DNA from: Acidovorax sp. Leaf160
GTDB lineage: Bacteria > Pseudomonadota > Gammaproteobacteria > Burkholderiales > Burkholderiaceae_C
Direction: 5' to 3'
Assembly (NCBI RefSeq): GCF_001424265.1
Contig: NZ_LMOV01000023.1
Location: forward strand, 607,219 to 671,218
Length of the DNA stretch: 64,000 nucleotides
Shown here: piece by piece, positions 1 through 64,000 of the stretch
How the letters are laid out: every line of letters starts with the position of its first letter
How positions within the stretch are numbered: position 1 is the first letter of the stretch
Notes under the pieces: model-generated
Told to the model about the DNA's origin: nothing
Databases searched by the model: none
What the model saw: only the letters and a program-made list of their open reading frames with translations
Made by a program: the position numbers and the translations under genes

Positions 1-217
1 CGTCGGCCATCAGCCGTGCGATGGTGGTCTTGCCGACACCCGGCGGGCCCCACAGGATGCAGCTGTGCGGCCGGCCCGACTCGAAAGCCAGCCGGAGCGG
101 CATGCCGGGCCCCAGCACGTGCTGCTGGCCGATCACCTCGCCCAGCGTGCGAGGGCGCAGGCGTTCCGCCAGGGGCTGGTGGGCAGGTGCGGCAGCGGGG
201 GAAGGACGGGCGGTCAT
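1..217 (-). CDS. rarA: Replication-associated recombination protein A (partial, N-terminus)
   Basis: N-terminal 72 residues of a RarA/MgsA AAA+ ATPase; the rest lies beyond the left edge. The visible part has the family pattern: a short leader, the [16 protein letters not shown] segment, then Walker [10 protein letters not shown]. The start is the ATG at 217. RarA is a clamp-loader-like ATPase acting at stalled replication forks. It lies downstream of lolA and ftsK on the same strand, the order also known from E. coli, which strengthens the call. A small opposite-strand gene separates it from lolA, so it probably has its own promoter. Confidence 0.9.
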
Positions 218-342
218 GGTGGCGGTGGCGGGGTTTCGATGGGAGGACGAAGCACGGCGGGGCAACGATCGGCCGCGCCTGCGACAGCGCGACCCGTCGC
301 GAAGCCGCTATGCTGCCAGCCCCATCCTGCCGAGGACTGCCC

Positions 343-708
343 ATGCATACCGCCGCCGCCATCGTTGTCGGGCTGATCGCCCTGCTGCATATCTACATCC
401 TGGTGCTGGAGATGTTTCTGTGGGACAAGCCCGCGGGCCTGCGGGCGTTCGGCATGAGCCAGGACAAGGCAAGCGCCACCAAGGTGCTGGGCGCGAACCA
501 GGGCCTCTACAACGGGTTCCTGGCCGCCGGCCTGCTGTGGGGCCTGTGGCTGGGTGGCGATTTCGGTCGGCAGGTGCAAGTGTTTTTCCTGCTGTGCGTG
601 CTGGTGGCGGGCGTCTTCGGGGCGTTGACGGCCAGCCGCAAGATCCTGTTCATCCAGGCCGTGCCGGCCACCATCGGGCTGCTGCTGGTGATGGCGGCCG
701 CGCGCTGA
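343..708 (+). CDS. DUF1304 family small membrane protein
   Basis: A 121-residue, very hydrophobic protein with about four predicted membrane helices (roughly residues 3-23, 48-68, 75-95 and 100-118). The motif [17 protein letters not shown] and the following [10 protein letters not shown] segment are typical of DUF1304 inner-membrane proteins, whose function is unknown. The ATG at 343 is preceded by GAGGA eight bases upstream. An in-frame ATG at 310 would add 11 non-hydrophobic residues and is less likely. It sits convergent with lolA and divergent from rarA, interrupting an otherwise conserved minus-strand cluster. Confidence 0.8.
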
Positions 709-770
709 GCGGACCTGCGGGCGCGGGGAGGCCTGCCCCCCCACCAGCCACCAGCCCGCCGCGCTGATGC

Positions 771-1403
771 TTATTGCGTCACCACGTCGGCGCCTGCAGG
801 TGCCTTGAACTGGAAGGTGGCCGCAGGCAAGGCCGCGTTGGCCTGCATCGAGGCGAACCGGATCTGCGAGCGCTGGCCGAAGCTGTCGAGTATGTCCAGC
901 GCCGCCAGGTTGTCGCCTTCGAAGCCCACGCGCACGCTCTTCAACTGCCCATCGGCTGCCTTGGGCGTGGCGACCACCCACTGCAGGTTGTCCTGGTCGG
1001 GCGCGGGCTGCAGGGTGAAGTCCTTCTGCAGCGCCTTCAGGTCGGGGGCAGAGGCGAGCAGCGCCGCAGGCGTGGAGCCCAGCGCCTGGTCCTGCGACCG
1101 CTGCGTGACCTGGTTCAGGTCGGCGTCGTAGAGCCACAGCGTCTTGCCGTCGGCGACGATGGTCTGCTCGAAAGGCTTCTTGTAGGCGAACTTGAACCGG
1201 CCCGGACGCTGGAATTCGAACGTGCCCGAGGAGGTCTTGACCCGGGGCGCCTGGCCGTCCTTGGCGGGCGAGGTGACGGTCTGCGTGAAGTCGGCTCGGC
1301 CGGACTGCGCGCCCCGCATGAAGGACTCCAGGCTTTTCAGGCCGTCGGCGCTGGCAGATTGGGCGCCTGCAGCTATCAAAAACATAGCAATCCACTGCTT
1401 CAC
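771..1403 (-). CDS. lolA: Outer-membrane lipoprotein carrier protein LolA
   Basis: A 210-residue periplasmic chaperone that carries lipoproteins from LolCDE to the outer membrane. It has a Sec signal peptide (about residues 1-19, ending ASA), then the LolA fold with FTQTVTSP, SGTFEFQRPGRFKFAY and LWLYDADLNQVTQR. The start is GTG at 1403, supported by GGAG just upstream; no ATG fits. It follows ftsK by 115 bp on the same strand, the usual synteny. The hydrophobic core of the signal peptide (IAMFLIAA) is encoded by a copy of the dispersed 17-nt palindrome at 1372-1388. Confidence 0.95.
   Translation of the reverse strand: MKQWIAMFLIAAGAQSASADGLKSLESFMRGAQSGRADFTQTVTSPAKDGQAPRVKTSSGTFEFQRPGRFKFAYKKPFEQTIVADGKTLWLYDADLNQVTQRSQDQALGSTPAALLASAPDLKALQKDFTLQPAPDQDNLQWVVATPKAADGQLKSVRVGFEGDNLAALDILDSFGQRSQIRFASMQANAALPAATFQFKAPAGADVVTQ
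1372..1388. repeat. 17-nt AT-rich palindrome, copy 1 (inside lolA)
   Basis: GCTATCAAAAACATAGC, arms GCTAT/ATAGC. It lies in the signal-peptide codons of lolA and reads GCT-ATG-TTT-TTG-ATA-GC on the minus strand. Confidence 0.9.
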
Positions 1404-1466
1404 GGGGTCTCCTCGGACGAATGGCTAAAGGCTTCAGATGGGGCAACCGCGCCGCCGTTCAAGTCG

Positions 1467-1486
1467 GCGGGCGGTGCGCCGCCCGC
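1467..1486. other. GC-rich stem-loop between ftsK and lolA
   Basis: Perfect 8-bp stem GCGGGCGG/CCGCCCGC with a TGCG loop, in the 115-bp ftsK-lolA gap. There is no U-tract on either side, so it may stabilise or process an ftsK-lolA transcript rather than terminate it. Confidence 0.4.
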
Positions 1487-1518
1487 AGCGGGCCCGGCAC
1501 CGCAGGCTGCCAAGGGCC

Positions 1519-5163
<3,645 letters not shown>

Positions 5164-5173
5164 CAGCGCGGGC

Positions 5174-5179
5174 TATAAT
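5174..5179 (+). promoter_or_regulatory. Candidate -10 box for rpmB-rpmG
   Basis: A perfect TATAAT lies 11 bp after the trxB stop in otherwise GC-rich sequence. No good -35 is seen at 16-18 bp spacing, so the call is tentative. It would leave a roughly 170-nt leader before rpmB. Confidence 0.4.
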
Positions 5180-5353
5180 CTGCGGCTTTGCTGATTTCTG
5201 CGCACTCATCTCACGGGTGCTGCGGGGCAGCAGAATCAAAGCAACGGGTTACCGCCACCCTTTCTGGCGAGGTGAGGCCGCAAGAGCAGGCCCCGCGGCA
5301 GCCGCCGCAGGGCCCTTCGCGAAACGGCCGTTGAAAACTATCGGAGTGTCCTC

Positions 5354-5587
5354 ATGGCACGCGTATGTGAAGTCACGGGCAAAGGCCCCATGGTCGGGAA
5401 CAATGTTTCCCACGCCAACAACAAGACCAAGCGCCGGTTCCTGCCGAACCTGCAATACCGCCGTTTCTGGGTCGAGAGCGAAAACCGCTGGGTGCGTCTG
5501 CGCATTTCCAACGCCGGTCTGCGCCTGATCGACAAGAACGGTATCGACGCCGTGCTCGCAGACCTGCGTGCACGCGGCCAGGCTTAA
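5354..5587 (+). CDS. rpmB: 50S ribosomal protein bL28
   Basis: A 77-residue basic protein of the large ribosomal subunit. It has the family N-terminus [12 protein letters not shown], then [15 protein letters not shown] and [10 protein letters not shown]. It lacks the two CxxC pairs of zinc-binding L28 and so is the cysteine-poor form. It is followed 14 bp later by rpmG, the standard rpmBG operon. Confidence 0.97.
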
Positions 5588-5601
5588 ACAGGAGACCGAC
5601 C

Positions 5602-5772
5602 ATGGCAACCAAAGGCGGACGCGACAAGATCAAGCTGGAATCCACTGCGGGTACCGGCCACTTCTACACCACGACCAAGAACAAGAAGACGATGCCCGAG
5701 AAGATGCTGATCATGAAATTTGATCCCAAGGCTCGCAAGCACGTCGAGTACAAGGAAATGAAGCTGAAGTAA
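5602..5772 (+). CDS. rpmG: 50S ribosomal protein bL33
   Basis: A 56-residue basic protein of the large ribosomal subunit, beginning [14 protein letters not shown] and ending EYKEMKLK. It contains no cysteine, so it is the zinc-independent type that does not depend on zinc supply. The ATG at 5602 follows an AGGAGA ribosome-binding site. It is the second gene of the rpmB-rpmG operon and is followed at once by a strong terminator. Confidence 0.97.
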
Positions 5773-5796
5773 TCCTTCAGCGGCATCGCCTTCAAG

Positions 5797-5820
5797 AAAC
5801 CGCCTCCGGGCGGTTTTTTT
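5797..5820. terminator. Intrinsic terminator after rpmG
   Basis: Perfect 8-bp stem AAACCGCC/GGCGGTTT with a TCCG loop and a run of seven T on the plus strand. The A residues before the stem give a short U-tract on the other strand, so it may also stop the converging MocR-type gene. Confidence 0.9.
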
Positions 5821-7390
5821 ATGCCCGCAAGGTCTTGGCGATGGCCTCGGCGGGTGCGCGCTGCTGCTGCGCCGCCATCAGTTCGCCGAGCACGCGGTAG
5901 CCCGCCTCCACCTGCGGAGTGAAGGGCCTGCCGCAGCTCATGCGCAGGAAGTGCTCGTACCGTCCGGTATTGGAGAACATCGAACCCGGCGCCACGCGAA
6001 TGCCGCGCGACAGGGCTTCGTCATAGAGGCGGCTGGTGGAGATGCCCGCCGGCAGTTCCATCCACAGGCTGATGCCCCCGGGCGGCAGACTGAGGCGCGT
6101 GCCTGGCGGAAAGTAGCGGGCGATGGCCTGGGCACCCGCTTCGCGCTGCGCTCGCAACTGCATGCGCATGCGGCGCATGTGGCGCTCATACGCCGGGGAA
6201 TCGACGCTGCGCGCCGCCAGCAGCTGAGACCACGACTGCATGTTGCGCGTGCGGGCGAACTTCAGCATCTGCACCCGGGCATGCCAGCGGCCCGCGCTCA
6301 TCCAGCCCTGCCGCAGCCCGGGCGCGAAGCTTTTGCTGAGCGAGGCGCAATAGATCACCTGGCCCGCATCGCCCGGCCGGTCCCAGGCCTTGGCCGGCCG
6401 CAGCGGCACGGGCGATTCGACGAACTCGCGGTAGATGTCGTCCTCGATCAACGCCAGTCCGTATTCGACGCACAGGGCCACCAGCCGCTCCTTGTGCGCA
6501 TCGGGCATGACGCTGCCCAGCGGCATCTGCAGATGCGGCACGACCACCACGCCCTTCAGGCGCGGCTCGTTGCGGGCCGCCAGCTCCAGCGCCTCCAGCG
6601 AGATCCCGGTGCGCGGGCTGCTGGGAATTTCCAGCGCCCGCAGGCCCCGCACCTCGATCGCCTGCAGGATGCCGAAGAAGGTGGGCGACTCCACCGCGAT
6701 GACGTCGCCCGGGCCGGCGATGGCGTCGAGCGCCAGGTTCACGGCCTCCGAATTGCCGTGCGTCGCGCCGATCTCGTCCGGCGCCAGGCTGACGCCGAAG
6801 GTCAGCGCATGGCGCGCCATGGCCTGCTGGAATTCCGGGTGCGTGGTGGGCGCGGAGGGCCCATAGACCAGCACGTCGGGCTGCTCGCGCAGCAACTGCG
6901 CGGCCAGCCGGTTGAGGGCCGCGGCATCGAAGAGGCTGGGCGCCGGCATGGCGCTGCCCAGGTCCAGCACGCCCGGGCCGGCCAGGCGTGCCTTTTCCAG
7001 AAACAGCGAGATGCGCTCGTTGATGCCGGCGAACACCTGCGGGTCGGGCTGCAGCGGCTCGTGGATGTCGGGCTCGCGCACGGCGGGCAGCGCATCGGCC
7101 CGCTGCGGGCTGCGCACGAAATACCCCACCCGCTCGCGCGCCTCGACGCGGCCGTCGGATTCGAGCTGCCGCAGCACCTGCAAGGCCGTGGTCAGGCTGA
7201 CACCGTGGCGCTGGCACAGCTCGCGCACCGAGGGCAGCCGCATGGCGGGCGCCAGGGTGCCGGCAGCAATCGCCTGCTCGTACAAGGCCGCCAACTGGCG
7301 GTAGCGCGGTGCATTGCCGCTCGCCGGCCGGGGCGCCGCTGCGGCCCCGGAAGCAGGGGGCACGGGGAGAGGGACGGAGTGGAGGGTCAT
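5819..7390 (-). CDS. MocR-type GntR regulator with aminotransferase domain
   Basis: A 523-residue fusion. Residues 28-94 form a GntR winged helix (RLPSVRELCQRHGVSLTTAL), and residues 120-520 a fold-type I aminotransferase domain. The PLP-binding lysine is K353 in SLSKSFAPGLRQGW, and LIEDDIYREF holds the cofactor-contacting Asp and Tyr. MocR/PdxR proteins generally use PLP-linked ligands as effectors and seldom catalyse. The ATG at 7390 is chosen; an upstream in-frame start adds 11 arginine/proline-rich residues. It diverges from a DUF2917 gene across a gap containing a 10-bp dyad, which is a likely operator. The target pathway is not visible. Confidence 0.88.
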   Translation of the reverse strand: MTLHSVPLPVPPASGAAAAPRPASGNAPRYRQLAALYEQAIAAGTLAPAMRLPSVRELCQRHGVSLTTALQVLRQLESDGRVEARERVGYFVRSPQRADALPAVREPDIHEPLQPDPQVFAGINERISLFLEKARLAGPGVLDLGSAMPAPSLFDAAALNRLAAQLLREQPDVLVYGPSAPTTHPEFQQAMARHALTFGVSLAPDEIGATHGNSEAVNLALDAIAGPGDVIAVESPTFFGILQAIEVRGLRALEIPSSPRTGISLEALELAARNEPRLKGVVVVPHLQMPLGSVMPDAHKERLVALCVEYGLALIEDDIYREFVESPVPLRPAKAWDRPGDAGQVIYCASLSKSFAPGLRQGWMSAGRWHARVQMLKFARTRNMQSWSQLLAARSVDSPAYERHMRRMRMQLRAQREAGAQAIARYFPPGTRLSLPPGGISLWMELPAGISTSRLYDEALSRGIRVAPGSMFSNTGRYEHFLRMSCGRPFTPQVEAGYRVLGELMAAQQQRAPAEAIAKTLRA

Positions 7391-7477
7391 GGGAGCACGT
7401 CGCGGGCGTGGAGGCGGCGACATCGATCATGCCAAAGCCGGCCCCGGCCGGGCAGATACAGGCAGGCCCGCAGGACA

Positions 7478-7512
7478 CCATAACAGCGCAGAAAAATCCG
7501 CCGCTGTTATGG
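7478..7512. promoter_or_regulatory. Inverted repeat, candidate operator of the MocR-type regulator
   Basis: Perfect 10-bp arms CCATAACAGC (7478-7487) and GCTGTTATGG (7503-7512) with a 15-bp spacer, in the gap between the divergent regulator and DUF2917 genes. The arm centres are about 25 bp apart, which suits a dimeric GntR-type regulator. Confidence 0.55.
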
Positions 7513-7626
7513 ACCGGCGGATCGGCGCCTGTGCCTGCCCCGATCGGGCCGGGTCCCCTACGCTCAAGGCCATTCCTGAAACGCTTTCGCCCACCGTTTT
7601 CAGGCCACTCGCCCCAGGAGCCCCCC

Positions 7627-8067
7627 ATGCCTTCCAGCACCGCACCCATCGCCACCGCACCCCGAAACGCCAGCGCCCCACCGAGCGCCGCTGCGCGCAC
7701 CGACCTGCCCGCCCGTTGCAGCACCTGGGTGTGCCTGCCGCCGGGCGCCATGCTGCAGGTGGAAAGCGGCCGGGTCCGGCTGGCCAGCGGGCCGGCGATG
7801 TGTGGACAGATGCTGCTGGCGCGCGGCATGCCCCATGTGCTGGAGGCCGGCCAGGCCTGGTGCGTGCCATCGGGCGGCAGCGCGGCCTGGGTGCAGCTGA
7901 CGAACGCAGGCCCGGACAAGGCGTGCGTCGCGCTGGCGGAACCCCCTCCGGCGCCCGCCCGCTTTGCCGCATGGACCCGCGCCCTGGCGGGCTTGCCGGC
8001 GCGCTTGGCAGGCTGGCGGCAGCGGGCGCGAGCGACAGCCGCCGGAGGCGCCATCTCGCAGGCCTGA
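7627..8067 (+). CDS. DUF2917 family protein
   Basis: A 146-residue protein of unknown function. A disordered Ala/Pro/Ser/Thr-rich N-terminus (about 1-30) is followed by a small predicted beta-rich domain. That domain has the LQVESGRVRLA segment and the VLEAGQAWCVPSG strand typical of DUF2917, and resembles a cupin-like fold. The C-terminus is Arg/Ala-rich. It diverges from the MocR-type regulator, and this pairing suggests direct regulation. The ATG at 7627 follows a CAGGAG site. Confidence 0.7.
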   Translation: MPSSTAPIATAPRNASAPPSAAARTDLPARCSTWVCLPPGAMLQVESGRVRLASGPAMCGQMLLARGMPHVLEAGQAWCVPSGGSAAWVQLTNAGPDKACVALAEPPPAPARFAAWTRALAGLPARLAGWRQRARATAAGGAISQA

Positions 8068-8127
8068 GCGGGCGCCCCGCCGGATGTGCGCCGCGCCTGG
8101 GCCAGCCCCGCCCGGGCCTGCGTGGAT

Positions 8128-9402
8128 TCAGCCCTTGCGCGTCCACACCGCGGCGAAGAAGCCGTCGGTCTGGTGGGTATGCGGCCAGAGGCGCAGGTTC
8201 TGTGTGCCGGTGGCGCCGCCGCGGCACAGGCGGGCGGCATGCTCCACCTTCAGCTGGGTCAGCAGCTCGCCCGCATCGGCCGGCTCGAAGTCGGGATGCG
8301 CGGCGGTGAAGGCATCGGCGATGGCTTCGTTTTCCTGCGGCAGCACGCTGCAGGTGGCGTAGACCAGCCGGCCGCCGGGCTTGAGCAGCCGCGCGGCGCT
8401 GGCCAGGATGGCCGTCTGCTTGGCCGCCAACTCCTGCAGCGCCTCGGGCGACTGCCGCCACTTCAGGTCGGGGTTGCGGCGCAGCGTGCCCAGGCCCGAG
8501 CACGGCGCATCCACCAGCACCCGGTCGATCTTGCCGGCCAGGCGCTTGACGCGGTCGTCGCGCTCATGCGCGATGGCGGCCGGATGCACGTTCGACAGGC
8601 CGCTGCGGGCCAGGCGCGGCTTGAGCGCGTCCAGCCGATGGGCCGACACGTCGAAGGCATACAGCCGGCCGGTGTTGCGCATGCTGGCGCCGATGGCCAG
8701 CGTCTTGCCGCCGGCGCCGGCGCAGAAATCGACCACCATCTCGCCGCGCTTGGCGTCCAGCAGCAGGGCCAGCAGCTGCGAGCCTTCGTCCTGCACCTCG
8801 ATGGCGCCGCGCACGAAGGCGGGCAGCTTGGTGAGCGCCGGCTTGCCGTCCACGCGCAGGCCCCAGGGCGAATAGGGCGTGGCAACGGCCTTGATGCCGG
8901 CTTGCGACAGCTCTTTCTGCACCTCGGCCCGCTTGTCCGACAGGGCATTGACGCGCAAGTCGAGCGGCGCGCCCTGCTGCATGCTTTCGGCCAGCGGCCA
9001 GAAGCCGTCACCCAATTGCTCCTTGAGCGGCGCGACCAGCCATTCGGGCAGGTTGTGGCGGTGGCGCTCCATCAGGTCGTCCGGCTGCAGCGTGTCGCAC
9101 TGCTCCAGCCAGTTCTTTTCCTGGTCGTTCAGCGCGCTTTTCAGAAAGTCGCGCGGGCCGTGAAAGCCCAGGATGGCCAGGCGCCGCTCCTTGGGGCCGC
9201 TGCCGGAGCGGGCGAGCTGCTCGAACAGCAGCTTCTTGCGCAGCACGGCGTAGGTGGTCTCGGCCAGGGTCGCACGTTCGCGCGGGCCCAGCGACCGGTT
9301 GTCGCGGAAGAATCGGGAAACGACGGAGTCCGCCGGGTGTTCGAAGGTCAAAGTCAGCCTGACTAGTTCAGCGCAGGCGTCCAGAAGGGCTTTTGGGTGC
9401 AT
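8128..9402 (-). CDS. RsmB/NOP-family RNA (cytosine-5) methyltransferase
   Basis: A 424-residue SAM-dependent methyltransferase that forms 5-methylcytosine in RNA. It has the SAM motif DFCAGAGGKTLAI, the VDAPCSGLGTLRRNPD segment with the PC cysteine, and YATCSVLPQENE with the TC catalytic cysteine. The two cysteines are the catalytic pair of this family. The N-terminal ~150 residues are helical but lack a clear NusB-like domain, so the exact target (rRNA or tRNA) cannot be assigned. The ATG at 9402 (MHPKALLDAC) is chosen; the upstream extension is low-complexity Arg/Cys. Confidence 0.9.
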   Translation of the reverse strand: MHPKALLDACAELVRLTLTFEHPADSVVSRFFRDNRSLGPRERATLAETTYAVLRKKLLFEQLARSGSGPKERRLAILGFHGPRDFLKSALNDQEKNWLEQCDTLQPDDLMERHRHNLPEWLVAPLKEQLGDGFWPLAESMQQGAPLDLRVNALSDKRAEVQKELSQAGIKAVATPYSPWGLRVDGKPALTKLPAFVRGAIEVQDEGSQLLALLLDAKRGEMVVDFCAGAGGKTLAIGASMRNTGRLYAFDVSAHRLDALKPRLARSGLSNVHPAAIAHERDDRVKRLAGKIDRVLVDAPCSGLGTLRRNPDLKWRQSPEALQELAAKQTAILASAARLLKPGGRLVYATCSVLPQENEAIADAFTAAHPDFEPADAGELLTQLKVEHAARLCRGGATGTQNLRLWPHTHQTDGFFAAVWTRKG

Positions 9403-9518
9403 GGTGCGATTGTCCCACTGGCGCCGCGCGGCACAGCGGCACCGGAAAACGCAGCGACACTGGCAGCCGCCGCCGCGCTCCATCGCGCCGCACTCCTCCT
9501 ACGCACTCTGCCTCAGCC

Positions 9519-9782
9519 ATGAACGATGAACTGCCCCCGCTGCACCGCACCCCGCCCGGCCGCTACCGCCACTACAAAGGACTGCTGTACGAGGTGATCG
9601 ACACCGTGCGGCACAGCGAGACACTGGAGCCGATGACGCTCTACCGCGCGCTCTACGGAGAGCGGGGGTTGTGGGTGCGCCCCGCAGCGATGTTTGAAGA
9701 GACCGTGGTGATCGAAGGCCAGGAGCAGCCGCGTTTTCGCCGTGTGGAGCCCGATGCGGCGCCGGAGCACCGAGGCAGCTGA
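9519..9782 (+). CDS. DUF1653 domain protein
   Basis: An 87-residue protein that is nearly all one DUF1653 domain: GRYRHYKGLLYEVIDTVRH, then YRALYGERGLWVRP, and MFEETVVIEG. This is a small beta-barrel-like domain found alone or fused to other enzymes. Its biochemical role is unknown. It is divergent from the methyltransferase gene, 116 bp away. Confidence 0.85.
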   Translation: MNDELPPLHRTPPGRYRHYKGLLYEVIDTVRHSETLEPMTLYRALYGERGLWVRPAAMFEETVVIEGQEQPRFRRVEPDAAPEHRGS

Positions 9783-9818
9783 GAATCGCAAATCGCGCTC
9801 TCCATCACTGGGTTTCTA

Positions 9819-9835
9819 GCTATTAATTTCATAGC
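9819..9835. repeat. 17-nt AT-rich palindrome, copy 2 (intergenic)
   Basis: GCTATTAATTTCATAGC, arms GCTAT/ATAGC, 36 bp after the DUF1653 stop. There is no T-run beyond it, so it is not a classical terminator. Confidence 0.9.
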
Positions 9836-10031
9836 GATTCATGGCTGGCGTGACGAGAATGACCCGAGCGCGGGACGGCGGATTGCCGCCGCGGCCCGGC
9901 CGCGAAACCTCCGCCCGCCATGCGCCATCGAACGCGCTTATCCTCTCGTGCATCGGCCGGCCGTTGCCCTCCCCCGCTGGACGGCCCGATGCTGCATGCA
10001 ACCTCGGCCCGACCCTCCCGGCAAGCTCTCG

Positions 10032-11096
10032 ATGCCCTCCATTCAGCCTCCTGCTCCCTCCGCTGCGCCGGTCTCCGAAGCCCCCTTGCGGCCGCCGGGC
10101 GCCGGACCCCACTTCAACGAGGTGCACCGCCTGGACGCCCAGCACAGGCTGCGCGTGCTCGACTCCCGGCCAGAGCAGGCCTTCGACGACCTCACCATGC
10201 TGGCTTCCGCCGTGTGCCAGGCGCCCATCGCGCTGATCTCGCTCGTCGACGCGGATCGCCAGTGGTTCAAGTCACGCAGGGGCGTCGACACCTCCGAGAC
10301 GCCGCGGGAAACCTCGTTCTGCGCGCATGCCATCCTGGCGCCCGACTCCGTGCTCGAGGTGCCGGACGCGCACCTCGACCCGCGTTTCGCAGGCAATCCG
10401 ATGGTGACCGGCGAGCCGCAAATCCGCTTCTACGCCGGCGCGCCGCTGATCACGTCGAACGGCCTGCCCATCGGCACCATCTGCGTGCTGGACCGCGAGC
10501 CACGGACCTTGTCGGACACCGAGCGCCTCGCCCTCGCATCGCTGGCCCGGCAGGTGGTGACGCAGCTGGAACTGCGCCAGGCGATGGCCGGCCTCGAACT
10601 CGACAGCATGACCGAAGGGCTCGCCGGACTCTGGAACCGGCGCTGCCTGGACCGCAACCTCATCACCAGCGCGGAGGAAAGTCACAAGAGCAGCCAGCCG
10701 CTGAGCCTGGTGATGATCGACCTCGACCACTTCAAGCGCGTCAATGACGAGCTGGGCCACCCGGCAGGCGACGACGTGCTGCGGCATGCCGCCGAAGTGG
10801 TTCGCGGCGCCATCGCGCCGGGCCATTTCGCCGCGCGCTTCGGGGGCGAGGAATTCTGCGTGCTGCTCCCTGCGACCGGTACGGCGGATGCCCGGCAGAC
10901 GGCCGACGCGCTGCACGCCGCGCTGATCGGCACCCACTGGCCCCACCGGCCGGTCACGGCCAGCCTGGGCGTGGCCACCGCAGGGGTCGATGAACGGTGC
11001 GATGTCAGGGCGCTGCTGGCGCGGGCCGACCGCGCGCTGTACGAAGCGAAAGCCGGCGGGCGCAATCAGGTGCGCGTGTTCAGCGGCTGGTCCTGA
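10032..11096 (+). CDS. GAF-GGDEF diguanylate cyclase
   Basis: A 354-residue soluble protein predicted to make cyclic di-GMP from two GTP. A GAF domain covers about residues 45-180 (LISLVDADRQWFK, FCAHAI, PLITSNGLPIGTICVLD). The GGDEF domain covers about 190-350, with the active-site motif GGEEF at 271-275. The allosteric RxxD inhibitory site usually five residues upstream is absent (APGH instead), so product inhibition by that route is unlikely. The ATG at 10032 is preferred; starts at 9996 and 9948 are also in frame and no strong ribosome-binding site decides. It is transcribed alone. Confidence 0.9.
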   Translation: MPSIQPPAPSAAPVSEAPLRPPGAGPHFNEVHRLDAQHRLRVLDSRPEQAFDDLTMLASAVCQAPIALISLVDADRQWFKSRRGVDTSETPRETSFCAHAILAPDSVLEVPDAHLDPRFAGNPMVTGEPQIRFYAGAPLITSNGLPIGTICVLDREPRTLSDTERLALASLARQVVTQLELRQAMAGLELDSMTEGLAGLWNRRCLDRNLITSAEESHKSSQPLSLVMIDLDHFKRVNDELGHPAGDDVLRHAAEVVRGAIAPGHFAARFGGEEFCVLLPATGTADARQTADALHAALIGTHWPHRPVTASLGVATAGVDERCDVRALLARADRALYEAKAGGRNQVRVFSGWS

Positions 11097-11147
11097 AGCC
11101 CACCGTGCGCCACGCACCGCGGGGCTCCCCATGGTGGCTGGGCGCGC

Positions 11148-11732
11148 TCAGCTTCCCTGCTGCAACAACCTGAGCACGGCGGACGGGTAGATCGCATGCT
11201 CCTGCGCCTGTACGCGGGCCGCCAGGCTGCCGGCCGTGTCGCCCGGCAACACCGGCACCACGCCCTGCGCCAGGATGGGCCCGGCATCCAGCTCGGCCGT
11301 CACCTGGTGCACCGTGCAGCCGGCCACCGTGCAGCCCGCATCGATGGCGCGCTGGTGCGTGTGCAGGCCGGTGAAGGCGGGCAGCAGCGACGGATGGATG
11401 TTGACCAGCCGCCCCGCGTAGTGCTGCACGAAGCCCTCGGTCAGGATGCGCATGAAGCCCGCCAGCACCACCAGGGCGGGCTGGTGCACGTCGATGGCGG
11501 CGGCCAGCGCGGCGTCGAAATCCTCCCGCGTGGCGTGCTGGCGGTGGTCCACCACCTGGGTGGCGATGCCCTGGGCGCGCGCCAGCGCCAGGCCCCCGGC
11601 GCCCTCCTTGTTGCTCAGCACGGCAGCCACGCGCACGCCATGGCGGCCGGCCCAGTCCTGCTCGCGGGCCTTCTGCACGATGGCGGCCATGTTGGAGCCG
11701 GCGCCTGAGATCAAAATCACGATGTTCTTCAT
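11148..11732 (-). CDS. purN: Phosphoribosylglycinamide formyltransferase
   Basis: A 194-residue enzyme of purine synthesis that transfers a formyl group from 10-formyl-THF to GAR. Visible marks are the phosphate-binding [10 protein letters not shown] near the N-terminus and the active-site [10 protein letters not shown] with catalytic Asn and His. The downstream [17 protein letters not shown] segment holds the catalytic Asp. Length matches the family. It is divergent from the YceH-like gene with only 24 bp between start codons, so their promoters must overlap or lie inside the genes. Confidence 0.96.
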
Positions 11733-11756
11733 TTGCCCCCAATTATCCCGTCCGCC

Positions 11757-12464
11757 ATGCCCTTCGATCCCCGCACCCAACCCCTGACCCCGATCCAGGC
11801 GCGCGTGCTCGCCACGCTGATGGAAAAGTCGCGCACCGTGCCCGACAGCTACCCGCTCACGCTGAACGGCGTGGTGGCCGGCTGCAACCAGAAGTCCAGC
11901 CGCGACCCGGTGATGCAGCTGACCGATGCCGAGGCGCAGGACGCGCTTGACGGGCTGCGCCAGCGCACGCTGTCGGTGGAGATCGGCGGCAACCGGGCGA
12001 CCCGCTTCGAGCACAACTTCCCGCGCGGTGCGGGCGTGCCCGACCAGTCGGCGGTGCTGCTGTCGCTGCTGATGCTGCGCGGCCCGCAGACCGCCGGTGA
12101 ACTGCGCATCAACGCCGAGCGCTGGCACCGCTTCGCCGACATCTCGTCGGTGGAAGGCTTCTTGAACGAGCTGGCCGAGCGCAGCGACGAGAAAGGCGGC
12201 CCGCTGGTCGTGCTGCTGCCGCGCGCGCCAGGGGCCCGCGAGCCGCGCTGGGCGCATCTGCTGTGCGGGCCGGTGGACATCGCCAGCCTGACTGCGGCAC
12301 CGGGCGGCGGCGAAGGCGGCAGCGGCGGCCCGGGCGGGCTGGCCGGGCGCGTGGCCGCGCTGGAGGCGGAAGTGGACGCATTGCGTGGCGTGGTGCGCCA
12401 GCTGTGCCAGGAGCTGGGCATCGCCGCTCCGCAGCCGCCCGTGTCACCGCCCGGACAGGACTGA
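11757..12464 (+). CDS. YceH/DUF480 family protein
   Basis: A 235-residue protein of the DUF480 (YceH) family, formed of two winged-helix repeats. Signature segments are [40 protein letters not shown] and [17 protein letters not shown]. The C-terminus has a Gly-rich linker and a short predicted coiled coil ([18 protein letters not shown]). The cellular role is not established; a regulatory or DNA-binding role would be inference. Confidence 0.88.
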
Positions 12465-12529
12465 AAAGCACGACCGTGCTACAACGGCGAGATCGGTACA
12501 ACGGCTTTTCAGGACAGGAGACAGGCTGC

Positions 12530-13735
12530 ATGGATCTCGCATTCACCCCCGAAGAACAGGCCTTCCGCGAGGAAGTGCGCAGCTGGGTTCACGCCCATCT
12601 GCCCCAGGAGATCGCGCACAAGGTGCACAACGCGCTGCGCCTGACGCGCGATGATTTGCAGGGCTGGGCCAAGATCCTGGGCAAGAAGGGCTGGCTGGGC
12701 TATGGCTGGCCCAAGGAGTTCGGCGGCCCGGGCTGGACGGCCGTGCAAAAGCACCTCTTCGAAGAGGAATGCGCGCTGGCCGGCGCGCCGCGCATCATTC
12801 CCTTCGGCCCGGTGATGGTGGCGCCCGTCATCATGGCCTTCGGAAATGCCGAGCAGCAAAAGCGCTTCCTGCCGGGCATCGCCAGCGGCGAGGTGTGGTG
12901 GAGCCAGGGTTACAGCGAGCCGGGCTCCGGCTCCGACCTGGCCTCCGTCAAGACCCGTGCCGAGCGCGTGGGCGACAAGTACATCGTCAACGGCCAGAAG
13001 ACCTGGACCACGCTGGGCCAGCATGGCGACTGGATGTTCAACCTGGTGCGCACCAGCACCGAAGGCAAGCCGCAGACCGGCATCTCCTTCCTGCTGGTGG
13101 ACATGAAATCGCCCGGCGTCACCGTGCGGCCCATCAAGCTGCTGGACGGCGAATGCGAGGTCAACGAGGTGTTCTTCGACAACGTCGAAGTCCCCGCCGA
13201 GAACCTGATCGGCGAAGAGAACAAGGGCTGGACCTACGCCAAGCACCTGCTCTCCCACGAGCGCACCAACATCGCGGACGTGAACCGCAGCAAGCGCGAG
13301 CTGGAGCGCTTGAAGCGCATCGCCCGGGCGGAAGGCGTCTGGGACGACCAGCGCTTGCGCGACCAGATCGCGCTGCTGGAGGTGGACATCGTGGCGCTGG
13401 AGATGCTGGTGCTGCGCGTGCTGTCCAACGAGAAGTCGGGCAAGAACTCGCTGGACATCGCCGGCCTGCTCAAGATCAAAGGCAGCGAGATCCAGCAGCG
13501 CTACGCCGAACTGATGATGCTGGCCGCCGGCCCATTCAGCCTGCCCTTCATCGAAGAAGCGATGGAGGCGGGGTGGCAGGGCGACGCTGGCGCAGGTGCG
13601 CTGGGTGGCTTCCCCGGCGGCGAGGTGGCCAATGCGCCGCTCGCATCGACCTACTTCAACCTGCGCAAGACCACGATCTACGGCGGCTCGAACGAGGTCC
13701 AGCGAAACATCGTCGCGCAGACCGTTCTGGGCTGA
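12530..13735 (+). CDS. Acyl-CoA dehydrogenase, large-subunit type
   Basis: A 401-residue FAD-dependent enzyme that introduces a trans-2 double bond into acyl-CoA. N-terminal helical, middle beta and C-terminal helical domains are all recognisable: WSQGYSEPGSGSDLA, TWTTLGQHGDWMF and the terminal YGGSNEVQRNIVAQTVLG. The ATG at 12530 follows AGGAGACAGG. A second acyl-CoA dehydrogenase follows 139 bp later, a pairing seen in heteromeric enzymes such as PimC/PimD-like pimeloyl-CoA dehydrogenases. The substrate cannot be read from sequence. Confidence 0.92.
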   Translation: MDLAFTPEEQAFREEVRSWVHAHLPQEIAHKVHNALRLTRDDLQGWAKILGKKGWLGYGWPKEFGGPGWTAVQKHLFEEECALAGAPRIIPFGPVMVAPVIMAFGNAEQQKRFLPGIASGEVWWSQGYSEPGSGSDLASVKTRAERVGDKYIVNGQKTWTTLGQHGDWMFNLVRTSTEGKPQTGISFLLVDMKSPGVTVRPIKLLDGECEVNEVFFDNVEVPAENLIGEENKGWTYAKHLLSHERTNIADVNRSKRELERLKRIARAEGVWDDQRLRDQIALLEVDIVALEMLVLRVLSNEKSGKNSLDIAGLLKIKGSEIQQRYAELMMLAAGPFSLPFIEEAMEAGWQGDAGAGALGGFPGGEVANAPLASTYFNLRKTTIYGGSNEVQRNIVAQTVLG

Positions 13736-13874
13736 CGCCCTGGAACGGTCCGCGCGGTGCGCGACCGGACTGCTCCCCCTGGCCCCCTCCGCGAGGGGGT
13801 TCCCGCTAGAGCTTCGCTGGTCTTTGTCGGGGTTGCACAAGCGCCCTGCCCTGATCGGCTTTTGGAGACATGAG

Positions 13875-14990
13875 ATGGACTTTGATTTTTCTGATGACCA
13901 GCAATCCCTGCGCGATGCGGTGCGCCGCTGGGTGGACAAGGGTTACGACTTCGAGCGCCGCAAGCGCATCGTGGCGGCAGGCGGCTTCGACCGCGCGGCC
14001 TATGGCGAACTGGCCGAACTCGGGCTGACCGCGCTCACCGTGCCCGAGGCCCACGGCGGGCTGGGCCAGGGCGCCGTGGATGCCATGATGGCCATGGAAG
14101 AGCTGGGCCGAGGCATCGTGCTGGAGCCGCTGGCGCAGGCTTTCATCGTCAGCCGGGTGCTGGCCGGCTACGCCCCCGAAGCCGTGCAGGCCGAGTGGCT
14201 GCCGCGCATCGCGAGCGGCGAGGCCCTGGTGGTGCTGGCACACCAGGAACGCAAGGCCCGCTACCGCCTCGACGTTTGCGAGGCAAAAGCCGCGCAGGCC
14301 GGGGACAGATATACGCTCACAGCTATCAAAAGCATAGTACCGGCGGGTGACCAGGCCGACGCCTTCATCGTGCCTGCGCAACTGGATGGCCGCATCGCCC
14401 TCTTCCTTGTCGAACGCAGTGCCGCAGGCGTCGCCACGCGCGGCTACCGCACGCAGGACGAAAGCCGTGCCGCCGAGGTGCAGCTGGACGGCGCACCGGC
14501 CACGCTCATCACCTCCGACGGCCTGGCCGCACTGGAACTAGCCGTGGACGTGGGCATTGCCACCGCCTGCGCCGAAGCGGTGGGGTTGATGGACCAGACC
14601 CTCGCGCTGACGGTGGACTACATGAACCAGCGCAAGCAGTTCGGCGTGCCGATCGCGAGCTTCCAGGCACTGCGCCACCGCGTGGCCGATGTGAAGATGC
14701 AGCTTGAACTGGCCCGCTCGATGAGCTATTACGCCACGCTCAAGCTGGGCGAAGCGCCGCAGGAGCGCCGCCGCGCCCTCGCCCGCGCCAAGGTGCAGCT
14801 CGGCCAGTCGATGCGCTTCGTGGGCCAGCAATCGGTGCAGCTGCATGGCGGCATCGGCGTGACCGACGAATACATCGGCAGCCACTACTTCAAGAAGCTC
14901 ACCCAGCTGGAAATGACCTGGGGCGACACCCTGCACCACCTGGGCGTGGTGTCGGCGGAGATGGAGGAGACGGCGGGGGTGTTCAGCTAG
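13875..14990 (+). CDS. Acyl-CoA dehydrogenase, small-subunit type
   Basis: A 371-residue acyl-CoA dehydrogenase-fold protein, probably partner of the preceding gene. The N-terminus MDFDFSDDQQSLRDAVRRWV and the C-terminal QLHGGIGVTDEYIGSHYFKKL are typical. In the middle beta domain the usual FAD/acyl contact motifs are weakly conserved, as expected of the less active subunit in heteromeric enzymes. A dispersed 17-nt palindrome (14322-14338) encodes AIKSI within that domain without breaking the frame. The ATG at 13875 follows GGAGA. A strong terminator lies just downstream. Confidence 0.88.
   Translation: MDFDFSDDQQSLRDAVRRWVDKGYDFERRKRIVAAGGFDRAAYGELAELGLTALTVPEAHGGLGQGAVDAMMAMEELGRGIVLEPLAQAFIVSRVLAGYAPEAVQAEWLPRIASGEALVVLAHQERKARYRLDVCEAKAAQAGDRYTLTAIKSIVPAGDQADAFIVPAQLDGRIALFLVERSAAGVATRGYRTQDESRAAEVQLDGAPATLITSDGLAALELAVDVGIATACAEAVGLMDQTLALTVDYMNQRKQFGVPIASFQALRHRVADVKMQLELARSMSYYATLKLGEAPQERRRALARAKVQLGQSMRFVGQQSVQLHGGIGVTDEYIGSHYFKKLTQLEMTWGDTLHHLGVVSAEMEETAGVFS
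14322..14338. repeat. 17-nt AT-rich palindrome, copy 3 (inside an acyl-CoA dehydrogenase gene)
   Basis: GCTATCAAAAGCATAGT; the last base deviates from the arm GCTAT/ATAGC. It is read GCT-ATC-AAA-AGC-ATA in the gene's frame. Confidence 0.85.
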
Positions 14991-15014
14991 GCGCCGCAAC
15001 ATTTTCCGCGTGAG

Positions 15015-15049
15015 AAAGGCCGTCGAGACTCACTCTAGACGGCCTTTTT
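15015..15049 (+). terminator. Intrinsic terminator after the acyl-CoA dehydrogenase pair
   Basis: Perfect 10-bp stem AAAGGCCGTC/GACGGCCTTT with a 13-nt loop, followed by TTC after a run of five T. It also separates the GC-rich left block from the less GC-rich region to the right. Confidence 0.9.
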
Positions 15050-15109
15050 CTATAGGAATTGCAGTGCGGTGGTCGGAACCGTCCGGCTACCGGGAATCCT
15101 GAAGCGGGA

Positions 15110-15658
15110 TCAGGGATGTGAATGGCCGTCGTGGCTGTGACTCTCGGCCCGCTTGCGGTCGTCCACCACGTTCACCGTGGCGCCATTGGGCAGCAACATG
15201 TCGCCCGGCCGCTGACCGGGCCTGCATGCGCCCAGCCAGCGCCCTTCAAAGAGAGTGCGTCCCGGTTCGAACCGCACTCTCTTCGCATACTTGACTTCGA
15301 ATGCTCCGCTGTAATGGGCCTTGAGGTCCCCGGACAGCTCCACCGTGGCATCCACGCGGTTGTCGTGTACGTAGCAAACCGTCTGGATCTTGTAGGAACC
15401 CCCCTGCGCCCGCCGTACCTTCACGTCATGGCAGTGCTCCTGGCCCGGCACGACCGAAAGCAGCATCACCGGCTCGGCCTCCTTGCTGGTGCATTGTTGG
15501 ACCGTCTGCTTGCGCAGCACCGACTCAGTCTCGCCCCGGACGGTGACCTCCCACAGCCCTTCCTTCCGCGTGGGCATCGGTTCAGCGGCGGCCAGCGCAG
15601 GACCTGCCAGACAGGCTATCGCTCCCCAACCCCAGGCCGTCCATCTTGTCGTCAGCAT
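15110..15658 (-). CDS. DUF3617 family secreted protein
   Basis: A 182-residue predicted periplasmic protein with a signal peptide ending near ALAAAEP (about residue 26). Then comes the DUF3617 pattern: RKEGLWEVTVRGE, QQCTSKEAE and CHDVKVRRAQGGSYKIQTVCY with conserved cysteines. The C-terminus is His/Ser-rich (SHSHDGHSH) and could bind metal, which is inference. The ATG at 15658 follows GGAGACGATCG. Function is unknown. It follows the IPTL-CTERM gene on the same strand, 86 bp away. Confidence 0.8.
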   Translation of the reverse strand: MLTTRWTAWGWGAIACLAGPALAAAEPMPTRKEGLWEVTVRGETESVLRKQTVQQCTSKEAEPVMLLSVVPGQEHCHDVKVRRAQGGSYKIQTVCYVHDNRVDATVELSGDLKAHYSGAFEVKYAKRVRFEPGRTLFEGRWLGACRPGQRPGDMLLPNGATVNVVDDRKRAESHSHDGHSHP

Positions 15659-15744
15659 CGATCGTCTCCTTTAAGTGGAGTCGCCAAAAAAGAAACCGGC
15701 GGCCTGTAGCCGCCGGTCATGTGTTTGGGTCATGCCCAGGAAGA

Positions 15745-18135
15745 TCAGCGCAGGAAATTGCGACGCGTGCCTACGAAGAACAGGCCCATCAGCACCGACA
15801 GCATGATCAAGCCCCATTGCGACAACGTCGGAACGGCGTAGGTTTCGGCAGGGATTGCAGCAAAGCTGACAGCCACCGTACACGGCACCGAAACAGCTGC
15901 CGTAGTGAAGGTATCGCCAACCAGCGTGCCGCCGCAAGCGGACCCCCCCGTAGCCACGACAGCGCGGTAGCCGGCCGCAGGCGTGATGGTATAGGTCAGG
16001 GTCGAGCCTGGCGTCGTCACGGGCGTCACGCCCAGCGGCGAGATGGCGCCATTAGGACCCGCGGAAGCAGTCACCTGCAGTGGAACGAAGCTGAATGCAA
16101 CGGTGCAGTCGGTGGTCACCGGATTGATGACATAGCTGTTGCCGCTCAAGCTACCCTGGCACGAGCCATCCGCTTGTGGGAAGTAGCCAGCGTCGGGGAC
16201 CAGGGTGTATGTGACGGACGAGCCTGCGGGCACCGTTTGCAAGCCGGTGGGCGACACCGTGCCGTTCGGGCCAGCTGTTCCGGTGGCCGTGATCGTCGCG
16301 ATGGGCGCGAAGTTGGCGATCACCGTGGAGTCGGCAGTCACGGAAGCGATGTTGCAGGGATTGGCGGTGCCGGTACAGGCGCCGGACCAGCCCACGAACA
16401 CATTGCCCGGCGCTGCCGTGGCGGTCAGGATGACGGAGTTGCCATCTGCTACCGGCATGGAGCAGTTGACCCCGCAATTCAGGCCGCTTGGAACGCTGAC
16501 CACCGTACCGGAGCCTGCACCAGCCTTGGTCAACGACAGCGTACGCAGGGCGCCCACGGAGTTGGCATCGCCAGCCGTGTTGTTGTTGGTATTGCTGTCG
16601 GTGACTTGCGACGGCGGCGTGACAGTGAAGCGCGTGGAAGCGGGAGCCGGGCCAGCGCCAGAAGTCGCGTTGATCGTGTAAACCACGCTGCCGCCCACCG
16701 GAATGTCCATGGATTGTGTGGTGAGTACACCGGTACCGCTACCGGCACCGCAGGAGGCGCCGCCCGCACTGGAACACGTCCAAGCGCCCACCGTCATGCC
16801 GGTGGCAACTTGGTCAAGGGTGGCACCAGCCACAGCCGTGGGGCCGTTGTTGCGCACCGTCACGGTGTACGTCTGCGCGCTGTTCGGCGTGACGGCGGAG
16901 GTGCCGTCGGTCACAGCCACTGTCAAATCGGTCAGTGGGTTCGAGTTGGCGCTTGCCACTTGCGTCTGCACCAGCGGGCCCAGAACCGTGCTGGCACCCG
17001 TGCCAGAAATGCGGTAGTTGCCGTGATTGAGGCTGTTGTTAGGACTGCTGACGCTTGCGGTCGAGGGCACTTTCCAGGTGATTTGGAAGGTGCCGCTGGA
17101 GCGATCAACCAACTGGCCGAAATCACACGATACGGGGCCAGCAGAGCCCACGGCAGGCGTGGTGCAGCTGACGCCTGCGGGCACGCTGACGGACTGAAAT
17201 ACCGCGTCAACATTCCCAGAAGAAGATGCACTCTTTACCTGAGGGCTGATCGCCTCCACGATACTGTTAGACACCACCACGCCACTGTTGTTGGAGTAAG
17301 CGTAGTCATAGGTCACTGTGTCGTCGGGCTTGGTGGTGGTCGGGCCAGTGGCCGACACCAGCAGGCCTGCGAAGAAGGGACCGATGGAGTCGACATAGAC
17401 CTCGCCGGAGTGTCCACCTGCACTACACCCTGCAGCAATCACTTCCACCTCTACGGTGTCGCCTACATCCAGCAGGCCGTTGCCTGGCGCCACATCGATC
17501 GCCTGCCAGCCCGTGTATTGATAGCCACCCAAGGTTTGCCATGGCACGCCGGGCTGGGCCGCAAAATTGAATGTGTAGAAGAGCTTGCTGCCCTTCGTGA
17601 CGTTACGTACTTCCACATAGAAATATGCCTGGCTCTGGGGTGAATGGCCCCCATCCTGGATGACCGGTGCAACGGCCATACGCAAGTGAACCTTGCCGTC
17701 CGACGGATCGACGTCAGCCAGCGTCATCTGCGCAGACTGCTCAATGCCACTGGCCCGGTAGTCCTTGCCGCGAGCATTGACCCGAGCGCTGTAGGTACCC
17801 TGAAACGGGACCTGCACAGGCCCGCCAGCATCGTCCGGCGCCGTCCCAGTTGCTGAATTCGGGCCGCTGACGACCTCTGTCACGGGAGTCGGAGTTCCCG
17901 CGGTCTGCAAATTCAGATCGCTCTTCCGTGTGGGCGGAAACGTTCCAATACCTGTATTTCGATAGTTAGAAACATTCCAGCCGGAGAAATTCCCAGCTTC
18001 GAAATCGCCGTTGACCACGCCACCGTGAGCAGCAGGCGCGGCAACCAGCACCATCCCCAATCCGGCAGCTAGTAAGCCCCGAGCAAACGAGCGAGCCCAT
18101 GCGCCCGCCGCTTTCCAAACATTGACAGCTTCCAA
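15745..18135 (-). CDS. Large secreted DUF11 / InlB-B-repeat protein with IPTL-CTERM sorting tail
   Basis: About 796 residues. A signal peptide (about 1-38, ending APAAHG) is followed by a NGDFEAGNFSGWNVS carbohydrate-binding-like segment. Two DUF11-type beta-sandwich stretches follow (VTYDYAYSNNSGVVVSNSIV; QTYTVTVRNNGPTAVAGATL). Next come three bacterial repeats of the InlB-B type (FVGWSGACTG). The end is VPTLSQWG, a hydrophobic helix and RR, the IPTL-CTERM signal read by exosortase H-type enzymes. No exosortase gene is in the window. Start: TTG at 18135 behind AAGGGG; an alternative TTG at 18270 would add 45 residues in front of the signal peptide. G+C is visibly below the neighbours. Confidence 0.82.
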   Translation of the reverse strand: MEAVNVWKAAGAWARSFARGLLAAGLGMVLVAAPAAHGGVVNGDFEAGNFSGWNVSNYRNTGIGTFPPTRKSDLNLQTAGTPTPVTEVVSGPNSATGTAPDDAGGPVQVPFQGTYSARVNARGKDYRASGIEQSAQMTLADVDPSDGKVHLRMAVAPVIQDGGHSPQSQAYFYVEVRNVTKGSKLFYTFNFAAQPGVPWQTLGGYQYTGWQAIDVAPGNGLLDVGDTVEVEVIAAGCSAGGHSGEVYVDSIGPFFAGLLVSATGPTTTKPDDTVTYDYAYSNNSGVVVSNSIVEAISPQVKSASSSGNVDAVFQSVSVPAGVSCTTPAVGSAGPVSCDFGQLVDRSSGTFQITWKVPSTASVSSPNNSLNHGNYRISGTGASTVLGPLVQTQVASANSNPLTDLTVAVTDGTSAVTPNSAQTYTVTVRNNGPTAVAGATLDQVATGMTVGAWTCSSAGGASCGAGSGTGVLTTQSMDIPVGGSVVYTINATSGAGPAPASTRFTVTPPSQVTDSNTNNNTAGDANSVGALRTLSLTKAGAGSGTVVSVPSGLNCGVNCSMPVADGNSVILTATAAPGNVFVGWSGACTGTANPCNIASVTADSTVIANFAPIATITATGTAGPNGTVSPTGLQTVPAGSSVTYTLVPDAGYFPQADGSCQGSLSGNSYVINPVTTDCTVAFSFVPLQVTASAGPNGAISPLGVTPVTTPGSTLTYTITPAAGYRAVVATGGSACGGTLVGDTFTTAAVSVPCTVAVSFAAIPAETYAVPTLSQWGLIMLSVLMGLFFVGTRRNFLR

Positions 18136-18266
18136 CTCGATCCCCTTGAAATAAATGCACCAACCAACCCGCGCGCTCCGCAAAGGCAACACCCACCAAA
18201 AACCAGCGCACCGCACACACGCGACTGTTTCAGCCCTCGACGGACCGACTGAAAAAAACTGAGAAC

Positions 18267-18947
18267 TCAAGCGACGAAAACGAGACCTCGCCCAAACACA
18301 GAGCGAACCGGCAATGCCAACTGGGTAGCCTCCAAGGTCTTTCGACGCAGACGAGTCAGCTGGGACTCAACTCGGTGGAAACCGTCGTCGGCGTCTTTCG
18401 CACCCACCGCCTCGGTCAAAGCCTGCTTCGTGACCAGAGCGCCCTGCTTAGCCATCAGGCAGTCGAGCAATTCCAGCTCGCGACTGGTCAACTCCACGGC
18501 GAGTTGATTGGGCGCGATCAACCGGGCGCAGGCACGATCCAGACGCCACGACGGCTCCAACTCTGGCCGAGTGATCTGCAGCATCAAGCGGCGCAGCTGC
18601 GACCGGATTCCCGCCACCAGCTCCTCCATGTCCACGGGCTTGACGAAATACTGCAACGCCCCCGAATTCAAGCCCTTAATGCGGCTTTCGAGCTCGGCAC
18701 GTGCAGTCATCAGCACGGTCGCCACGCCCATCTCCGATAGGCGGCGCACAAGGCTCAAGCCATCCTCGCCAGGCAGGCCGATATCCACCACCACCAAGTC
18801 AGCGCGCGTTCGCAAAAGCTGGACGTAGAAGTCCTCGGCCGACTCGGCACCCCAGCTGCGGAATCCCGATTTCGCCAAAAATCGACACACGTTGCCGCGA
18901 ATGTCCTCGTCGTCCTCCACCACGGCTATATCGAATTCCGGCAGCAT
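18267..18947 (-). CDS. OmpR-type response regulator
   Basis: A 226-residue two-component regulator. The receiver domain (1-120) has the acidic pair EDDED near residue 11, the phosphorylated Asp in LVVVDIGLPGEDG, the Thr of VLMTAR and the Lys of YFVKPVD. The C-terminal winged helix (about 135-226) has LTSRELELLDCLMAKQGALV and the RVESQLTRLRRK recognition region. It is divergent from the histidine kinase 59 bp away, its likely partner. The secreted IPTL-CTERM gene follows on the same strand and is a candidate target. Confidence 0.93.
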   Translation of the reverse strand: MLPEFDIAVVEDDEDIRGNVCRFLAKSGFRSWGAESAEDFYVQLLRTRADLVVVDIGLPGEDGLSLVRRLSEMGVATVLMTARAELESRIKGLNSGALQYFVKPVDMEELVAGIRSQLRRLMLQITRPELEPSWRLDRACARLIAPNQLAVELTSRELELLDCLMAKQGALVTKQALTEAVGAKDADDGFHRVESQLTRLRRKTLEATQLALPVRSVFGRGLVFVA

Positions 18948-18964
18948 TCAACAACCAAACGTTA

Positions 18965-18988
18965 ACAATCGGTTTGCATTGTCGATTG
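18965..18988. promoter_or_regulatory. Dyad in the divergent regulator/kinase promoter
   Basis: In the 59-bp gap, CAATCG (18966-18971) pairs with CGATTG (18983-18988), and overlapping ACAAT (18965-18969) pairs with ATTGT (18978-18982). The placement suggests an autoregulatory site for the response regulator; no -35/-10 was assigned. Confidence 0.35.
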
Positions 18989-19006
18989 AGACGACCCTGA
19001 GCTTCC

Positions 19007-21061
19007 ATGCACAAACACTCACGAAAACTCACATTCCGCTGGATCGCTGGAACGCTGTGGCGTCCGCCCCACGTCTGGCTGTTGTTTGCACTGATGCTTC
19101 TTGCTCAAGGCGGGTGTGTGGCGGCAAGCGGCTCACACGCCGAAGGAATCGGCGTTGTGGGAGCTCGTTTGTCAGTCGAGCGCGTCGACGACCCGGGCCA
19201 TGCACTCACCCCCGACGAAGTCGCAGCGCTACACGATGGCCATGTCGTCCCCAACATGCAGTTGCCGCTAAGCGCGGGTTATCTGGACCGGACGGTTTGG
19301 CTGCGCTTCCATAGTCCTGGCGGAGAAAGTTCGGTGCAGCCCTCTCTCTGGCTCCTGGCACGCCCGACTTACGTGGACTCCGTCACGCTGTACCAGCGAG
19401 CGGCCGGCGCGCATGGTTCGTGGCAGGTACAGGCTTCCGGTGATCTGGTGCCCGGCCATGAGAAGGCGGGTGTGCGCCAGCCCTTGTTCGAATTGCAGCC
19501 GCATGCGTTGACGCTGGTCCGCATCCGGACCACCAGCGCGATGCAATTTGACGCGCAACTGCTGACGCAAGCGCAGCTGCGTCAGACGTTGGTCGAGGAC
19601 GAACGTCAGCAGGGACTTTTCTTCGGGATGCTGTTCGCCTTACTGGCGTCCATCGTCGGCGCCACAGCCATTTTTCGCACGCCGCAGCTTTGCGCGCTGG
19701 CTGTGCTGTGCGCCGTGGGCACCCTGCACATATTCAATCTCCACGGATATCTCAGCCTGTGGGTGCCCTCCGGTTTGACCCGGCGGGCGAGCGATGCAGT
19801 GGGAATGGGTGCATTCGGCCTCACCACCGCCCTAGCTTGGCAGATCCGTCTACAGCTGACCTCTGAGCTCCAGCATCGGGCTGTGCGCAAGCTGCTCTCA
19901 GCGGTGGCGTCGGCCGCGGCCTTAGGCATGGCCAGCCCTTTGCTTGGCTTGTACGGGTCCGTCGCCTGGACAAATTTGGTGTTGATAGGCTTGTGCGACT
20001 TGATCGCAATCGCCTTGTGTTGGGCCAACCTGCGCCGCAATCCCCGCAGCGCCGTCAATGGCGTCTTGCTAGCCGCCTATGTAGTGCACGCCCTGTCCGG
20101 CATTCTTCCTGCCTTGGGCTTGCTCGGATGGGTTCGGATGGAGGTGGACGCCACCTTGATCTGGCAAACCGAGATCTTCGTCTTCATGTTGTTGGCCACT
20201 TGCGCCGTCTTCGCCGAAATGGTGGTGCGGTATCGGGATGCGACCGAGGCCCGCGCCGTCGCACTTCGGCATCTCGCGCAATCGGAGCAAATCCTGGAGC
20301 AGCGGGTGAAACAACGCACAGCGGACTTGTTACAGGCGCAGTTCGCGCTGGCACAGGCGTTGGATAGCGAACGCGTGCTGCGGCAGGAGCAGCACCACTT
20401 CTTTCAAATGATCAGCCACGAATTCCGCACGCCTCTGACCGTGATCGACAGCGCCGCATCGGAGCAACTGCGCTTTCCAACACATGCGCTGGAAAACCAG
20501 ACGGAGCGGGCTGCGCAGATCCGGCGAGCCTGCAGGCGACTCACCTCGCTGGTCGACAGCTGCCTCATTACCGATCGAATGGACGCGTCCGGCTTTCACA
20601 TCCTGCCCTCGTCGGTCTCGATCACCGAACTGTTGGAACATGCAGCCCAATTGGTACGGTGGTCGCCACGCCACCAACTGCGCCTGTCGACTCGCGCTGC
20701 GCCCGAAAGCTGGGTGTGCGACGCCACGCTGGTTCGTATCGCCTTGTCCAATCTAGTGGACAACGCGGTCAAGCACGCCAAGGATGGGGAGATCGTGGTC
20801 ACTGCTGCACAGAACCCTGCTGGCCAGCTGGAAATTTCTGTTGCCGATGAGGGGCATGGCATATCGCCACAATCCATCCAGAAGATCTTCGACCAGTTCG
20901 AGCGCGGCCATCGTGCAGACCAGACGCGGGGCTTCGGCCTCGGCCTGTGGGTTGCACGCAGGGTTGCCAGACTCCATGGCGGAGACATCCTTGTCACCTC
21001 GCAGATTGGGCAAGGGACACGTTTCACTATGAGCATTGCCTCGCAGCTCCCGGTCGGTTGA
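19007..21061 (+). CDS. 7TM-DISM sensor histidine kinase
   Basis: A 684-residue membrane kinase. It has a signal/TM segment (about 22-40), a periplasmic 7TMR-DISMED2-like domain (about 50-190, LDRTVWLRFHSP), and seven helices (about 203-405). A coiled coil (about 410-460) leads to HisKA with the phospho-accepting H471 in FFQMISHEFRTPL, and a HATPase domain (about 560-680). Its N box (LSNLVDNAVKHA), G1 (DEGHGI) and G2 (GFGLGL) are intact. DISM sensors usually read carbohydrate-like or other small ligands; the ligand here is unknown. Divergent from the response regulator. G+C is lower than in surrounding core genes. Confidence 0.92.
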   Translation: MHKHSRKLTFRWIAGTLWRPPHVWLLFALMLLAQGGCVAASGSHAEGIGVVGARLSVERVDDPGHALTPDEVAALHDGHVVPNMQLPLSAGYLDRTVWLRFHSPGGESSVQPSLWLLARPTYVDSVTLYQRAAGAHGSWQVQASGDLVPGHEKAGVRQPLFELQPHALTLVRIRTTSAMQFDAQLLTQAQLRQTLVEDERQQGLFFGMLFALLASIVGATAIFRTPQLCALAVLCAVGTLHIFNLHGYLSLWVPSGLTRRASDAVGMGAFGLTTALAWQIRLQLTSELQHRAVRKLLSAVASAAALGMASPLLGLYGSVAWTNLVLIGLCDLIAIALCWANLRRNPRSAVNGVLLAAYVVHALSGILPALGLLGWVRMEVDATLIWQTEIFVFMLLATCAVFAEMVVRYRDATEARAVALRHLAQSEQILEQRVKQRTADLLQAQFALAQALDSERVLRQEQHHFFQMISHEFRTPLTVIDSAASEQLRFPTHALENQTERAAQIRRACRRLTSLVDSCLITDRMDASGFHILPSSVSITELLEHAAQLVRWSPRHQLRLSTRAAPESWVCDATLVRIALSNLVDNAVKHAKDGEIVVTAAQNPAGQLEISVADEGHGISPQSIQKIFDQFERGHRADQTRGFGLGLWVARRVARLHGGDILVTSQIGQGTRFTMSIASQLPVG

Positions 21062-21145
21062 GGCCACCCTGCGGATTCCGGGATAATCTCCCCCAACCTT
21101 CCATTGCAGCCGGGCCCAGTGCCCGGCTCTTACTTTTCTGAGTCC

Positions 21146-22462
21146 ATGAGCGCCATCGCCCCCCAAGCCGACCCCAACCGCAAGCTCCTTGAAACCGCGC
21201 GCACGCAGATCGCCGACGGCCAACTGCAAGAGGCCGCGCGCACGCTCAACAAGGCCCAGCAGAACATTCCGAACGATCCGCGCGTGTTCATGCTGGCGGG
21301 GTTGATGGCCGAACAGGGGGGCAACGTGCCCAAGGCCATCGACTCGCTGCGCCACAGCGTGGCCATCTCTCCCGACTGGGGTCCGGGTCTGCTCGAACTG
21401 GCGCTGATGCTGGCGCGCCACCACCAGAACGACGAAGCGCTGCAACTGGCGGAGCAGGTCGCGGCGCTGGAGCCGCAGAACCTGGTGGTGCTGGCAGGCG
21501 TGGTGGATATCGCCCACCGCGCGGGCCACACCGAGATGGCCGTGCGCCATCTGCGGCGCGGTCTCGGGATGGTGCCGGGCGACGTGCAGCTGCGCCGGCT
21601 GCTGGCGCGTGACCTCTCGGCGCTGGGCCAGCACACGGAGTCGCTGCAGGTGTGGGACAGCCTGATCCTGCAGGACGCGGGCGACACCGAGGCGCTGCTG
21701 GGCCGCGTGCAGGCCCTGCTGGCCGCGGGCCGGCCCTCCCATGCGGTGGCGGACACCACGCGCCTGCTGGAGCTGGCGCCCGGCGATTCGGTCTACGCCT
21801 ACTACAACGCGCTGGCGCACGGCGTGACGCCGGCCCACCAGCCCACCGAGCTCAACCGCAGCCTGTTCGACAACCTGGCGGAGATCTACGACCAGCACAC
21901 CGTGCGCGGCTTGCGCTACCAGTTGCCCAAGATCGTGGCCGAACGCATCCTGGCGCGCTTTCCGGAAAAGAACCTGAACGTGCTGGACCTGGGCTGCGGC
22001 ACGGGCCTGCTGGGCGTGTGCCTGGGCCGGCTGGACGGCTACCTGATCGGCGTGGACATTTCCAAGAAGATGATCGACCAGGCCATCCGCCACGGGATCT
22101 ACGACCGCTTCCACACGGTGAACCTGCTCGACGCCCTGCGCGAGACGCCCGGCGACATCTACGAAGTGATGGCAGCGCTCGACGTGTTCATCTACACCGG
22201 CGACCTGCGCGAGGCCATTCCCGATGCGTTTCGCATCCTGAAGCCGGCCGGCGACCTGTACTTCTCGTGCGAAGCCGCACCGGAAGACGGCCCCGACCTG
22301 GTCCTGCAAGCCACGGGCCGCTACGCCCACAAGCGCAGCCATGTCCAGCAGCTCTGCCGCGACGCGGGCTTCCAGCCGGTGGATGTGGAAGACATGGTGC
22401 TGCGCCAGGAGGGCGGCCAGCCGGTGCAAGGCTTCCTGGTGACGGCGCGCAAGCCGGTTTGA
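21146..22462 (+). CDS. TPR-repeat SAM-dependent methyltransferase
   Basis: A 438-residue protein. The N-terminal ~210 residues are TPR-like helical hairpins (ARTQIADGQLQEAARTLNKA; RVFMLAGLMAEQGG; LALMLARHHQNDEALQLAEQ). The C-terminal ~220 residues are a class I methyltransferase with motif I DLGCGTGLLGVCLG, acidic loop GVDISKKMIDQA, and LKPAGDLYFSCEA. The substrate is unknown; the TPR part presumably binds a protein partner. The ATG at 21146 is chosen; the frame opens at a TTG 42 bp upstream. A terminator follows. Confidence 0.86.
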   Translation: MSAIAPQADPNRKLLETARTQIADGQLQEAARTLNKAQQNIPNDPRVFMLAGLMAEQGGNVPKAIDSLRHSVAISPDWGPGLLELALMLARHHQNDEALQLAEQVAALEPQNLVVLAGVVDIAHRAGHTEMAVRHLRRGLGMVPGDVQLRRLLARDLSALGQHTESLQVWDSLILQDAGDTEALLGRVQALLAAGRPSHAVADTTRLLELAPGDSVYAYYNALAHGVTPAHQPTELNRSLFDNLAEIYDQHTVRGLRYQLPKIVAERILARFPEKNLNVLDLGCGTGLLGVCLGRLDGYLIGVDISKKMIDQAIRHGIYDRFHTVNLLDALRETPGDIYEVMAALDVFIYTGDLREAIPDAFRILKPAGDLYFSCEAAPEDGPDLVLQATGRYAHKRSHVQQLCRDAGFQPVDVEDMVLRQEGGQPVQGFLVTARKPV

Positions 22463-22507
22463 CCGGCGCGGCCGGCAGGGCCATCCCCTGCCGCCCCTGC
22501 CCTGATG

Positions 22508-22532
22508 AAAGCGCCCTTCACGGGCGCTTTTT
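22508..22532. terminator. Bidirectional intrinsic terminator
   Basis: Perfect 9-bp stem AAAGCGCCC/GGGCGCTTT with a short TTCAC loop and TT-C-TTT beyond it. It lies between the converging methyltransferase and TRAP dctM genes. Confidence 0.85.
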
Positions 22533-22558
22533 CTTTGGCCGCTGCGAAGAACCGCGCG

Positions 22559-23842
22559 TCAGAAGCCCAGCGCGTGCGGCAGCCAGGTGGAGATCGCCGG
22601 CACGAAGGTCAGCAGGATCAGCACGACGAGATGCGCCAGCAGAAACGGCGGCAGTTCGCGCGTGAGCGCCGCCAGCGGCACCTTGGTGGCCACCGAGGTG
22701 ACGAACAGCAGCCCGCCCACGGGCGGCGTGATCATGCCCAGCGTGAGGTTGACGATCACCACCATGGCGAAGTGGATCGGGTCGATGCCCAGCGCCGCCG
22801 AGATCGGCGCGAGGATGGGCACCAGGATCATCACGCCCGGCAGCGGCTCCATGAAGATGCCGAACAGCAGCAGCAGGATGTTGACCGCGATCAGGAAGGT
22901 GACGGGCGAGAGGTTCCAGCCCACGATGGTCTCGGCCAGCTGCTGCGGCACGCCCTCCACCGTCAGCACCCAGGCGAAGGCGGCCGAAGCCGCCACCACC
23001 AGCAGCACCGAGGCGGTGAGCAGCGCCGAACGCGCGGCGATGTGCGGCAGCGCCTTCCATTCGAGCGTGCGGTAGATCCACTTGCCGCAGACGAGCGCGT
23101 AGAACACGGCCACGACAGAAGCCTCCGTGGGTGTGAAGATGCCGAAGCGGATGCCCACCAGAATCAGCACCACCAGCATCAGCGCCGGAATGGCGCGGAT
23201 GCTGTTGGAGAGCATTTCGCGGCCTGTGGGCCGGGGCTCGCGCGAGCGGTAGTCGCGCTTGACGCAGACGCGCCAGTTGACGAAGGCCATCGCCAGCGCG
23301 ATGAGGATGCCGGGCGCGAAACCCGCGATGAACAGTGCGCCGACCGAGACCTGCTCGTCCTGCAGCGCGTAGATGATCATGATGATCGAAGGCGGAATGA
23401 TCGGCCCCACGATGGCGGTGCTGGCCGTGAGCGCAGCGGCGTAGGCGCGCGAATAGCCGGCCTTGTCCATCATCTTGACCATCATCGAACCCGGGCCCGC
23501 CGCGTCGGCCAGGGCGGAGCCGGAAATGCCCGAGAACAGCGTGAGCGACAGGATGTTGGCATGTCCCAGGCCGCCGCGCAGGTGGCCCACGAACTGCGCC
23601 GCGAAGCGCAGCAGCACCACGGTGAGCGCGCCGCCGGACATGATCTCGGCGGCCAGGATGAAGAACGGCACCGCCATCAACGGAAAGCTGTCGATGCCGG
23701 TGAACATCTCCTTGAACACGATCAGCTGCGGATAGCGTCCGCCGACGAAGACCGCGATGGCCGCCGACATGGCCAGCGCGAACGCGACGGGAAAGCCCAG
23801 CGCCATCAGAACGATGGCGGAAACGAAGAGGGTGATGGCCAT
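22559..23842 (-). CDS. TRAP transporter large permease (DctM type)
   Basis: A 427-residue inner-membrane protein with about 11-12 helices, the Na+-driven transport subunit of a TRAP carboxylate transporter. Typical segments are PFFILAAEIMSGG, SGSALADAAGPGSMM, IIPPSIIMIIYA, and the closing GMITPPVGGLLFVTS. The ATG at 23842 is chosen over an upstream in-frame start that adds six hydrophilic residues. It is the last gene of the minus-strand operon dctP-dctQ-dctM. The substrate is unknown. Confidence 0.95.
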   Translation of the reverse strand: MAITLFVSAIVLMALGFPVAFALAMSAAIAVFVGGRYPQLIVFKEMFTGIDSFPLMAVPFFILAAEIMSGGALTVVLLRFAAQFVGHLRGGLGHANILSLTLFSGISGSALADAAGPGSMMVKMMDKAGYSRAYAAALTASTAIVGPIIPPSIIMIIYALQDEQVSVGALFIAGFAPGILIALAMAFVNWRVCVKRDYRSREPRPTGREMLSNSIRAIPALMLVVLILVGIRFGIFTPTEASVVAVFYALVCGKWIYRTLEWKALPHIAARSALLTASVLLVVAASAAFAWVLTVEGVPQQLAETIVGWNLSPVTFLIAVNILLLLFGIFMEPLPGVMILVPILAPISAALGIDPIHFAMVVIVNLTLGMITPPVGGLLFVTSVATKVPLAALTRELPPFLLAHLVVLILLTFVPAISTWLPHALGF

Positions 23843-23878
23843 GGTGTCAGGTCCTTGCACGGGTGCGTTGCCGGGGCA

Positions 23879-24394
23879 TCAGAGCGAGGCCGCCGATTCG
23901 GCGTCCATCTCGTCGGACTCGGCGAACCGCCCGCCCAGGATGTAGCCACGCGCGATGAACAGCAGGTGTACGAACAGCAGCAAGAAGCCCACCGGCATGG
24001 CGGAATAGATCCACGCGAAGGCGATGTCGGTGGCCGGCGTGGTCTGGAAGCGCGTCGCCCACACGTACTGCACCGAGAACCAGACCATCACCAGGAAGAA
24101 CGCGCCCAGCGCCACCACCACGAAGCCGCGCAGTGCACGCGCGGCACGCTCGCCCAGCACGTGGTGCAGGTTGTCGATGGCGACATGTCCGCCGAAGCGC
24201 AGCACCAGGCCCGCGCCCAGGAAGGTGCCCCAGATCATCAGGTGCCGGGCGACCTCTTCCGCCCAGACGATGGAATCGCCCGTGGTGTAGCGCAGCACCA
24301 CGTTGGCAAAGACGATGCAGGCCATGGCCAGCAGCAGGATGATGAGCAGCCAGCGGTTGCCGGCGACCAGGGCGCGCTCTAGGCGTTGGAGCAT
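23879..24394 (-). CDS. TRAP transporter small permease (DctQ type)
   Basis: A 171-residue, four-helix inner-membrane subunit with the DctQ signature VLRYTTGDSIVWAEEVARHLMIW and a GGHVAIDNLHHVL segment. It joins the binding protein and the large permease functionally. The ATG at 24394 is the first sensible start. It lies between the binding-protein and large-permease genes; 36 bp separate it from dctM. Confidence 0.93.
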   Translation of the reverse strand: MLQRLERALVAGNRWLLIILLLAMACIVFANVVLRYTTGDSIVWAEEVARHLMIWGTFLGAGLVLRFGGHVAIDNLHHVLGERAARALRGFVVVALGAFFLVMVWFSVQYVWATRFQTTPATDIAFAWIYSAMPVGFLLLFVHLLFIARGYILGGRFAESDEMDAESAASL

Positions 24395-24408
24395 GGTGGG
24401 TGTTCTGG

Positions 24409-24438
24409 AAAAAACAAAGCCCGGACGCGAGGCCGGGC
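24409..24438 (-). terminator. Stem-loop with U-tract between TRAP dctP and dctQ
   Basis: On the minus strand, GCCCGG/CCGGGC (24419-24438, 8-nt loop) is followed by TTTGTTTTTT. It is an intra-operon partial terminator candidate that would let the binding protein be made in excess of the permeases. Confidence 0.6.
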
Positions 24439-24492
24439 GGGCTGGCACGGTGCGGCGCTGCCCGGCTCAAGCCGGACGGGCCGCAGCAGCCT

Positions 24493-25488
24493 TCACTTCA
24501 CGCTGGTGATCTGGTCCAGCGTCTTCTGGCCGAACTTGGTGGCGTACTGCTTGTAGGCGGGCTCGAGCGCCTTCTGGAAGGCGCTCTTGTCCACCGACTC
24601 CACCACCTGCATGCCGGCAGCCTTGACCTCGGCCAAACCCTTTTGCTCGACGTCGTCGACGAACTTGCGCGACGCCTGCGCGCCGGCCTTGGCGCCCTGC
24701 GTGAAAGCGGCCTTCTGCGCGTCGGAGAGACCGCCCCAGAAGCCGGGCGAGACGATGAGCGCCATCGGCGCATACACGTGGCCGGTGAGCGACAGGTACT
24801 TCTGCACCTGCGGCAGCTTGGCCGACACGATCACCGACATGGGGTTCTCCTGCCCGTCGATGGTGCCCTGCTGCAGCGCGCCGATCACCTCGGGCCAGGA
24901 CATGGGCGTGGGCGACGCGCCCAGCGTGCGGAAGGCGGTGATGTGCACGGGGTTCTCGGTCACGCGGATCTTCAGGCCCTTCAGGTCCGCGGGGGTGTTC
25001 ACCGGGTGCTTGTTGTTGGTGAGGTGGCGGAAGCCCTGCTCGCCCCAGGCCAGGGCGATCAGGCCGCGTTTCTGGAACTTGCCCAGCAGCTCCTGGCCGA
25101 AGGCGCCGTCCAGCACGGCGCGGGCATGGGCCGTGTCGCGGAACAGGAAGGGAATGTCCACCACGCCCACGTCGGGCACGAAGTTGCTCAAGGCGCCGGT
25201 GGAGACGATGACGGCTTCCACCGTGCCCAGCTGCAGGCCTTCGATGAGCTCGCGCTCGCCACCCAGCGCGCTGGACGGGAAGTGCTTGAACTTGATGCTG
25301 CCGTTCGTGGCCTTTTCCACCGATTCCGACCAGGCCTGGGCTGCGGCGCCGTAGTGCGAGTTGACGGCGAGGGCGTAGCCGAGCTTGACTTCCTTGGCCT
25401 GCTGGGCGAAGGCGGAGGGGGTGGCGAAGCCGGCAACGGCGGCGGCCGAGGCTGCAGCCAGGGCCAGGCGGCGGGAAACGATGCGCAT
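24493..25488 (-). CDS. TRAP transporter solute-binding protein (DctP type)
   Basis: A 331-residue periplasmic receptor with a signal peptide (about 1-28, ending SAFAQ). The DctP fold shows KEVKLGYALAVNSHYGAAAQAW, LKGLKIRVTENPVHITAFRTLGASPTPMSW and EVIGALQQGTIDGQENPMS. The Arg in KIRVTENP usually salt-bridges the ligand carboxylate in this family. It is the first gene of the TRAP operon. The specific ligand is not evident. Confidence 0.94.
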   Translation of the reverse strand: MRIVSRRLALAAASAAAVAGFATPSAFAQQAKEVKLGYALAVNSHYGAAAQAWSESVEKATNGSIKFKHFPSSALGGERELIEGLQLGTVEAVIVSTGALSNFVPDVGVVDIPFLFRDTAHARAVLDGAFGQELLGKFQKRGLIALAWGEQGFRHLTNNKHPVNTPADLKGLKIRVTENPVHITAFRTLGASPTPMSWPEVIGALQQGTIDGQENPMSVIVSAKLPQVQKYLSLTGHVYAPMALIVSPGFWGGLSDAQKAAFTQGAKAGAQASRKFVDDVEQKGLAEVKAAGMQVVESVDKSAFQKALEPAYKQYATKFGQKTLDQITSVK

Positions 25489-25648
25489 GGGAACGGTCCG
25501 ATCTGTGGGGCCGCGAAGGGCCGGGTGACGGGGAAGCAGGAAGCAGAGCGAGGCGAAATTATGGCCCCGTCCCTGCGCAGCTCATGTACGGGAAACCACG
25601 GCCTGCCCGGCAGCGCGCATTGCCGACGGCACCCCGTCCCGGGCCCGC

Positions 25649-26206
25649 CTATTCCAGCAGCCGGGAAGATTTGGGCACATGGGCCAGCAGAAACTCCATC
25701 TGGTCCGTCAGGATGCGCCGGTTGCGCAGGATGAAGTCTTCCCAGAGGCTGGGCACGTAGGGTGCGTAGAGCAGCGGCATGTGCGCCTGCTCGGGCGTGC
25801 GTGGGCCCTTGCGGTGGTTGCAGGGGCGGCAGGCGGTCACCACGTTCATCCAGTGGTCCACCCCGTTGCGGGCATAGGGCACGATGTGTTCGCGCGTCAG
25901 CACGTCTTCGTGAAAGTGGCCGCCGCAGTAGGCGCACACGTTGCGGTCGCGCGCGAAGAGCTTTTGATTGGTGAGGCCGGGCTTGAGCTCGAACGGATTG
26001 ATCGCCGGCACGCCCCGGGTGCCGATGATGCTGTTGACGTCGATCACCGATTGCTCGCCCGTGATGGCGTTGTGCCCGCCACGAAAGCGCGCCACATGGC
26101 CGCCCGATTCCCAGCGCACCTCGCCCGCGGCGTAATGGATCACCGCCTGCTCCAGGGTGATCCAGGACTGGGGCAGCCCCTGGGCCGACAACTTCAAGAC
26201 CTTCAA
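25649..26206 (-). CDS. HNH endonuclease family protein
   Basis: A 185-residue protein with a C-terminal HNH/zinc motif: CAYC, then HEDVLTREHIVPYARNG with the catalytic histidine, then ACRPCNHRK completing the zinc site. The N-terminal ~90 residues are unassigned and unlike restriction-enzyme specificity domains. The start is TTG at 26206; an exact AGGAGG six bases upstream settles it. Many such chromosomal HNH proteins are housekeeping-like and of unknown target. It is convergent with nothing and stands alone after the TRAP operon promoter region. Confidence 0.82.
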   Translation of the reverse strand: MKVLKLSAQGLPQSWITLEQAVIHYAAGEVRWESGGHVARFRGGHNAITGEQSVIDVNSIIGTRGVPAINPFELKPGLTNQKLFARDRNVCAYCGGHFHEDVLTREHIVPYARNGVDHWMNVVTACRPCNHRKGPRTPEQAHMPLLYAPYVPSLWEDFILRNRRILTDQMEFLLAHVPKSSRLLE

Positions 26207-26600
26207 AACACGCCTCCTGCCGAAAGAACAAGGATCGGAACGCTGATGTCTCGCGGCGGCCGCGCCGGGCCGCCCGGGAAGCTCGCCCGGCCTTGCCGCT
26301 CACGCACCCGGTGCTCGCTGTGCATGTCACGGAAGCCGGCAGCCCCCCAAGGACGTTCTTCTAGAACCACCGCGTCGTGTGCATCTGCGGCCCCAGGCGG
26401 TCTGCGGCGCTGCAAATCCTCGTGCCAGCTATCGCCATCGATGCAGTTGGCACCTGGCAGCCCGACCTGATCCGCAGTGCGCACTGGCCGCCCGATTCGT
26501 GAAAGAGCATCCCTGGCGCACAATATACTCTTTTCATGACAAATTCGCGTCCAGCGCTTGATTTACCTGCGCGTGACGCTATCAAAAGCAGAGCAAACGG
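26207..26600. other. HNH-ribF divergent intergenic region, no gene
   Basis: 394 bp between the HNH start and ribF. It has the AGGAGG site of the HNH gene at its left end, a TATACT at 26524-26529 that could be a ribF -10 (no good -35), and a palindrome copy at 26578-26594. Small open frames here show no recognisable protein features. Confidence 0.5.
26578..26594. repeat. 17-nt AT-rich palindrome, copy 4 (ribF leader)
   Basis: GCTATCAAAAGCAGAGC, one mismatch in the right arm. It ends six bases before the ribF ATG, so it replaces or covers the place of a Shine-Dalgarno sequence. Confidence 0.8.
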
Positions 26601-27641
26601 ATGAAGATCTTCCGCGGCTTCCAACACCCGGGCATCGCCCGGGAATGCGCGCTCACCATCGGCAACTTCGACGGCGTGCACCGCGGCCACCAGGCCATGC
26701 TGGCGCTGCTCAACAATGAAGCCGCGCACCGGGGCGTGCCCAGCTGCGTGCTGACCTTCGAGCCCCACCCGCGCGACTATTTCGCCGCCGCCCGCCAGCG
26801 GCCCGAACTCGCCCCCGCCCGGATCGGCACGCTGCGCGACAAGCTGGCCGAGCTCGCTGCCTGCGGCGTGCAGCAGACCGTGGTGCTGCCCTTCAACGAA
26901 CGGCTGGCCAGCCAGCCTCCGCAGGGCTTCATCGACGACGTGCTGCTCGCCGGCCTAGGTGCGCGCTACGTGCTGGTGGGCGACGACTTCCGCTTCGGCG
27001 CGCAGCGCGCGGGCGACTACGCCCTGCTCGATGCGGCCGGCCGCGCAAGCGGCTTCGACGTGGCGCGCATGAACAGCTACGAGGTGCATGGGATCCGCGT
27101 CTCCAGCTCGGCCGTGCGCGAAGCGCTGGAGCGCGGCGACATGCAGGCCGCCGCCGCCCTGCTGGGCCGGCCCTACGCCATCAGCGGCCACGTGGTGCAT
27201 GGCCGCAAGCTGGGCCGAGAGCTGGGCGCCAGCGCGGCGGGCGCGGCCGACGGCTTCCGCACGCTGAACCTGCGCTTTTCCCACTGGAAGCCGGCCGCCA
27301 GCGGCATCTTCGCCGTGCGCGTTCACGGCCTGGGCGATGCGCCCCTGCCGGGCGTCGCCAACCTGGGCGTGCGCCCATCGCTTCATCCGACCGACGTCAA
27401 CGGCGGCCGGGTGCTGCTGGAAACGCACTGCCTGCAATGGCCTGCCAGCCTGGGGCCGGAAGGGGCCTACGGTAAAATCATCCGCGTGGAACTCCTGCTC
27501 AAACTGCACGACGAGCTGAAATACGATAGCTTCGACGCCCTGACCGCCGGCATCGCCAAGGATTGCGACGACGCGCGGGCGTTCTTCGCCGGCAGCGCGC
27601 ACGCCGAAACCCACCGCCAGACCACGCGCGACCGAATTTGA
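26601..27641 (+). CDS. ribF: Bifunctional riboflavin kinase / FAD synthetase
   Basis: A 346-residue enzyme making FMN and FAD. The N-terminal nucleotidyl-transferase domain has [17 protein letters not shown] (with the HxGH-like GVHRGH) and [14 protein letters not shown] [14 protein letters not shown]. The C-terminal kinase domain has the [19 protein letters not shown] segment (a slightly altered GKKLG loop) and [10 protein letters not shown]. The ATG at 26601 lacks a good ribosome-binding site because a palindrome repeat abuts it. ileS and lspA follow, the standard ribF-ileS-lspA cluster. Confidence 0.95.
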
Positions 27642-27753
27642 CGATCCGCCCGACGCCGCAGCCCTCCACGCCGCGGCGCCGCCGCCGAACGCTCACCCCC
27701 CTCCTCTTCCCTCGCCTTCCGGGCCGCCGCCCGGAAAGCTCCCAGGTCCTGCC

Positions 27754-30633
27754 ATGTCCGAAAACCAACCCACCGCATCCACCCCCGCCGCCGGCACGGA
27801 TTACCGCGCCACGCTGAACCTGCCCGACACGCCCTTCCCCATGCGCGGCGACCTGCCCAAGCGCGAGCCGGGCTGGGTGCAGGAATGGGACGAGAAAGGC
27901 ATCTACAAGCGCCTGCGCGATGCCCGCCGGGGCGCGCCGAAGTTCATCCTGCACGACGGCCCGCCCTACGCCAACGGCCAGATCCACATCGGCCACGCGG
28001 TGAACAAGATCCTCAAGGACATGATCACCAAGGCGCGCCAGCTGGAGGGCTTCGACGCGCTCTACGCTCCGGGCTGGGACTGCCACGGCCTGCCGATCGA
28101 GAACGCCATCGAGAAGACGCACGGCCGCAACCTGCCGCGCGACGAGATGCAGGCCAAGGGCCGCGCCTTCGCCACCGAGCAGATCGCCCAGCAGATGGTG
28201 GACTTCCAACGCCTGGGCGTGCTGGGCGAATGGGACCATCCCTACAAGACCATGAACTTCGCGAGCGAGGCGGGCGAGCTGCGCGCGCTCAAAAAAGTCA
28301 TGGAACGCGGCTTCGTCTACCGGGGCCTCAAGCCCGTCTATTGGTGCTTCGACTGCGGCTCGTCGCTCGCCGAATTCGAGATCGAGTACCAGGACAAGAA
28401 GAGCACCACCCTGGACGTGGCCTTCAAGGCGCACGACAACGCGAAGCTGGCCGCGGCCTTCGGCCTGCCCGCGCTGGACAAGGACGCCTTCGTCGTCATC
28501 TGGACCACCACCGCCTGGACCATCCCCGCCAACCAGGCGCTGAACCTGAACCCCGAGATCCGCTACGCCCTGGTGGACACCGGCGAGCGCGTGCTGCTGG
28601 TGGCCGAACCGCTGGTGGCCGCCTGCCTGGAACGCTACGGCCTCACCGGCAGCGTGATCGCCACCACCGCCGGCCAGCAGCTCGCGGGGCTGGAGTTCGA
28701 GCACCCGCTCTACGACGTGGCGAGCGAGGACGGCAGCTACGGCTACCGGCGCCTGGCCCCGGTCTATCTGGCGGACTACGCCACGGCCGACGACGGCACC
28801 GGCATCGTGCACTCGTCGCCCGCCTACGGCCTGGAAGACTTCAACTCCTGCGTGGCCCACGGCATGGCGCTGGACGACATCCTGAACCCCGTGCAGGGCA
28901 ACGGCGCCTACGCACCGGACTTCCCGCTCTTCGGCGGCCAACACATCTGGAAGGCCGTGCCGGTGGTGATCGAGGCGCTGCGCAACGCCGGCCGCCTGAT
29001 GGCCACCAAGGACATCACGCACAGCTACCCGCACTGCTGGCGCCACAAGACGCCGGTGATCTACCGCGCCGCCGCGCAGTGGTTCATCCGCATGGACGAG
29101 GGCGAGGGCGTGTTCACCGACCCGGCCCAGAAGCCTGCGCAGACCCTGCGCCAGATCGCCCTGGCCGCCATCGAGCAAACGAAGTTCTACCCCGAGAACG
29201 GCAAGTCCCGCCTGCGCGACATGATCGCCGGCCGGCCCGACTGGTGCATCTCCCGCCAGCGCAGCTGGGGCGTGCCCATCCCGTTCTTCCTGCACAAGGA
29301 CTCGGGCGAGCTGCACCCCCGCACCATGGAGATCATGGACCAGGCGGCCGCCATCGTCGAAGCCGGCGGCATCGAGGCCTGGAGCCGCGTGACGGCCGAG
29401 GAAATCCTGGGCGCAGAAGACGCTGCGCACTACACCAAGAGCACCGACATCCTGGAGGTGTGGTTCGACTCCGGCTCCACCTTCTGGCACGTGCTGCGCG
29501 GCACGCACGCCGGCATGCACCACGACAGCGGCCCCGAGGCCGACCTGTACCTCGAAGGCCACGACCAGCACCGCGGCTGGTTCCATTCCTCGCTGCTGCT
29601 GGCCAGCGCCATCTTCGGCCGCGCGCCCTACCGCGGCCTGCTGACGCACGGCTTCACAGTGGACGGCCAGGGCAAGAAGATGAGCAAGTCGCTGGGCAAC
29701 ACGGTGTCGCCCCAGCAGGTGAGCAACAAGCTGGGCGCCGAGATCATCCGCCTGTGGGTGGCCTCCACCGACTATTCGGGCGACCTGGGCATCGACGACA
29801 AGATCCTGGCCCGCGTGGTGGACGCCTACCGCCGCATCCGCAACACGCTGCGCTTCCTGCTGGCCAACGTGAGCGACTTCGATCCCGCCACCGACGCCGT
29901 GCCCTTCCCGCAGATGCTGGAGATCGACCGCTATGCGCTCACGCGAGCCGCCGAGTTCCAGGCCGACCTGCTGGCGCACTACCAGGCCTATGAATTCCAC
30001 CCGGTGGTGGCCAAGCTGCAGCTCTACTGCTCGGAAGACCTGGGCGGCTTCTACCTCGACGTGCTGAAGGACCGGCTCTACACCACGGCCCCCAAGAGCC
30101 TGGCGCGCCGCAGCGCCCAGACCGCGCTCCACCAGATCACGCACGCCATGCTGCGCTGGATGGCGCCCTTCCTGTCCTTCACCGCCGAAGAGGCCTGGAA
30201 GACCTTCGGCCGATCGGATTCGATCTTCCTGGAGACGTACCAGCCCATCGCCAGTGCCGACGAAGGCCTGGCCGCCAAGTGGATGCGCCTGCGCGCCATC
30301 CGCGACGTGGTGAACAAGGAAATCGAAGCGCTGCGCGCCACCGGCCAGGTGGGCTCCTCGCTGCAGACCAACCTGACGCTGACGGCCGCGCCGGAAGACC
30401 ATGCGCTGCTGGCCAGCCTGGGTGACGACCTGAAGTTCGTGTTCATCACGTCCGCTATTGAATTGGTAGCAGGAGACGCCCTATCGATCAGCGTCAAGGC
30501 CAGTTCCGACGCGAAGTGCGAGCGCTGCTGGCACTACCGGGCCGATGTGGGTGCGGACGCCGCCCACCCCACCCTTTGCGGGCGTTGCGTGAGCAACCTG
30601 TACGGCGCAGGCGAATCGCGGGAGCACGCATAA
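27754..30633 (+). CDS. ileS: Isoleucyl-tRNA synthetase
   Basis: A 959-residue class I synthetase charging tRNA-Ile. HIGH is at 78-81 and KMSKS at 642-646. An editing domain in between carries the [13 protein letters not shown] motif. A C-terminal zinc ribbon has CERCWHYR and CGRC. Length is normal for the bacterial type. A dispersed 17-nt palindrome near the 3' end (30454-30470) encodes AIELVA, in a region that varies between species. The stop abuts the lspA start. Confidence 0.97.
30454..30470. repeat. 17-nt AT-rich palindrome, copy 5 (inside ileS)
   Basis: GCTATTGAATTGGTAGC, arms GCTA/TAGC with a G/T mismatch at the fifth pair. It is read GCT-ATT-GAA-TTG-GTA-GC in frame. Confidence 0.85.
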
Positions 30634-31158
30634 ATGGCCCGCGGCGCATCCGGCTCCTCCCTCTCGCTCAAGCCCACCGCCGGGGCCGGCTCGGTCTGGC
30701 CCTGGCTGGCCTGGGCCGTGCTCATCCTGGTGGCCGACCAGTTCACCAAGACGCTGATCCTCGGCTATTACCGCCTGGGCGACGCGACCTACATCACCAG
30801 CTTCTTCAACATCGTCCGCGCGCACAACACGGGGGCGGCGTTCTCCTTCCTGGCGGACGCAGGCGGCTGGCAGCGGTGGCTGTTCACCGCCATCGGCGTG
30901 GCGGCGGCGCTCTTCATCGTGTGGCAGCTGCGCAGCCACCCGGGACAGAAGCTGTTCTGCTTCTCGCTGTCCAGCATCCTGGGCGGCGCGGTCGGCAACG
31001 TGGTGGACCGCATGATGCACGGCTATGTCGTGGACTTCTTCGACTTCCACCTGCGCGGCTGGCACTTTCCGGCGTTCAACATCGCCGACGCAGGCATCAC
31101 CATTGGAGCGGCCTGCCTGATCGTGGACGAGCTGCTGCGCGTGCGGCGCGGCCGCTGA
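30634..31158 (+). CDS. lspA: Lipoprotein signal peptidase
   Basis: A 174-residue inner-membrane aspartyl protease (signal peptidase II) that cleaves prolipoproteins after lipidation. It has four helices, the conserved [12 protein letters not shown] segment [41 protein letters not shown] with the first catalytic Asp, and FNIADAGIT with the second. The N-terminus carries about 20 extra Ser/Ala/Gly residues. The start ATG follows the ileS stop with no gap, so translation is probably coupled. Confidence 0.96.
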
Positions 31159-31487
31159 CGGGCCGCCGGGCGGCTTCGCCCGGTTCGTGCGGTTGGCATT
31201 TCCAAGGCCCGCCCCGTGCGGGCCTTGTGCTTTCCGCCTCTCGGAAGCCCCGCTGCGAACCGGCAGCGTAGTCCGGCTCCTACGCGCAGGGAGCGAGGGG
31301 CGGCGCATACTCTCGGCCCCCGCACAGCGGCAGCGCCTGCGCCCTCCCCGGACCCACCGTCCGGGCGCGGCTTCTGCTATCGAAGCAGGAGTATGCTGTA
31401 CCGCTTGTCCGCAAGCCCGGCGACGGCCTCCCGCACGCCCCCGTGCCTTTCGCACTTTCCCGGCACAGGACCCGTTCTTCCTTTTTC
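31159..31487. other. lspA to Na/Pi-cotransporter gap, no gene
   Basis: 329 bp without a supportable gene. A 9-bp stem AAGGCCCGC/GCGGGCCTT (31204-31226) followed by TGTGCTTT may end the ribF-ileS-lspA transcript. Only weak promoter-like sequence was seen before the next gene. Confidence 0.5.
31204..31234 (+). terminator. Stem-loop after lspA, possible terminator
   Basis: Perfect 9-bp GC-rich stem (31204-31212 with 31218-31226), 5-nt loop, followed by a broken T-run ending CTTT. The U-tract is weak. Confidence 0.5.
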
Positions 31488-33158
31488 ATGAAGCATCTGT
31501 TGAATCTCCTGGCAGCCGTGGCGCTGCTCGTCTGGGGCACCCACCTGGTGCGCACCGGCGTGCTGCGCGTGTTCGGCGCCAACCTGCGCACCATGCTGGC
31601 CCGCAGCATGGGCAACCGCTTCACCGCCGCGCTCTCCGGCATGGGCGTCACGGCGCTGGTGCAGTCCAGCACGGCCACGTCGCTGATGACCTCCTCCTTC
31701 GTGGGGCAGGGCCTCATCACCCTGCCGGCGGCCCTGGCGGTGATGCGCGGCGCCGACGTGGGCACGGCCATGATGTCGGTGCTGTTCTCGTTCGACCTGT
31801 CCTGGCTGTCCCCGCTGTTCATCTTCGTGGGCGTGGTGCTGTTCATCTCCCGCCAGGCCAGCACCGCAGGGCGCGTGGGCCGTGTGCTGATCGGCCTGGG
31901 GCTGATGCTGCTGGCACTCGAGATGGTGGTGCAGGCCAGTGGCCCCATGCTGTCCTCGCCCATCATCAAGGCGATGCTCGGCTCGCTCAACAGCGACATC
32001 GTGATGGAAGTGCTCATGGGCTCGCTGCTTGCCATCCTGGCCTACTCCAGCCTGGCCATCGTGCTGCTGATCGCGGCGATGGCCGCCTCCAGCGTGGTGC
32101 CGCTCGACGTGGCGCTGGGCCTGGTGCTCGGCGCCAACCTGGGCAGCGGCCTGCTGGCCGTGCTGACCACCGCGAAGTCCACCGTGGAGGTGCGCCAGGT
32201 GACCGTGGGCAACCTGGTGTTCAAGCTGATGGGCGTGGTGCTGGTGGCGCCCTTCATCGGCCTCTGGCTGCGGCACGTGCACCCGCACCTGCCGGGCGCG
32301 GCGCAAGGGGTGGTGCTGTTCCACCTGGGCTTCAACGTGGTGATCAGCCTGGGCTTCATCGCCTTCACGCAGTGGGTGGCGCACTGGGTGACGCGCCTGC
32401 TGCCCAAGCCGCAGGGCGTGCAGAGCCGCCGGCCGCACCACCTGGATCCATCCGCCCTCTCCACGCCCTCGCTCGCCATCTCGTGCGCGGCGCGCGAGGC
32501 GCTCTACCAGGCCGACGTGGTGGAAACCATGCTGGTCGGCGTGCTCGACGTGATCCAGAAGAACGACGTGCAACTGGCCGAACGCCTGCGCAAGATGGAT
32601 GACGAGGTGGATGAGCTCTACTCCTCCATCAAGTACTACATGACCAAGATCTCGCGCGAGGCACTGGGCGAGGAGGAAAGCCGACGCTGGACGGACATCA
32701 TCAGCTTCACCATCAACATGGAGCAGGTGGGCGACATCATCGAACGCGTGCTGCTGGACATCGAGGACAAGAAGATCAAGAAGGGCCGCCAGTTCTCCGA
32801 AGCCGGGACGGCCGAGATCACCGAACTGCATCGCCGCCTGATCGACAACCTGCGCCTGGGCATGAGCGTGTTCCTCAACGGCAACGTGCGTGACGCCCAG
32901 AAGCTGCTGGAGGAGAAGGCGCGCTTCCGCGATCTGGAGCGGGCCTACGCCGCCACCCACCTGGTGCGCCTGTCCGACAAGACGGTGCCCAGCATGGAGA
33001 CCAGCTCGCTGCACATCGACCTGATCAGCGAGCTCAAGCGCATCAATTCGCACATCTGCTCCATCGCCTATCCCATCCTGGATTCGGCCGGGGCGCTGGC
33101 GCCCAACCGGCTTCGGGTGGCGAACACCCCTGCGTCGGAAGCGTCGCTGCCCTCTTGA
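31488..33158 (+). CDS. Na/Pi cotransporter family protein with PhoU-like domain
   Basis: A 556-residue inner-membrane protein. Two Na/Pi-cotransporter repeats are visible. The first has the LVQSSTATSLMTSSFVGQG motif and the second the LAYSSLAIVLLIAAMA region, with about eight to nine helices in residues 1-315. The cytosolic C-terminus (about 340-540) is a PhoU-like helical bundle (ADVVETMLVGVLDVIQ; MDDEVDELYSSIKYY). The family moves phosphate with sodium or regulates phosphate flux. The ATG at 31488 is chosen over an upstream in-frame start. Confidence 0.9.
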   Translation: MKHLLNLLAAVALLVWGTHLVRTGVLRVFGANLRTMLARSMGNRFTAALSGMGVTALVQSSTATSLMTSSFVGQGLITLPAALAVMRGADVGTAMMSVLFSFDLSWLSPLFIFVGVVLFISRQASTAGRVGRVLIGLGLMLLALEMVVQASGPMLSSPIIKAMLGSLNSDIVMEVLMGSLLAILAYSSLAIVLLIAAMAASSVVPLDVALGLVLGANLGSGLLAVLTTAKSTVEVRQVTVGNLVFKLMGVVLVAPFIGLWLRHVHPHLPGAAQGVVLFHLGFNVVISLGFIAFTQWVAHWVTRLLPKPQGVQSRRPHHLDPSALSTPSLAISCAAREALYQADVVETMLVGVLDVIQKNDVQLAERLRKMDDEVDELYSSIKYYMTKISREALGEEESRRWTDIISFTINMEQVGDIIERVLLDIEDKKIKKGRQFSEAGTAEITELHRRLIDNLRLGMSVFLNGNVRDAQKLLEEKARFRDLERAYAATHLVRLSDKTVPSMETSSLHIDLISELKRINSHICSIAYPILDSAGALAPNRLRVANTPASEASLPS

Positions 33159-33343
33159 AGCGTCCGCCCTGGGGGGCGGCAGCGTTCGGTGGCCGCGTCA
33201 GGACGGGGCCGAAGCGGGCTTGGCCCGCCGTCCTACGGTGGCCCCTGCGGCAGCGGCTTAACCTGCCATTGGCGGCCTCGACGGGCGTGAAGCCCGCCGC
33301 CGCTCGACCGCAGGCCGTTTCACCCCCTTCTTGGAGTCCGCTC

Positions 33344-33517
33344 ATGTCCCAAAGCCCCCGCAAGCCCGCCAGCGACGAACCCGAGGTCACCCAGGAGCGC
33401 GACGTGCCGCTCGACGGCACCGACCCGGTCGCTGAGGACATGATGAAGGAAGTGCGCAACGAGCGGCTGGAAGTGCCGCCAGGCGAGGAAGAGCAGGCGG
33501 AACGCGCCAAGCGCTGA
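33344..33517 (+). CDS. Small acidic hypothetical protein
   Basis: A 57-residue, highly charged protein (rich in Glu, Asp, Pro, Arg), beginning MSQSPRKPASDEPE and ending EQAERAKR. It has no membrane segment or known motif and is probably disordered. The ATG at 33344 is preceded by TTGGAG. It could be a real short gene after the Na/Pi cotransporter or a chance frame; codon use looks coding, with G/C favoured at third positions. Confidence 0.5.
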   Translation: MSQSPRKPASDEPEVTQERDVPLDGTDPVAEDMMKEVRNERLEVPPGEEEQAERAKR

Positions 33518-33556
33518 CGGCTCGGGACCGGGCCCACACGCCCGCCGCATTCAACT

Positions 33557-38093
<4,537 letters not shown>

Positions 38094-38173
38094 AGCCCGG
38101 CGTCACCGTCCCCGCCGGCCAGGAGGCCGGCATGCAGCTCCGCCCTGCACCCCAGGCCGGACCCATCCTCTCA

Positions 38174-38441
38174 GAACGTGTTCACGATCTCGCAGGGGAT
38201 CGCGTTGGAGCGCAATCGGGATGAGTGGAGGCTCTGGATGCGCCGCATGGGCTCATGCCCATGCAAGCAGCCGGAGTCTCCAAGCGCCCGATGTCGCTCC
38301 CACCCGAAGGGCAGCGGTGTGGGCGGGCGCTCTGCGGCGTTGCGGCGCTTGTGCATAGCCGTGCTATTCACTGCGCACCGCGCCATGCATCCCATCCCGC
38401 CCACACCGCTGCGCGACCCCTGAGAGATCGCGAACACGTTC
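38174..38441. mobile_element. MITE-like element with terminal and nested inverted repeats
   Basis: The ends are a near-perfect ~30-bp inverted repeat: 38174-38204 against 38412-38441, with two mismatches and one indel, both ends reading GAACGTGTTC inward. A second perfect 16-bp inverted repeat lies inside (38312-38327 with 38396-38411), abutting the right end. It has no transposase and no clear target-site duplication. A diverged end copy occurs at 4017-4069 and a remnant at 39513-39528. The structure suggests a non-autonomous mobile or multi-copy palindromic element. Confidence 0.65.
38312..38411. repeat. Nested 16-bp inverted repeat within the MITE-like element
   Basis: CAGCGGTGTGGGCGGG at 38312-38327 is exactly complementary to 38396-38411, with a 68-bp loop that itself holds ATAGC/GCTAT arms. 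Confidence 0.8.
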
Positions 38442-38546
38442 CAAGGCATGACCCGGGCGCGCTATCCTTGCCGGCACCGCTGTGCAGCCGCAAGCGCCTG
38501 CTGACCTGCGGAACTGCACGATGAGAATGACGACCGGAGATCCGCC

Positions 38547-39512
38547 ATGGGAAACCTGCTCAGTTGGTCCACCGACAGCCTGCACGAACCCCTGCGGCTG
38601 CCCGGCTGGCGCGATGCCCTGCATGACGCCGTGCTGGAGATGGACGCGGTGCCGCTGCAGCGCGAGGGCTTCCACGCGCGCCTCGAGCGCTGCACCCTGC
38701 AGCGCATCCTGCCGCACCAGGCCCGGGGCGCGCCGCAGACCGTGGTGCGATCGGAGCGCGACATCGCCCAGGGGCGGCACAACGCCTACTACCTGCTCTC
38801 CCAGCCCCGCCAGCCGTGGCGCGCGACCCAGGCCGGCATCGCCAGCCGGCTGCAGCCGGGCGACTCCATCCTCATCGATTCCCGGCAGCCCTATGTCTTC
38901 GACTTCGGCGCGGGGCTGGACGACCTGTCGATCGAGCTGCCCATCGATTGGGTGGAGCACTGGGTGCCGGATGCGTCCCGGCTGATCGGCCGCGCCTTGC
39001 CGTGCAGCGCCGGATACGGCTTGGCGCTGCGCGGCATCAAGGAAATGCTGGTGCCCCGCGCGCTGGCCGAGCGCGCAAGCCATGCGCAGGACGAGCTGAT
39101 CGAGGCGCAGATCGGCGGGCTGCTGTCCCTCCTGGCCGATGGCCCGGGCGATGGTGCGCCCTTGGAACGCACGCACTCCCTGCAGCCTGTGCACGAGCGC
39201 GCCATGGCGTCGATGCGCGCCCGCTTCATGCAGCCCGGGCTGACCGCGTCCGAGGTTGCCGCCGATGCCGGCGTTTCGCTGCGCACCCTGCACCGCGCGA
39301 TGGCGGCCGGCGGCACGGGATATCTGGCCACGCTCATGGCGCTGCGCGTGCAAGCCGCTGCCGGCCTGCTGGCGCAGCAGCGCTGGCGGAGCCTCTCGGT
39401 GGCCGAGATCGGCCGGCGCTGCGGCTTTTCGGATGCCGCACACTTCGCCCGCCAGTTCTCCCGGCTCCGGCACATGACGCCCTCGGCCTTCCGCGCCCAG
39501 GCGCTGCGCTAA
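38547..39512 (+). CDS. AraC-family transcriptional regulator
   Basis: A 321-residue regulator. The N-terminal ~180 residues match the AraC-binding-like domain (RQPYVFDFGAGLDDLSIELP). The C-terminal ~100 residues hold two helix-turn-helices: TASEVAADAGVSLRTLHRAM and SVAEIGRRCGFSDAAHFARQFSR. The MTPSAFRAQ end is the family signature. The ATG at 38547 follows CCGCC rather than a strong ribosome-binding site. The gene lies between the 268-bp repeat and a remnant of its end, and precedes a serine hydrolase, a possible target. Confidence 0.93.
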   Translation: MGNLLSWSTDSLHEPLRLPGWRDALHDAVLEMDAVPLQREGFHARLERCTLQRILPHQARGAPQTVVRSERDIAQGRHNAYYLLSQPRQPWRATQAGIASRLQPGDSILIDSRQPYVFDFGAGLDDLSIELPIDWVEHWVPDASRLIGRALPCSAGYGLALRGIKEMLVPRALAERASHAQDELIEAQIGGLLSLLADGPGDGAPLERTHSLQPVHERAMASMRARFMQPGLTASEVAADAGVSLRTLHRAMAAGGTGYLATLMALRVQAAAGLLAQQRWRSLSVAEIGRRCGFSDAAHFARQFSRLRHMTPSAFRAQALR

Positions 39513-39528
39513 GAACGTGTTCACGTTC
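39513..39528. repeat. Remnant of the MITE-like repeat terminus
   Basis: GAACGTGTTCACGTTC overlaps nothing but abuts the AraC stop codon. The first 12 bases equal the left end of the element at 38174; the sequence is itself a near palindrome, as if two ends were fused. Confidence 0.55.
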
Positions 39529-39630
39529 TGAGCCTCCTGCGCGCTGGCACGCAGAGACCAGCCGGCGGGCCCGATACGGCCAGCCGGCAGGCATCTGCGT
39601 TCCTAGACTGTCCTCGCGCGCGATGGCGGC

Positions 39631-39690
39631 CCCCCACGCCCCCGCCCCCGCCCCCGCCGCACACGCACACGCACACGCACACGCACAAGC
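39631..39690. repeat. Simple-sequence tract (C5G units, then ACACGC units)
   Basis: CCCCCG-type hexamers (39631-39659) run into four exact ACACGC hexamers (39661-39684) and one variant. It lies about 60 bp before the serine hydrolase start. Confidence 0.85.
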
Positions 39691-39745
39691 GGGCGCATTC
39701 GCCAGCAGACAGTCCACAGGCTCGAGCCCATCCAAGGAGACACCT

Positions 39746-40918
39746 ATGAACATGCAAAGCACACTCGACGCGATCCTGGCCGACGGCGTCGCGCGCGGCG
39801 CCGCCCCCGGCGTGATGGCCCTGGTCGCCGACGGCGACGGCCTTCTGTACGAAGGCAGCGCAGGCGAGCGCCTGATGGGCAGCGGCGTCGCCATGACGAC
39901 CGACACGGTGATCTGGATCGCCTCCATGACCAAGGCCCTGACCTCGGTGGCGGCGGTCCAGTGCGTGGAGCGCGGCCTGCTGGACCTGGACGCGCCCGCG
40001 GCCCAGGTACTGCCGGAGATCGGCCGCCTCGGCGTGCTGACCGGCTTCGACGCGGACGGCCGCCCGCTGACCCGGGCGCCCCGGCGGCCCATCACGCTGC
40101 GGCACCTGCTCTCGCACACCTCGGGCTGCAGCTACGAGATCTGGAACCCGGAGATGCAGCAGGTGCAGGCGGCCCTGGGCATTCCCGGCATCATCGGCTG
40201 CCAGCTCAAGGCGCTGGAGCTGCCCCTGGCATCGGACCCGGGCGAGCGCTGGGAGTACGGCATGGGCATCGACTGGGCCGGCCACATGGTCGAGGCCGTG
40301 AGCGGGCTCTCGCTGGAGGCCTACATGCGCCTGCACCTGTGGCAGCCGCTGGGCATGGACCACACGGGTTTTCACATCACGCCCGAAATGCGCCGGCGCC
40401 TGGCGGGCGTGCACCTGCGCGGCGAGGACGGCGCCTTCACGCCCTTGCCCTTCGAGATCACGCAGGAGCCCGAATTCCACATGGGCGGCGGCGCGCTCTA
40501 CAGCACCATCGGCGACTACGCGCGCTTCATGCGCATGGTGCTCAACCTGGGGCAGCTCGACGGCGAGCGCGTGCTCAAGCCCGAAACCGTCGCCACCCAT
40601 CTGATGCTCAACCAGCTGGGCAACGCACGCGTGCGCCCCCTGTGCGCCGCCATCCCGCTCACGGCGGACGCGGAGTTCTTCCCCGGCCTGCGCAAGAGCT
40701 GGAGCCTGGCCTTCCAGATCAACGAGGAAGTGGCGCCCACGGGCCGGGCGGCGGGCAGCCTCTCCTGGGCGGGGCTGGCCAACAGCTTCTTCTGGATCGA
40801 CCCGCACACCCACATCGCCGGCCTGCTGGCGACGCAGACCTTTCCGTTCGCCGATGCGCGGGTGATGGACCTGCTGCACGACTACGAGAAAGCCGTGTAC
40901 GCAGCGCTGGCGGGCTAG
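39746..40918 (+). CDS. Serine hydrolase, beta-lactamase/EstB-like
   Basis: A 390-residue class C beta-lactamase-fold protein. The SxxK motif is S60-M-T-K63, the second-motif tyrosine is likely in WEYGMGIDW, and the third motif region is [11 protein letters not shown]. No signal peptide is present, pointing to a cytoplasmic esterase of the EstB type rather than a true beta-lactamase. The ATG at 39746 follows AAGGAGA. It is downstream of the AraC gene and a hexamer repeat tract. Confidence 0.88.
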
Positions 40919-40952
40919 CCCGCACGGGCCGCAGGGCGCGTGGCCCCAGAGC

Positions 40953-41002
40953 CCCAGCTGCACCCAGCTGCACCCAGCTGCACCCAGCTGCACCCAGCTG
41001 CA
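40953..41002. repeat. Decamer tandem repeat, five perfect units
   Basis: CCCAGCTGCA repeated exactly five times, preceded and followed by partial matches. Each unit holds the palindrome CAGCTG. It lies in the 108-bp gap between the convergent serine hydrolase and Nudix genes. Confidence 0.95.
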
Positions 41003-41026
41003 CCGCGTTCCACCCCGTTGCCGGGG

Positions 41027-41881
41027 CTACCAGCCGAAGAACGCCGCCAGCACCAGCGCCGCCTCGGGCGTGAAGGCGCCGGCGGCGAGCCGCGCCTGCA
41101 GCTCGGCCAGGGACAGCGCCTCGAAGCGTTCGACCTCGCCGTCCTGATTCACGGGCTGCATGCCGTGCGGCACGGTGGCGCGGAACCAGTCGATGCGCTC
41201 GACCATGTACCCGGTTTCCGCTTCCCTGCCACCATCGCCGCCGGCCTCGCACGGCCGGGCGAAGTCCACATGGCCGCCGTGCGCCACGCCCTGCAAGGCA
41301 GCGGTCTCCAGGCCCGCCTCTTCCCAGGTTTCACGGGCCAGGGCCTGCTCCAGCGTGTCGGCGGCAGACACCATGCCGCCCATGGTCGTATCCCACATGC
41401 CGGGGTTGGATGGCTTGTCGAAAGCGCGCTGCTGCACCCAGAGCGCGCCCTCCGGCGTCGAGGCCACCAGGTGCACCGCCCGGGTGGTGATGCCCAGAGG
41501 CCGCACGGCCCCGCGCTCCACGGTGCCGATGCGCTGGCCAGCGGCGTCGCACACCGCCAGCTGCTCGTCGCGCCAGGGGCCGCAGTGGCCGGTGGCGCGC
41601 AGCACCCGCGCCAGTGCGTTCAGGGCGGCGGTGGCATCGACCTGGGCTGCATCCGCCGCGCCCAGGTGCCAGATCGACCCGTCGACATGCTCTTTTTTCG
41701 ATAGCACCCAATGCTCATCCAGCAAGCGCTGGGAGGCGATTTCACCAAAAACAAGGGCATCGACGGAGCCGACGGTGTGCCCGCCGACCACGAAAGGCAG
41801 CCGGGGGCGCGCCGCCGGGCGCTGTGCGCGGGCGCGGGCCGCATCGACCCAGCCGGGCCGGGCCACCACGGGCGCGGTCAC
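41027..41881 (-). CDS. Nudix hydrolase with DUF4743 N-terminal domain
   Basis: A 284-residue protein. Residues 1-110 are the DUF4743 region found in Nudix proteins related to the fungal thiamine-pyrophosphokinase partner domain. Residues 115-280 carry the Nudix box GGMVSAADTLEQALARETWEEAGL, with an Asp at the first acidic position and the REXXEE core intact. The substrate may be an oxidised thiamine diphosphate derivative by family analogy; this is inference. The start is GTG at 41881, which overlaps the stop of the upstream quinone oxidoreductase (GTGA), so the two are translationally coupled. Confidence 0.86.
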   Translation of the reverse strand: MTAPVVARPGWVDAARARAQRPAARPRLPFVVGGHTVGSVDALVFGEIASQRLLDEHWVLSKKEHVDGSIWHLGAADAAQVDATAALNALARVLRATGHCGPWRDEQLAVCDAAGQRIGTVERGAVRPLGITTRAVHLVASTPEGALWVQQRAFDKPSNPGMWDTTMGGMVSAADTLEQALARETWEEAGLETAALQGVAHGGHVDFARPCEAGGDGGREAETGYMVERIDWFRATVPHGMQPVNQDGEVERFEALSLAELQARLAAGAFTPEAALVLAAFFGW

Positions 41882-42864
41882 GACAGCGTGAGGATGGTGC
41901 AGCCGGTGGTCTTGCGCGCTTCCAGGTCGCGGTGCGCCTGCTGCACGTCGGCCAGCCGGTAGCGCTGGTCGATGTGGATCTTGACCTCGCCGCTTTCCAC
42001 CACCTTGAACAGATCGTCCGCCATGGCCTGCGTGGCCTCGCGGCTGGAGATGTGGGTGAACAGCGTCTGGCGCGTGACGTAGAGCGAGCCCTTGGCGCCC
42101 AGGCTGCCCGGCGCGAACGGCGGCACCGGGCCCGAGGCGTTGCCGAAGCTGGCCATCAGGCCGAAGGGGCGCAGGCATTCGAGCGATTTCTCCCAAGTGT
42201 CCTTGCCCACCGAGTCGTACACCACCTTCACGCCCTTGCCGCCGGTGATCTCCTTGACCCGTGCGGCGAAGTCTTCCGTGGCGTAGTTGATGGCGTGGGC
42301 CGCGCCGTTGTCCAGCGCCAGCTGGCATTTGGCGTCGGACCCGGCCGTGCCGATCAGCTGCAGGCCCAGCGCCTTCGCCCACTGGCAGGCGATCAGCCCC
42401 ACGCCGCCGGCGGCGGCATGGAACAGCACGTGGTCGCCAGGCTCCAGGCCTTCCACGGGGCGCGTCTTCTTGAGCAGGTACTGCGCCGTGAGGCCCTTGA
42501 GCATCATGGCGGCGCCGGTCTCGAAGTCGATGCCGTCCGGCAGGCGGCAGACGTTCTGCGCGGGCATCACGCGCACCTCGCAGTAGCTGCCAGGCGGGTT
42601 GGCGGCATAGGCGGCGCGGTCGCCGGGCTGCAGGTGGGTGACGCCCTCGCCCACCGCCTCGATCACGCCCGCGCCTTCCATTCCGATGCCCGCCGGCATC
42701 TGCAGCGGGTAGAGGCCGGTGCGGTGATAGACGTCGATGAAGTTCAGCCCGACCGCATGGTGGCGGATGCGCACCTGGCCCGGGCCGGGCTGGCCCACCT
42801 CGACGTCGGTGACATGCAGTTCTTCGGGGCCGCCATGCTGGCGGATCTGGACGGCGAGGCTCAT
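41878..42864 (-). CDS. NADPH:quinone oxidoreductase (zeta-crystallin type)
   Basis: A 328-residue zinc-free MDR-family reductase. A GroES-like domain is followed by the Rossmann motif HAAAGGVGLIACQWAKALG and the nucleotide-binding GTAGSDAKCQLA segment. The N-terminal VGLNFIDVYHRTGLYP and YAANPPGSYCEVRV segments are typical of QorA. The ATG at 42864 is clear. It forms an operon with the overlapping Nudix gene and is divergent from an EamA exporter. Confidence 0.94.
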   Translation of the reverse strand: MSLAVQIRQHGGPEELHVTDVEVGQPGPGQVRIRHHAVGLNFIDVYHRTGLYPLQMPAGIGMEGAGVIEAVGEGVTHLQPGDRAAYAANPPGSYCEVRVMPAQNVCRLPDGIDFETGAAMMLKGLTAQYLLKKTRPVEGLEPGDHVLFHAAAGGVGLIACQWAKALGLQLIGTAGSDAKCQLALDNGAAHAINYATEDFAARVKEITGGKGVKVVYDSVGKDTWEKSLECLRPFGLMASFGNASGPVPPFAPGSLGAKGSLYVTRQTLFTHISSREATQAMADDLFKVVESGEVKIHIDQRYRLADVQQAHRDLEARKTTGCTILTLS

Positions 42865-43001
42865 GGGGATCGGTCTCCTGATGCGGTGGGAACAACGTGG
42901 ATGGAGCGGACAGGCCCGCGCGTGGAATGCGGGCACGCGGGGCATCCTGCCATGTTTCGGGGCGCCGTGCTGCCCCATGCCTGCGGCTACAGTTGCAGCC
43001 C

Positions 43002-43901
43002 ATGACGCAACGACTCTCGCCTGCCACCGTGGGCATGCTGGCCGCAGCGCCGCTGCTGTGGGCCGGCAATGCCGTGGTCGGGCGGCTGGTGCACACGCTG
43101 GTGCCGCCCCTCACGCTGAACTTCATCCGCTGGGCGCTGGCCTTCGCCATCCTGCTGCCGCTGGCCCATGGCGTGCTGCGCCGGGACAGCCCCGTGTGGC
43201 CGCACTGGCGGCGCTTCGCGCTGCTGGGACTGCTGGGGGTCGGCTGCTACAACGCGCTGCAGTACATGGCGCTGCAGACCTCGACGCCGCTCAACGTCAC
43301 CCTGGTGGGCGCCGGCCTGCCGGTGTGGATGCTGGCCATCGGCGCGCTCTTCTTCGGCGCGCCCGTCACGCGGCGGCACGTGCTGGGCGCGGTGCTGTCC
43401 ATCGCCGGTGTGGTGGTGGTGCTGAGCCGCGGCGAATGGGGCCAGCTGATGGCGCTCCGGCTGGTGCCGGGCGACCTCTACATGGTGATGGCCACCATGT
43501 GCTGGGCGTTCTACAGCTGGCTGCTGTCGCGCACCAGCGAGCCGGCCACCGTGCGCGGCGACTGGGCCGCCTTCCTGATGGCGCAGATGGTCTTCGGCCT
43601 GGCGTGGTCGGGCGCCTTCGCCGGGGCGGAATGGGCGGTGGCGCCGCGCCACGTGGAATGGGGCTGGCCGCTGGCGGCCGCGCTGCTCTTCATCGCCGTC
43701 GGGCCTGCCGTGCTGGCCTACCGCTGCTGGGGCGTGGGCGTGCAGCGGGCGGGGCCGGCGGTGGCGGGGTTCTTCATCAACCTCACGCCCCTCTTCGCGG
43801 CGGTGCTGTCGGCCGCCTTCCTGGGCGAGGTGCCGCATCTCTACCACGCGGTGGCGTTCGCGCTGATCGTGGGCGGGATCGTCGCCTCGTCGCGCCGCTG
43901 A
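43002..43901 (+). CDS. EamA-family DMT transporter
   Basis: A 299-residue inner-membrane protein with ten predicted helices in two EamA repeats. The first has APLLWAGNAVVGRLVHTLVPP and FIRWALAFAILLPLA, the second MVMATMCWAFYSWLLSR. The C-terminal FFINLTPLFAAVLSAAFLGE is the conserved helix-9 motif. These drug/metabolite transporters export amino acids, metabolites or drugs; the substrate is unknown. The ATG at 43002 is the first start in frame with the conserved domain. Confidence 0.92.
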   Translation: MTQRLSPATVGMLAAAPLLWAGNAVVGRLVHTLVPPLTLNFIRWALAFAILLPLAHGVLRRDSPVWPHWRRFALLGLLGVGCYNALQYMALQTSTPLNVTLVGAGLPVWMLAIGALFFGAPVTRRHVLGAVLSIAGVVVVLSRGEWGQLMALRLVPGDLYMVMATMCWAFYSWLLSRTSEPATVRGDWAAFLMAQMVFGLAWSGAFAGAEWAVAPRHVEWGWPLAAALLFIAVGPAVLAYRCWGVGVQRAGPAVAGFFINLTPLFAAVLSAAFLGEVPHLYHAVAFALIVGGIVASSRR

Positions 43902-43964
43902 GTCCTCGGCCGCAGCCCATCAGGACAAAATCACGCGCCAGCGCCCGTCAACCCAGCACCTGCA

Positions 43965-43981
43965 GCTATTGAATCAATAGC
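43965..43981. repeat. 17-nt AT-rich palindrome, copy 6 (convergent gap)
   Basis: GCTATTGAATCAATAGC, perfect 7-bp arms GCTATTG/CAATAGC, just beyond the stop of the GGDEF-EAL gene in the gap with the converging EamA gene. Confidence 0.9.
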
Positions 43982-43985
43982 ACCC

Positions 43986-46673
43986 TCACGCTGACGACGA
44001 AGGCACCAGCGCTTGCGCCAGCTGCCGCAGCTCCTGCGCCGGCATGGGCCGGCCCAGCAGATAGCCCTGGTACAGGTCGCAGCCGTGGCGTGCCAGGAAG
44101 TCGCGCTGCTCGGCGGTTTCCACGCCCTCGGCAATCACCTCCAGCTCCAGGTTGCGGGCCATGCCGATGATGGTCTGCACGATCACGTCGTCGGTGTGCC
44201 GCACGCCCAGGTTGCGCACGAACGACTGATCGATCTTGAGCTGGTGCAGCGGCAGCTGCGTGAGGTAGGCGAGCGAAGAGTTGCCGGTGCCGAAATCGTC
44301 CACCGAGAAGCGCACGCCCTTGGTGCGCAGCAGGTGCATCTTGGCGACCGTTTCCTCCACGTTGTCGAGCACCATCGACTCGGTCAGTTCCAGGTCGAGC
44401 AAGTGCGGGCGGATGCCCGTTTCCTGCAGGACCTGGATGACGCGCGGCACGAAGTCGGGCTGGTGGAACTGCCGCGCGCTCACGTTGACCGACAGGTGCA
44501 GATCGCGCAGCGTGGGCTCCTGCTGCCAGAGCGCCAGCTGTTCGCAGGCAGTGCGCAGCACCCACAGGCCCAGTGGAATGATGAATTCGCTGTCTTCGGC
44601 CACGCCGATGAACTGCCCGGGCAGCACCATGCCGCGCTGCGGGTGCTGCCAGCGCAGCAGCGCCTCGGCGCCCACCAGCGCGCCGGTCAGGGTGAACTGC
44701 GGCTGGTAGTGCAGCACGAACTGCCCGGCGGCCAGGCCCTCCTGCAGGTCGTGCTCCAGCCGGGCGCGCGCGCTGATCGCCTCCTGCATGCCGGGGTCGA
44801 AGAAGCACAGGCCGTTGCCGCGCTGCGCCTTCACCTGGTACATGGCGATGTCCGCCTGCTTGAGCAGCTCGGCGGCGGCCTGCGGCTTGTGGCCGAACAG
44901 GGTCGCGCCGATGCTGCAGCTGCTCTGGTGGCTGTAGGCGCCCAGCTGGTACGGGCGGTTGAGCTGGTGCAGGATCTTCTCGCCCGTGCGGCGGGCCGCC
45001 GCCGCGGCTTCGCCGTCGTGGGAAGACAGATCGCGCAGCATGACCACGAACTCATCGCCGCCCAGGCGTGCCACCGTGTCGGTGATGCCGACGCTGTCGG
45101 AGAGGCGGCGGGCCACCTGCTGCAGCAGCTGGTCGCCCACCTCGTGGCCCAGCGTGTCGTTGAGCGTCTTGAACTGGTCCAGGTCGAGGAACAGCAGCGC
45201 GCCGCGCTCGCCCGACCGCTCTGCAGCCGACTCGGCCTGGTGCAGGCGGTCCAGCAGCAGGCGGCGGTTCGGCAGACCGGTGAGCGGGTCGTAGAACGCC
45301 AGGTTCTCGATCTCGGCGGATGCGCGCCGCATGTCGGTGACGTCGTGGTACGAGATGACCATGCCGCCATCGGGCGTGGGGCGCTCGGTGATCTGGATGC
45401 AGTGGCCGTTGCGCATCTCCTGCTCGTGCGTGCCGCGGGGCGTGCGCTGCAGCATCAGGCGCTGCTCCACCCAGTGGCGCCGCTCGGCATCGCTTCCTTC
45501 GGGCACCTGGTACGGCGCGCAGAGACTGAGCAGTTCCGTGAACGGCATGCCCACCCGCAGCGAGGGCGTCGTCCACGGGTAGATTTCCTCGAAGCGCAGG
45601 TTCCACTGCCGCACGCGCTGTTCGGCGTCGAGCAACAGAAAGCCCGTCACCAGCGAAGACAGCGCCTGCTCCAGCGTGGCCTGCGACTGCGCCATCGCGC
45701 GCCGGGCGCGGTGCATGCGGTTGAGATAGGCCACCGAGAAGCCGGCGATGCCCAGCAGCGTGGCGCCGAACAGCAGCGCCACCAGGACGATGGTGTTGCG
45801 CTCAGAGCGCCAGTTGTCCAGCGCCTCGCGCAGCGGCAGGCTGGCGGAGATCCAGAGGTCCGGGTAGAGAATCGGCCGCGCCACCACCATGCCGGGCGTG
45901 CCCGACAGGCGCGTCGGCTGGTGCCAGCGCTGCACCTGCGGGCCGCTCACGCCATCGGGCGGCTGGGGCTGCTCGCCCAGCGGATGCACCGTGGCAGCGC
46001 GGCGCATCTCGCCGCGGCTGGAGATGCCCAGCAGCACGTCGCCAGCCCCGTGTTCCATGGTGACTTCGAGCGCCGGAATGTCGGTGCCCTGCATGAGCAC
46101 CGACACCAGCATGCTCGATGGCACCTGCGCCAACGCCAGCAGCCGCCGGCCGTTCGGCATCTGCACATGCCGCGCGAAGAAGATCACCCGCTCGGAGCTG
46201 GTGAAGCTGACCGTGGGGGCGCTGGCGACCAGCACGGGGGCGGCCTGGCCCATCGCTTCGTCGAAAAAGCCGGCCGGCAGGTCGCGCGCCGCATGCAGCC
46301 CGGCCTGGTCGGACGCGGCCACCACCGCACCGCCTTCGTCCATCAGCGCCACGTAGCGCACCATCAGGTTCTGCCGGGCGGCGCTGCGCAGCAACTGCCG
46401 CGCGCCCCGCCCGCCCAGCTCGGACCGCTGGCTGGTGGAAAGATCGAGCAGGTCGCCGGTGCTGGCCAGCAGCACGTCGAACGACAGCAGGGCGCGGTTC
46501 ATCGCCGACTCTGCGCCGGAGGCGAAGCGTCTGACCTGGTCTTCGCTTTCGGCGAGCGCGGTGTTGCGCGCATTCAGGATCAGCGAGGTGGCGGAAAGCA
46601 CCAGCGCGGCCAGCAGCAGGCCCACGCCGGTCCAGACCGCGAAGCGTGTGCGCGAGGCGGTGGGCACCATCAT
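43986..46673 (-). CDS. Membrane sensor with PAS, GGDEF and EAL domains
   Basis: An 895-residue cyclic-di-GMP enzyme. TM1 (about 12-34) and TM2 (about 293-317) enclose a ~260-residue periplasmic domain of dCache-like size. A PAS domain (about 330-450), GGDEF domain with intact GGDEF at 538-542, and EAL domain follow. The EAL catalytic set is complete: EAL at 670-672, LTES at 763-766, DDFGTG at 792-797, K813 and EGVE at 849-852. The RxxD inhibitory site is not present. Both activities are therefore possible. The ATG at 46673 overlaps the stop of an upstream TRAP-type binding protein, so the two are translationally coupled. Confidence 0.94.
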   Translation of the reverse strand: MMVPTASRTRFAVWTGVGLLLAALVLSATSLILNARNTALAESEDQVRRFASGAESAMNRALLSFDVLLASTGDLLDLSTSQRSELGGRGARQLLRSAARQNLMVRYVALMDEGGAVVAASDQAGLHAARDLPAGFFDEAMGQAAPVLVASAPTVSFTSSERVIFFARHVQMPNGRRLLALAQVPSSMLVSVLMQGTDIPALEVTMEHGAGDVLLGISSRGEMRRAATVHPLGEQPQPPDGVSGPQVQRWHQPTRLSGTPGMVVARPILYPDLWISASLPLREALDNWRSERNTIVLVALLFGATLLGIAGFSVAYLNRMHRARRAMAQSQATLEQALSSLVTGFLLLDAEQRVRQWNLRFEEIYPWTTPSLRVGMPFTELLSLCAPYQVPEGSDAERRHWVEQRLMLQRTPRGTHEQEMRNGHCIQITERPTPDGGMVISYHDVTDMRRASAEIENLAFYDPLTGLPNRRLLLDRLHQAESAAERSGERGALLFLDLDQFKTLNDTLGHEVGDQLLQQVARRLSDSVGITDTVARLGGDEFVVMLRDLSSHDGEAAAAARRTGEKILHQLNRPYQLGAYSHQSSCSIGATLFGHKPQAAAELLKQADIAMYQVKAQRGNGLCFFDPGMQEAISARARLEHDLQEGLAAGQFVLHYQPQFTLTGALVGAEALLRWQHPQRGMVLPGQFIGVAEDSEFIIPLGLWVLRTACEQLALWQQEPTLRDLHLSVNVSARQFHQPDFVPRVIQVLQETGIRPHLLDLELTESMVLDNVEETVAKMHLLRTKGVRFSVDDFGTGNSSLAYLTQLPLHQLKIDQSFVRNLGVRHTDDVIVQTIIGMARNLELEVIAEGVETAEQRDFLARHGCDLYQGYLLGRPMPAQELRQLAQALVPSSSA

Positions 46674-47857
46674 CGGGCGGCAGCCCGGGGGCCGGCCTGG
46701 CTGCCGGACGGGCTGTGGGCTCCAATGGTGCGTTCCCAGATCTCGTCGCAGTTCACGGCACAGCGGCGGCGCCACTTGGGCAGCACCGAGGTGCGGAACA
46801 CCTCCAGGCGGCGGCGATCGTCGCGCTCGGAGACGGGCACCAGCACCATGGCGCCCTTGCGGCCGTCCCGGCAGCTGGCCTGGCCCGTGTTGCAGGCGAT
46901 GCCTTGCGCCGTCTCGCGCTCGGCCTGGGCCCAGACGGCCTCCTGCAGGCGGCCCAGTTCGGTGCGCAGCAGCGTTCGCGCGTCGGCCGGCAAGGCGTTC
47001 CACGCCGCGCGGTTGGCCCCGAAGACGGCCATGCCCCAGTTGAGCGGCAGCGGGTAGAGGAACGAGGCCACCGTGTCCAGCCCCAGCGTGTTGCCCGACA
47101 TGGCGCCGGTGACCGCGCAGTCCACGTCGCCGGACTCCAGGCTGGAGCGTTGCTGCGCGAAGGCCGTCACCACCGGTTCGGCGCCCAGCGCGGCGACGAA
47201 GTCGGCCTGCGCCGGCGACGACACGCGCACCCGCCGGCCGGCCAGGTCGTCCAGCCGGGTCAGCGTTTTCTTGCAGAAGACGACCTGCGCCGGATAGACG
47301 TACACCGCCAGCACCTCCACGCCGTGCTCCTCGCGGAGCGCTTCCTCCAGGTAGGGGCGGAAAGCCGCGGACGCCCGCCGCAGGCTGGCGATGTCGGCGC
47401 TCAGGCCGGGCAGATCCACGGCGGTGTATTGCGGATATTGGGCGGAAAAAGAACTCATCAGCGCGGTTCCAAACGGAACCACGCCCAACTGCAGCAGGCG
47501 CAGCATTTCCACGCCGGGCACGCCGGCGCGGTCGAAGGGGACGATGTCCGCGACCAGCCGCCCGCCGCTGAGCCGGGAAAGGTCGCGGGTCCAGAAGGGT
47601 TCCTCGAACTGCGTGTACTGCGTGACCAGGCCCAGCCCGCCCACCACCCGCAGCCGGATGGGCGCGTCAGGATTGCGCTGGGCGCGCGGCCGGGGCGCGC
47701 CCGGCTTGGCGGCCGTCGCCGGCGCCACCGCCCCCGGCGCGCCGGTGGAGCCGACCCCGTCCTGGCCCGACGCCACCCAGGGCCACAGGGCAAGGCAGCC
47801 GCACAGTGCGAACAGGCGCACTGCGGGGGGAATCGACAGGAAGAACGGCAGCCGCAT
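46670..47857 (-). CDS. Periplasmic TRAP-type (DctP-like) binding protein, orphan
   Basis: A 395-residue protein with a signal peptide (about 1-32) and a Pro/Ala-rich linker. A DctP-like fold follows: GGRLVADIVPFDRAGVPGVEMLRLLQLG, then LAGRRVRVSSPAQADFVAALGAEPV with the ligand-carboxylate Arg position, then ESGDVDCAVTGAMSGNTLGL. Two cysteine-rich loops near the C-terminus (CNTGQASC; RRCAVNC) are unusual and may form disulfides. The ATG at 47857 follows GAGGA; an in-frame GTG lies 3 bp upstream. No TRAP permease is near; the gene is fused by overlap to a GGDEF-EAL sensor. Confidence 0.82.
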   Translation of the reverse strand: MRLPFFLSIPPAVRLFALCGCLALWPWVASGQDGVGSTGAPGAVAPATAAKPGAPRPRAQRNPDAPIRLRVVGGLGLVTQYTQFEEPFWTRDLSRLSGGRLVADIVPFDRAGVPGVEMLRLLQLGVVPFGTALMSSFSAQYPQYTAVDLPGLSADIASLRRASAAFRPYLEEALREEHGVEVLAVYVYPAQVVFCKKTLTRLDDLAGRRVRVSSPAQADFVAALGAEPVVTAFAQQRSSLESGDVDCAVTGAMSGNTLGLDTVASFLYPLPLNWGMAVFGANRAAWNALPADARTLLRTELGRLQEAVWAQAERETAQGIACNTGQASCRDGRKGAMVLVPVSERDDRRRLEVFRTSVLPKWRRRCAVNCDEIWERTIGAHSPSGSQAGPRAAAR

Positions 47858-47957
47858 CACACATCCTCAGGATTGGGTCGAAGAACGAATCAACCGCGGC
47901 CATTGTGGTCCGATTCGGCGCCGTCAACGCCGCAAAAAACGGCACAAAACGGCAAGT

Positions 47958-48788
47958 TCAGAACGTGCCGGGATAGGCGCCGCCGTCCGCCAGCACGTTC
48001 TGACCCGTCATGTAGCCGGCATGCACGCTGCAGAGAAACGCGCAGATGGCGCCGAATTCCTGCGGGGTACCGTAGCGCCCCGCCGGGATGGCGGCCTGCT
48101 GGCTGCGGCGCACGTCGTCCACGCTCTTGCCCGACTTCGACGAAGCGGCCTGCACGGTGGCGGCCAGGCGGTCGGTGTCGAACTTGCCCGGCAGCAGGTT
48201 GTTGATGGTGACCCCCCGGGCCGCGATGCCGCTGCGGGAGGCCCCCGCGACGAAGCCCGTCAGCCCGCTGCGCGCCCCGTTGGACAGGCCCAGGATGTCG
48301 ATGGGCGCCTTCACCGCGCTGGACGTAATGTTGACAATGCGCCCGAAACCGCGCTCGGCCATGCCGTCCACGGTGGCCTTGATGAGTTCGATGGGAGTCA
48401 GCATGTTGGCGTCCACGGCCCGGATCCAGGCGTCCCGGTCCCAGTCGCGGAAGTCGCCCGTGGGCGGCCCGCCGGCGTTGGTCACCACGATGTCGAATGC
48501 CGTGCCCGGGCCGCCTGCCACGCCGAACGCGGCCGATCGGCCTTGCGGCGTGGTGATGTCGGCCGCCACCGCCAGCACTTCAGGCTGAGGGCCTTTCAGC
48601 CCGCCAGCCCTGGTGGCGTCAGCACCTGCCGCTATCAAATAAGTAGCAGCTTCATTCAGCGCGTCCCCATTGCGCGCATTGATGACGACGTTGACGCCTT
48701 CGCGCACCAGCGCCTCGGCGCAGCCCAGGCCCAGCCCCTTGCTCGCGCCGCAGACCAGCGCCCATTTTCCGGCAATACCAAAATCCAT
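47958..48788 (-). CDS. Atypical short-chain dehydrogenase/reductase-like protein
   Basis: A 276-residue Rossmann protein. The cofactor motif is GASKGLGLG near residue 14 and NAG is near 99. The catalytic Ser is in VNITSSAV, but the usual YxxxK is replaced (LGLSNGARSG: Leu for Tyr, Ala for Lys), as in the BKR-like SDR subgroup lacking the standard tetrad. Its enzymatic activity is therefore uncertain. A palindrome copy (48631-48647) lies in an in-frame insertion around residue 50, between NEAA and VLAVAADI. The ATG at 48788 is clear. Confidence 0.88.
   Translation of the reverse strand: MDFGIAGKWALVCGASKGLGLGCAEALVREGVNVVINARNGDALNEAATYLIAAGADATRAGGLKGPQPEVLAVAADITTPQGRSAAFGVAGGPGTAFDIVVTNAGGPPTGDFRDWDRDAWIRAVDANMLTPIELIKATVDGMAERGFGRIVNITSSAVKAPIDILGLSNGARSGLTGFVAGASRSGIAARGVTINNLLPGKFDTDRLAATVQAASSKSGKSVDDVRRSQQAAIPAGRYGTPQEFGAICAFLCSVHAGYMTGQNVLADGGAYPGTF
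48631..48647. repeat. 17-nt AT-rich palindrome, copy 7 (inside the SDR-like gene)
   Basis: GCTATCAAATAAGTAGC on the plus strand, arms GCTA/TAGC. On the gene strand it reads GCT-ACT-TAT-TTG-ATA-GC. Confidence 0.85.
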
Positions 48789-48933
48789 ATTCCGTGTGCT
48801 CCGTTGATTAGTGGTGGCAGGTGGCGTCCCGTGCCGGGCGCCTCTGGTTAACAAAGATGATAGTGCGCGCCGCAGGCCCGACAAGCGGGCTGCGGCGTCT
48901 TTCCGCCAGTCGCGGCCGGGCCGGGCCGCAGGC

Positions 48934-49926
48934 TCAGGCCGCGGGCCGACGCGCCAGCCGGGTGAAGACGTAGATGCCGGCGAGCACCAGGCCGGTGCCG
49001 GCTGCGACGGTGGGCGTGAACGGTTCGCCCAGCAGCCACACGCCCATGAGAATGGTGGAGAGCGGCCCGACCATGCCGGTCTGCGCCGTGAGGTCGGCGC
49101 CGATGCGTTCGATGGCCAGCATGATCAGCAGCACCGGCACCGCCGTGCAGAGGATGGCGTTCAGCACCGACAGCCACACCACTTCGGGTGCCACCAGCGC
49201 GGCGGAAAGCGGCCGCAGCACGGCGAACTGCAGCAGGCAGCACAGGCACGCCACGGTGGTCGCCAGCCCCACCAGCCGCAAAGCGCCCAGGCGGCGCACC
49301 ATCTCGCCGCTGTAGACCAGGTAGACGGCATAGCTCACCGCCGAGAGGAACACCAGCAGCACGCCCCAGGCGACATGGGTGCCCTGCAGGCTGGCTTCGG
49401 AGCCGAACACCAGCAGCACGCCGCAGTAGCTGATGCCCATGCCCACCATCTGCGGCCAGCGCACCCGGCGCCCGTACAGCAGCCAGCCGAGCAGCACGAC
49501 CAGGGTGGGATTGAGGTAGAGGATCAGCCGCTCCAGGCTGGCGCTGATGTAGGCCAGGCCGGCGAAGTCCAGGAAGCTGGCGAGGTAGTAGCCGGTGAAG
49601 CCCAGCCAGGCCACGCCCGCCCAGTCGCGCCGGGTGAGCGGCGCGCGCCCCCGGCTGGCCCACCACGCCATGGCCGCGAAGATGGGCAGCGCAAACAGCA
49701 TGCGATACATGATGAGCGTGACCGCATCCACCCCGTGCCGGTAGGCCAGCTTGACGATGATCGCCTTGCCGCTGAAGGCGATGGCGCCCAGGAAGGCGAG
49801 CAGCAGCCCGGTGGCCTGCGAAGGCGGCACAGGCGATGGCGACGGTGGCGACGGAACCGGCGGCGGAGCCGGCGTGGGTGGGGGCGAGGCAGGCAAGGTG
49901 GTGGGTTCCGTTAGGCGGCGGCGCAT
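48934..49926 (-). CDS. EamA-family DMT transporter
   Basis: A 330-residue inner-membrane protein with ten predicted helices. The first repeat shows ATGLLLAFLGAIAFSGKAII and LERLILYLNPTLVVLLGW, and the second has IGADLTAQTGMVGPLSTILMG. A Pro/Ser/Thr-rich N-terminal tail (about 1-37) precedes the first helix. The ATG at 49926 is preferred over a longer frame starting at 49986. The substrate is unknown. It stands alone between the SDR-like and tctA genes. Confidence 0.92.
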   Translation of the reverse strand: MRRRLTEPTTLPASPPPTPAPPPVPSPPSPSPVPPSQATGLLLAFLGAIAFSGKAIIVKLAYRHGVDAVTLIMYRMLFALPIFAAMAWWASRGRAPLTRRDWAGVAWLGFTGYYLASFLDFAGLAYISASLERLILYLNPTLVVLLGWLLYGRRVRWPQMVGMGISYCGVLLVFGSEASLQGTHVAWGVLLVFLSAVSYAVYLVYSGEMVRRLGALRLVGLATTVACLCCLLQFAVLRPLSAALVAPEVVWLSVLNAILCTAVPVLLIMLAIERIGADLTAQTGMVGPLSTILMGVWLLGEPFTPTVAAGTGLVLAGIYVFTRLARRPAA

Positions 49927-50067
49927 CGGCGGGCGGGGCCTGCCGCATTGTCCGCGCCTGCCTGCCCGCCCAAAGCAAAACGGCACCCGAAGGTGCCGTC
50001 TCGATGGGCCAGCCCAGCCGTCGCGGTTCAGGACGGCGGCGGCGGGCGGCCGGTTGGCCGCGGATCG

Positions 50068-51579
50068 TCAGTCTTCGACGAAGGCCTCTTCCCGCTTGTT
50101 CTTCACGGCCGGCAGCAGCACGATGATGAGCAGCAGCACGGCGGCGACCAGCAGGCCGGCGGAGATCGGACGCGTGACGAACACGCTCCAGTCGCCGCGC
50201 GACAGCAGCAGGGCCCGGCGCAGGTTCTCTTCCATCATCGGCCCCAGGATGAAGCCCAGCAGCAGCGGCGCGGGTTCGGTGCCCAGCTTGTGGAACACGT
50301 AGCCGATGAAGCCGAAGATGCCGACCAGCCACACGTCGAACGTGTTGTTGTTGGTGCCGTACACACCCACCGCGCAGAACAGCACGATGGAGGGGAACAG
50401 CCAGCGGTAGGGCACCGTCAGCAGCTTGATCCACATGCCGATCAGCGGCAGGTTCAGGATGATCAGCATCGCGTTGCCGAGCCACATCGAGGCGATCAGG
50501 CCCCAGAACAGTTCGGGGTTGCTGGTCATCACCTGGGGACCAGGCTGGATGTTGTGGATCGTCATGGCACCCACCATCAGCGCCATCACGGCGTTGGGGG
50601 GAATGCCCAGCGTCAGCAGCGGGATGAAGGAGGTCTGCGCACCGGCGTTGTTGGCCGACTCGGGAGCCGCCACGCCGCGGATGTTGCCCTTGCCGAAGGG
50701 CACTTCGCCCGGTTGCAGCTTGGTCTTCTTCTCGATGGTGTAGGCCGCGAAGGCCGCCAGCAGCGCACCGCCGCCGGGCAGGATGCCCAGTGCCGAACCC
50801 AGCGCCGTGCCGCGCAGCACCGCGGGAATCATGCGCTTGAAGTCCTCCTTGGTGGGGAACAGGCCCTGCACCTTGGCGGTGAACACCTCGCGGTCTTCTT
50901 CCGGCTTGGACAGGTTGGCGATGATTTCACCGTAGCCGAACACGCCCATGGCGATCACGACGAAGTTGATGCCGTCGGTCAGTTCGGGAATGTCGAAGCT
51001 GTAGCGGGCGACGCCCGAGTTCACGTCGGTACCCACCAGGCCCAGCAGCAGGCCCAGCACGATCATCGACACTGCCTTGAGCAGCGAGCCGGAAGCCAGC
51101 ACCACGGCACCGATCAGGCCCAGCACCATCAGCGAGAAGTATTCGGCGGGGCCGAACTTGAAGGCGACTTCGGTCAGCGGCGGTGCGAAGGCGGCCAGGA
51201 TCAGCGTGCCCACGCAACCAGCGAAGAAGGAACCCAGGCCGGCCGCGGCGAGCGCCGGGCCCGCCCGGCCCTTGCGCGCCATCTGGTAGCCGTCGATCAC
51301 GGTCACCACCGAGGATGACTCGCCCGGCAGGTTCACCAGAATGGCGGTGGTGGAGCCCCCGTACTGGGCGCCGTAGTAGATGCCGGCCAGCATGATCAGC
51401 GCGGCCACGGGAGGCAGCGCGTAGGTGGCGGGCAGCAGCATGGCGATGGTGGCCACGGGGCCGATGCCCGGCAGCACGCCGATCAGCGTGCCCAAGATAC
51501 AGCCGATCAGGCAGTAAATCAGGTTCTGGAAGGTGAAGGCGACGCCGAAGCCGGTCGCCAGGTTGTCAAACAATTCCAT
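50068..51579 (-). CDS. tctA: Tripartite tricarboxylate transporter large permease TctA
   Basis: A 503-residue inner-membrane protein with about 12 helices. Signatures are GVLPGIGPVATIAMLLPAT, GGSTTAILVNLPGESSSVVT and GILPGGGALLAAFAAYTIEKKT, the paired PGxGP motifs of TctA. The ATG at 51579 follows AGGAGC. It is preceded by tctB 18 bp upstream in the operon. The binding protein (tctC) is not adjacent, as is common in Comamonadaceae, which have many orphan TctC paralogues. Confidence 0.96.
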   Translation of the reverse strand: MELFDNLATGFGVAFTFQNLIYCLIGCILGTLIGVLPGIGPVATIAMLLPATYALPPVAALIMLAGIYYGAQYGGSTTAILVNLPGESSSVVTVIDGYQMARKGRAGPALAAAGLGSFFAGCVGTLILAAFAPPLTEVAFKFGPAEYFSLMVLGLIGAVVLASGSLLKAVSMIVLGLLLGLVGTDVNSGVARYSFDIPELTDGINFVVIAMGVFGYGEIIANLSKPEEDREVFTAKVQGLFPTKEDFKRMIPAVLRGTALGSALGILPGGGALLAAFAAYTIEKKTKLQPGEVPFGKGNIRGVAAPESANNAGAQTSFIPLLTLGIPPNAVMALMVGAMTIHNIQPGPQVMTSNPELFWGLIASMWLGNAMLIILNLPLIGMWIKLLTVPYRWLFPSIVLFCAVGVYGTNNNTFDVWLVGIFGFIGYVFHKLGTEPAPLLLGFILGPMMEENLRRALLLSRGDWSVFVTRPISAGLLVAAVLLLIIVLLPAVKNKREEAFVED

Positions 51580-51597
51580 GGTTATCGATGCTCCTGC

Positions 51598-52086
51598 TTA
51601 ACCCGAAATGAAACTGGGCCACACAGGGAACTGCAGCTTCAGCGCCCACACGAAAGCCACGTAGCTGCCCACCGCCAGCACCGTGGCGAGGATGAACACC
51701 TCCTTGGCATTGAAGGTGTCTCCCGCCAGACTGGCGATGAACACCAGCCCGTAGATCGCCACGATCAGGCCCATGGCCGGCACGCCGAAGCTCGGCAGGC
51801 CCGCCAGCAGCACGCCGAAGGCAAAGTTGGAAGCCAGGATGAAGAAGATCTGCTTCCAGGCCCATTTGCCGATCTTGTCGCCGCCGGCGCTTTCCACCAC
51901 GGTGGAATAGAACACGATGGCGCTGCCCAGCACGGCCAGCAGAATGCCCAGGATGAGCGGGAAGTAACCGGGCCCCATGCGGGCGCCACTGCCGACGGTG
52001 TAGTTGCTGGCACCCACGGCAAAGGCGACGCCGATGCCCATGAACATCAGCCCCGAGAAAAAGTCTTTCTGACTCTTGATTTTCAC
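51598..52086 (-). CDS. tctB: Tripartite tricarboxylate transporter small permease TctB
   Basis: A 162-residue, four-helix inner-membrane subunit (DUF1468/TctB family) with GLMFMGIGVAFAVGASNY and GARMGPGYFPLILGILLAVLG, the conserved GPGYFP motif. The start is GTG at 52086, fixed by AAGGAGG seven bases upstream. It is the first gene of the tctBA operon. The region upstream, 52087-52379, has no gene. Confidence 0.95.
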   Translation of the reverse strand: MKIKSQKDFFSGLMFMGIGVAFAVGASNYTVGSGARMGPGYFPLILGILLAVLGSAIVFYSTVVESAGGDKIGKWAWKQIFFILASNFAFGVLLAGLPSFGVPAMGLIVAIYGLVFIASLAGDTFNAKEVFILATVLAVGSYVAFVWALKLQFPVWPSFISG

Positions 52087-52322
52087 GAAAAAGCCTCCTT
52101 ACGCGAACTTGACGGGCGATTGTGCAGTTGGCCCCTTCCGCGTGCGTTGTGGATACCACCTACCGGGGACCTAGGGAAAACCGCAGGGCCCCACCGCAGG
52201 CGGGGCGGCGGGGCCTGCGCCGTTGCCGCGTGCAGCGATGGCGGCGGTGGTCGGCAGGCGCGGGCCCAGGCGCTCGGGAAGAGCGAGCGGGGGCGGCGCG
52301 GCAACGCCGGCCGGTCCGCTCC

Positions 52323-52392
52323 ATGCGACTCAAGGCGACTCAATGCAAGTCAAGGCAACTCAATGCGGCGCAGTGCCGCTCAGTGCCGCTCG
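52323..52392. repeat. Degenerate 20-bp/10-bp tandem repeats at the gspE 3' end
   Basis: ATGCGACTCAAGGCGACTCA and ATGCAAGTCAAGGCAACTCA (52323-52362, three mismatches) are followed by three related decamers that run across the stop codon of the GspE-type gene (52380). Confidence 0.75.
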
Positions 52393-54212
52393 TGCTCCAG
52401 CGGCGGCGTGGAGGCGATGACTTCCTCCAGCGTGGTCAGCCCTTCGGCCACGCGCAGCGCGCCGGCCAGCCGCAGCGGGCGCATGCCGTCCTGCACGGCC
52501 TGGCGGCGCAGCTGGTCGATGGAAGGCGTCTGGTGGATGCGCTCCTTCAGCGATTCGCTCACGGTGAGCAGCTCGTACAGGCCCATGCGGCCACGGAACC
52601 CGGTCATCCGGCATTCGACGCAGCCGACCGGCTTGAAGGGCTGGTAGCTGCCGTTGATCTTCCAGGGCTTGATGACTTCGGCCAGGGCCTCGGGCCGGGC
52701 GTCGGCGTCGGGCGCACGGCAGTGCTTGCACAGCGTGCGCACCAGGCGCTGCGCCAGCACGCCCAGCAGCGTGGCGTTGATGAGATAGGGCGGCACGCCC
52801 AGCTCCATGAGCCGGGTGACGGCGCTGGGCGCGTCGTTGGTGTGCAGCGTGCTGAAGACCAGGTGGCCGGTGAGCGCCGCCTGCACCGCCATGTCGGCGG
52901 TGGCCAGGTCGCGGATCTCGCCCACCATCAGCACGTCCGGGTCCTGCCGCATGAGCGCGCGCAGCCCTTCGGCGAAGTTGAAGTCCAGCTGCGGCTGCAC
53001 CTGCGTCTGGTTGAAGCTGGGCTCGATCATCTCGATCGGGTCTTCCACCGTGCTGACGTTGACTTCCTCCGTTGCCACCCGCTTGAGCGTGGAATACAGC
53101 GTGGTGGTCTTGCCCGAGCCGGTCGGCCCCGTCACCAGGATGATGCCGTGCGGGCGCTTGACGAGCTGCTCCCAGCGCTGCGCGTCATGCTGCGAAAAGC
53201 CCAGCGCGTCCAGGTCCTTGACGGCGTTGTCCGGGTCGAAGATGCGCATCACCATCTTCTCGCCGAAGGCGGTGGGCAGTGTGGAAAGGCGCATCTCGAC
53301 CTCGTCGCCGCGTGGGTTGCGGGTCTTGATGCGGCCGTCCTGCGGGCGGCGGCGCTCCACCACGTCCATGCGGCCGAGCAGCTTCACGCGGGCGACCATG
53401 GCGTTGAGCACGCCCATCGGCATCTGGTAGACGGGGTGCAGCACGCCGTCGATGCGAAAGCGGATCACGCCCTGCTCGCGGCGCGGCTCCAGGTGGATGT
53501 CGCTGGCGCGCTGGTCGAACGCGTACTGCCAGAGCCAGTCCACCACCTTGACGACGCCCTGGTCGTTGGCGTCCAGCTGCTTGTTGCTCTTGTTCAGCTC
53601 CACCAGCTGCTCGAAGCTGCTGGAGCCCGCGCTGCCACCGGCCTTCTGCGCGGCCCGCACCGACTTGGCCAGCGCATAGAACTCGGCCGTGTAGCGGTGG
53701 ATGTCCAGCGGGTTCGCCACCACCCGGCGCACGGCGCGGCGCGACTGCCGCTCCACCTCGGCCACCCAGTCGTCGATGAAGGGCTCGGCGGTGGCCACCA
53801 CCACCTCCTGCGCCGTCACCTGCACGGGCAGCACCTTGTGGCGCTCGGCATAGCTCGCGCCCATGGCGTCGGCCACGCGGCCCACGTCCACCTTCAGCGG
53901 GTCGATGCGCAGGTAGGCCAGGCCGCTGCGGCCCGCCACGTACTGCGTCAGCATCTCCACGTCGAGCGGCTTGCCGTCGGACTGGCGGGCCATCGCCACG
54001 TTGGCCAGGCGCACCAGCGGGTGCTGCTGGCTCTCGGCCTGGGCGCAGCGCGCGATGGTGCGGTCGGCCTCTTCGTCGCTGATGACGCCGTCGGCGCGCA
54101 GCCATTGCACGACGCGGCGCCAGTCGAGCGGACCGGCGGACGGGGCGGACGGGGACGCTGCGGGCGCGGAGCCGGAAGGCGGCAGCCCAGAAGGCGCAGG
54201 AGTGGGGTTCAT
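52380..54212 (-). CDS. GspE/PulE-family secretion ATPase
   Basis: A 610-residue cytoplasmic ATPase of type II secretion/type IV pilus systems. A Pro/Ser-rich N-terminus (1-28) is followed by a GspE N-terminal domain. The motor has Walker A GPTGSGKTT (362-370), the Asp box DPIEMIEPSFNQTQVQ, Walker B LMVGEIRD and the His box HLVFSTLHTNDA. Tetracysteine pairs CKHC and CVEC are near residues 505 and 541. No other gsp or pil genes are near, so the machine served is unknown. The stop lies inside a short tandem-repeat tract. Confidence 0.93.
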   Translation of the reverse strand: MNPTPAPSGLPPSGSAPAASPSAPSAGPLDWRRVVQWLRADGVISDEEADRTIARCAQAESQQHPLVRLANVAMARQSDGKPLDVEMLTQYVAGRSGLAYLRIDPLKVDVGRVADAMGASYAERHKVLPVQVTAQEVVVATAEPFIDDWVAEVERQSRRAVRRVVANPLDIHRYTAEFYALAKSVRAAQKAGGSAGSSSFEQLVELNKSNKQLDANDQGVVKVVDWLWQYAFDQRASDIHLEPRREQGVIRFRIDGVLHPVYQMPMGVLNAMVARVKLLGRMDVVERRRPQDGRIKTRNPRGDEVEMRLSTLPTAFGEKMVMRIFDPDNAVKDLDALGFSQHDAQRWEQLVKRPHGIILVTGPTGSGKTTTLYSTLKRVATEEVNVSTVEDPIEMIEPSFNQTQVQPQLDFNFAEGLRALMRQDPDVLMVGEIRDLATADMAVQAALTGHLVFSTLHTNDAPSAVTRLMELGVPPYLINATLLGVLAQRLVRTLCKHCRAPDADARPEALAEVIKPWKINGSYQPFKPVGCVECRMTGFRGRMGLYELLTVSESLKERIHQTPSIDQLRRQAVQDGMRPLRLAGALRVAEGLTTLEEVIASTPPLEHERH

Positions 54213-54253
54213 GGGTCAGCGGGCCTGTGCGCGGTGTCGGTGGCGGCGCCCGG

Positions 54254-55069
54254 TCATGCGACCGGCTTGAACACGCGCAGCCACTTGGTGGCAGGCAGCT
54301 CCCAGCGGGCCTGCACGGCTTCGGCGCGGTCCATCAGCTCGGCCCGCTTGAACGCGCGCGGCGTGCGCTGGGCCAGCACGATGGTGTTGCCCTCGCGGGT
54401 GGGCTTGAAGGCCCAGAGCGCGTCGGGGCCGAAAGCCTCGGCCATCTTGGCGAGGCTGCGGTCGTAGCTGGAGGCGCGGCCGAACAGGTTGACCGTCATC
54501 ACGCCGTCGTCGGTCAGCAGCGCGCGGCAGTCGGCATAGAACTCGGCGCTGTCGAGCACCGGCGCGGCGGCGTCATGGTCGTACAGGTCCACCGCCAGGG
54601 CATCGACCGTGCCGAGCCACTCGGTCTTGCGGATCTCCTGGGCTGCATCGGCCAGCACCACGCGCAGCTTGGGGCCGTCGACAGGCAGCTTGAACCAGCT
54701 GCGGCACACGGCCACCACCTGCGGGTTCAACTCGATGGCGGTGCTGCACATGCGCAGCTTCTTGTGGCAGAACTTGGTGATGGCGCCAGCACCCAGGCCG
54801 AGCTGCATGGCGTGGCGCTTGCCCACGCTGGCCGGCTCCATGAACAGCAGCCAGGCCATCATGCGCTGGACGTATTCCAGCTCGATCTCGAACGGCTCGG
54901 CCACGCGCATGGAGCCCTGGATCCAGGGCGTGCCCAGGTGCAGGTGGCGCACCTCTCCGTCGTCGGAGACGCTCACCTCGGGCAGAGCGGGCAGCCTGGC
55001 CGCGCGTTTGCGGGGGGTGGGCGCGGCTGCCGCGGCAGGGGTGGTGGTGGGGGTCGTCGTTGTCGTCAA
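54254..55069 (-). CDS. Spermidine synthase-like methyltransferase-fold protein
   Basis: About 271 residues: a Thr/Ala-rich tail, then a spermidine-synthase-type Rossmann fold with the motifs MQLGLGAGAITKFCHKK, TAIELNPQVVAVCR and DALAVDLYDHDA. The DxxxxD-like acidic residues fit a SAM or decarboxylated-SAM binding site, but true spermidine synthase gatekeepers are not clear, so the substrate is open. The start is uncertain: no ATG fits, and TTG at 55069 (12 bp after the upstream gene) is the best choice. It is probably co-transcribed with the glycosylase gene upstream. Confidence 0.78.
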   Translation of the reverse strand: MTTTTTPTTTPAAAAAPTPRKRAARLPALPEVSVSDDGEVRHLHLGTPWIQGSMRVAEPFEIELEYVQRMMAWLLFMEPASVGKRHAMQLGLGAGAITKFCHKKLRMCSTAIELNPQVVAVCRSWFKLPVDGPKLRVVLADAAQEIRKTEWLGTVDALAVDLYDHDAAAPVLDSAEFYADCRALLTDDGVMTVNLFGRASSYDRSLAKMAEAFGPDALWAFKPTREGNTIVLAQRTPRAFKRAELMDRAEAVQARWELPATKWLRVFKPVA

Positions 55070-55080
55070 AATCGTCTTAC

Positions 55081-55689
55081 CTATCGATAGGGGGCCAGGG
55101 CATCGGCCCAGGCCTGGCATTTGCGCTCGAAGCTCCACGCCGCATGGGCCGGGCTGGTGGACGGCAGCCGCAGCGATGCGATGCCTGCCGCAGCCGCTGC
55201 ATCCATCGGCCCGCCGGCCCCAGGGCCGCGCTCCAGGCTGGCACGCACGGCGCGCGCGTGGCGAAAGCTTTCCCCGCCATTGTGGGCGATGGCGGCCAGC
55301 GCCGGCAGCGCAGCGCGCAGGCCGGCGAAGTCGTTCACCCGGGCATGGCGGATGTCGGCGTCCAGGCTGCCTTCGCGCTCGCAGGCCGCATAGACGTCCC
55401 ACAGCCCCAGCCCGCGCGCCAGCAGCCACGCGCAGCGGCCGGCGTAGTCATGGGACGCGGGCTGCGCATGCTGCGGCCACAGCGCCTGCAGGATGCGCCA
55501 GAACTGGTTCTGCGGATGGCCGTAGTACTGGCCTGCGCGCAGCGAGGCCACACCTGGGAAGCTGCCCAGGATGAGCACCCGGGTGCCGGCACAGACCACC
55601 GGCGGCAGGCCGCGCAGCAGAGGCGAGGCAGGCAGGGAAGGCAAGGCAGGCAAGGAAGACAAGGAAGGCGGAGGCTGATCGGTGGGCAT
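55081..55689 (-). CDS. Hypoxanthine-DNA glycosylase-like protein (UDG superfamily)
   Basis: A 202-residue base-excision repair protein of the UDG fold. The motif LILGSFPGVASLRAGQYYGHPQNQFW is characteristic of the family-6 glycosylases that remove deaminated adenine (hypoxanthine). The C-terminal STSPAHAAWSFERK is the second UDG motif. A Leu/Pro/Ser-rich N-terminal tail (about 8-27) comes from a purine-rich DNA repeat and is probably disordered. The ATG at 55689 is preferred over one 33 bp upstream. Confidence 0.88.
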   Translation of the reverse strand: MPTDQPPPSLSSLPALPSLPASPLLRGLPPVVCAGTRVLILGSFPGVASLRAGQYYGHPQNQFWRILQALWPQHAQPASHDYAGRCAWLLARGLGLWDVYAACEREGSLDADIRHARVNDFAGLRAALPALAAIAHNGGESFRHARAVRASLERGPGAGGPMDAAAAAGIASLRLPSTSPAHAAWSFERKCQAWADALAPYR

Positions 55690-55797
55690 GGCTGGGGGCA
55701 AGCGGGCCTCTATTGCTATCATGTTTATAGCTATGGATCCTTATATATCAAGCGCCAAAGGCCAAAAACACTCCGATTTTCAGCAATATGGCCCCGG
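55690..55797. other. AT-rich gap between tatD and the glycosylase gene
   Basis: 108 bp, AT-richer than the surroundings. It contains a palindrome copy and TATATA-like sequence that may include the glycosylase promoter. Confidence 0.45.
55715..55731. repeat. 17-nt AT-rich palindrome, copy 8 (tatD-glycosylase gap)
   Basis: GCTATCATGTTTATAGC, arms GCTAT/ATAGC, followed by a further TAT that extends the AT-rich stretch. Confidence 0.9.
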
Positions 55798-56649
55798 TCA
55801 TTCGCTCGCCGGCGCCGCAGGCAGCAGCGCCGCCAGGCGCGGCAGGGCGGCGCAGGCGTTGGCGCGGGCGGCTTCGGCCAGGGCTGGCACCGGCATGCCG
55901 CGCAGCCCGGCGACCACCTCGGCGATCCGGGGCAGCTCGCCCGGAGTGTTGCGCGCGGCAGGCTGGCCGGCGGCGCGGACGGCGGCGGTGACGTAGAGCC
56001 AGTGCGGCGGAATGTCGGGCGCATCGGTCTCCAGCACCAGCGATTCGAGCGGCAGCTGTGCGGCCAGCCGCCGCAACTGCAGCGCCCGGTCGTAGGTCAC
56101 CGCACCGCCGAACCCGAGCTTGAAGCCCAGGGCAATGAAAGCCTGCGCCTGCTGCAGGCTGCCGTTGAAAGCATGGGCGATGCCGCCGGTGACGGGCACC
56201 TCGCGCAGGCCCTTGAGCACCTTGTCCACCGAACGGCGCGTGTGCAGGATCACCGGCAGCCCGGTCTGCCGCGCCAGGCGCAGCTGCGCCCGGAAGAACC
56301 GTTCCTGCCGCTCCGGTTCCAGGCCGGGCACGAAGTAGTCGAGCCCGATCTCGCCGATGGCGACGAGGCGCGGGTCGGCCAGATGGACCTGGACCTGCGC
56401 TTGCAGCACCGCCAGGTCGCCGTCTTCGGCACGCCCGGTGAAGAGCGGGTGGATGCCGAGCGCGTAGCTGTCGCCGTGGCGGTGGGCCAGCATGCGCACG
56501 GCATCCAGGTTGGCGCGTTCCACCGCCGGCAGCACGCAGTGGGCCACGCCGGCACGCGCCGCTTGGGCGCGCACGGCATCCAGGTGGTCGATGCCGGCAT
56601 GGGCCTCGAATTCGTCCAGGTGGCAATGGGTGTCGATCCAGAGCGTCAT
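55798..56649 (-). CDS. TatD-family metal-dependent hydrolase
   Basis: A 283-residue TIM-barrel nuclease of the TatD family. It begins MTLWIDTHCHLDEFEAHAG with the HxH metal ligands. IGEIGLDYFVPG carries the metal-bridging Glu, and PVILHTRRS and GIAHAFNGS carry further His ligands. The family members degrade DNA exonucleolytically or hydrolyse other esters. The ATG at 56649 is clear. It is divergent from the trypsin-like protease gene. Confidence 0.93.
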   Translation of the reverse strand: MTLWIDTHCHLDEFEAHAGIDHLDAVRAQAARAGVAHCVLPAVERANLDAVRMLAHRHGDSYALGIHPLFTGRAEDGDLAVLQAQVQVHLADPRLVAIGEIGLDYFVPGLEPERQERFFRAQLRLARQTGLPVILHTRRSVDKVLKGLREVPVTGGIAHAFNGSLQQAQAFIALGFKLGFGGAVTYDRALQLRRLAAQLPLESLVLETDAPDIPPHWLYVTAAVRAAGQPAARNTPGELPRIAEVVAGLRGMPVPALAEAARANACAALPRLAALLPAAPASE

Positions 56650-56792
56650 GCGGCCGATGATGCCGCAGCGCCACGCGGCCAGCGTAGGAGATACCGCCTG
56701 GCACGCGCGGGCTCCGGTTCCGTGCTACCGTGGTTCGGGCGCAATCGCCACGCCCTGCCACGCCCTGTTTCGCCTGCCAGAGAGGTGCCCGC

Positions 56793-57737
56793 ATGCCCCG
56801 GCCCGCCCGCTACAGCCCGTCACGCCGCCCTGCCGCTGGCGGCGCCCTGCCGCCGGATGGCCTGCCGGCGTCCGCCCCGATGGCTCCACCCGATTCCGCG
56901 CCGCCCTCCGGGGCCGCCCCGGCCACCGCCCCGAGCACCGCCCCCATCACCCGCCGCAGCCGCACCGAAACCGTGCTCTGGTCCGCCGTGCTCGTGCTGG
57001 CGGCGCTGCTGGCCGCCGCACTCTGGGCCGGCCGGCAGCCCGCGCCCCAGCGGCTCACGCAGGACGACATCGACGCCGCCGTGCTGCGCACGATGGAAAC
57101 CCGCACCCTGCCCTCGCCCGCGGCACGTGCGGCAGCGGCCGTGGCGCCGTCGGTGGTGCGCGTGGTGGGCTATGGGCGCACCAAGAAGGGCAAGGAGGTG
57201 GAGCGCGGCGTGGGCAGCGGCGTGGTGATCGTCGACCGCGGCGTGATCCTGACCAACCTGCATGTGGTGCAGGGCATGCACCGGGTGCAGGTCACCTTCG
57301 CCGACGGCACCGAGTCGCCCGCGCGCGTCACCGGCATGCAGCCGCAGAACGACTTGGCCGTGCTGCAGGCCCAGCAGGTGCCCGACGACCTGCAGGCCGC
57401 GCCGCTGCGGTCGCTGCAGAACCTGCGCCCGGGCGACCAGGTGGTGGCGCTGGGGTTTCCGTTCGGCATCGGCCCATCGGTGTCGGCGGGCGTCGTCTCG
57501 GGGCTGGAGCGGGAGTTCGACTCGCCCGAGAGCGGCCAGGAGATGCGCAATCTGATCCAGTTCGACGCGGCCGCCAACCCGGGCAATTCGGGCGGGCCGC
57601 TGGTCACCATGGACGGCGAGGTGGTGGGCATCGTCACCGCCATCCTGAACCCCACCTCCGCGCGCACCTTCATCGGCATCGGCTTCGCGGTGCCCATCGA
57701 GAACGCGGCGTCCGCTGTCGGCATGCCGCCCTTCTGA
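56793..57737 (+). CDS. Membrane-anchored trypsin-like serine protease
   Basis: A 314-residue protein with a Pro/Ala-rich cytoplasmic tail (1-~60), one membrane helix (about 62-80), and an extracytoplasmic trypsin fold. Its triad is His in ILTNLHVVQG, Asp in PQNDLAVLQ and Ser in PGNSGGPLV. It resembles DegP/HtrA but has no PDZ domain. The ATG at 56793 follows GAGAGGTGCCC. It is 24 bp before the MoxR-type gene and is likely co-transcribed with the MoxR-DUF58-VWA module. Confidence 0.9.
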   Translation: MPRPARYSPSRRPAAGGALPPDGLPASAPMAPPDSAPPSGAAPATAPSTAPITRRSRTETVLWSAVLVLAALLAAALWAGRQPAPQRLTQDDIDAAVLRTMETRTLPSPAARAAAAVAPSVVRVVGYGRTKKGKEVERGVGSGVVIVDRGVILTNLHVVQGMHRVQVTFADGTESPARVTGMQPQNDLAVLQAQQVPDDLQAAPLRSLQNLRPGDQVVALGFPFGIGPSVSAGVVSGLEREFDSPESGQEMRNLIQFDAAANPGNSGGPLVTMDGEVVGIVTAILNPTSARTFIGIGFAVPIENAASAVGMPPF

Positions 57738-57761
57738 CCGCCGCCCCCCAGGAGCCCGCCC

Positions 57762-58833
<1,072 letters not shown>

Positions 58834-58841
<8 letters not shown>

Positions 58842-59859
58842 CACCGCAGCGCCCGCCCTGCCCCGGCCCGGCGCGGCCGATAGGCTGCTGCAGCACCTGG
58901 AATGGACGGTGCTGCGCCGGCTGGACGGCCTGCTGCAGGGCGACCACCGCACGCTGCTGCGCGGCGCCGGCATCGACCTGGCCGACCTGCGCGCCTACCA
59001 GCCGCACGACGATGTGCGCCACATCGACTGGAACGTCACGGCCCGGCTGGGTGAGCCGCATGTGCGCGTCTTCGCCGAAGACCGCGAGATGGCGGCATGG
59101 TTCCTCGTCGACCTGAGCCCTTCGGTGGACTTCGGCCCGCCGGGCGGCACCAAGCGCGAACTGGCGGCCGGCTTTGTCGCCGTGCTGGCCCGGCTGCTGA
59201 CGCGGCACGGCAACCGCGTGGGCGCCGTGCTGCACCACGGCCGGGGCGCCGCTGCGGCCGACGCGGTACTGCCGGCGCGCGCCAGCCGGGCGCATGTGCT
59301 GCAGCTGCTGCACCAGCTGATCGCGCCGCCGCCTTCCACCGGGCGCAGCGCCCCGCCGCCGGGCGCCACCGAGCTGCACCGGCTGCTGCACACCGCCCAG
59401 AGCCTGCTGCGCCGGCGCAGCACGGTGTTCGTCGTCTCCGATTTCCTCAGCCTGCCCGGCTGGGAGAAGCCGCTCGGCCAGCTGGCGCAGCGCCACGACG
59501 TGGTCGCCGTGCGCCTGCTGGACCCGCTGGAGCGCGAACTGCCCGACGTCGGCCTGGTGCTGCTGCGCGACCCCGAGACCGGCGAGGCGCTGCAGGTGGA
59601 CACGCGCGACCGGGGCTTTCGCCAGCGCTTCGCCCGCCTGGCCGCCGAACAGGAAGCCGGCCTGCGCAGCGCCCTGGCGCGCGCCGGCGCCGACACGCTG
59701 GAGCTGTCGACGGGCGACGATCTGGTGGATGCGCTGGTGCGGTTCCTGGAGCTGCGCGGCCAGCGTCCCCGCGCGCTGCGCGTTCTGCCCGGCCGCCGCG
59801 CCGGGTCCCGGCAGGCCGCCTGCGCACTGGCGGCCGCCACCGCCATGCCGGCCGGCTGA
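58834..59859 (+). CDS. DUF58 domain protein
   Basis: A 341-residue protein of the DUF58/VWA-like family that partners MoxR. The signature is YQPHDDVRHIDWNVTARLGEPHVRVF, with a following MIDAS-like FLVDLSPSVDF where the canonical DxSxS is present. Its role is thought to be in envelope or complex assembly. The ATG at 58834 lies before the MoxR stop, so translation is coupled. It has a long Arg/Ala C-terminal tail. Confidence 0.92.
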
Positions 59860-59887
59860 CGCGCCGCCACCCGCAGGAGCCGCCACC

Positions 59888-60946
59888 ATGGTTTTCCTCT
59901 GGCCCACCTTCCTCTGGCTGCTGCTGGTGCTGCCCGTGCTGGTGCTGGCCTACCTGGCCGTGCTGCGTCGGCGCCGCACGGCCGCCATTCACTATCCCGC
60001 GCTCGGGCTGGTGCGGGCGGCCCTGGGCGCCGGCCCCCGCTGGCGCAGGCATGTGCCGCCCGCGCTCTTCCTGGCAGGTCTGGCGGCGCTGCTGGTGGCC
60101 GGCGCGCGGCCGCTGGCGGTCATCAGCCTGCCGTCGCAGCAGCAGACCGTCATGCTGGCCATCGACGTGTCGGGCAGCATGCGCGCGACCGACGTGCAGC
60201 CCGACCGGCTGACCGCCGCACAGAGCGCCGCCAAGGCCTTCATCGCCGACCTGCCGCGCCACGTGCGGGTGGGCATCGTCGCCTTCGCGGGCAGCGCCCA
60301 GCTGGCGCAACTGCCTACGCAGAGCCATGCAGACCTGACCCAGGCCATCGACAGCTTCCAGCTGCAGCGCGGCACCGCCACGGGCAACGGCATCCTGCTG
60401 TCGCTGGCCACGCTGTTCCCGGGCGCAGGCATCGACATCTCCGCGCTGGGCGGACGGCAGGCCATGCCGGCCACCCCGGCCCGGCCCATCGACGAAGCCG
60501 GGCGCGCGCCTGCCGCGGCCGCCCCGCCGTTCAAGCCGGTGGCACCGGGCTCCTTCCCCTCGGCTGCCATCATCATGCTGACCGACGGCCAGCGCACCAC
60601 GGGCGTCGACCCGCTGGAGGCCGCCCAGTGGGCCGCCGACCGGGGCGTGCGCGTCTACACCGTGGGGGTGGGCACGGTGGCCGGCGAAACCATCGGCTTC
60701 GAGGGCTGGTCGATGCGGGTGCGGCTGGACGAGGCCACGCTCAAGGCCATCGCCCAGCGCACCCAGGGCGAGTACTTCCACGCCGCCACCGCCGAAGACC
60801 TGAAGAAGGTCTACGCCACGCTGAGTTCGCGCCTGGCGGTGGAAAAGAAGGAAACGGAGATCTCCGCACTGCTGGCGCTGGCGGGCGCGGCATTGATGGT
60901 GCTGGCGGCGGCGCTGTCGATGTGGTGGTTCGGGCGGGTGCTCTAG
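59888..60946 (+). CDS. VWA domain membrane protein (BatA-like)
   Basis: A 352-residue inner-membrane protein. Two helices lie near the N-terminus (about 4-25 and 55-75), a vWA domain follows with the metal-site motif AIDVSGSMRATD, and a last helix is near 325-345. Between strands it has a Pro/Ala-rich loop (about 195-215). It is the third gene of a MoxR-DUF58-VWA module related to the bat genes of other bacteria. The ATG at 59888 follows GCAGGAG. Confidence 0.93.
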   Translation: MVFLWPTFLWLLLVLPVLVLAYLAVLRRRRTAAIHYPALGLVRAALGAGPRWRRHVPPALFLAGLAALLVAGARPLAVISLPSQQQTVMLAIDVSGSMRATDVQPDRLTAAQSAAKAFIADLPRHVRVGIVAFAGSAQLAQLPTQSHADLTQAIDSFQLQRGTATGNGILLSLATLFPGAGIDISALGGRQAMPATPARPIDEAGRAPAAAAPPFKPVAPGSFPSAAIIMLTDGQRTTGVDPLEAAQWAADRGVRVYTVGVGTVAGETIGFEGWSMRVRLDEATLKAIAQRTQGEYFHAATAEDLKKVYATLSSRLAVEKKETEISALLALAGAALMVLAAALSMWWFGRVL

Positions 60947-60999
60947 CCGCCGATTCAGGACGTTTTCGGGCGGCACCGCCCAACACATCTGCGCGTTCA

Positions 61000-61016
61000 G
61001 CTATGAAAAGCATAGC
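61000..61016. repeat. 17-nt AT-rich palindrome, copy 9
   Basis: GCTATGAAAAGCATAGC, arms GCTAT/ATAGC, about 30 bp upstream of the Fur-box-like site. Confidence 0.9.
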
Positions 61017-61048
61017 ATTCGCCGGAATCGGCCAAAAAACCTCGTATT

Positions 61049-61067
61049 GATAACCAGTTGCATTTAG
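61049..61067. promoter_or_regulatory. Fur-box-like sequence
   Basis: GATAACCAGTTGCATTTAG matches the 19-bp Fur consensus at 10 positions, keeping the outer GATAA and the CATT block. It precedes an operon whose families are usually iron-regulated. Confidence 0.4.
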
Positions 61068-61203
61068 AATGCGGCCTTCTCTCTGGTCGCACTGCGCCCC
61101 GCCATGCGCCAAGCCGCGCAACCTGCCAGCCAACGCGGCAGTGGAGACCAGAGCCGGCCGCCCTTGCCGACGCCGGCCTTGTTCGTCGCCCTCCCCATCT
61201 GCC

Positions 61204-61575
61204 ATGACCGCTCGATCACCCAGCCACCCCGCTGACGGCGCGACCCGCTCGCGCATCCGCCTGCCCCTGCTCTGGAGCGACGCCGCCCGGTGCCGCTGGG
61301 CCGTCGCCTCGCGCGCGCTGGCCGCCATCGTGGGGGGCTACGTGCTGTCCGCGCTGTGCTCCACGGCGCTGGCGATGTGGCTGCCGCTGGCGCGGGCCGA
61401 AGCGGTGATCACGGGCACGCTGGCGTCCTTCGCCATCTATGCCGGCGCGGTGATGTGGGTTTTTGCCGCCCGCAGCGCCGGGCGCGCCTGGGCCGGGATC
61501 GCGGTGCCGGCGGCGGTGCTGGGCGCGGCGCTCTGGCTGGTCGTGCGCGGCGCCGCGCAGGGAGCGGCATCATGA
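61204..61575 (+). CDS. DUF3649 family membrane protein
   Basis: A 123-residue hydrophobic protein with three predicted helices (about 32-54, 62-84 and 90-110). Family marks are ASRALAAIVGGYVLSALCSTALAMWLP and GTLASFAIYAGAVMWVFAARS. DUF3649 genes lie next to PepSY-domain ferric-siderophore reductase-like genes, as here. The ATG at 61204 follows TGCCATG without a strong ribosome-binding site. The stop overlaps the next start (ATGA). Confidence 0.85.
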   Translation: MTARSPSHPADGATRSRIRLPLLWSDAARCRWAVASRALAAIVGGYVLSALCSTALAMWLPLARAEAVITGTLASFAIYAGAVMWVFAARSAGRAWAGIAVPAAVLGAALWLVVRGAAQGAAS

Positions 61576-63287
61576 AGGAAGGTTTCCGCCAGTCGATGGC
61601 ATGGCTGCACACCTGGTCGGGGCTGCTGGTGGGCTGGGTGCTGTTCATGGTGTTCGCCACCGGCACCTCGGCCTATTTCCGCGACGAGATCAGCCACTGG
61701 ATGAAGCCCGAGCTGCACACCGCGCACGCCGCGTCGCAGGCCACCCCTGCGCAGGCCGCCGGCCAGGCCGTGCGCTTCCTGGAGCGCGAGGCCACGGGCA
61801 GCACGCGCTGGAACATCGGCCTGCCGAGCGACCGCGAGCCCGACGTGCGCGTGACCTGGACGCGCCCCCAGCCCCCGGGCACGCCCCGCCAGCGCCCGCT
61901 GGCCGTGCAGCTGGACCCGGCCACCGGCGAGCGGCTCGCCGCGCCCCGCGCCACCCGGGGGGGTGACTTCTTCTACCGCATGCACTTCGATCTGCATTAC
62001 ATGCCCGCGCTCTGGGCGCGGTGGATCGTGGGCTTCTGCGCCATGTTCATGCTGGTGGCGATCGTGAGCGGCATCGTCACGCACCGGCGCATCTTCAGCG
62101 ACTTCTTCACCTTCCGCCCCCGCAAGGGCCAGCGTTCGTGGCTGGACGCGCACAACGCCACCGCCGTGCTGGCGCTGCCCTATCACCTGATGATCACCTA
62201 CACCGGCCTGGTCACGCTGATGTTCATGTACATGCCCTGGGGCGCGCAGACCGTCTACCAAGGCGACCAGAAGACCTTCTTCGCCGAGGCATTCCCCAAC
62301 GCCGCCGGCAGCGCGCCGCAGAAGGCCGCCGGCCGGCCGGCGGCGCTGGTGCCGCTGGGCCCGCTGGTCGAGCAGGCGCAGGCCCGCTGGCAGGGCGCGG
62401 CCGCCTCCCGCGTGGTGGTGACCTTCCCCGGCGACGCGAACGCCGCCGTCACCGTCTACCGCGACGGGCAGTCGAGCCTGTCGTCCAACCATGCGTCGGT
62501 GGTGTTCAACGGCACGACCGGCCAGCTGCTGGAAACCCGGGGCGAGGCCGTGCCGGCCGCGTCGGAAACGCGCGGCGTCTTCGTGGGCCTGCACATGGGG
62601 CACTTCGCCGGGCCGGTGCTGCGCTGGCTGTTCTTTCTCTCCGGCCTGGCCGGCTGCGTGATGGTGGCTACCGGCCTGTTGATGTGGGCCGTGAAGGAGC
62701 GGCAGAAATACGCCAAGGCGCTGGCCAAGGGAGGGCGCATCGGCTTCGGCCTGCGGCTGGTGGACGGGCTCAACCTGGGAGCCATCGCCGGGCTGCCGCT
62801 GGCGATGGCTTCGTTCTTCTGGGCCAACCGCCTGATTCCGGTGGCCACCCCGGACCGGCCGGCCGCCGAGATCGCCGCGTTCTTCACTGTCTGGGGCGTG
62901 GCGACCGTCGCCGGCATCGCCTGGCCGGCGCGCCGGATGTGGCAGGTGCAACTGGCGCTGGGCGGCCTGCTGTTCGCTGCGGTTCCGGTGCTGAACCCAC
63001 TGACCGGCGGCGCCGGGCTGATCACCGCCGGCGCGGCCGGGCACTGGAGCCTGGTGGGCTTCGACGCCACCTGCCTGCTGCTGGGCGCGGCCCTGCTGGC
63101 CAGCGCCTGGTGGCTGGGCCGCCGCAAACCCGCCGCCCGCGCCGGCACGGCGCCGCGCTCCGCACAGGCCGCCCGGCCGGCGCAGCCCGCTGCCCCCGCG
63201 CCCCACCCGCATCCCGCCGGCGAGCCGGGCCTGTCGCCCGTCCGCCACACCCTGGCGGCCGCCGCAGCGGAGGGCTCTTCGCCATGA
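61572..63287 (+). CDS. PepSY-associated TM protein (iron-uptake reductase-like)
   Basis: A 571-residue inner-membrane protein of the PepSY-TM family. It begins WLHTWSGLLVGWVLFMVFATG, with further helices near 155-180, 195-220, 355-380 and several C-terminal ones. Histidine pairs such as HFDLHY and YRMHF, with LPYHLMITY, could ligate heme, as in ferric-siderophore reductases. A Pro/Ala-rich tail follows. The role is probably reduction of imported ferric siderophores, by family and neighbours. The ATG overlaps the DUF3649 stop and the gene's own stop overlaps the DUF3325 start. Confidence 0.88.
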   Translation: MKEGFRQSMAWLHTWSGLLVGWVLFMVFATGTSAYFRDEISHWMKPELHTAHAASQATPAQAAGQAVRFLEREATGSTRWNIGLPSDREPDVRVTWTRPQPPGTPRQRPLAVQLDPATGERLAAPRATRGGDFFYRMHFDLHYMPALWARWIVGFCAMFMLVAIVSGIVTHRRIFSDFFTFRPRKGQRSWLDAHNATAVLALPYHLMITYTGLVTLMFMYMPWGAQTVYQGDQKTFFAEAFPNAAGSAPQKAAGRPAALVPLGPLVEQAQARWQGAAASRVVVTFPGDANAAVTVYRDGQSSLSSNHASVVFNGTTGQLLETRGEAVPAASETRGVFVGLHMGHFAGPVLRWLFFLSGLAGCVMVATGLLMWAVKERQKYAKALAKGGRIGFGLRLVDGLNLGAIAGLPLAMASFFWANRLIPVATPDRPAAEIAAFFTVWGVATVAGIAWPARRMWQVQLALGGLLFAAVPVLNPLTGGAGLITAGAAGHWSLVGFDATCLLLGAALLASAWWLGRRKPAARAGTAPRSAQAARPAQPAAPAPHPHPAGEPGLSPVRHTLAAAAAEGSSP

Positions 63288-63637
63288 GCGCCGTCCATCT
63301 CACGCTGGCGCTGTCGTCCTGCGTCGCCGCCTTTTCCGCGCTGGGCCTGGCGATGGACCGGCACTACGAAGACAGCTACGGCCGGGGCAAGGCCCCGAGT
63401 TCAGGCCTGCGCCGGGCGCTGCGGCTGGTGGGCACGGGCGGCCTGCTGCTGTCGCTCTGGGCTTGCCTGGCGGCGGCGGGCACCGCGCAGGGTTGGGTGT
63501 TCTGGTTCGGGGTGATGACCTTGTCGGCGCTGAGCGTGGTGCTGGTGCTGAGCTATGCGCCTGGGCGGGTGACGCGGGTGTTGCAGGGGGGGGTTGTGCT
63601 GGCGGTGGTGTGCGCTGGGTGGGTGGTGGTGGGATGA
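63284..63637 (+). CDS. DUF3325 family membrane protein
   Basis: A 117-residue protein with three to four helices (about 4-23, 48-66, 70-88 and 97-115). MSAVHLTLALSSCVAAFSAL and AMDRHYEDSYGR are the DUF3325 marks. It is the last gene of the DUF3649-PepSY-DUF3325 operon, coupled by an ATGA overlap. Function is unknown beyond this association. Confidence 0.84.
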   Translation: MSAVHLTLALSSCVAAFSALGLAMDRHYEDSYGRGKAPSSGLRRALRLVGTGGLLLSLWACLAAAGTAQGWVFWFGVMTLSALSVVLVLSYAPGRVTRVLQGGVVLAVVCAGWVVVG

Positions 63638-64000
63638 GGTCGGCGGGCCAGGTGTCGTGGCTTTTGGGTTCGTCCTCCGTCGTTCGGGCTGGGCTTGCCG
63701 AAGCCTTGGCGCGGTGATGGCGCGGTGATGGCGCGCTGCCGGGGCGGTGCTGGCGAGTGCTGGGCCTTTGCTTTCCGGGGCCGGGACTTCGCCCCGGCGG
63801 GCGAGTAACTTTCTTTCGACTCGCCGAAAGAAAGTCACCAAAGAAAGGGCGACCCTGCTGTGCGCGTCCCCTCCGCTGCGCTACGGGGCAACCTGCGATG
63901 CTCGCGCGTGAAGGGCTGCCGCAGAACTCACTGCGCGCTTTCAGCGCTCCGTTCAGACAACTGCGGCAAGTCAGAGCTTGAAGCATGCGTGTCCTGCGGC
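63638..64000. repeat. Repeat-rich right end, no gene supported
   Basis: 363 bp. A direct duplication of GCGCGGTGATG lies at 63709-63730. An inverted repeat ACTTTCTTTCG/CGAAAGAAAGT (63808-63835) heads a stretch resembling multi-copy intergenic repeats of Comamonadaceae and Xanthomonadaceae. Small frames across it do not look like known proteins. The sequence continues past the window. Confidence 0.6.
63808..63835. repeat. Inverted repeat, possible terminator or dispersed repeat
   Basis: Perfect 11-bp arms ACTTTCTTTCG and CGAAAGAAAGT separated by six bases. There is no U-run after the stem on the plus strand. It lies about 170 bp after the DUF3325 stop. Confidence 0.8.

What the first reader, a model, noticed from the sequence alone, without database searches (positions are those of the whole stretch)
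1372..61016. Nine copies of a 17-nt AT-rich palindrome family scattered through genes and gaps
Seen directly: GCTAT-N7-ATAGC-type sequences of fixed 17-nt length at 1372, 9819, 14322, 26578, 30454, 43965, 48631, 55715 and 61000, in a GC-rich genome where such AT-rich words should be rare. The spacer is often CAAAANC or TGAATNN. Five copies are intergenic and four lie inside genes. A weaker tenth candidate is at 41689-41705 inside the Nudix gene. Constant length with varying spacers and conserved arms suggests selection on a protein-binding or RNA-hairpin site, or a spreading element. I know of no assigned function for this motif.
Basis: partly seen in the sequence, partly recalled or inferred. 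Interest (0 to 1): 0.75.

Follow-up and report, generated by a model that had tools for sequence, protein, structure and literature searches.

The report
Dialect-switching 66-base chromosome tags
The 17-base palindromes are the left ends of a 66-base DNA tag found at hundreds of places in the chromosomes of Acidovorax-type bacteria, inside and between genes, and related species spell the middle of the tag differently at the same places; the tags are likely read as 'self' DNA, possibly during DNA uptake.

Summary
In detail: 5 exact GCTAT-N7-ATAGC against 0.01 expected, and 274 in the 4.72-Mb genome against 0 for the reversed pattern. In 864 kb there are 87 elements. It is a double-stranded DNA signal: no base-pair covariation. 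At lolA it is no insertion: tag-free P. cattleyae has a signal peptide of the same length. It avoids promoter gaps. In the genus 11 of 17 genomes are P1-rich, 6 poor. The middle module is lineage-specific: GCGC-type here, GGCGGCATGG-type in G009/G011, a third form in G010. At 9 of 10 syntenic G009/G011 loci, own or G004 sequence holds a profile-type (GCGC) element at the same place. The pattern resembles uptake signal sequences, but no receptor was found, the host's comEC is truncated, and minor-pilin type does not track dialect. Fragments were published in 2017 without function.

The parts
55712..55778 (+). Best window copy of the 66-bp element: P1 55715-55731, P2 55737-55755, P3 55760-55772, A-tract 55775-55777; intergenic
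   Evidence: profile score 79; orthologous gap read in 16 other species of the genus
1325..1391 (-). Element with P1 1372-1388, inside the lolA signal-peptide codons
   Evidence: score 53; LolA PF03548
9772..9838 (-). Element with P1 9819-9835, intergenic
   Evidence: score 45
14275..14341 (-). Weak element with P1 14322-14338 (one arm mismatch) inside an acyl-CoA dehydrogenase gene
   Evidence: score 17; Pfam
26531..26597 (-). Element with P1 26578-26594, between divergent genes
   Evidence: score 57; gene context
30451..30517 (+). Element with P1 30454-30470, inside ileS
   Evidence: score 36; tRNA synthetase domains
41686..41752 (+).
   Evidence: score 50; element at the same place in G004, score 56
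43918..43984 (-). Element with P1 43965-43981, between convergent genes
   Evidence: score 56; none at the matching place in G004
48584..48650 (-). Element with P1 48631-48647, inside a short-chain dehydrogenase gene
   Evidence: score 29; element in G004, score 41
60953..61019 (-). Element with P1 61000-61016, intergenic
   Evidence: score 56

Best explanation
The palindromes are the left ends (P1) of a 66-bp DNA tag repeated hundreds of times in the chromosome, and the tag is likely a self-recognition sequence read by a sequence-specific DNA receptor, most probably of the DNA-uptake (USS/DUS) type. Shown: fixed register P1 (GCTAT-N7-ATAGC), linker, middle module, AT tract, A-tract; DNA-level constraint inside genes; no length change at lolA against a tag-free sister; lineage-specific middle modules at the same loci; a decayed remnant in tag-poor sister species at one site read by eye. 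Inferred: a receptor binds P1 as a constant anchor plus the middle module; kin DNA that carries the current spelling is favoured when taken up and recombined, so that biased exchange keeps hundreds of sites uniform and lets the spelling drift together. Untested: competence of any carrier, the receptor, and any effect of the tag on uptake.
For: Copy number and specificity: 274 exact P1, control 0; R1 profile hits in 65 of 150 family genomes and in 5 of 150 of an order-wide draw, three of the five in the window's family (both counts include G000). DNA not RNA. In place: of 18 lolA starts scoring 15 or more, 17 use the rare codon ATA there (16 ATA-GCT), tag-free P. cattleyae ATC-GCG at equal length; 13 of 73 ATA codons lie in elements that cover 0.26% of gene bases. 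Site conservation: of 14 own elements with a syntenic G004 place, 9 have one scoring 26 or more, 3 score 9-11, 2 have none. Dialects, exact-P1 sites with GCGC at +37 to +40: own 41 of 48, G004 24 of 38, four other genera 26 of 26 (those were picked as best profile hits), G009 0 of 30, G010 0 of 15, G011 0 of 15; GGCGRCAY-type words: 0 of 48, 0 of 38, 0 of 26 against 28 of 30, 15 of 15, 15 of 15 (word list made). Same loci: 9 of 10 syntenic G009/G011 sites have a profile-type element (score 36-84) in own or G004. Features listed for USS in PMC1626085 (passages) and PMC1852404 (passages) that also hold here: more perfect than singly mismatched cores (48 v 20 own, 38 v 27 G004), no strand bias (25 of 57 v 24 of 53, counted), 59 of 87 copies non-coding, enriched tail-to-tail and depleted head-to-head (19 v 4), some opposite pairs, clade dialects, not insertions, long-lived sites. 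One element as query matched 4 of 72,556 plasmid and 0 of 50,697 phage records; this query misses diverged copies.
Against: The host's comEC lacks the first 308 of 870 residues, yet its P1 arms are better conserved than in G004. ComEC and GspH/FimT families occur in tagged and untagged species alike (34 of 35 and 35 of 35). Minor-pilin operons come in two unrelated types, and the profile's dialect occurs with both. Density (1 per 7-10 kb) is about a tenth of the 1 per kb given for USS/DUS. 66 bp is twice the 32 nt given for USS (PMC12616744, passage). The helical-phasing test failed (P 0.26, 0.48, 0.65). Tagged genomes can lack a given site: L108 and L154 have tags but none at lolA. Sites are not fully independent: in G004 P2 centres and, slightly, P1 spacers are shared more than column shuffles allow. 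I made no search for reports of competence; one search for 'DNA uptake sequence' with Comamonadaceae gave 0 papers.
Confidence: 0.4

Rival explanations
1. The tag is the binding site of an unidentified intracellular multi-protein complex (nucleoid architecture or topology), with one protein on P1 and another on the middle module; the second protein changed specificity in G009/G010/G011.
For: Long multi-part site; spread round the chromosome (1-6 per 20-kb slice in 40 of 40 slices of G004); few plasmid matches; promoter gaps avoided.
Against: A cytoplasmic protein with hundreds of sites should be locked in its specificity, yet the module differs between species of one genus. 58-63 bits (uncorrected) is about four times the 14 bits needed to mark these sites (hand calculation). 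No regional or replichore pattern. HU/IHF family counts (2-5 per genome) do not track the tag.
Confidence: 0.32
2. A copying process (non-allelic gene conversion, homing or a RAYT-like transposase) rewrites the middle module at existing P1 sites.
For: Within-genome uniformity of the module; in G004 28 identical P2 11-mer pairs against 0.2 expected, 24 reverse-complement pairs against 0.13, and a small excess of identical P1 spacers (14 pairs, mean 4.7, largest 12 in 200 shuffles); in G000 the closest pair shares 57 of 70 positions, 47-54 in shuffles.
Against: Flanks are unrelated and own P1 spacers show no excess sharing; two orientations of a near-palindromic P2 would by themselves give much of the P2 sharing; the coding copy in lolA keeps its length.
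Confidence: 0.12
3. The copies are transcription terminators or other RNA hairpins.
For: In co-directional gaps 20 of 36 begin within 20 bp of the upstream stop; convergent gaps are enriched; some inverted double forms look like intrinsic terminators.
Against: Paired cells 71.8% against shuffled mean 71.8%; 23 of 87 lie inside genes, on either strand; one lies in the lolA signal peptide.
Confidence: 0.06
4. The copies are operators of one transcription factor.
For: P1 looks like the palindromic operator of a dimeric repressor (recalled).
Against: 4 elements for 24.6 kb of divergent gaps against 19 for 11.8 kb of convergent gaps (gaps of 70 bp or more); 23 of 87 inside genes; 66-bp constraint.
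Confidence: 0.04

Closest known systems
Uptake signal sequences (USS) of Pasteurellaceae (PMC1626085, PMC1852404, PMC12616744; passages seen)
   Same: Dispersed in genes and gaps, no strand bias, perfect copies outnumber one-off copies, AT-rich segments beside a core, clade dialects, arise in place, inverted pairs serve as terminators
   Different: USS: 9-bp core, up to 32 nt, about 1 per kb, shown to steer uptake. Here: 66 bp, palindromic anchor plus exchangeable module, 1 per 7-10 kb, uptake untested, host with truncated comEC
DNA uptake sequences (DUS) of Neisseriaceae (same papers, passages)
   Same: Dialects within a family, tail-to-tail enrichment
   Different: Continuous, up to about 13 nt, receptor ComP known; no receptor identified here
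Motif pairs GCTTAT(N)5AAGCG (Acidovorax ebreus, 114 copies) and ATAGCT(N)22CAAAAG (Polaromonas naphthalenivorans, 125 copies), PMC5217627 Table 7 (section 13 read, other passages seen)
   Same: By position they fit P2 and the stretch +12 to +45 of this element; intergenic bias, 44 convergent against 4 divergent in A. ebreus
   Different: Reported there as separate novel motifs without function; section 13 does not link them and gives no P1, 66-bp unit or dialects. I did not search those two genomes
BRE of Bordetella and Comamonadaceae (PMC3110155, passages seen)
   Same: Dispersed repeat of 75-91 bp, mostly intergenic, some in genes
   Different: GC-rich (69%), 1-29 copies per Comamonadaceae genome listed
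REP/REPIN/BIME repeats (recalled)
   Same: Hundreds of short palindromic repeats near gene 3' ends
   Different: Here no hairpin covariation, many copies in genes, in-place conservation at lolA

Membership tests
USS/DUS uptake signals | Steers DNA uptake in natural transformation | not testable with these tools
   needs uptake assays
USS/DUS uptake signals | Dispersed copies at about 1 per kb | tested here: not met
   hundreds of copies, but 1 per 7-10 kb
USS/DUS uptake signals | Copies arise in place, not by insertion | tested here: met
   tested at one gene, lolA: equal length in tag-free P. cattleyae
USS/DUS uptake signals | No orientation bias | tested here: met
   plus strand 25 of 57 and 24 of 53 in the two replichores of G004 (ori and ter placed by GC skew)
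USS/DUS uptake signals | More perfect than one-off cores | tested here: met
   48 v 20 own, 38 v 27 G004; the profile was trained on exact cores, which favours this
USS/DUS uptake signals | Clade dialects | tested here: met
USS/DUS uptake signals | Intact uptake machinery in carriers | tested here: inconclusive
   ComEC family in 34 of 35 genomes, but truncated in the host
USS/DUS uptake signals | Minor-pilin receptor that tracks the signal | tested here: not met
   the one operon looked at, in 14 genomes: two unrelated types share one dialect
REP/MITE mobile repeats | Copies share descent as a unit and insert | tested here: not met
   unrelated flanks, equal length at lolA, shared places; but see P2 sharing
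Structured RNA or terminator | Compensatory base-pair changes | tested here: not met
   no Rfam match at gathering threshold in the window
Chromosome-organising sites (matS, parS, SlmA and Noc sites; recalled) | Regional distribution on the chromosome | tested here: not met
   1-6 elements in each of 40 slices round G004

The most novel reading that the evidence does not exclude
A chromosome-wide rewritable address: a constant palindromic anchor marks hundreds of loci, and each lineage respells the adjoining 30-bp module at them to a new common form, inside genes as well, through a recognition system of a kind not yet described.
Probability: 0.35. Interest if true: 0.88.

Novelty: new variant of a known kind. 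Interest (0 to 1): 0.74.

Why it matters
It joins two unexplained published motifs into one element and shows that a signal of about 60 bits is kept at hundreds of loci, even through rare codons of lolA, while its spelling changes in concert between sister species. That makes a sharp test case for molecular drive against selection on binding sites. If it steers DNA uptake it would add an uptake-signal system beside USS and DUS and imply natural competence in a large environmental bacterial group. If not, an unknown chromosomal DNA-reading system exists there.

Tried and rejected
RNA structure: rejected. Mobile repeat: disfavoured. Transcription-factor regulon: disfavoured. Ter/ori or KOPS-like signal: disfavoured. 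Helical 10.5-bp phasing: looked plausible by eye but failed a block shuffle (P 0.26, 0.48, 0.65). ComEC, GspH/FimT and HU/IHF families: no split between tagged and untagged species. Minor-pilin operon type: does not track dialect. Short-spacer CTATNGTAGC dialect in the poor genomes: 0 in 281 kb sampled; at the one orthologous site read, the poor species hold a short remnant, judged by eye. Rfam: none in the window. The last part (a null for the orientation procedure) crashed and was not repeated; the G009 module was judged by eye and, whose word list was made after seeing the data. In one search some query modules (L426, L429, L437) are printed in the wrong orientation; I used the orientation. 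One search printed 14 pairs; I count the 10 G009/G011 loci and left out two G014 loci (one with a partner, one without). G014 gave only 5 sites and is not used for dialects. In one search I chose 41 of the 80 ftsK loci, and 5 of those 41 could not be parsed.

Full report
Observation. The window holds five exact GCTAT-N7-ATAGC palindromes (0.01 expected). The genome in which it lies (G000, 4,717,897 bases, 29 contigs) holds 274, and the reversed control pattern none. In the top list these arms are enriched with spacer 7 (20 against 0.03 expected in 400 kb).

Anatomy. Forty-eight exact sites from 864 kb of the genome were aligned. Sequence outside the 17-mer is conserved in one fixed register on one side, from -3 to about +63. 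The parts are TTT, P1 (GCTAT-N7-ATAGC), a 5-base linker, P2 (19 bases ending in RRGCGC at +35 to +40), GGCC-N2-ATTT-GRCT, then AAA at +61 to +63. A profile of it finds 77 elements in 800 kb plus 10 in the window at a score of 10 or more, none in 800 kb of Markov-resampled sequence at 6 or more. The information total is 58 bits in G000 and 63 in G004, not corrected for selection by the profile. In four other genera (40 elements, picked as the best profile hits) the consensus is TTTGCTATTAATTTaATAGCTGCTaGCGCTTGaTgGACAAGCGCTGGAGGCCgATTTGGCTTaAAA. P2 has palindromic arms, and in G004 its centre occurs in both orientations relative to P1 (24 reverse-complement pairs, 0.13 expected; in G000 none).

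DNA, not RNA. With three possible stems written out, 71.8% of cells pair and the shuffled mean is 71.8%. Of 23 genic copies 17 run with the gene and 6 against it.

Where it lies. Of 87 elements 59 are intergenic, 23 genic and 5 partial, although called genes cover 87% of the sequence (my own gene caller). Elements in convergent, co-directional and divergent gaps number 19, 36 and 4, while gaps of 70 bp or more of these kinds hold 11.8, 66.9 and 24.6 kb. In co-directional gaps 20 of 36 begin within 20 bp of the upstream stop. Spacing is close to random (CV 0.90 and 1.05). In the closed genome G004 each of 40 slices of 20 kb holds 1 to 6 (110 in all), with no strand bias between replichores.

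Kept in place. The copy at window 1325-1391 encodes the LolA signal peptide. In one search I read the start of lolA in the window and in 41 of the 80 ftsK loci; 37 of the 42 rows could be parsed, and 18 of them carry a profile score of 15 or more there, in Acidovorax, Simplicispira, Rhodoferax, Curvibacter, Comamonas, Polaromonas and unnamed Burkholderiales. Seventeen of the 18 use the codon ATA at that place (16 ATA-GCT, L118 ATA-GCG); L134 has ATC-GCT. Tag-free P. cattleyae encodes a peptide of the same length with ATC-GCG. Two loci that hold tags elsewhere, L108 and L154, lack one at lolA. ATA is 73 of 9,811 isoleucine codons, and 13 of the 73 lie in elements that cover 0.26% of gene bases. 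Of 14 own elements with a syntenic place in the G004 slices, 9 have an element scoring at least 26, 3 score 9 to 11, and 2 have none. At the gap orthologous to window 55715 five other tagged species score 39 to 56, the three other-dialect species 10 to 17, and G006 and G016 stay below 8 although a P1-like sequence is visible; the six poor species show only a short remnant such as CTATSGTAGC, read by eye.

Who has it. Exact P1 counts in the genus: 11 of 17 genomes have 78-274, six have 10-15 with controls of 0-2; the six poor genomes have 1-4 profile hits. Profile hits: 65 of 150 family genomes (at most 34 candidates scored per genome) and 5 of 150 in an order-wide draw, three of those five being members of the window's family. 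Thirty-five of 80 named ftsK loci hold at least one hit at 15 or more; hits were found in 1 of 12 Variovorax, 0 of 6 Ramlibacter, 0 of 3 Limnohabitans and 0 of 2 Xenophilus loci.

Dialects. G009, G010 and G011 have 202, 126 and 200 exact P1 but only 20, 21 and 14 profile hits, against 149-150 (the cap is 150) in the other eight tagged genomes. Their P1 sites carry another module: AAACTATTSAATGGATCCGGCGGCATGGAG in G009 and G011, and a third form, (T/A)AACTATGTAATATTTACGGCGACATGG, in G010. The kinds exclude each other in the sites examined: GCGC at +37 to +40 in 41 of 48 own, 24 of 38 G004 and 26 of 26 sites of four other genera, none in 60 sites of G009-G011; GGCGRCAY-type words in 58 of those 60, none in the 112 others. 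Ten G009/G011 loci had a syntenic place in the own, G004 or named sequences compared, and nine of these hold a profile-type element there with scores 36 to 84. Own sites are a mixture: some read ACCCAATGAATACGGGCGC, half way to the G009 form, others GCGCTTATATATCAAGCGC. So the middle module was respelled in place, lineage by lineage, while P1 stayed.

Mechanism. A sequence-specific reader of double-stranded DNA is the reading that best fits in-place constraint on both strands, in genes and gaps. I prefer a reader that acts on exchanged DNA, as for uptake signals, because biased exchange explains high information, uniformity at hundreds of sites and drift in concert, and because the features of USS given in PMC1626085 and PMC1852404 (passages seen) largely match, density excepted. 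Against it stand the truncated comEC of the host, the lack of tracking by minor-pilin operons, the size of the site and the failed phasing test. An intracellular complex is almost as likely. All steps beyond the sequence facts are inference.

Literature. PMC5217627 (section 13 read, other passages seen) lists GCTTAT(N)5AAGCG in A. ebreus and ATAGCT(N)22CAAAAG in P. naphthalenivorans as novel motifs with no function; by position both fit this element, though I did not search those genomes. Ten paper searches listed nothing that describes the whole element; subscription papers are not in that library.

Noticed in passing
L402:1649-3322 (G000 C23, outside the window): The host's comEC matches only residues 309-862 of the 870-residue G004 protein; the N-terminal third is missing in the 6 kb read, so this strain may not be transformable.
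   Followed up: partly
L404-L417: Minor-pilin operons of the genus come in two unrelated types with different neighbours (about 25-30% identity over the long matches between types).
   Followed up: partly
L104:13638, L105:13660, L117:13694, L118:14845, L124:15134 and others: A second, minus-oriented tag lies 1.2-2.6 kb downstream of the lolA tag in several genera; whether it is inside a gene was not checked.
   Followed up: no
window 40955-40995: A run of CAGCT-containing repeats with a 10-base step, seen in the palindrome scan.
   Followed up: no
window 16001-20000: GC drops to 0.616 against 0.688 for the whole window.
   Followed up: no
L244, L247, L283, L295, L304, L313, L321: IMG/VR contigs that carry one to three high-scoring tags; host flanks or phages of tagged hosts.
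   Followed up: no
L213:59, L115:16648, L125:20891, L140:8089: Symmetric double forms of the element look like intrinsic terminators (stem followed by a T run).
   Followed up: partly
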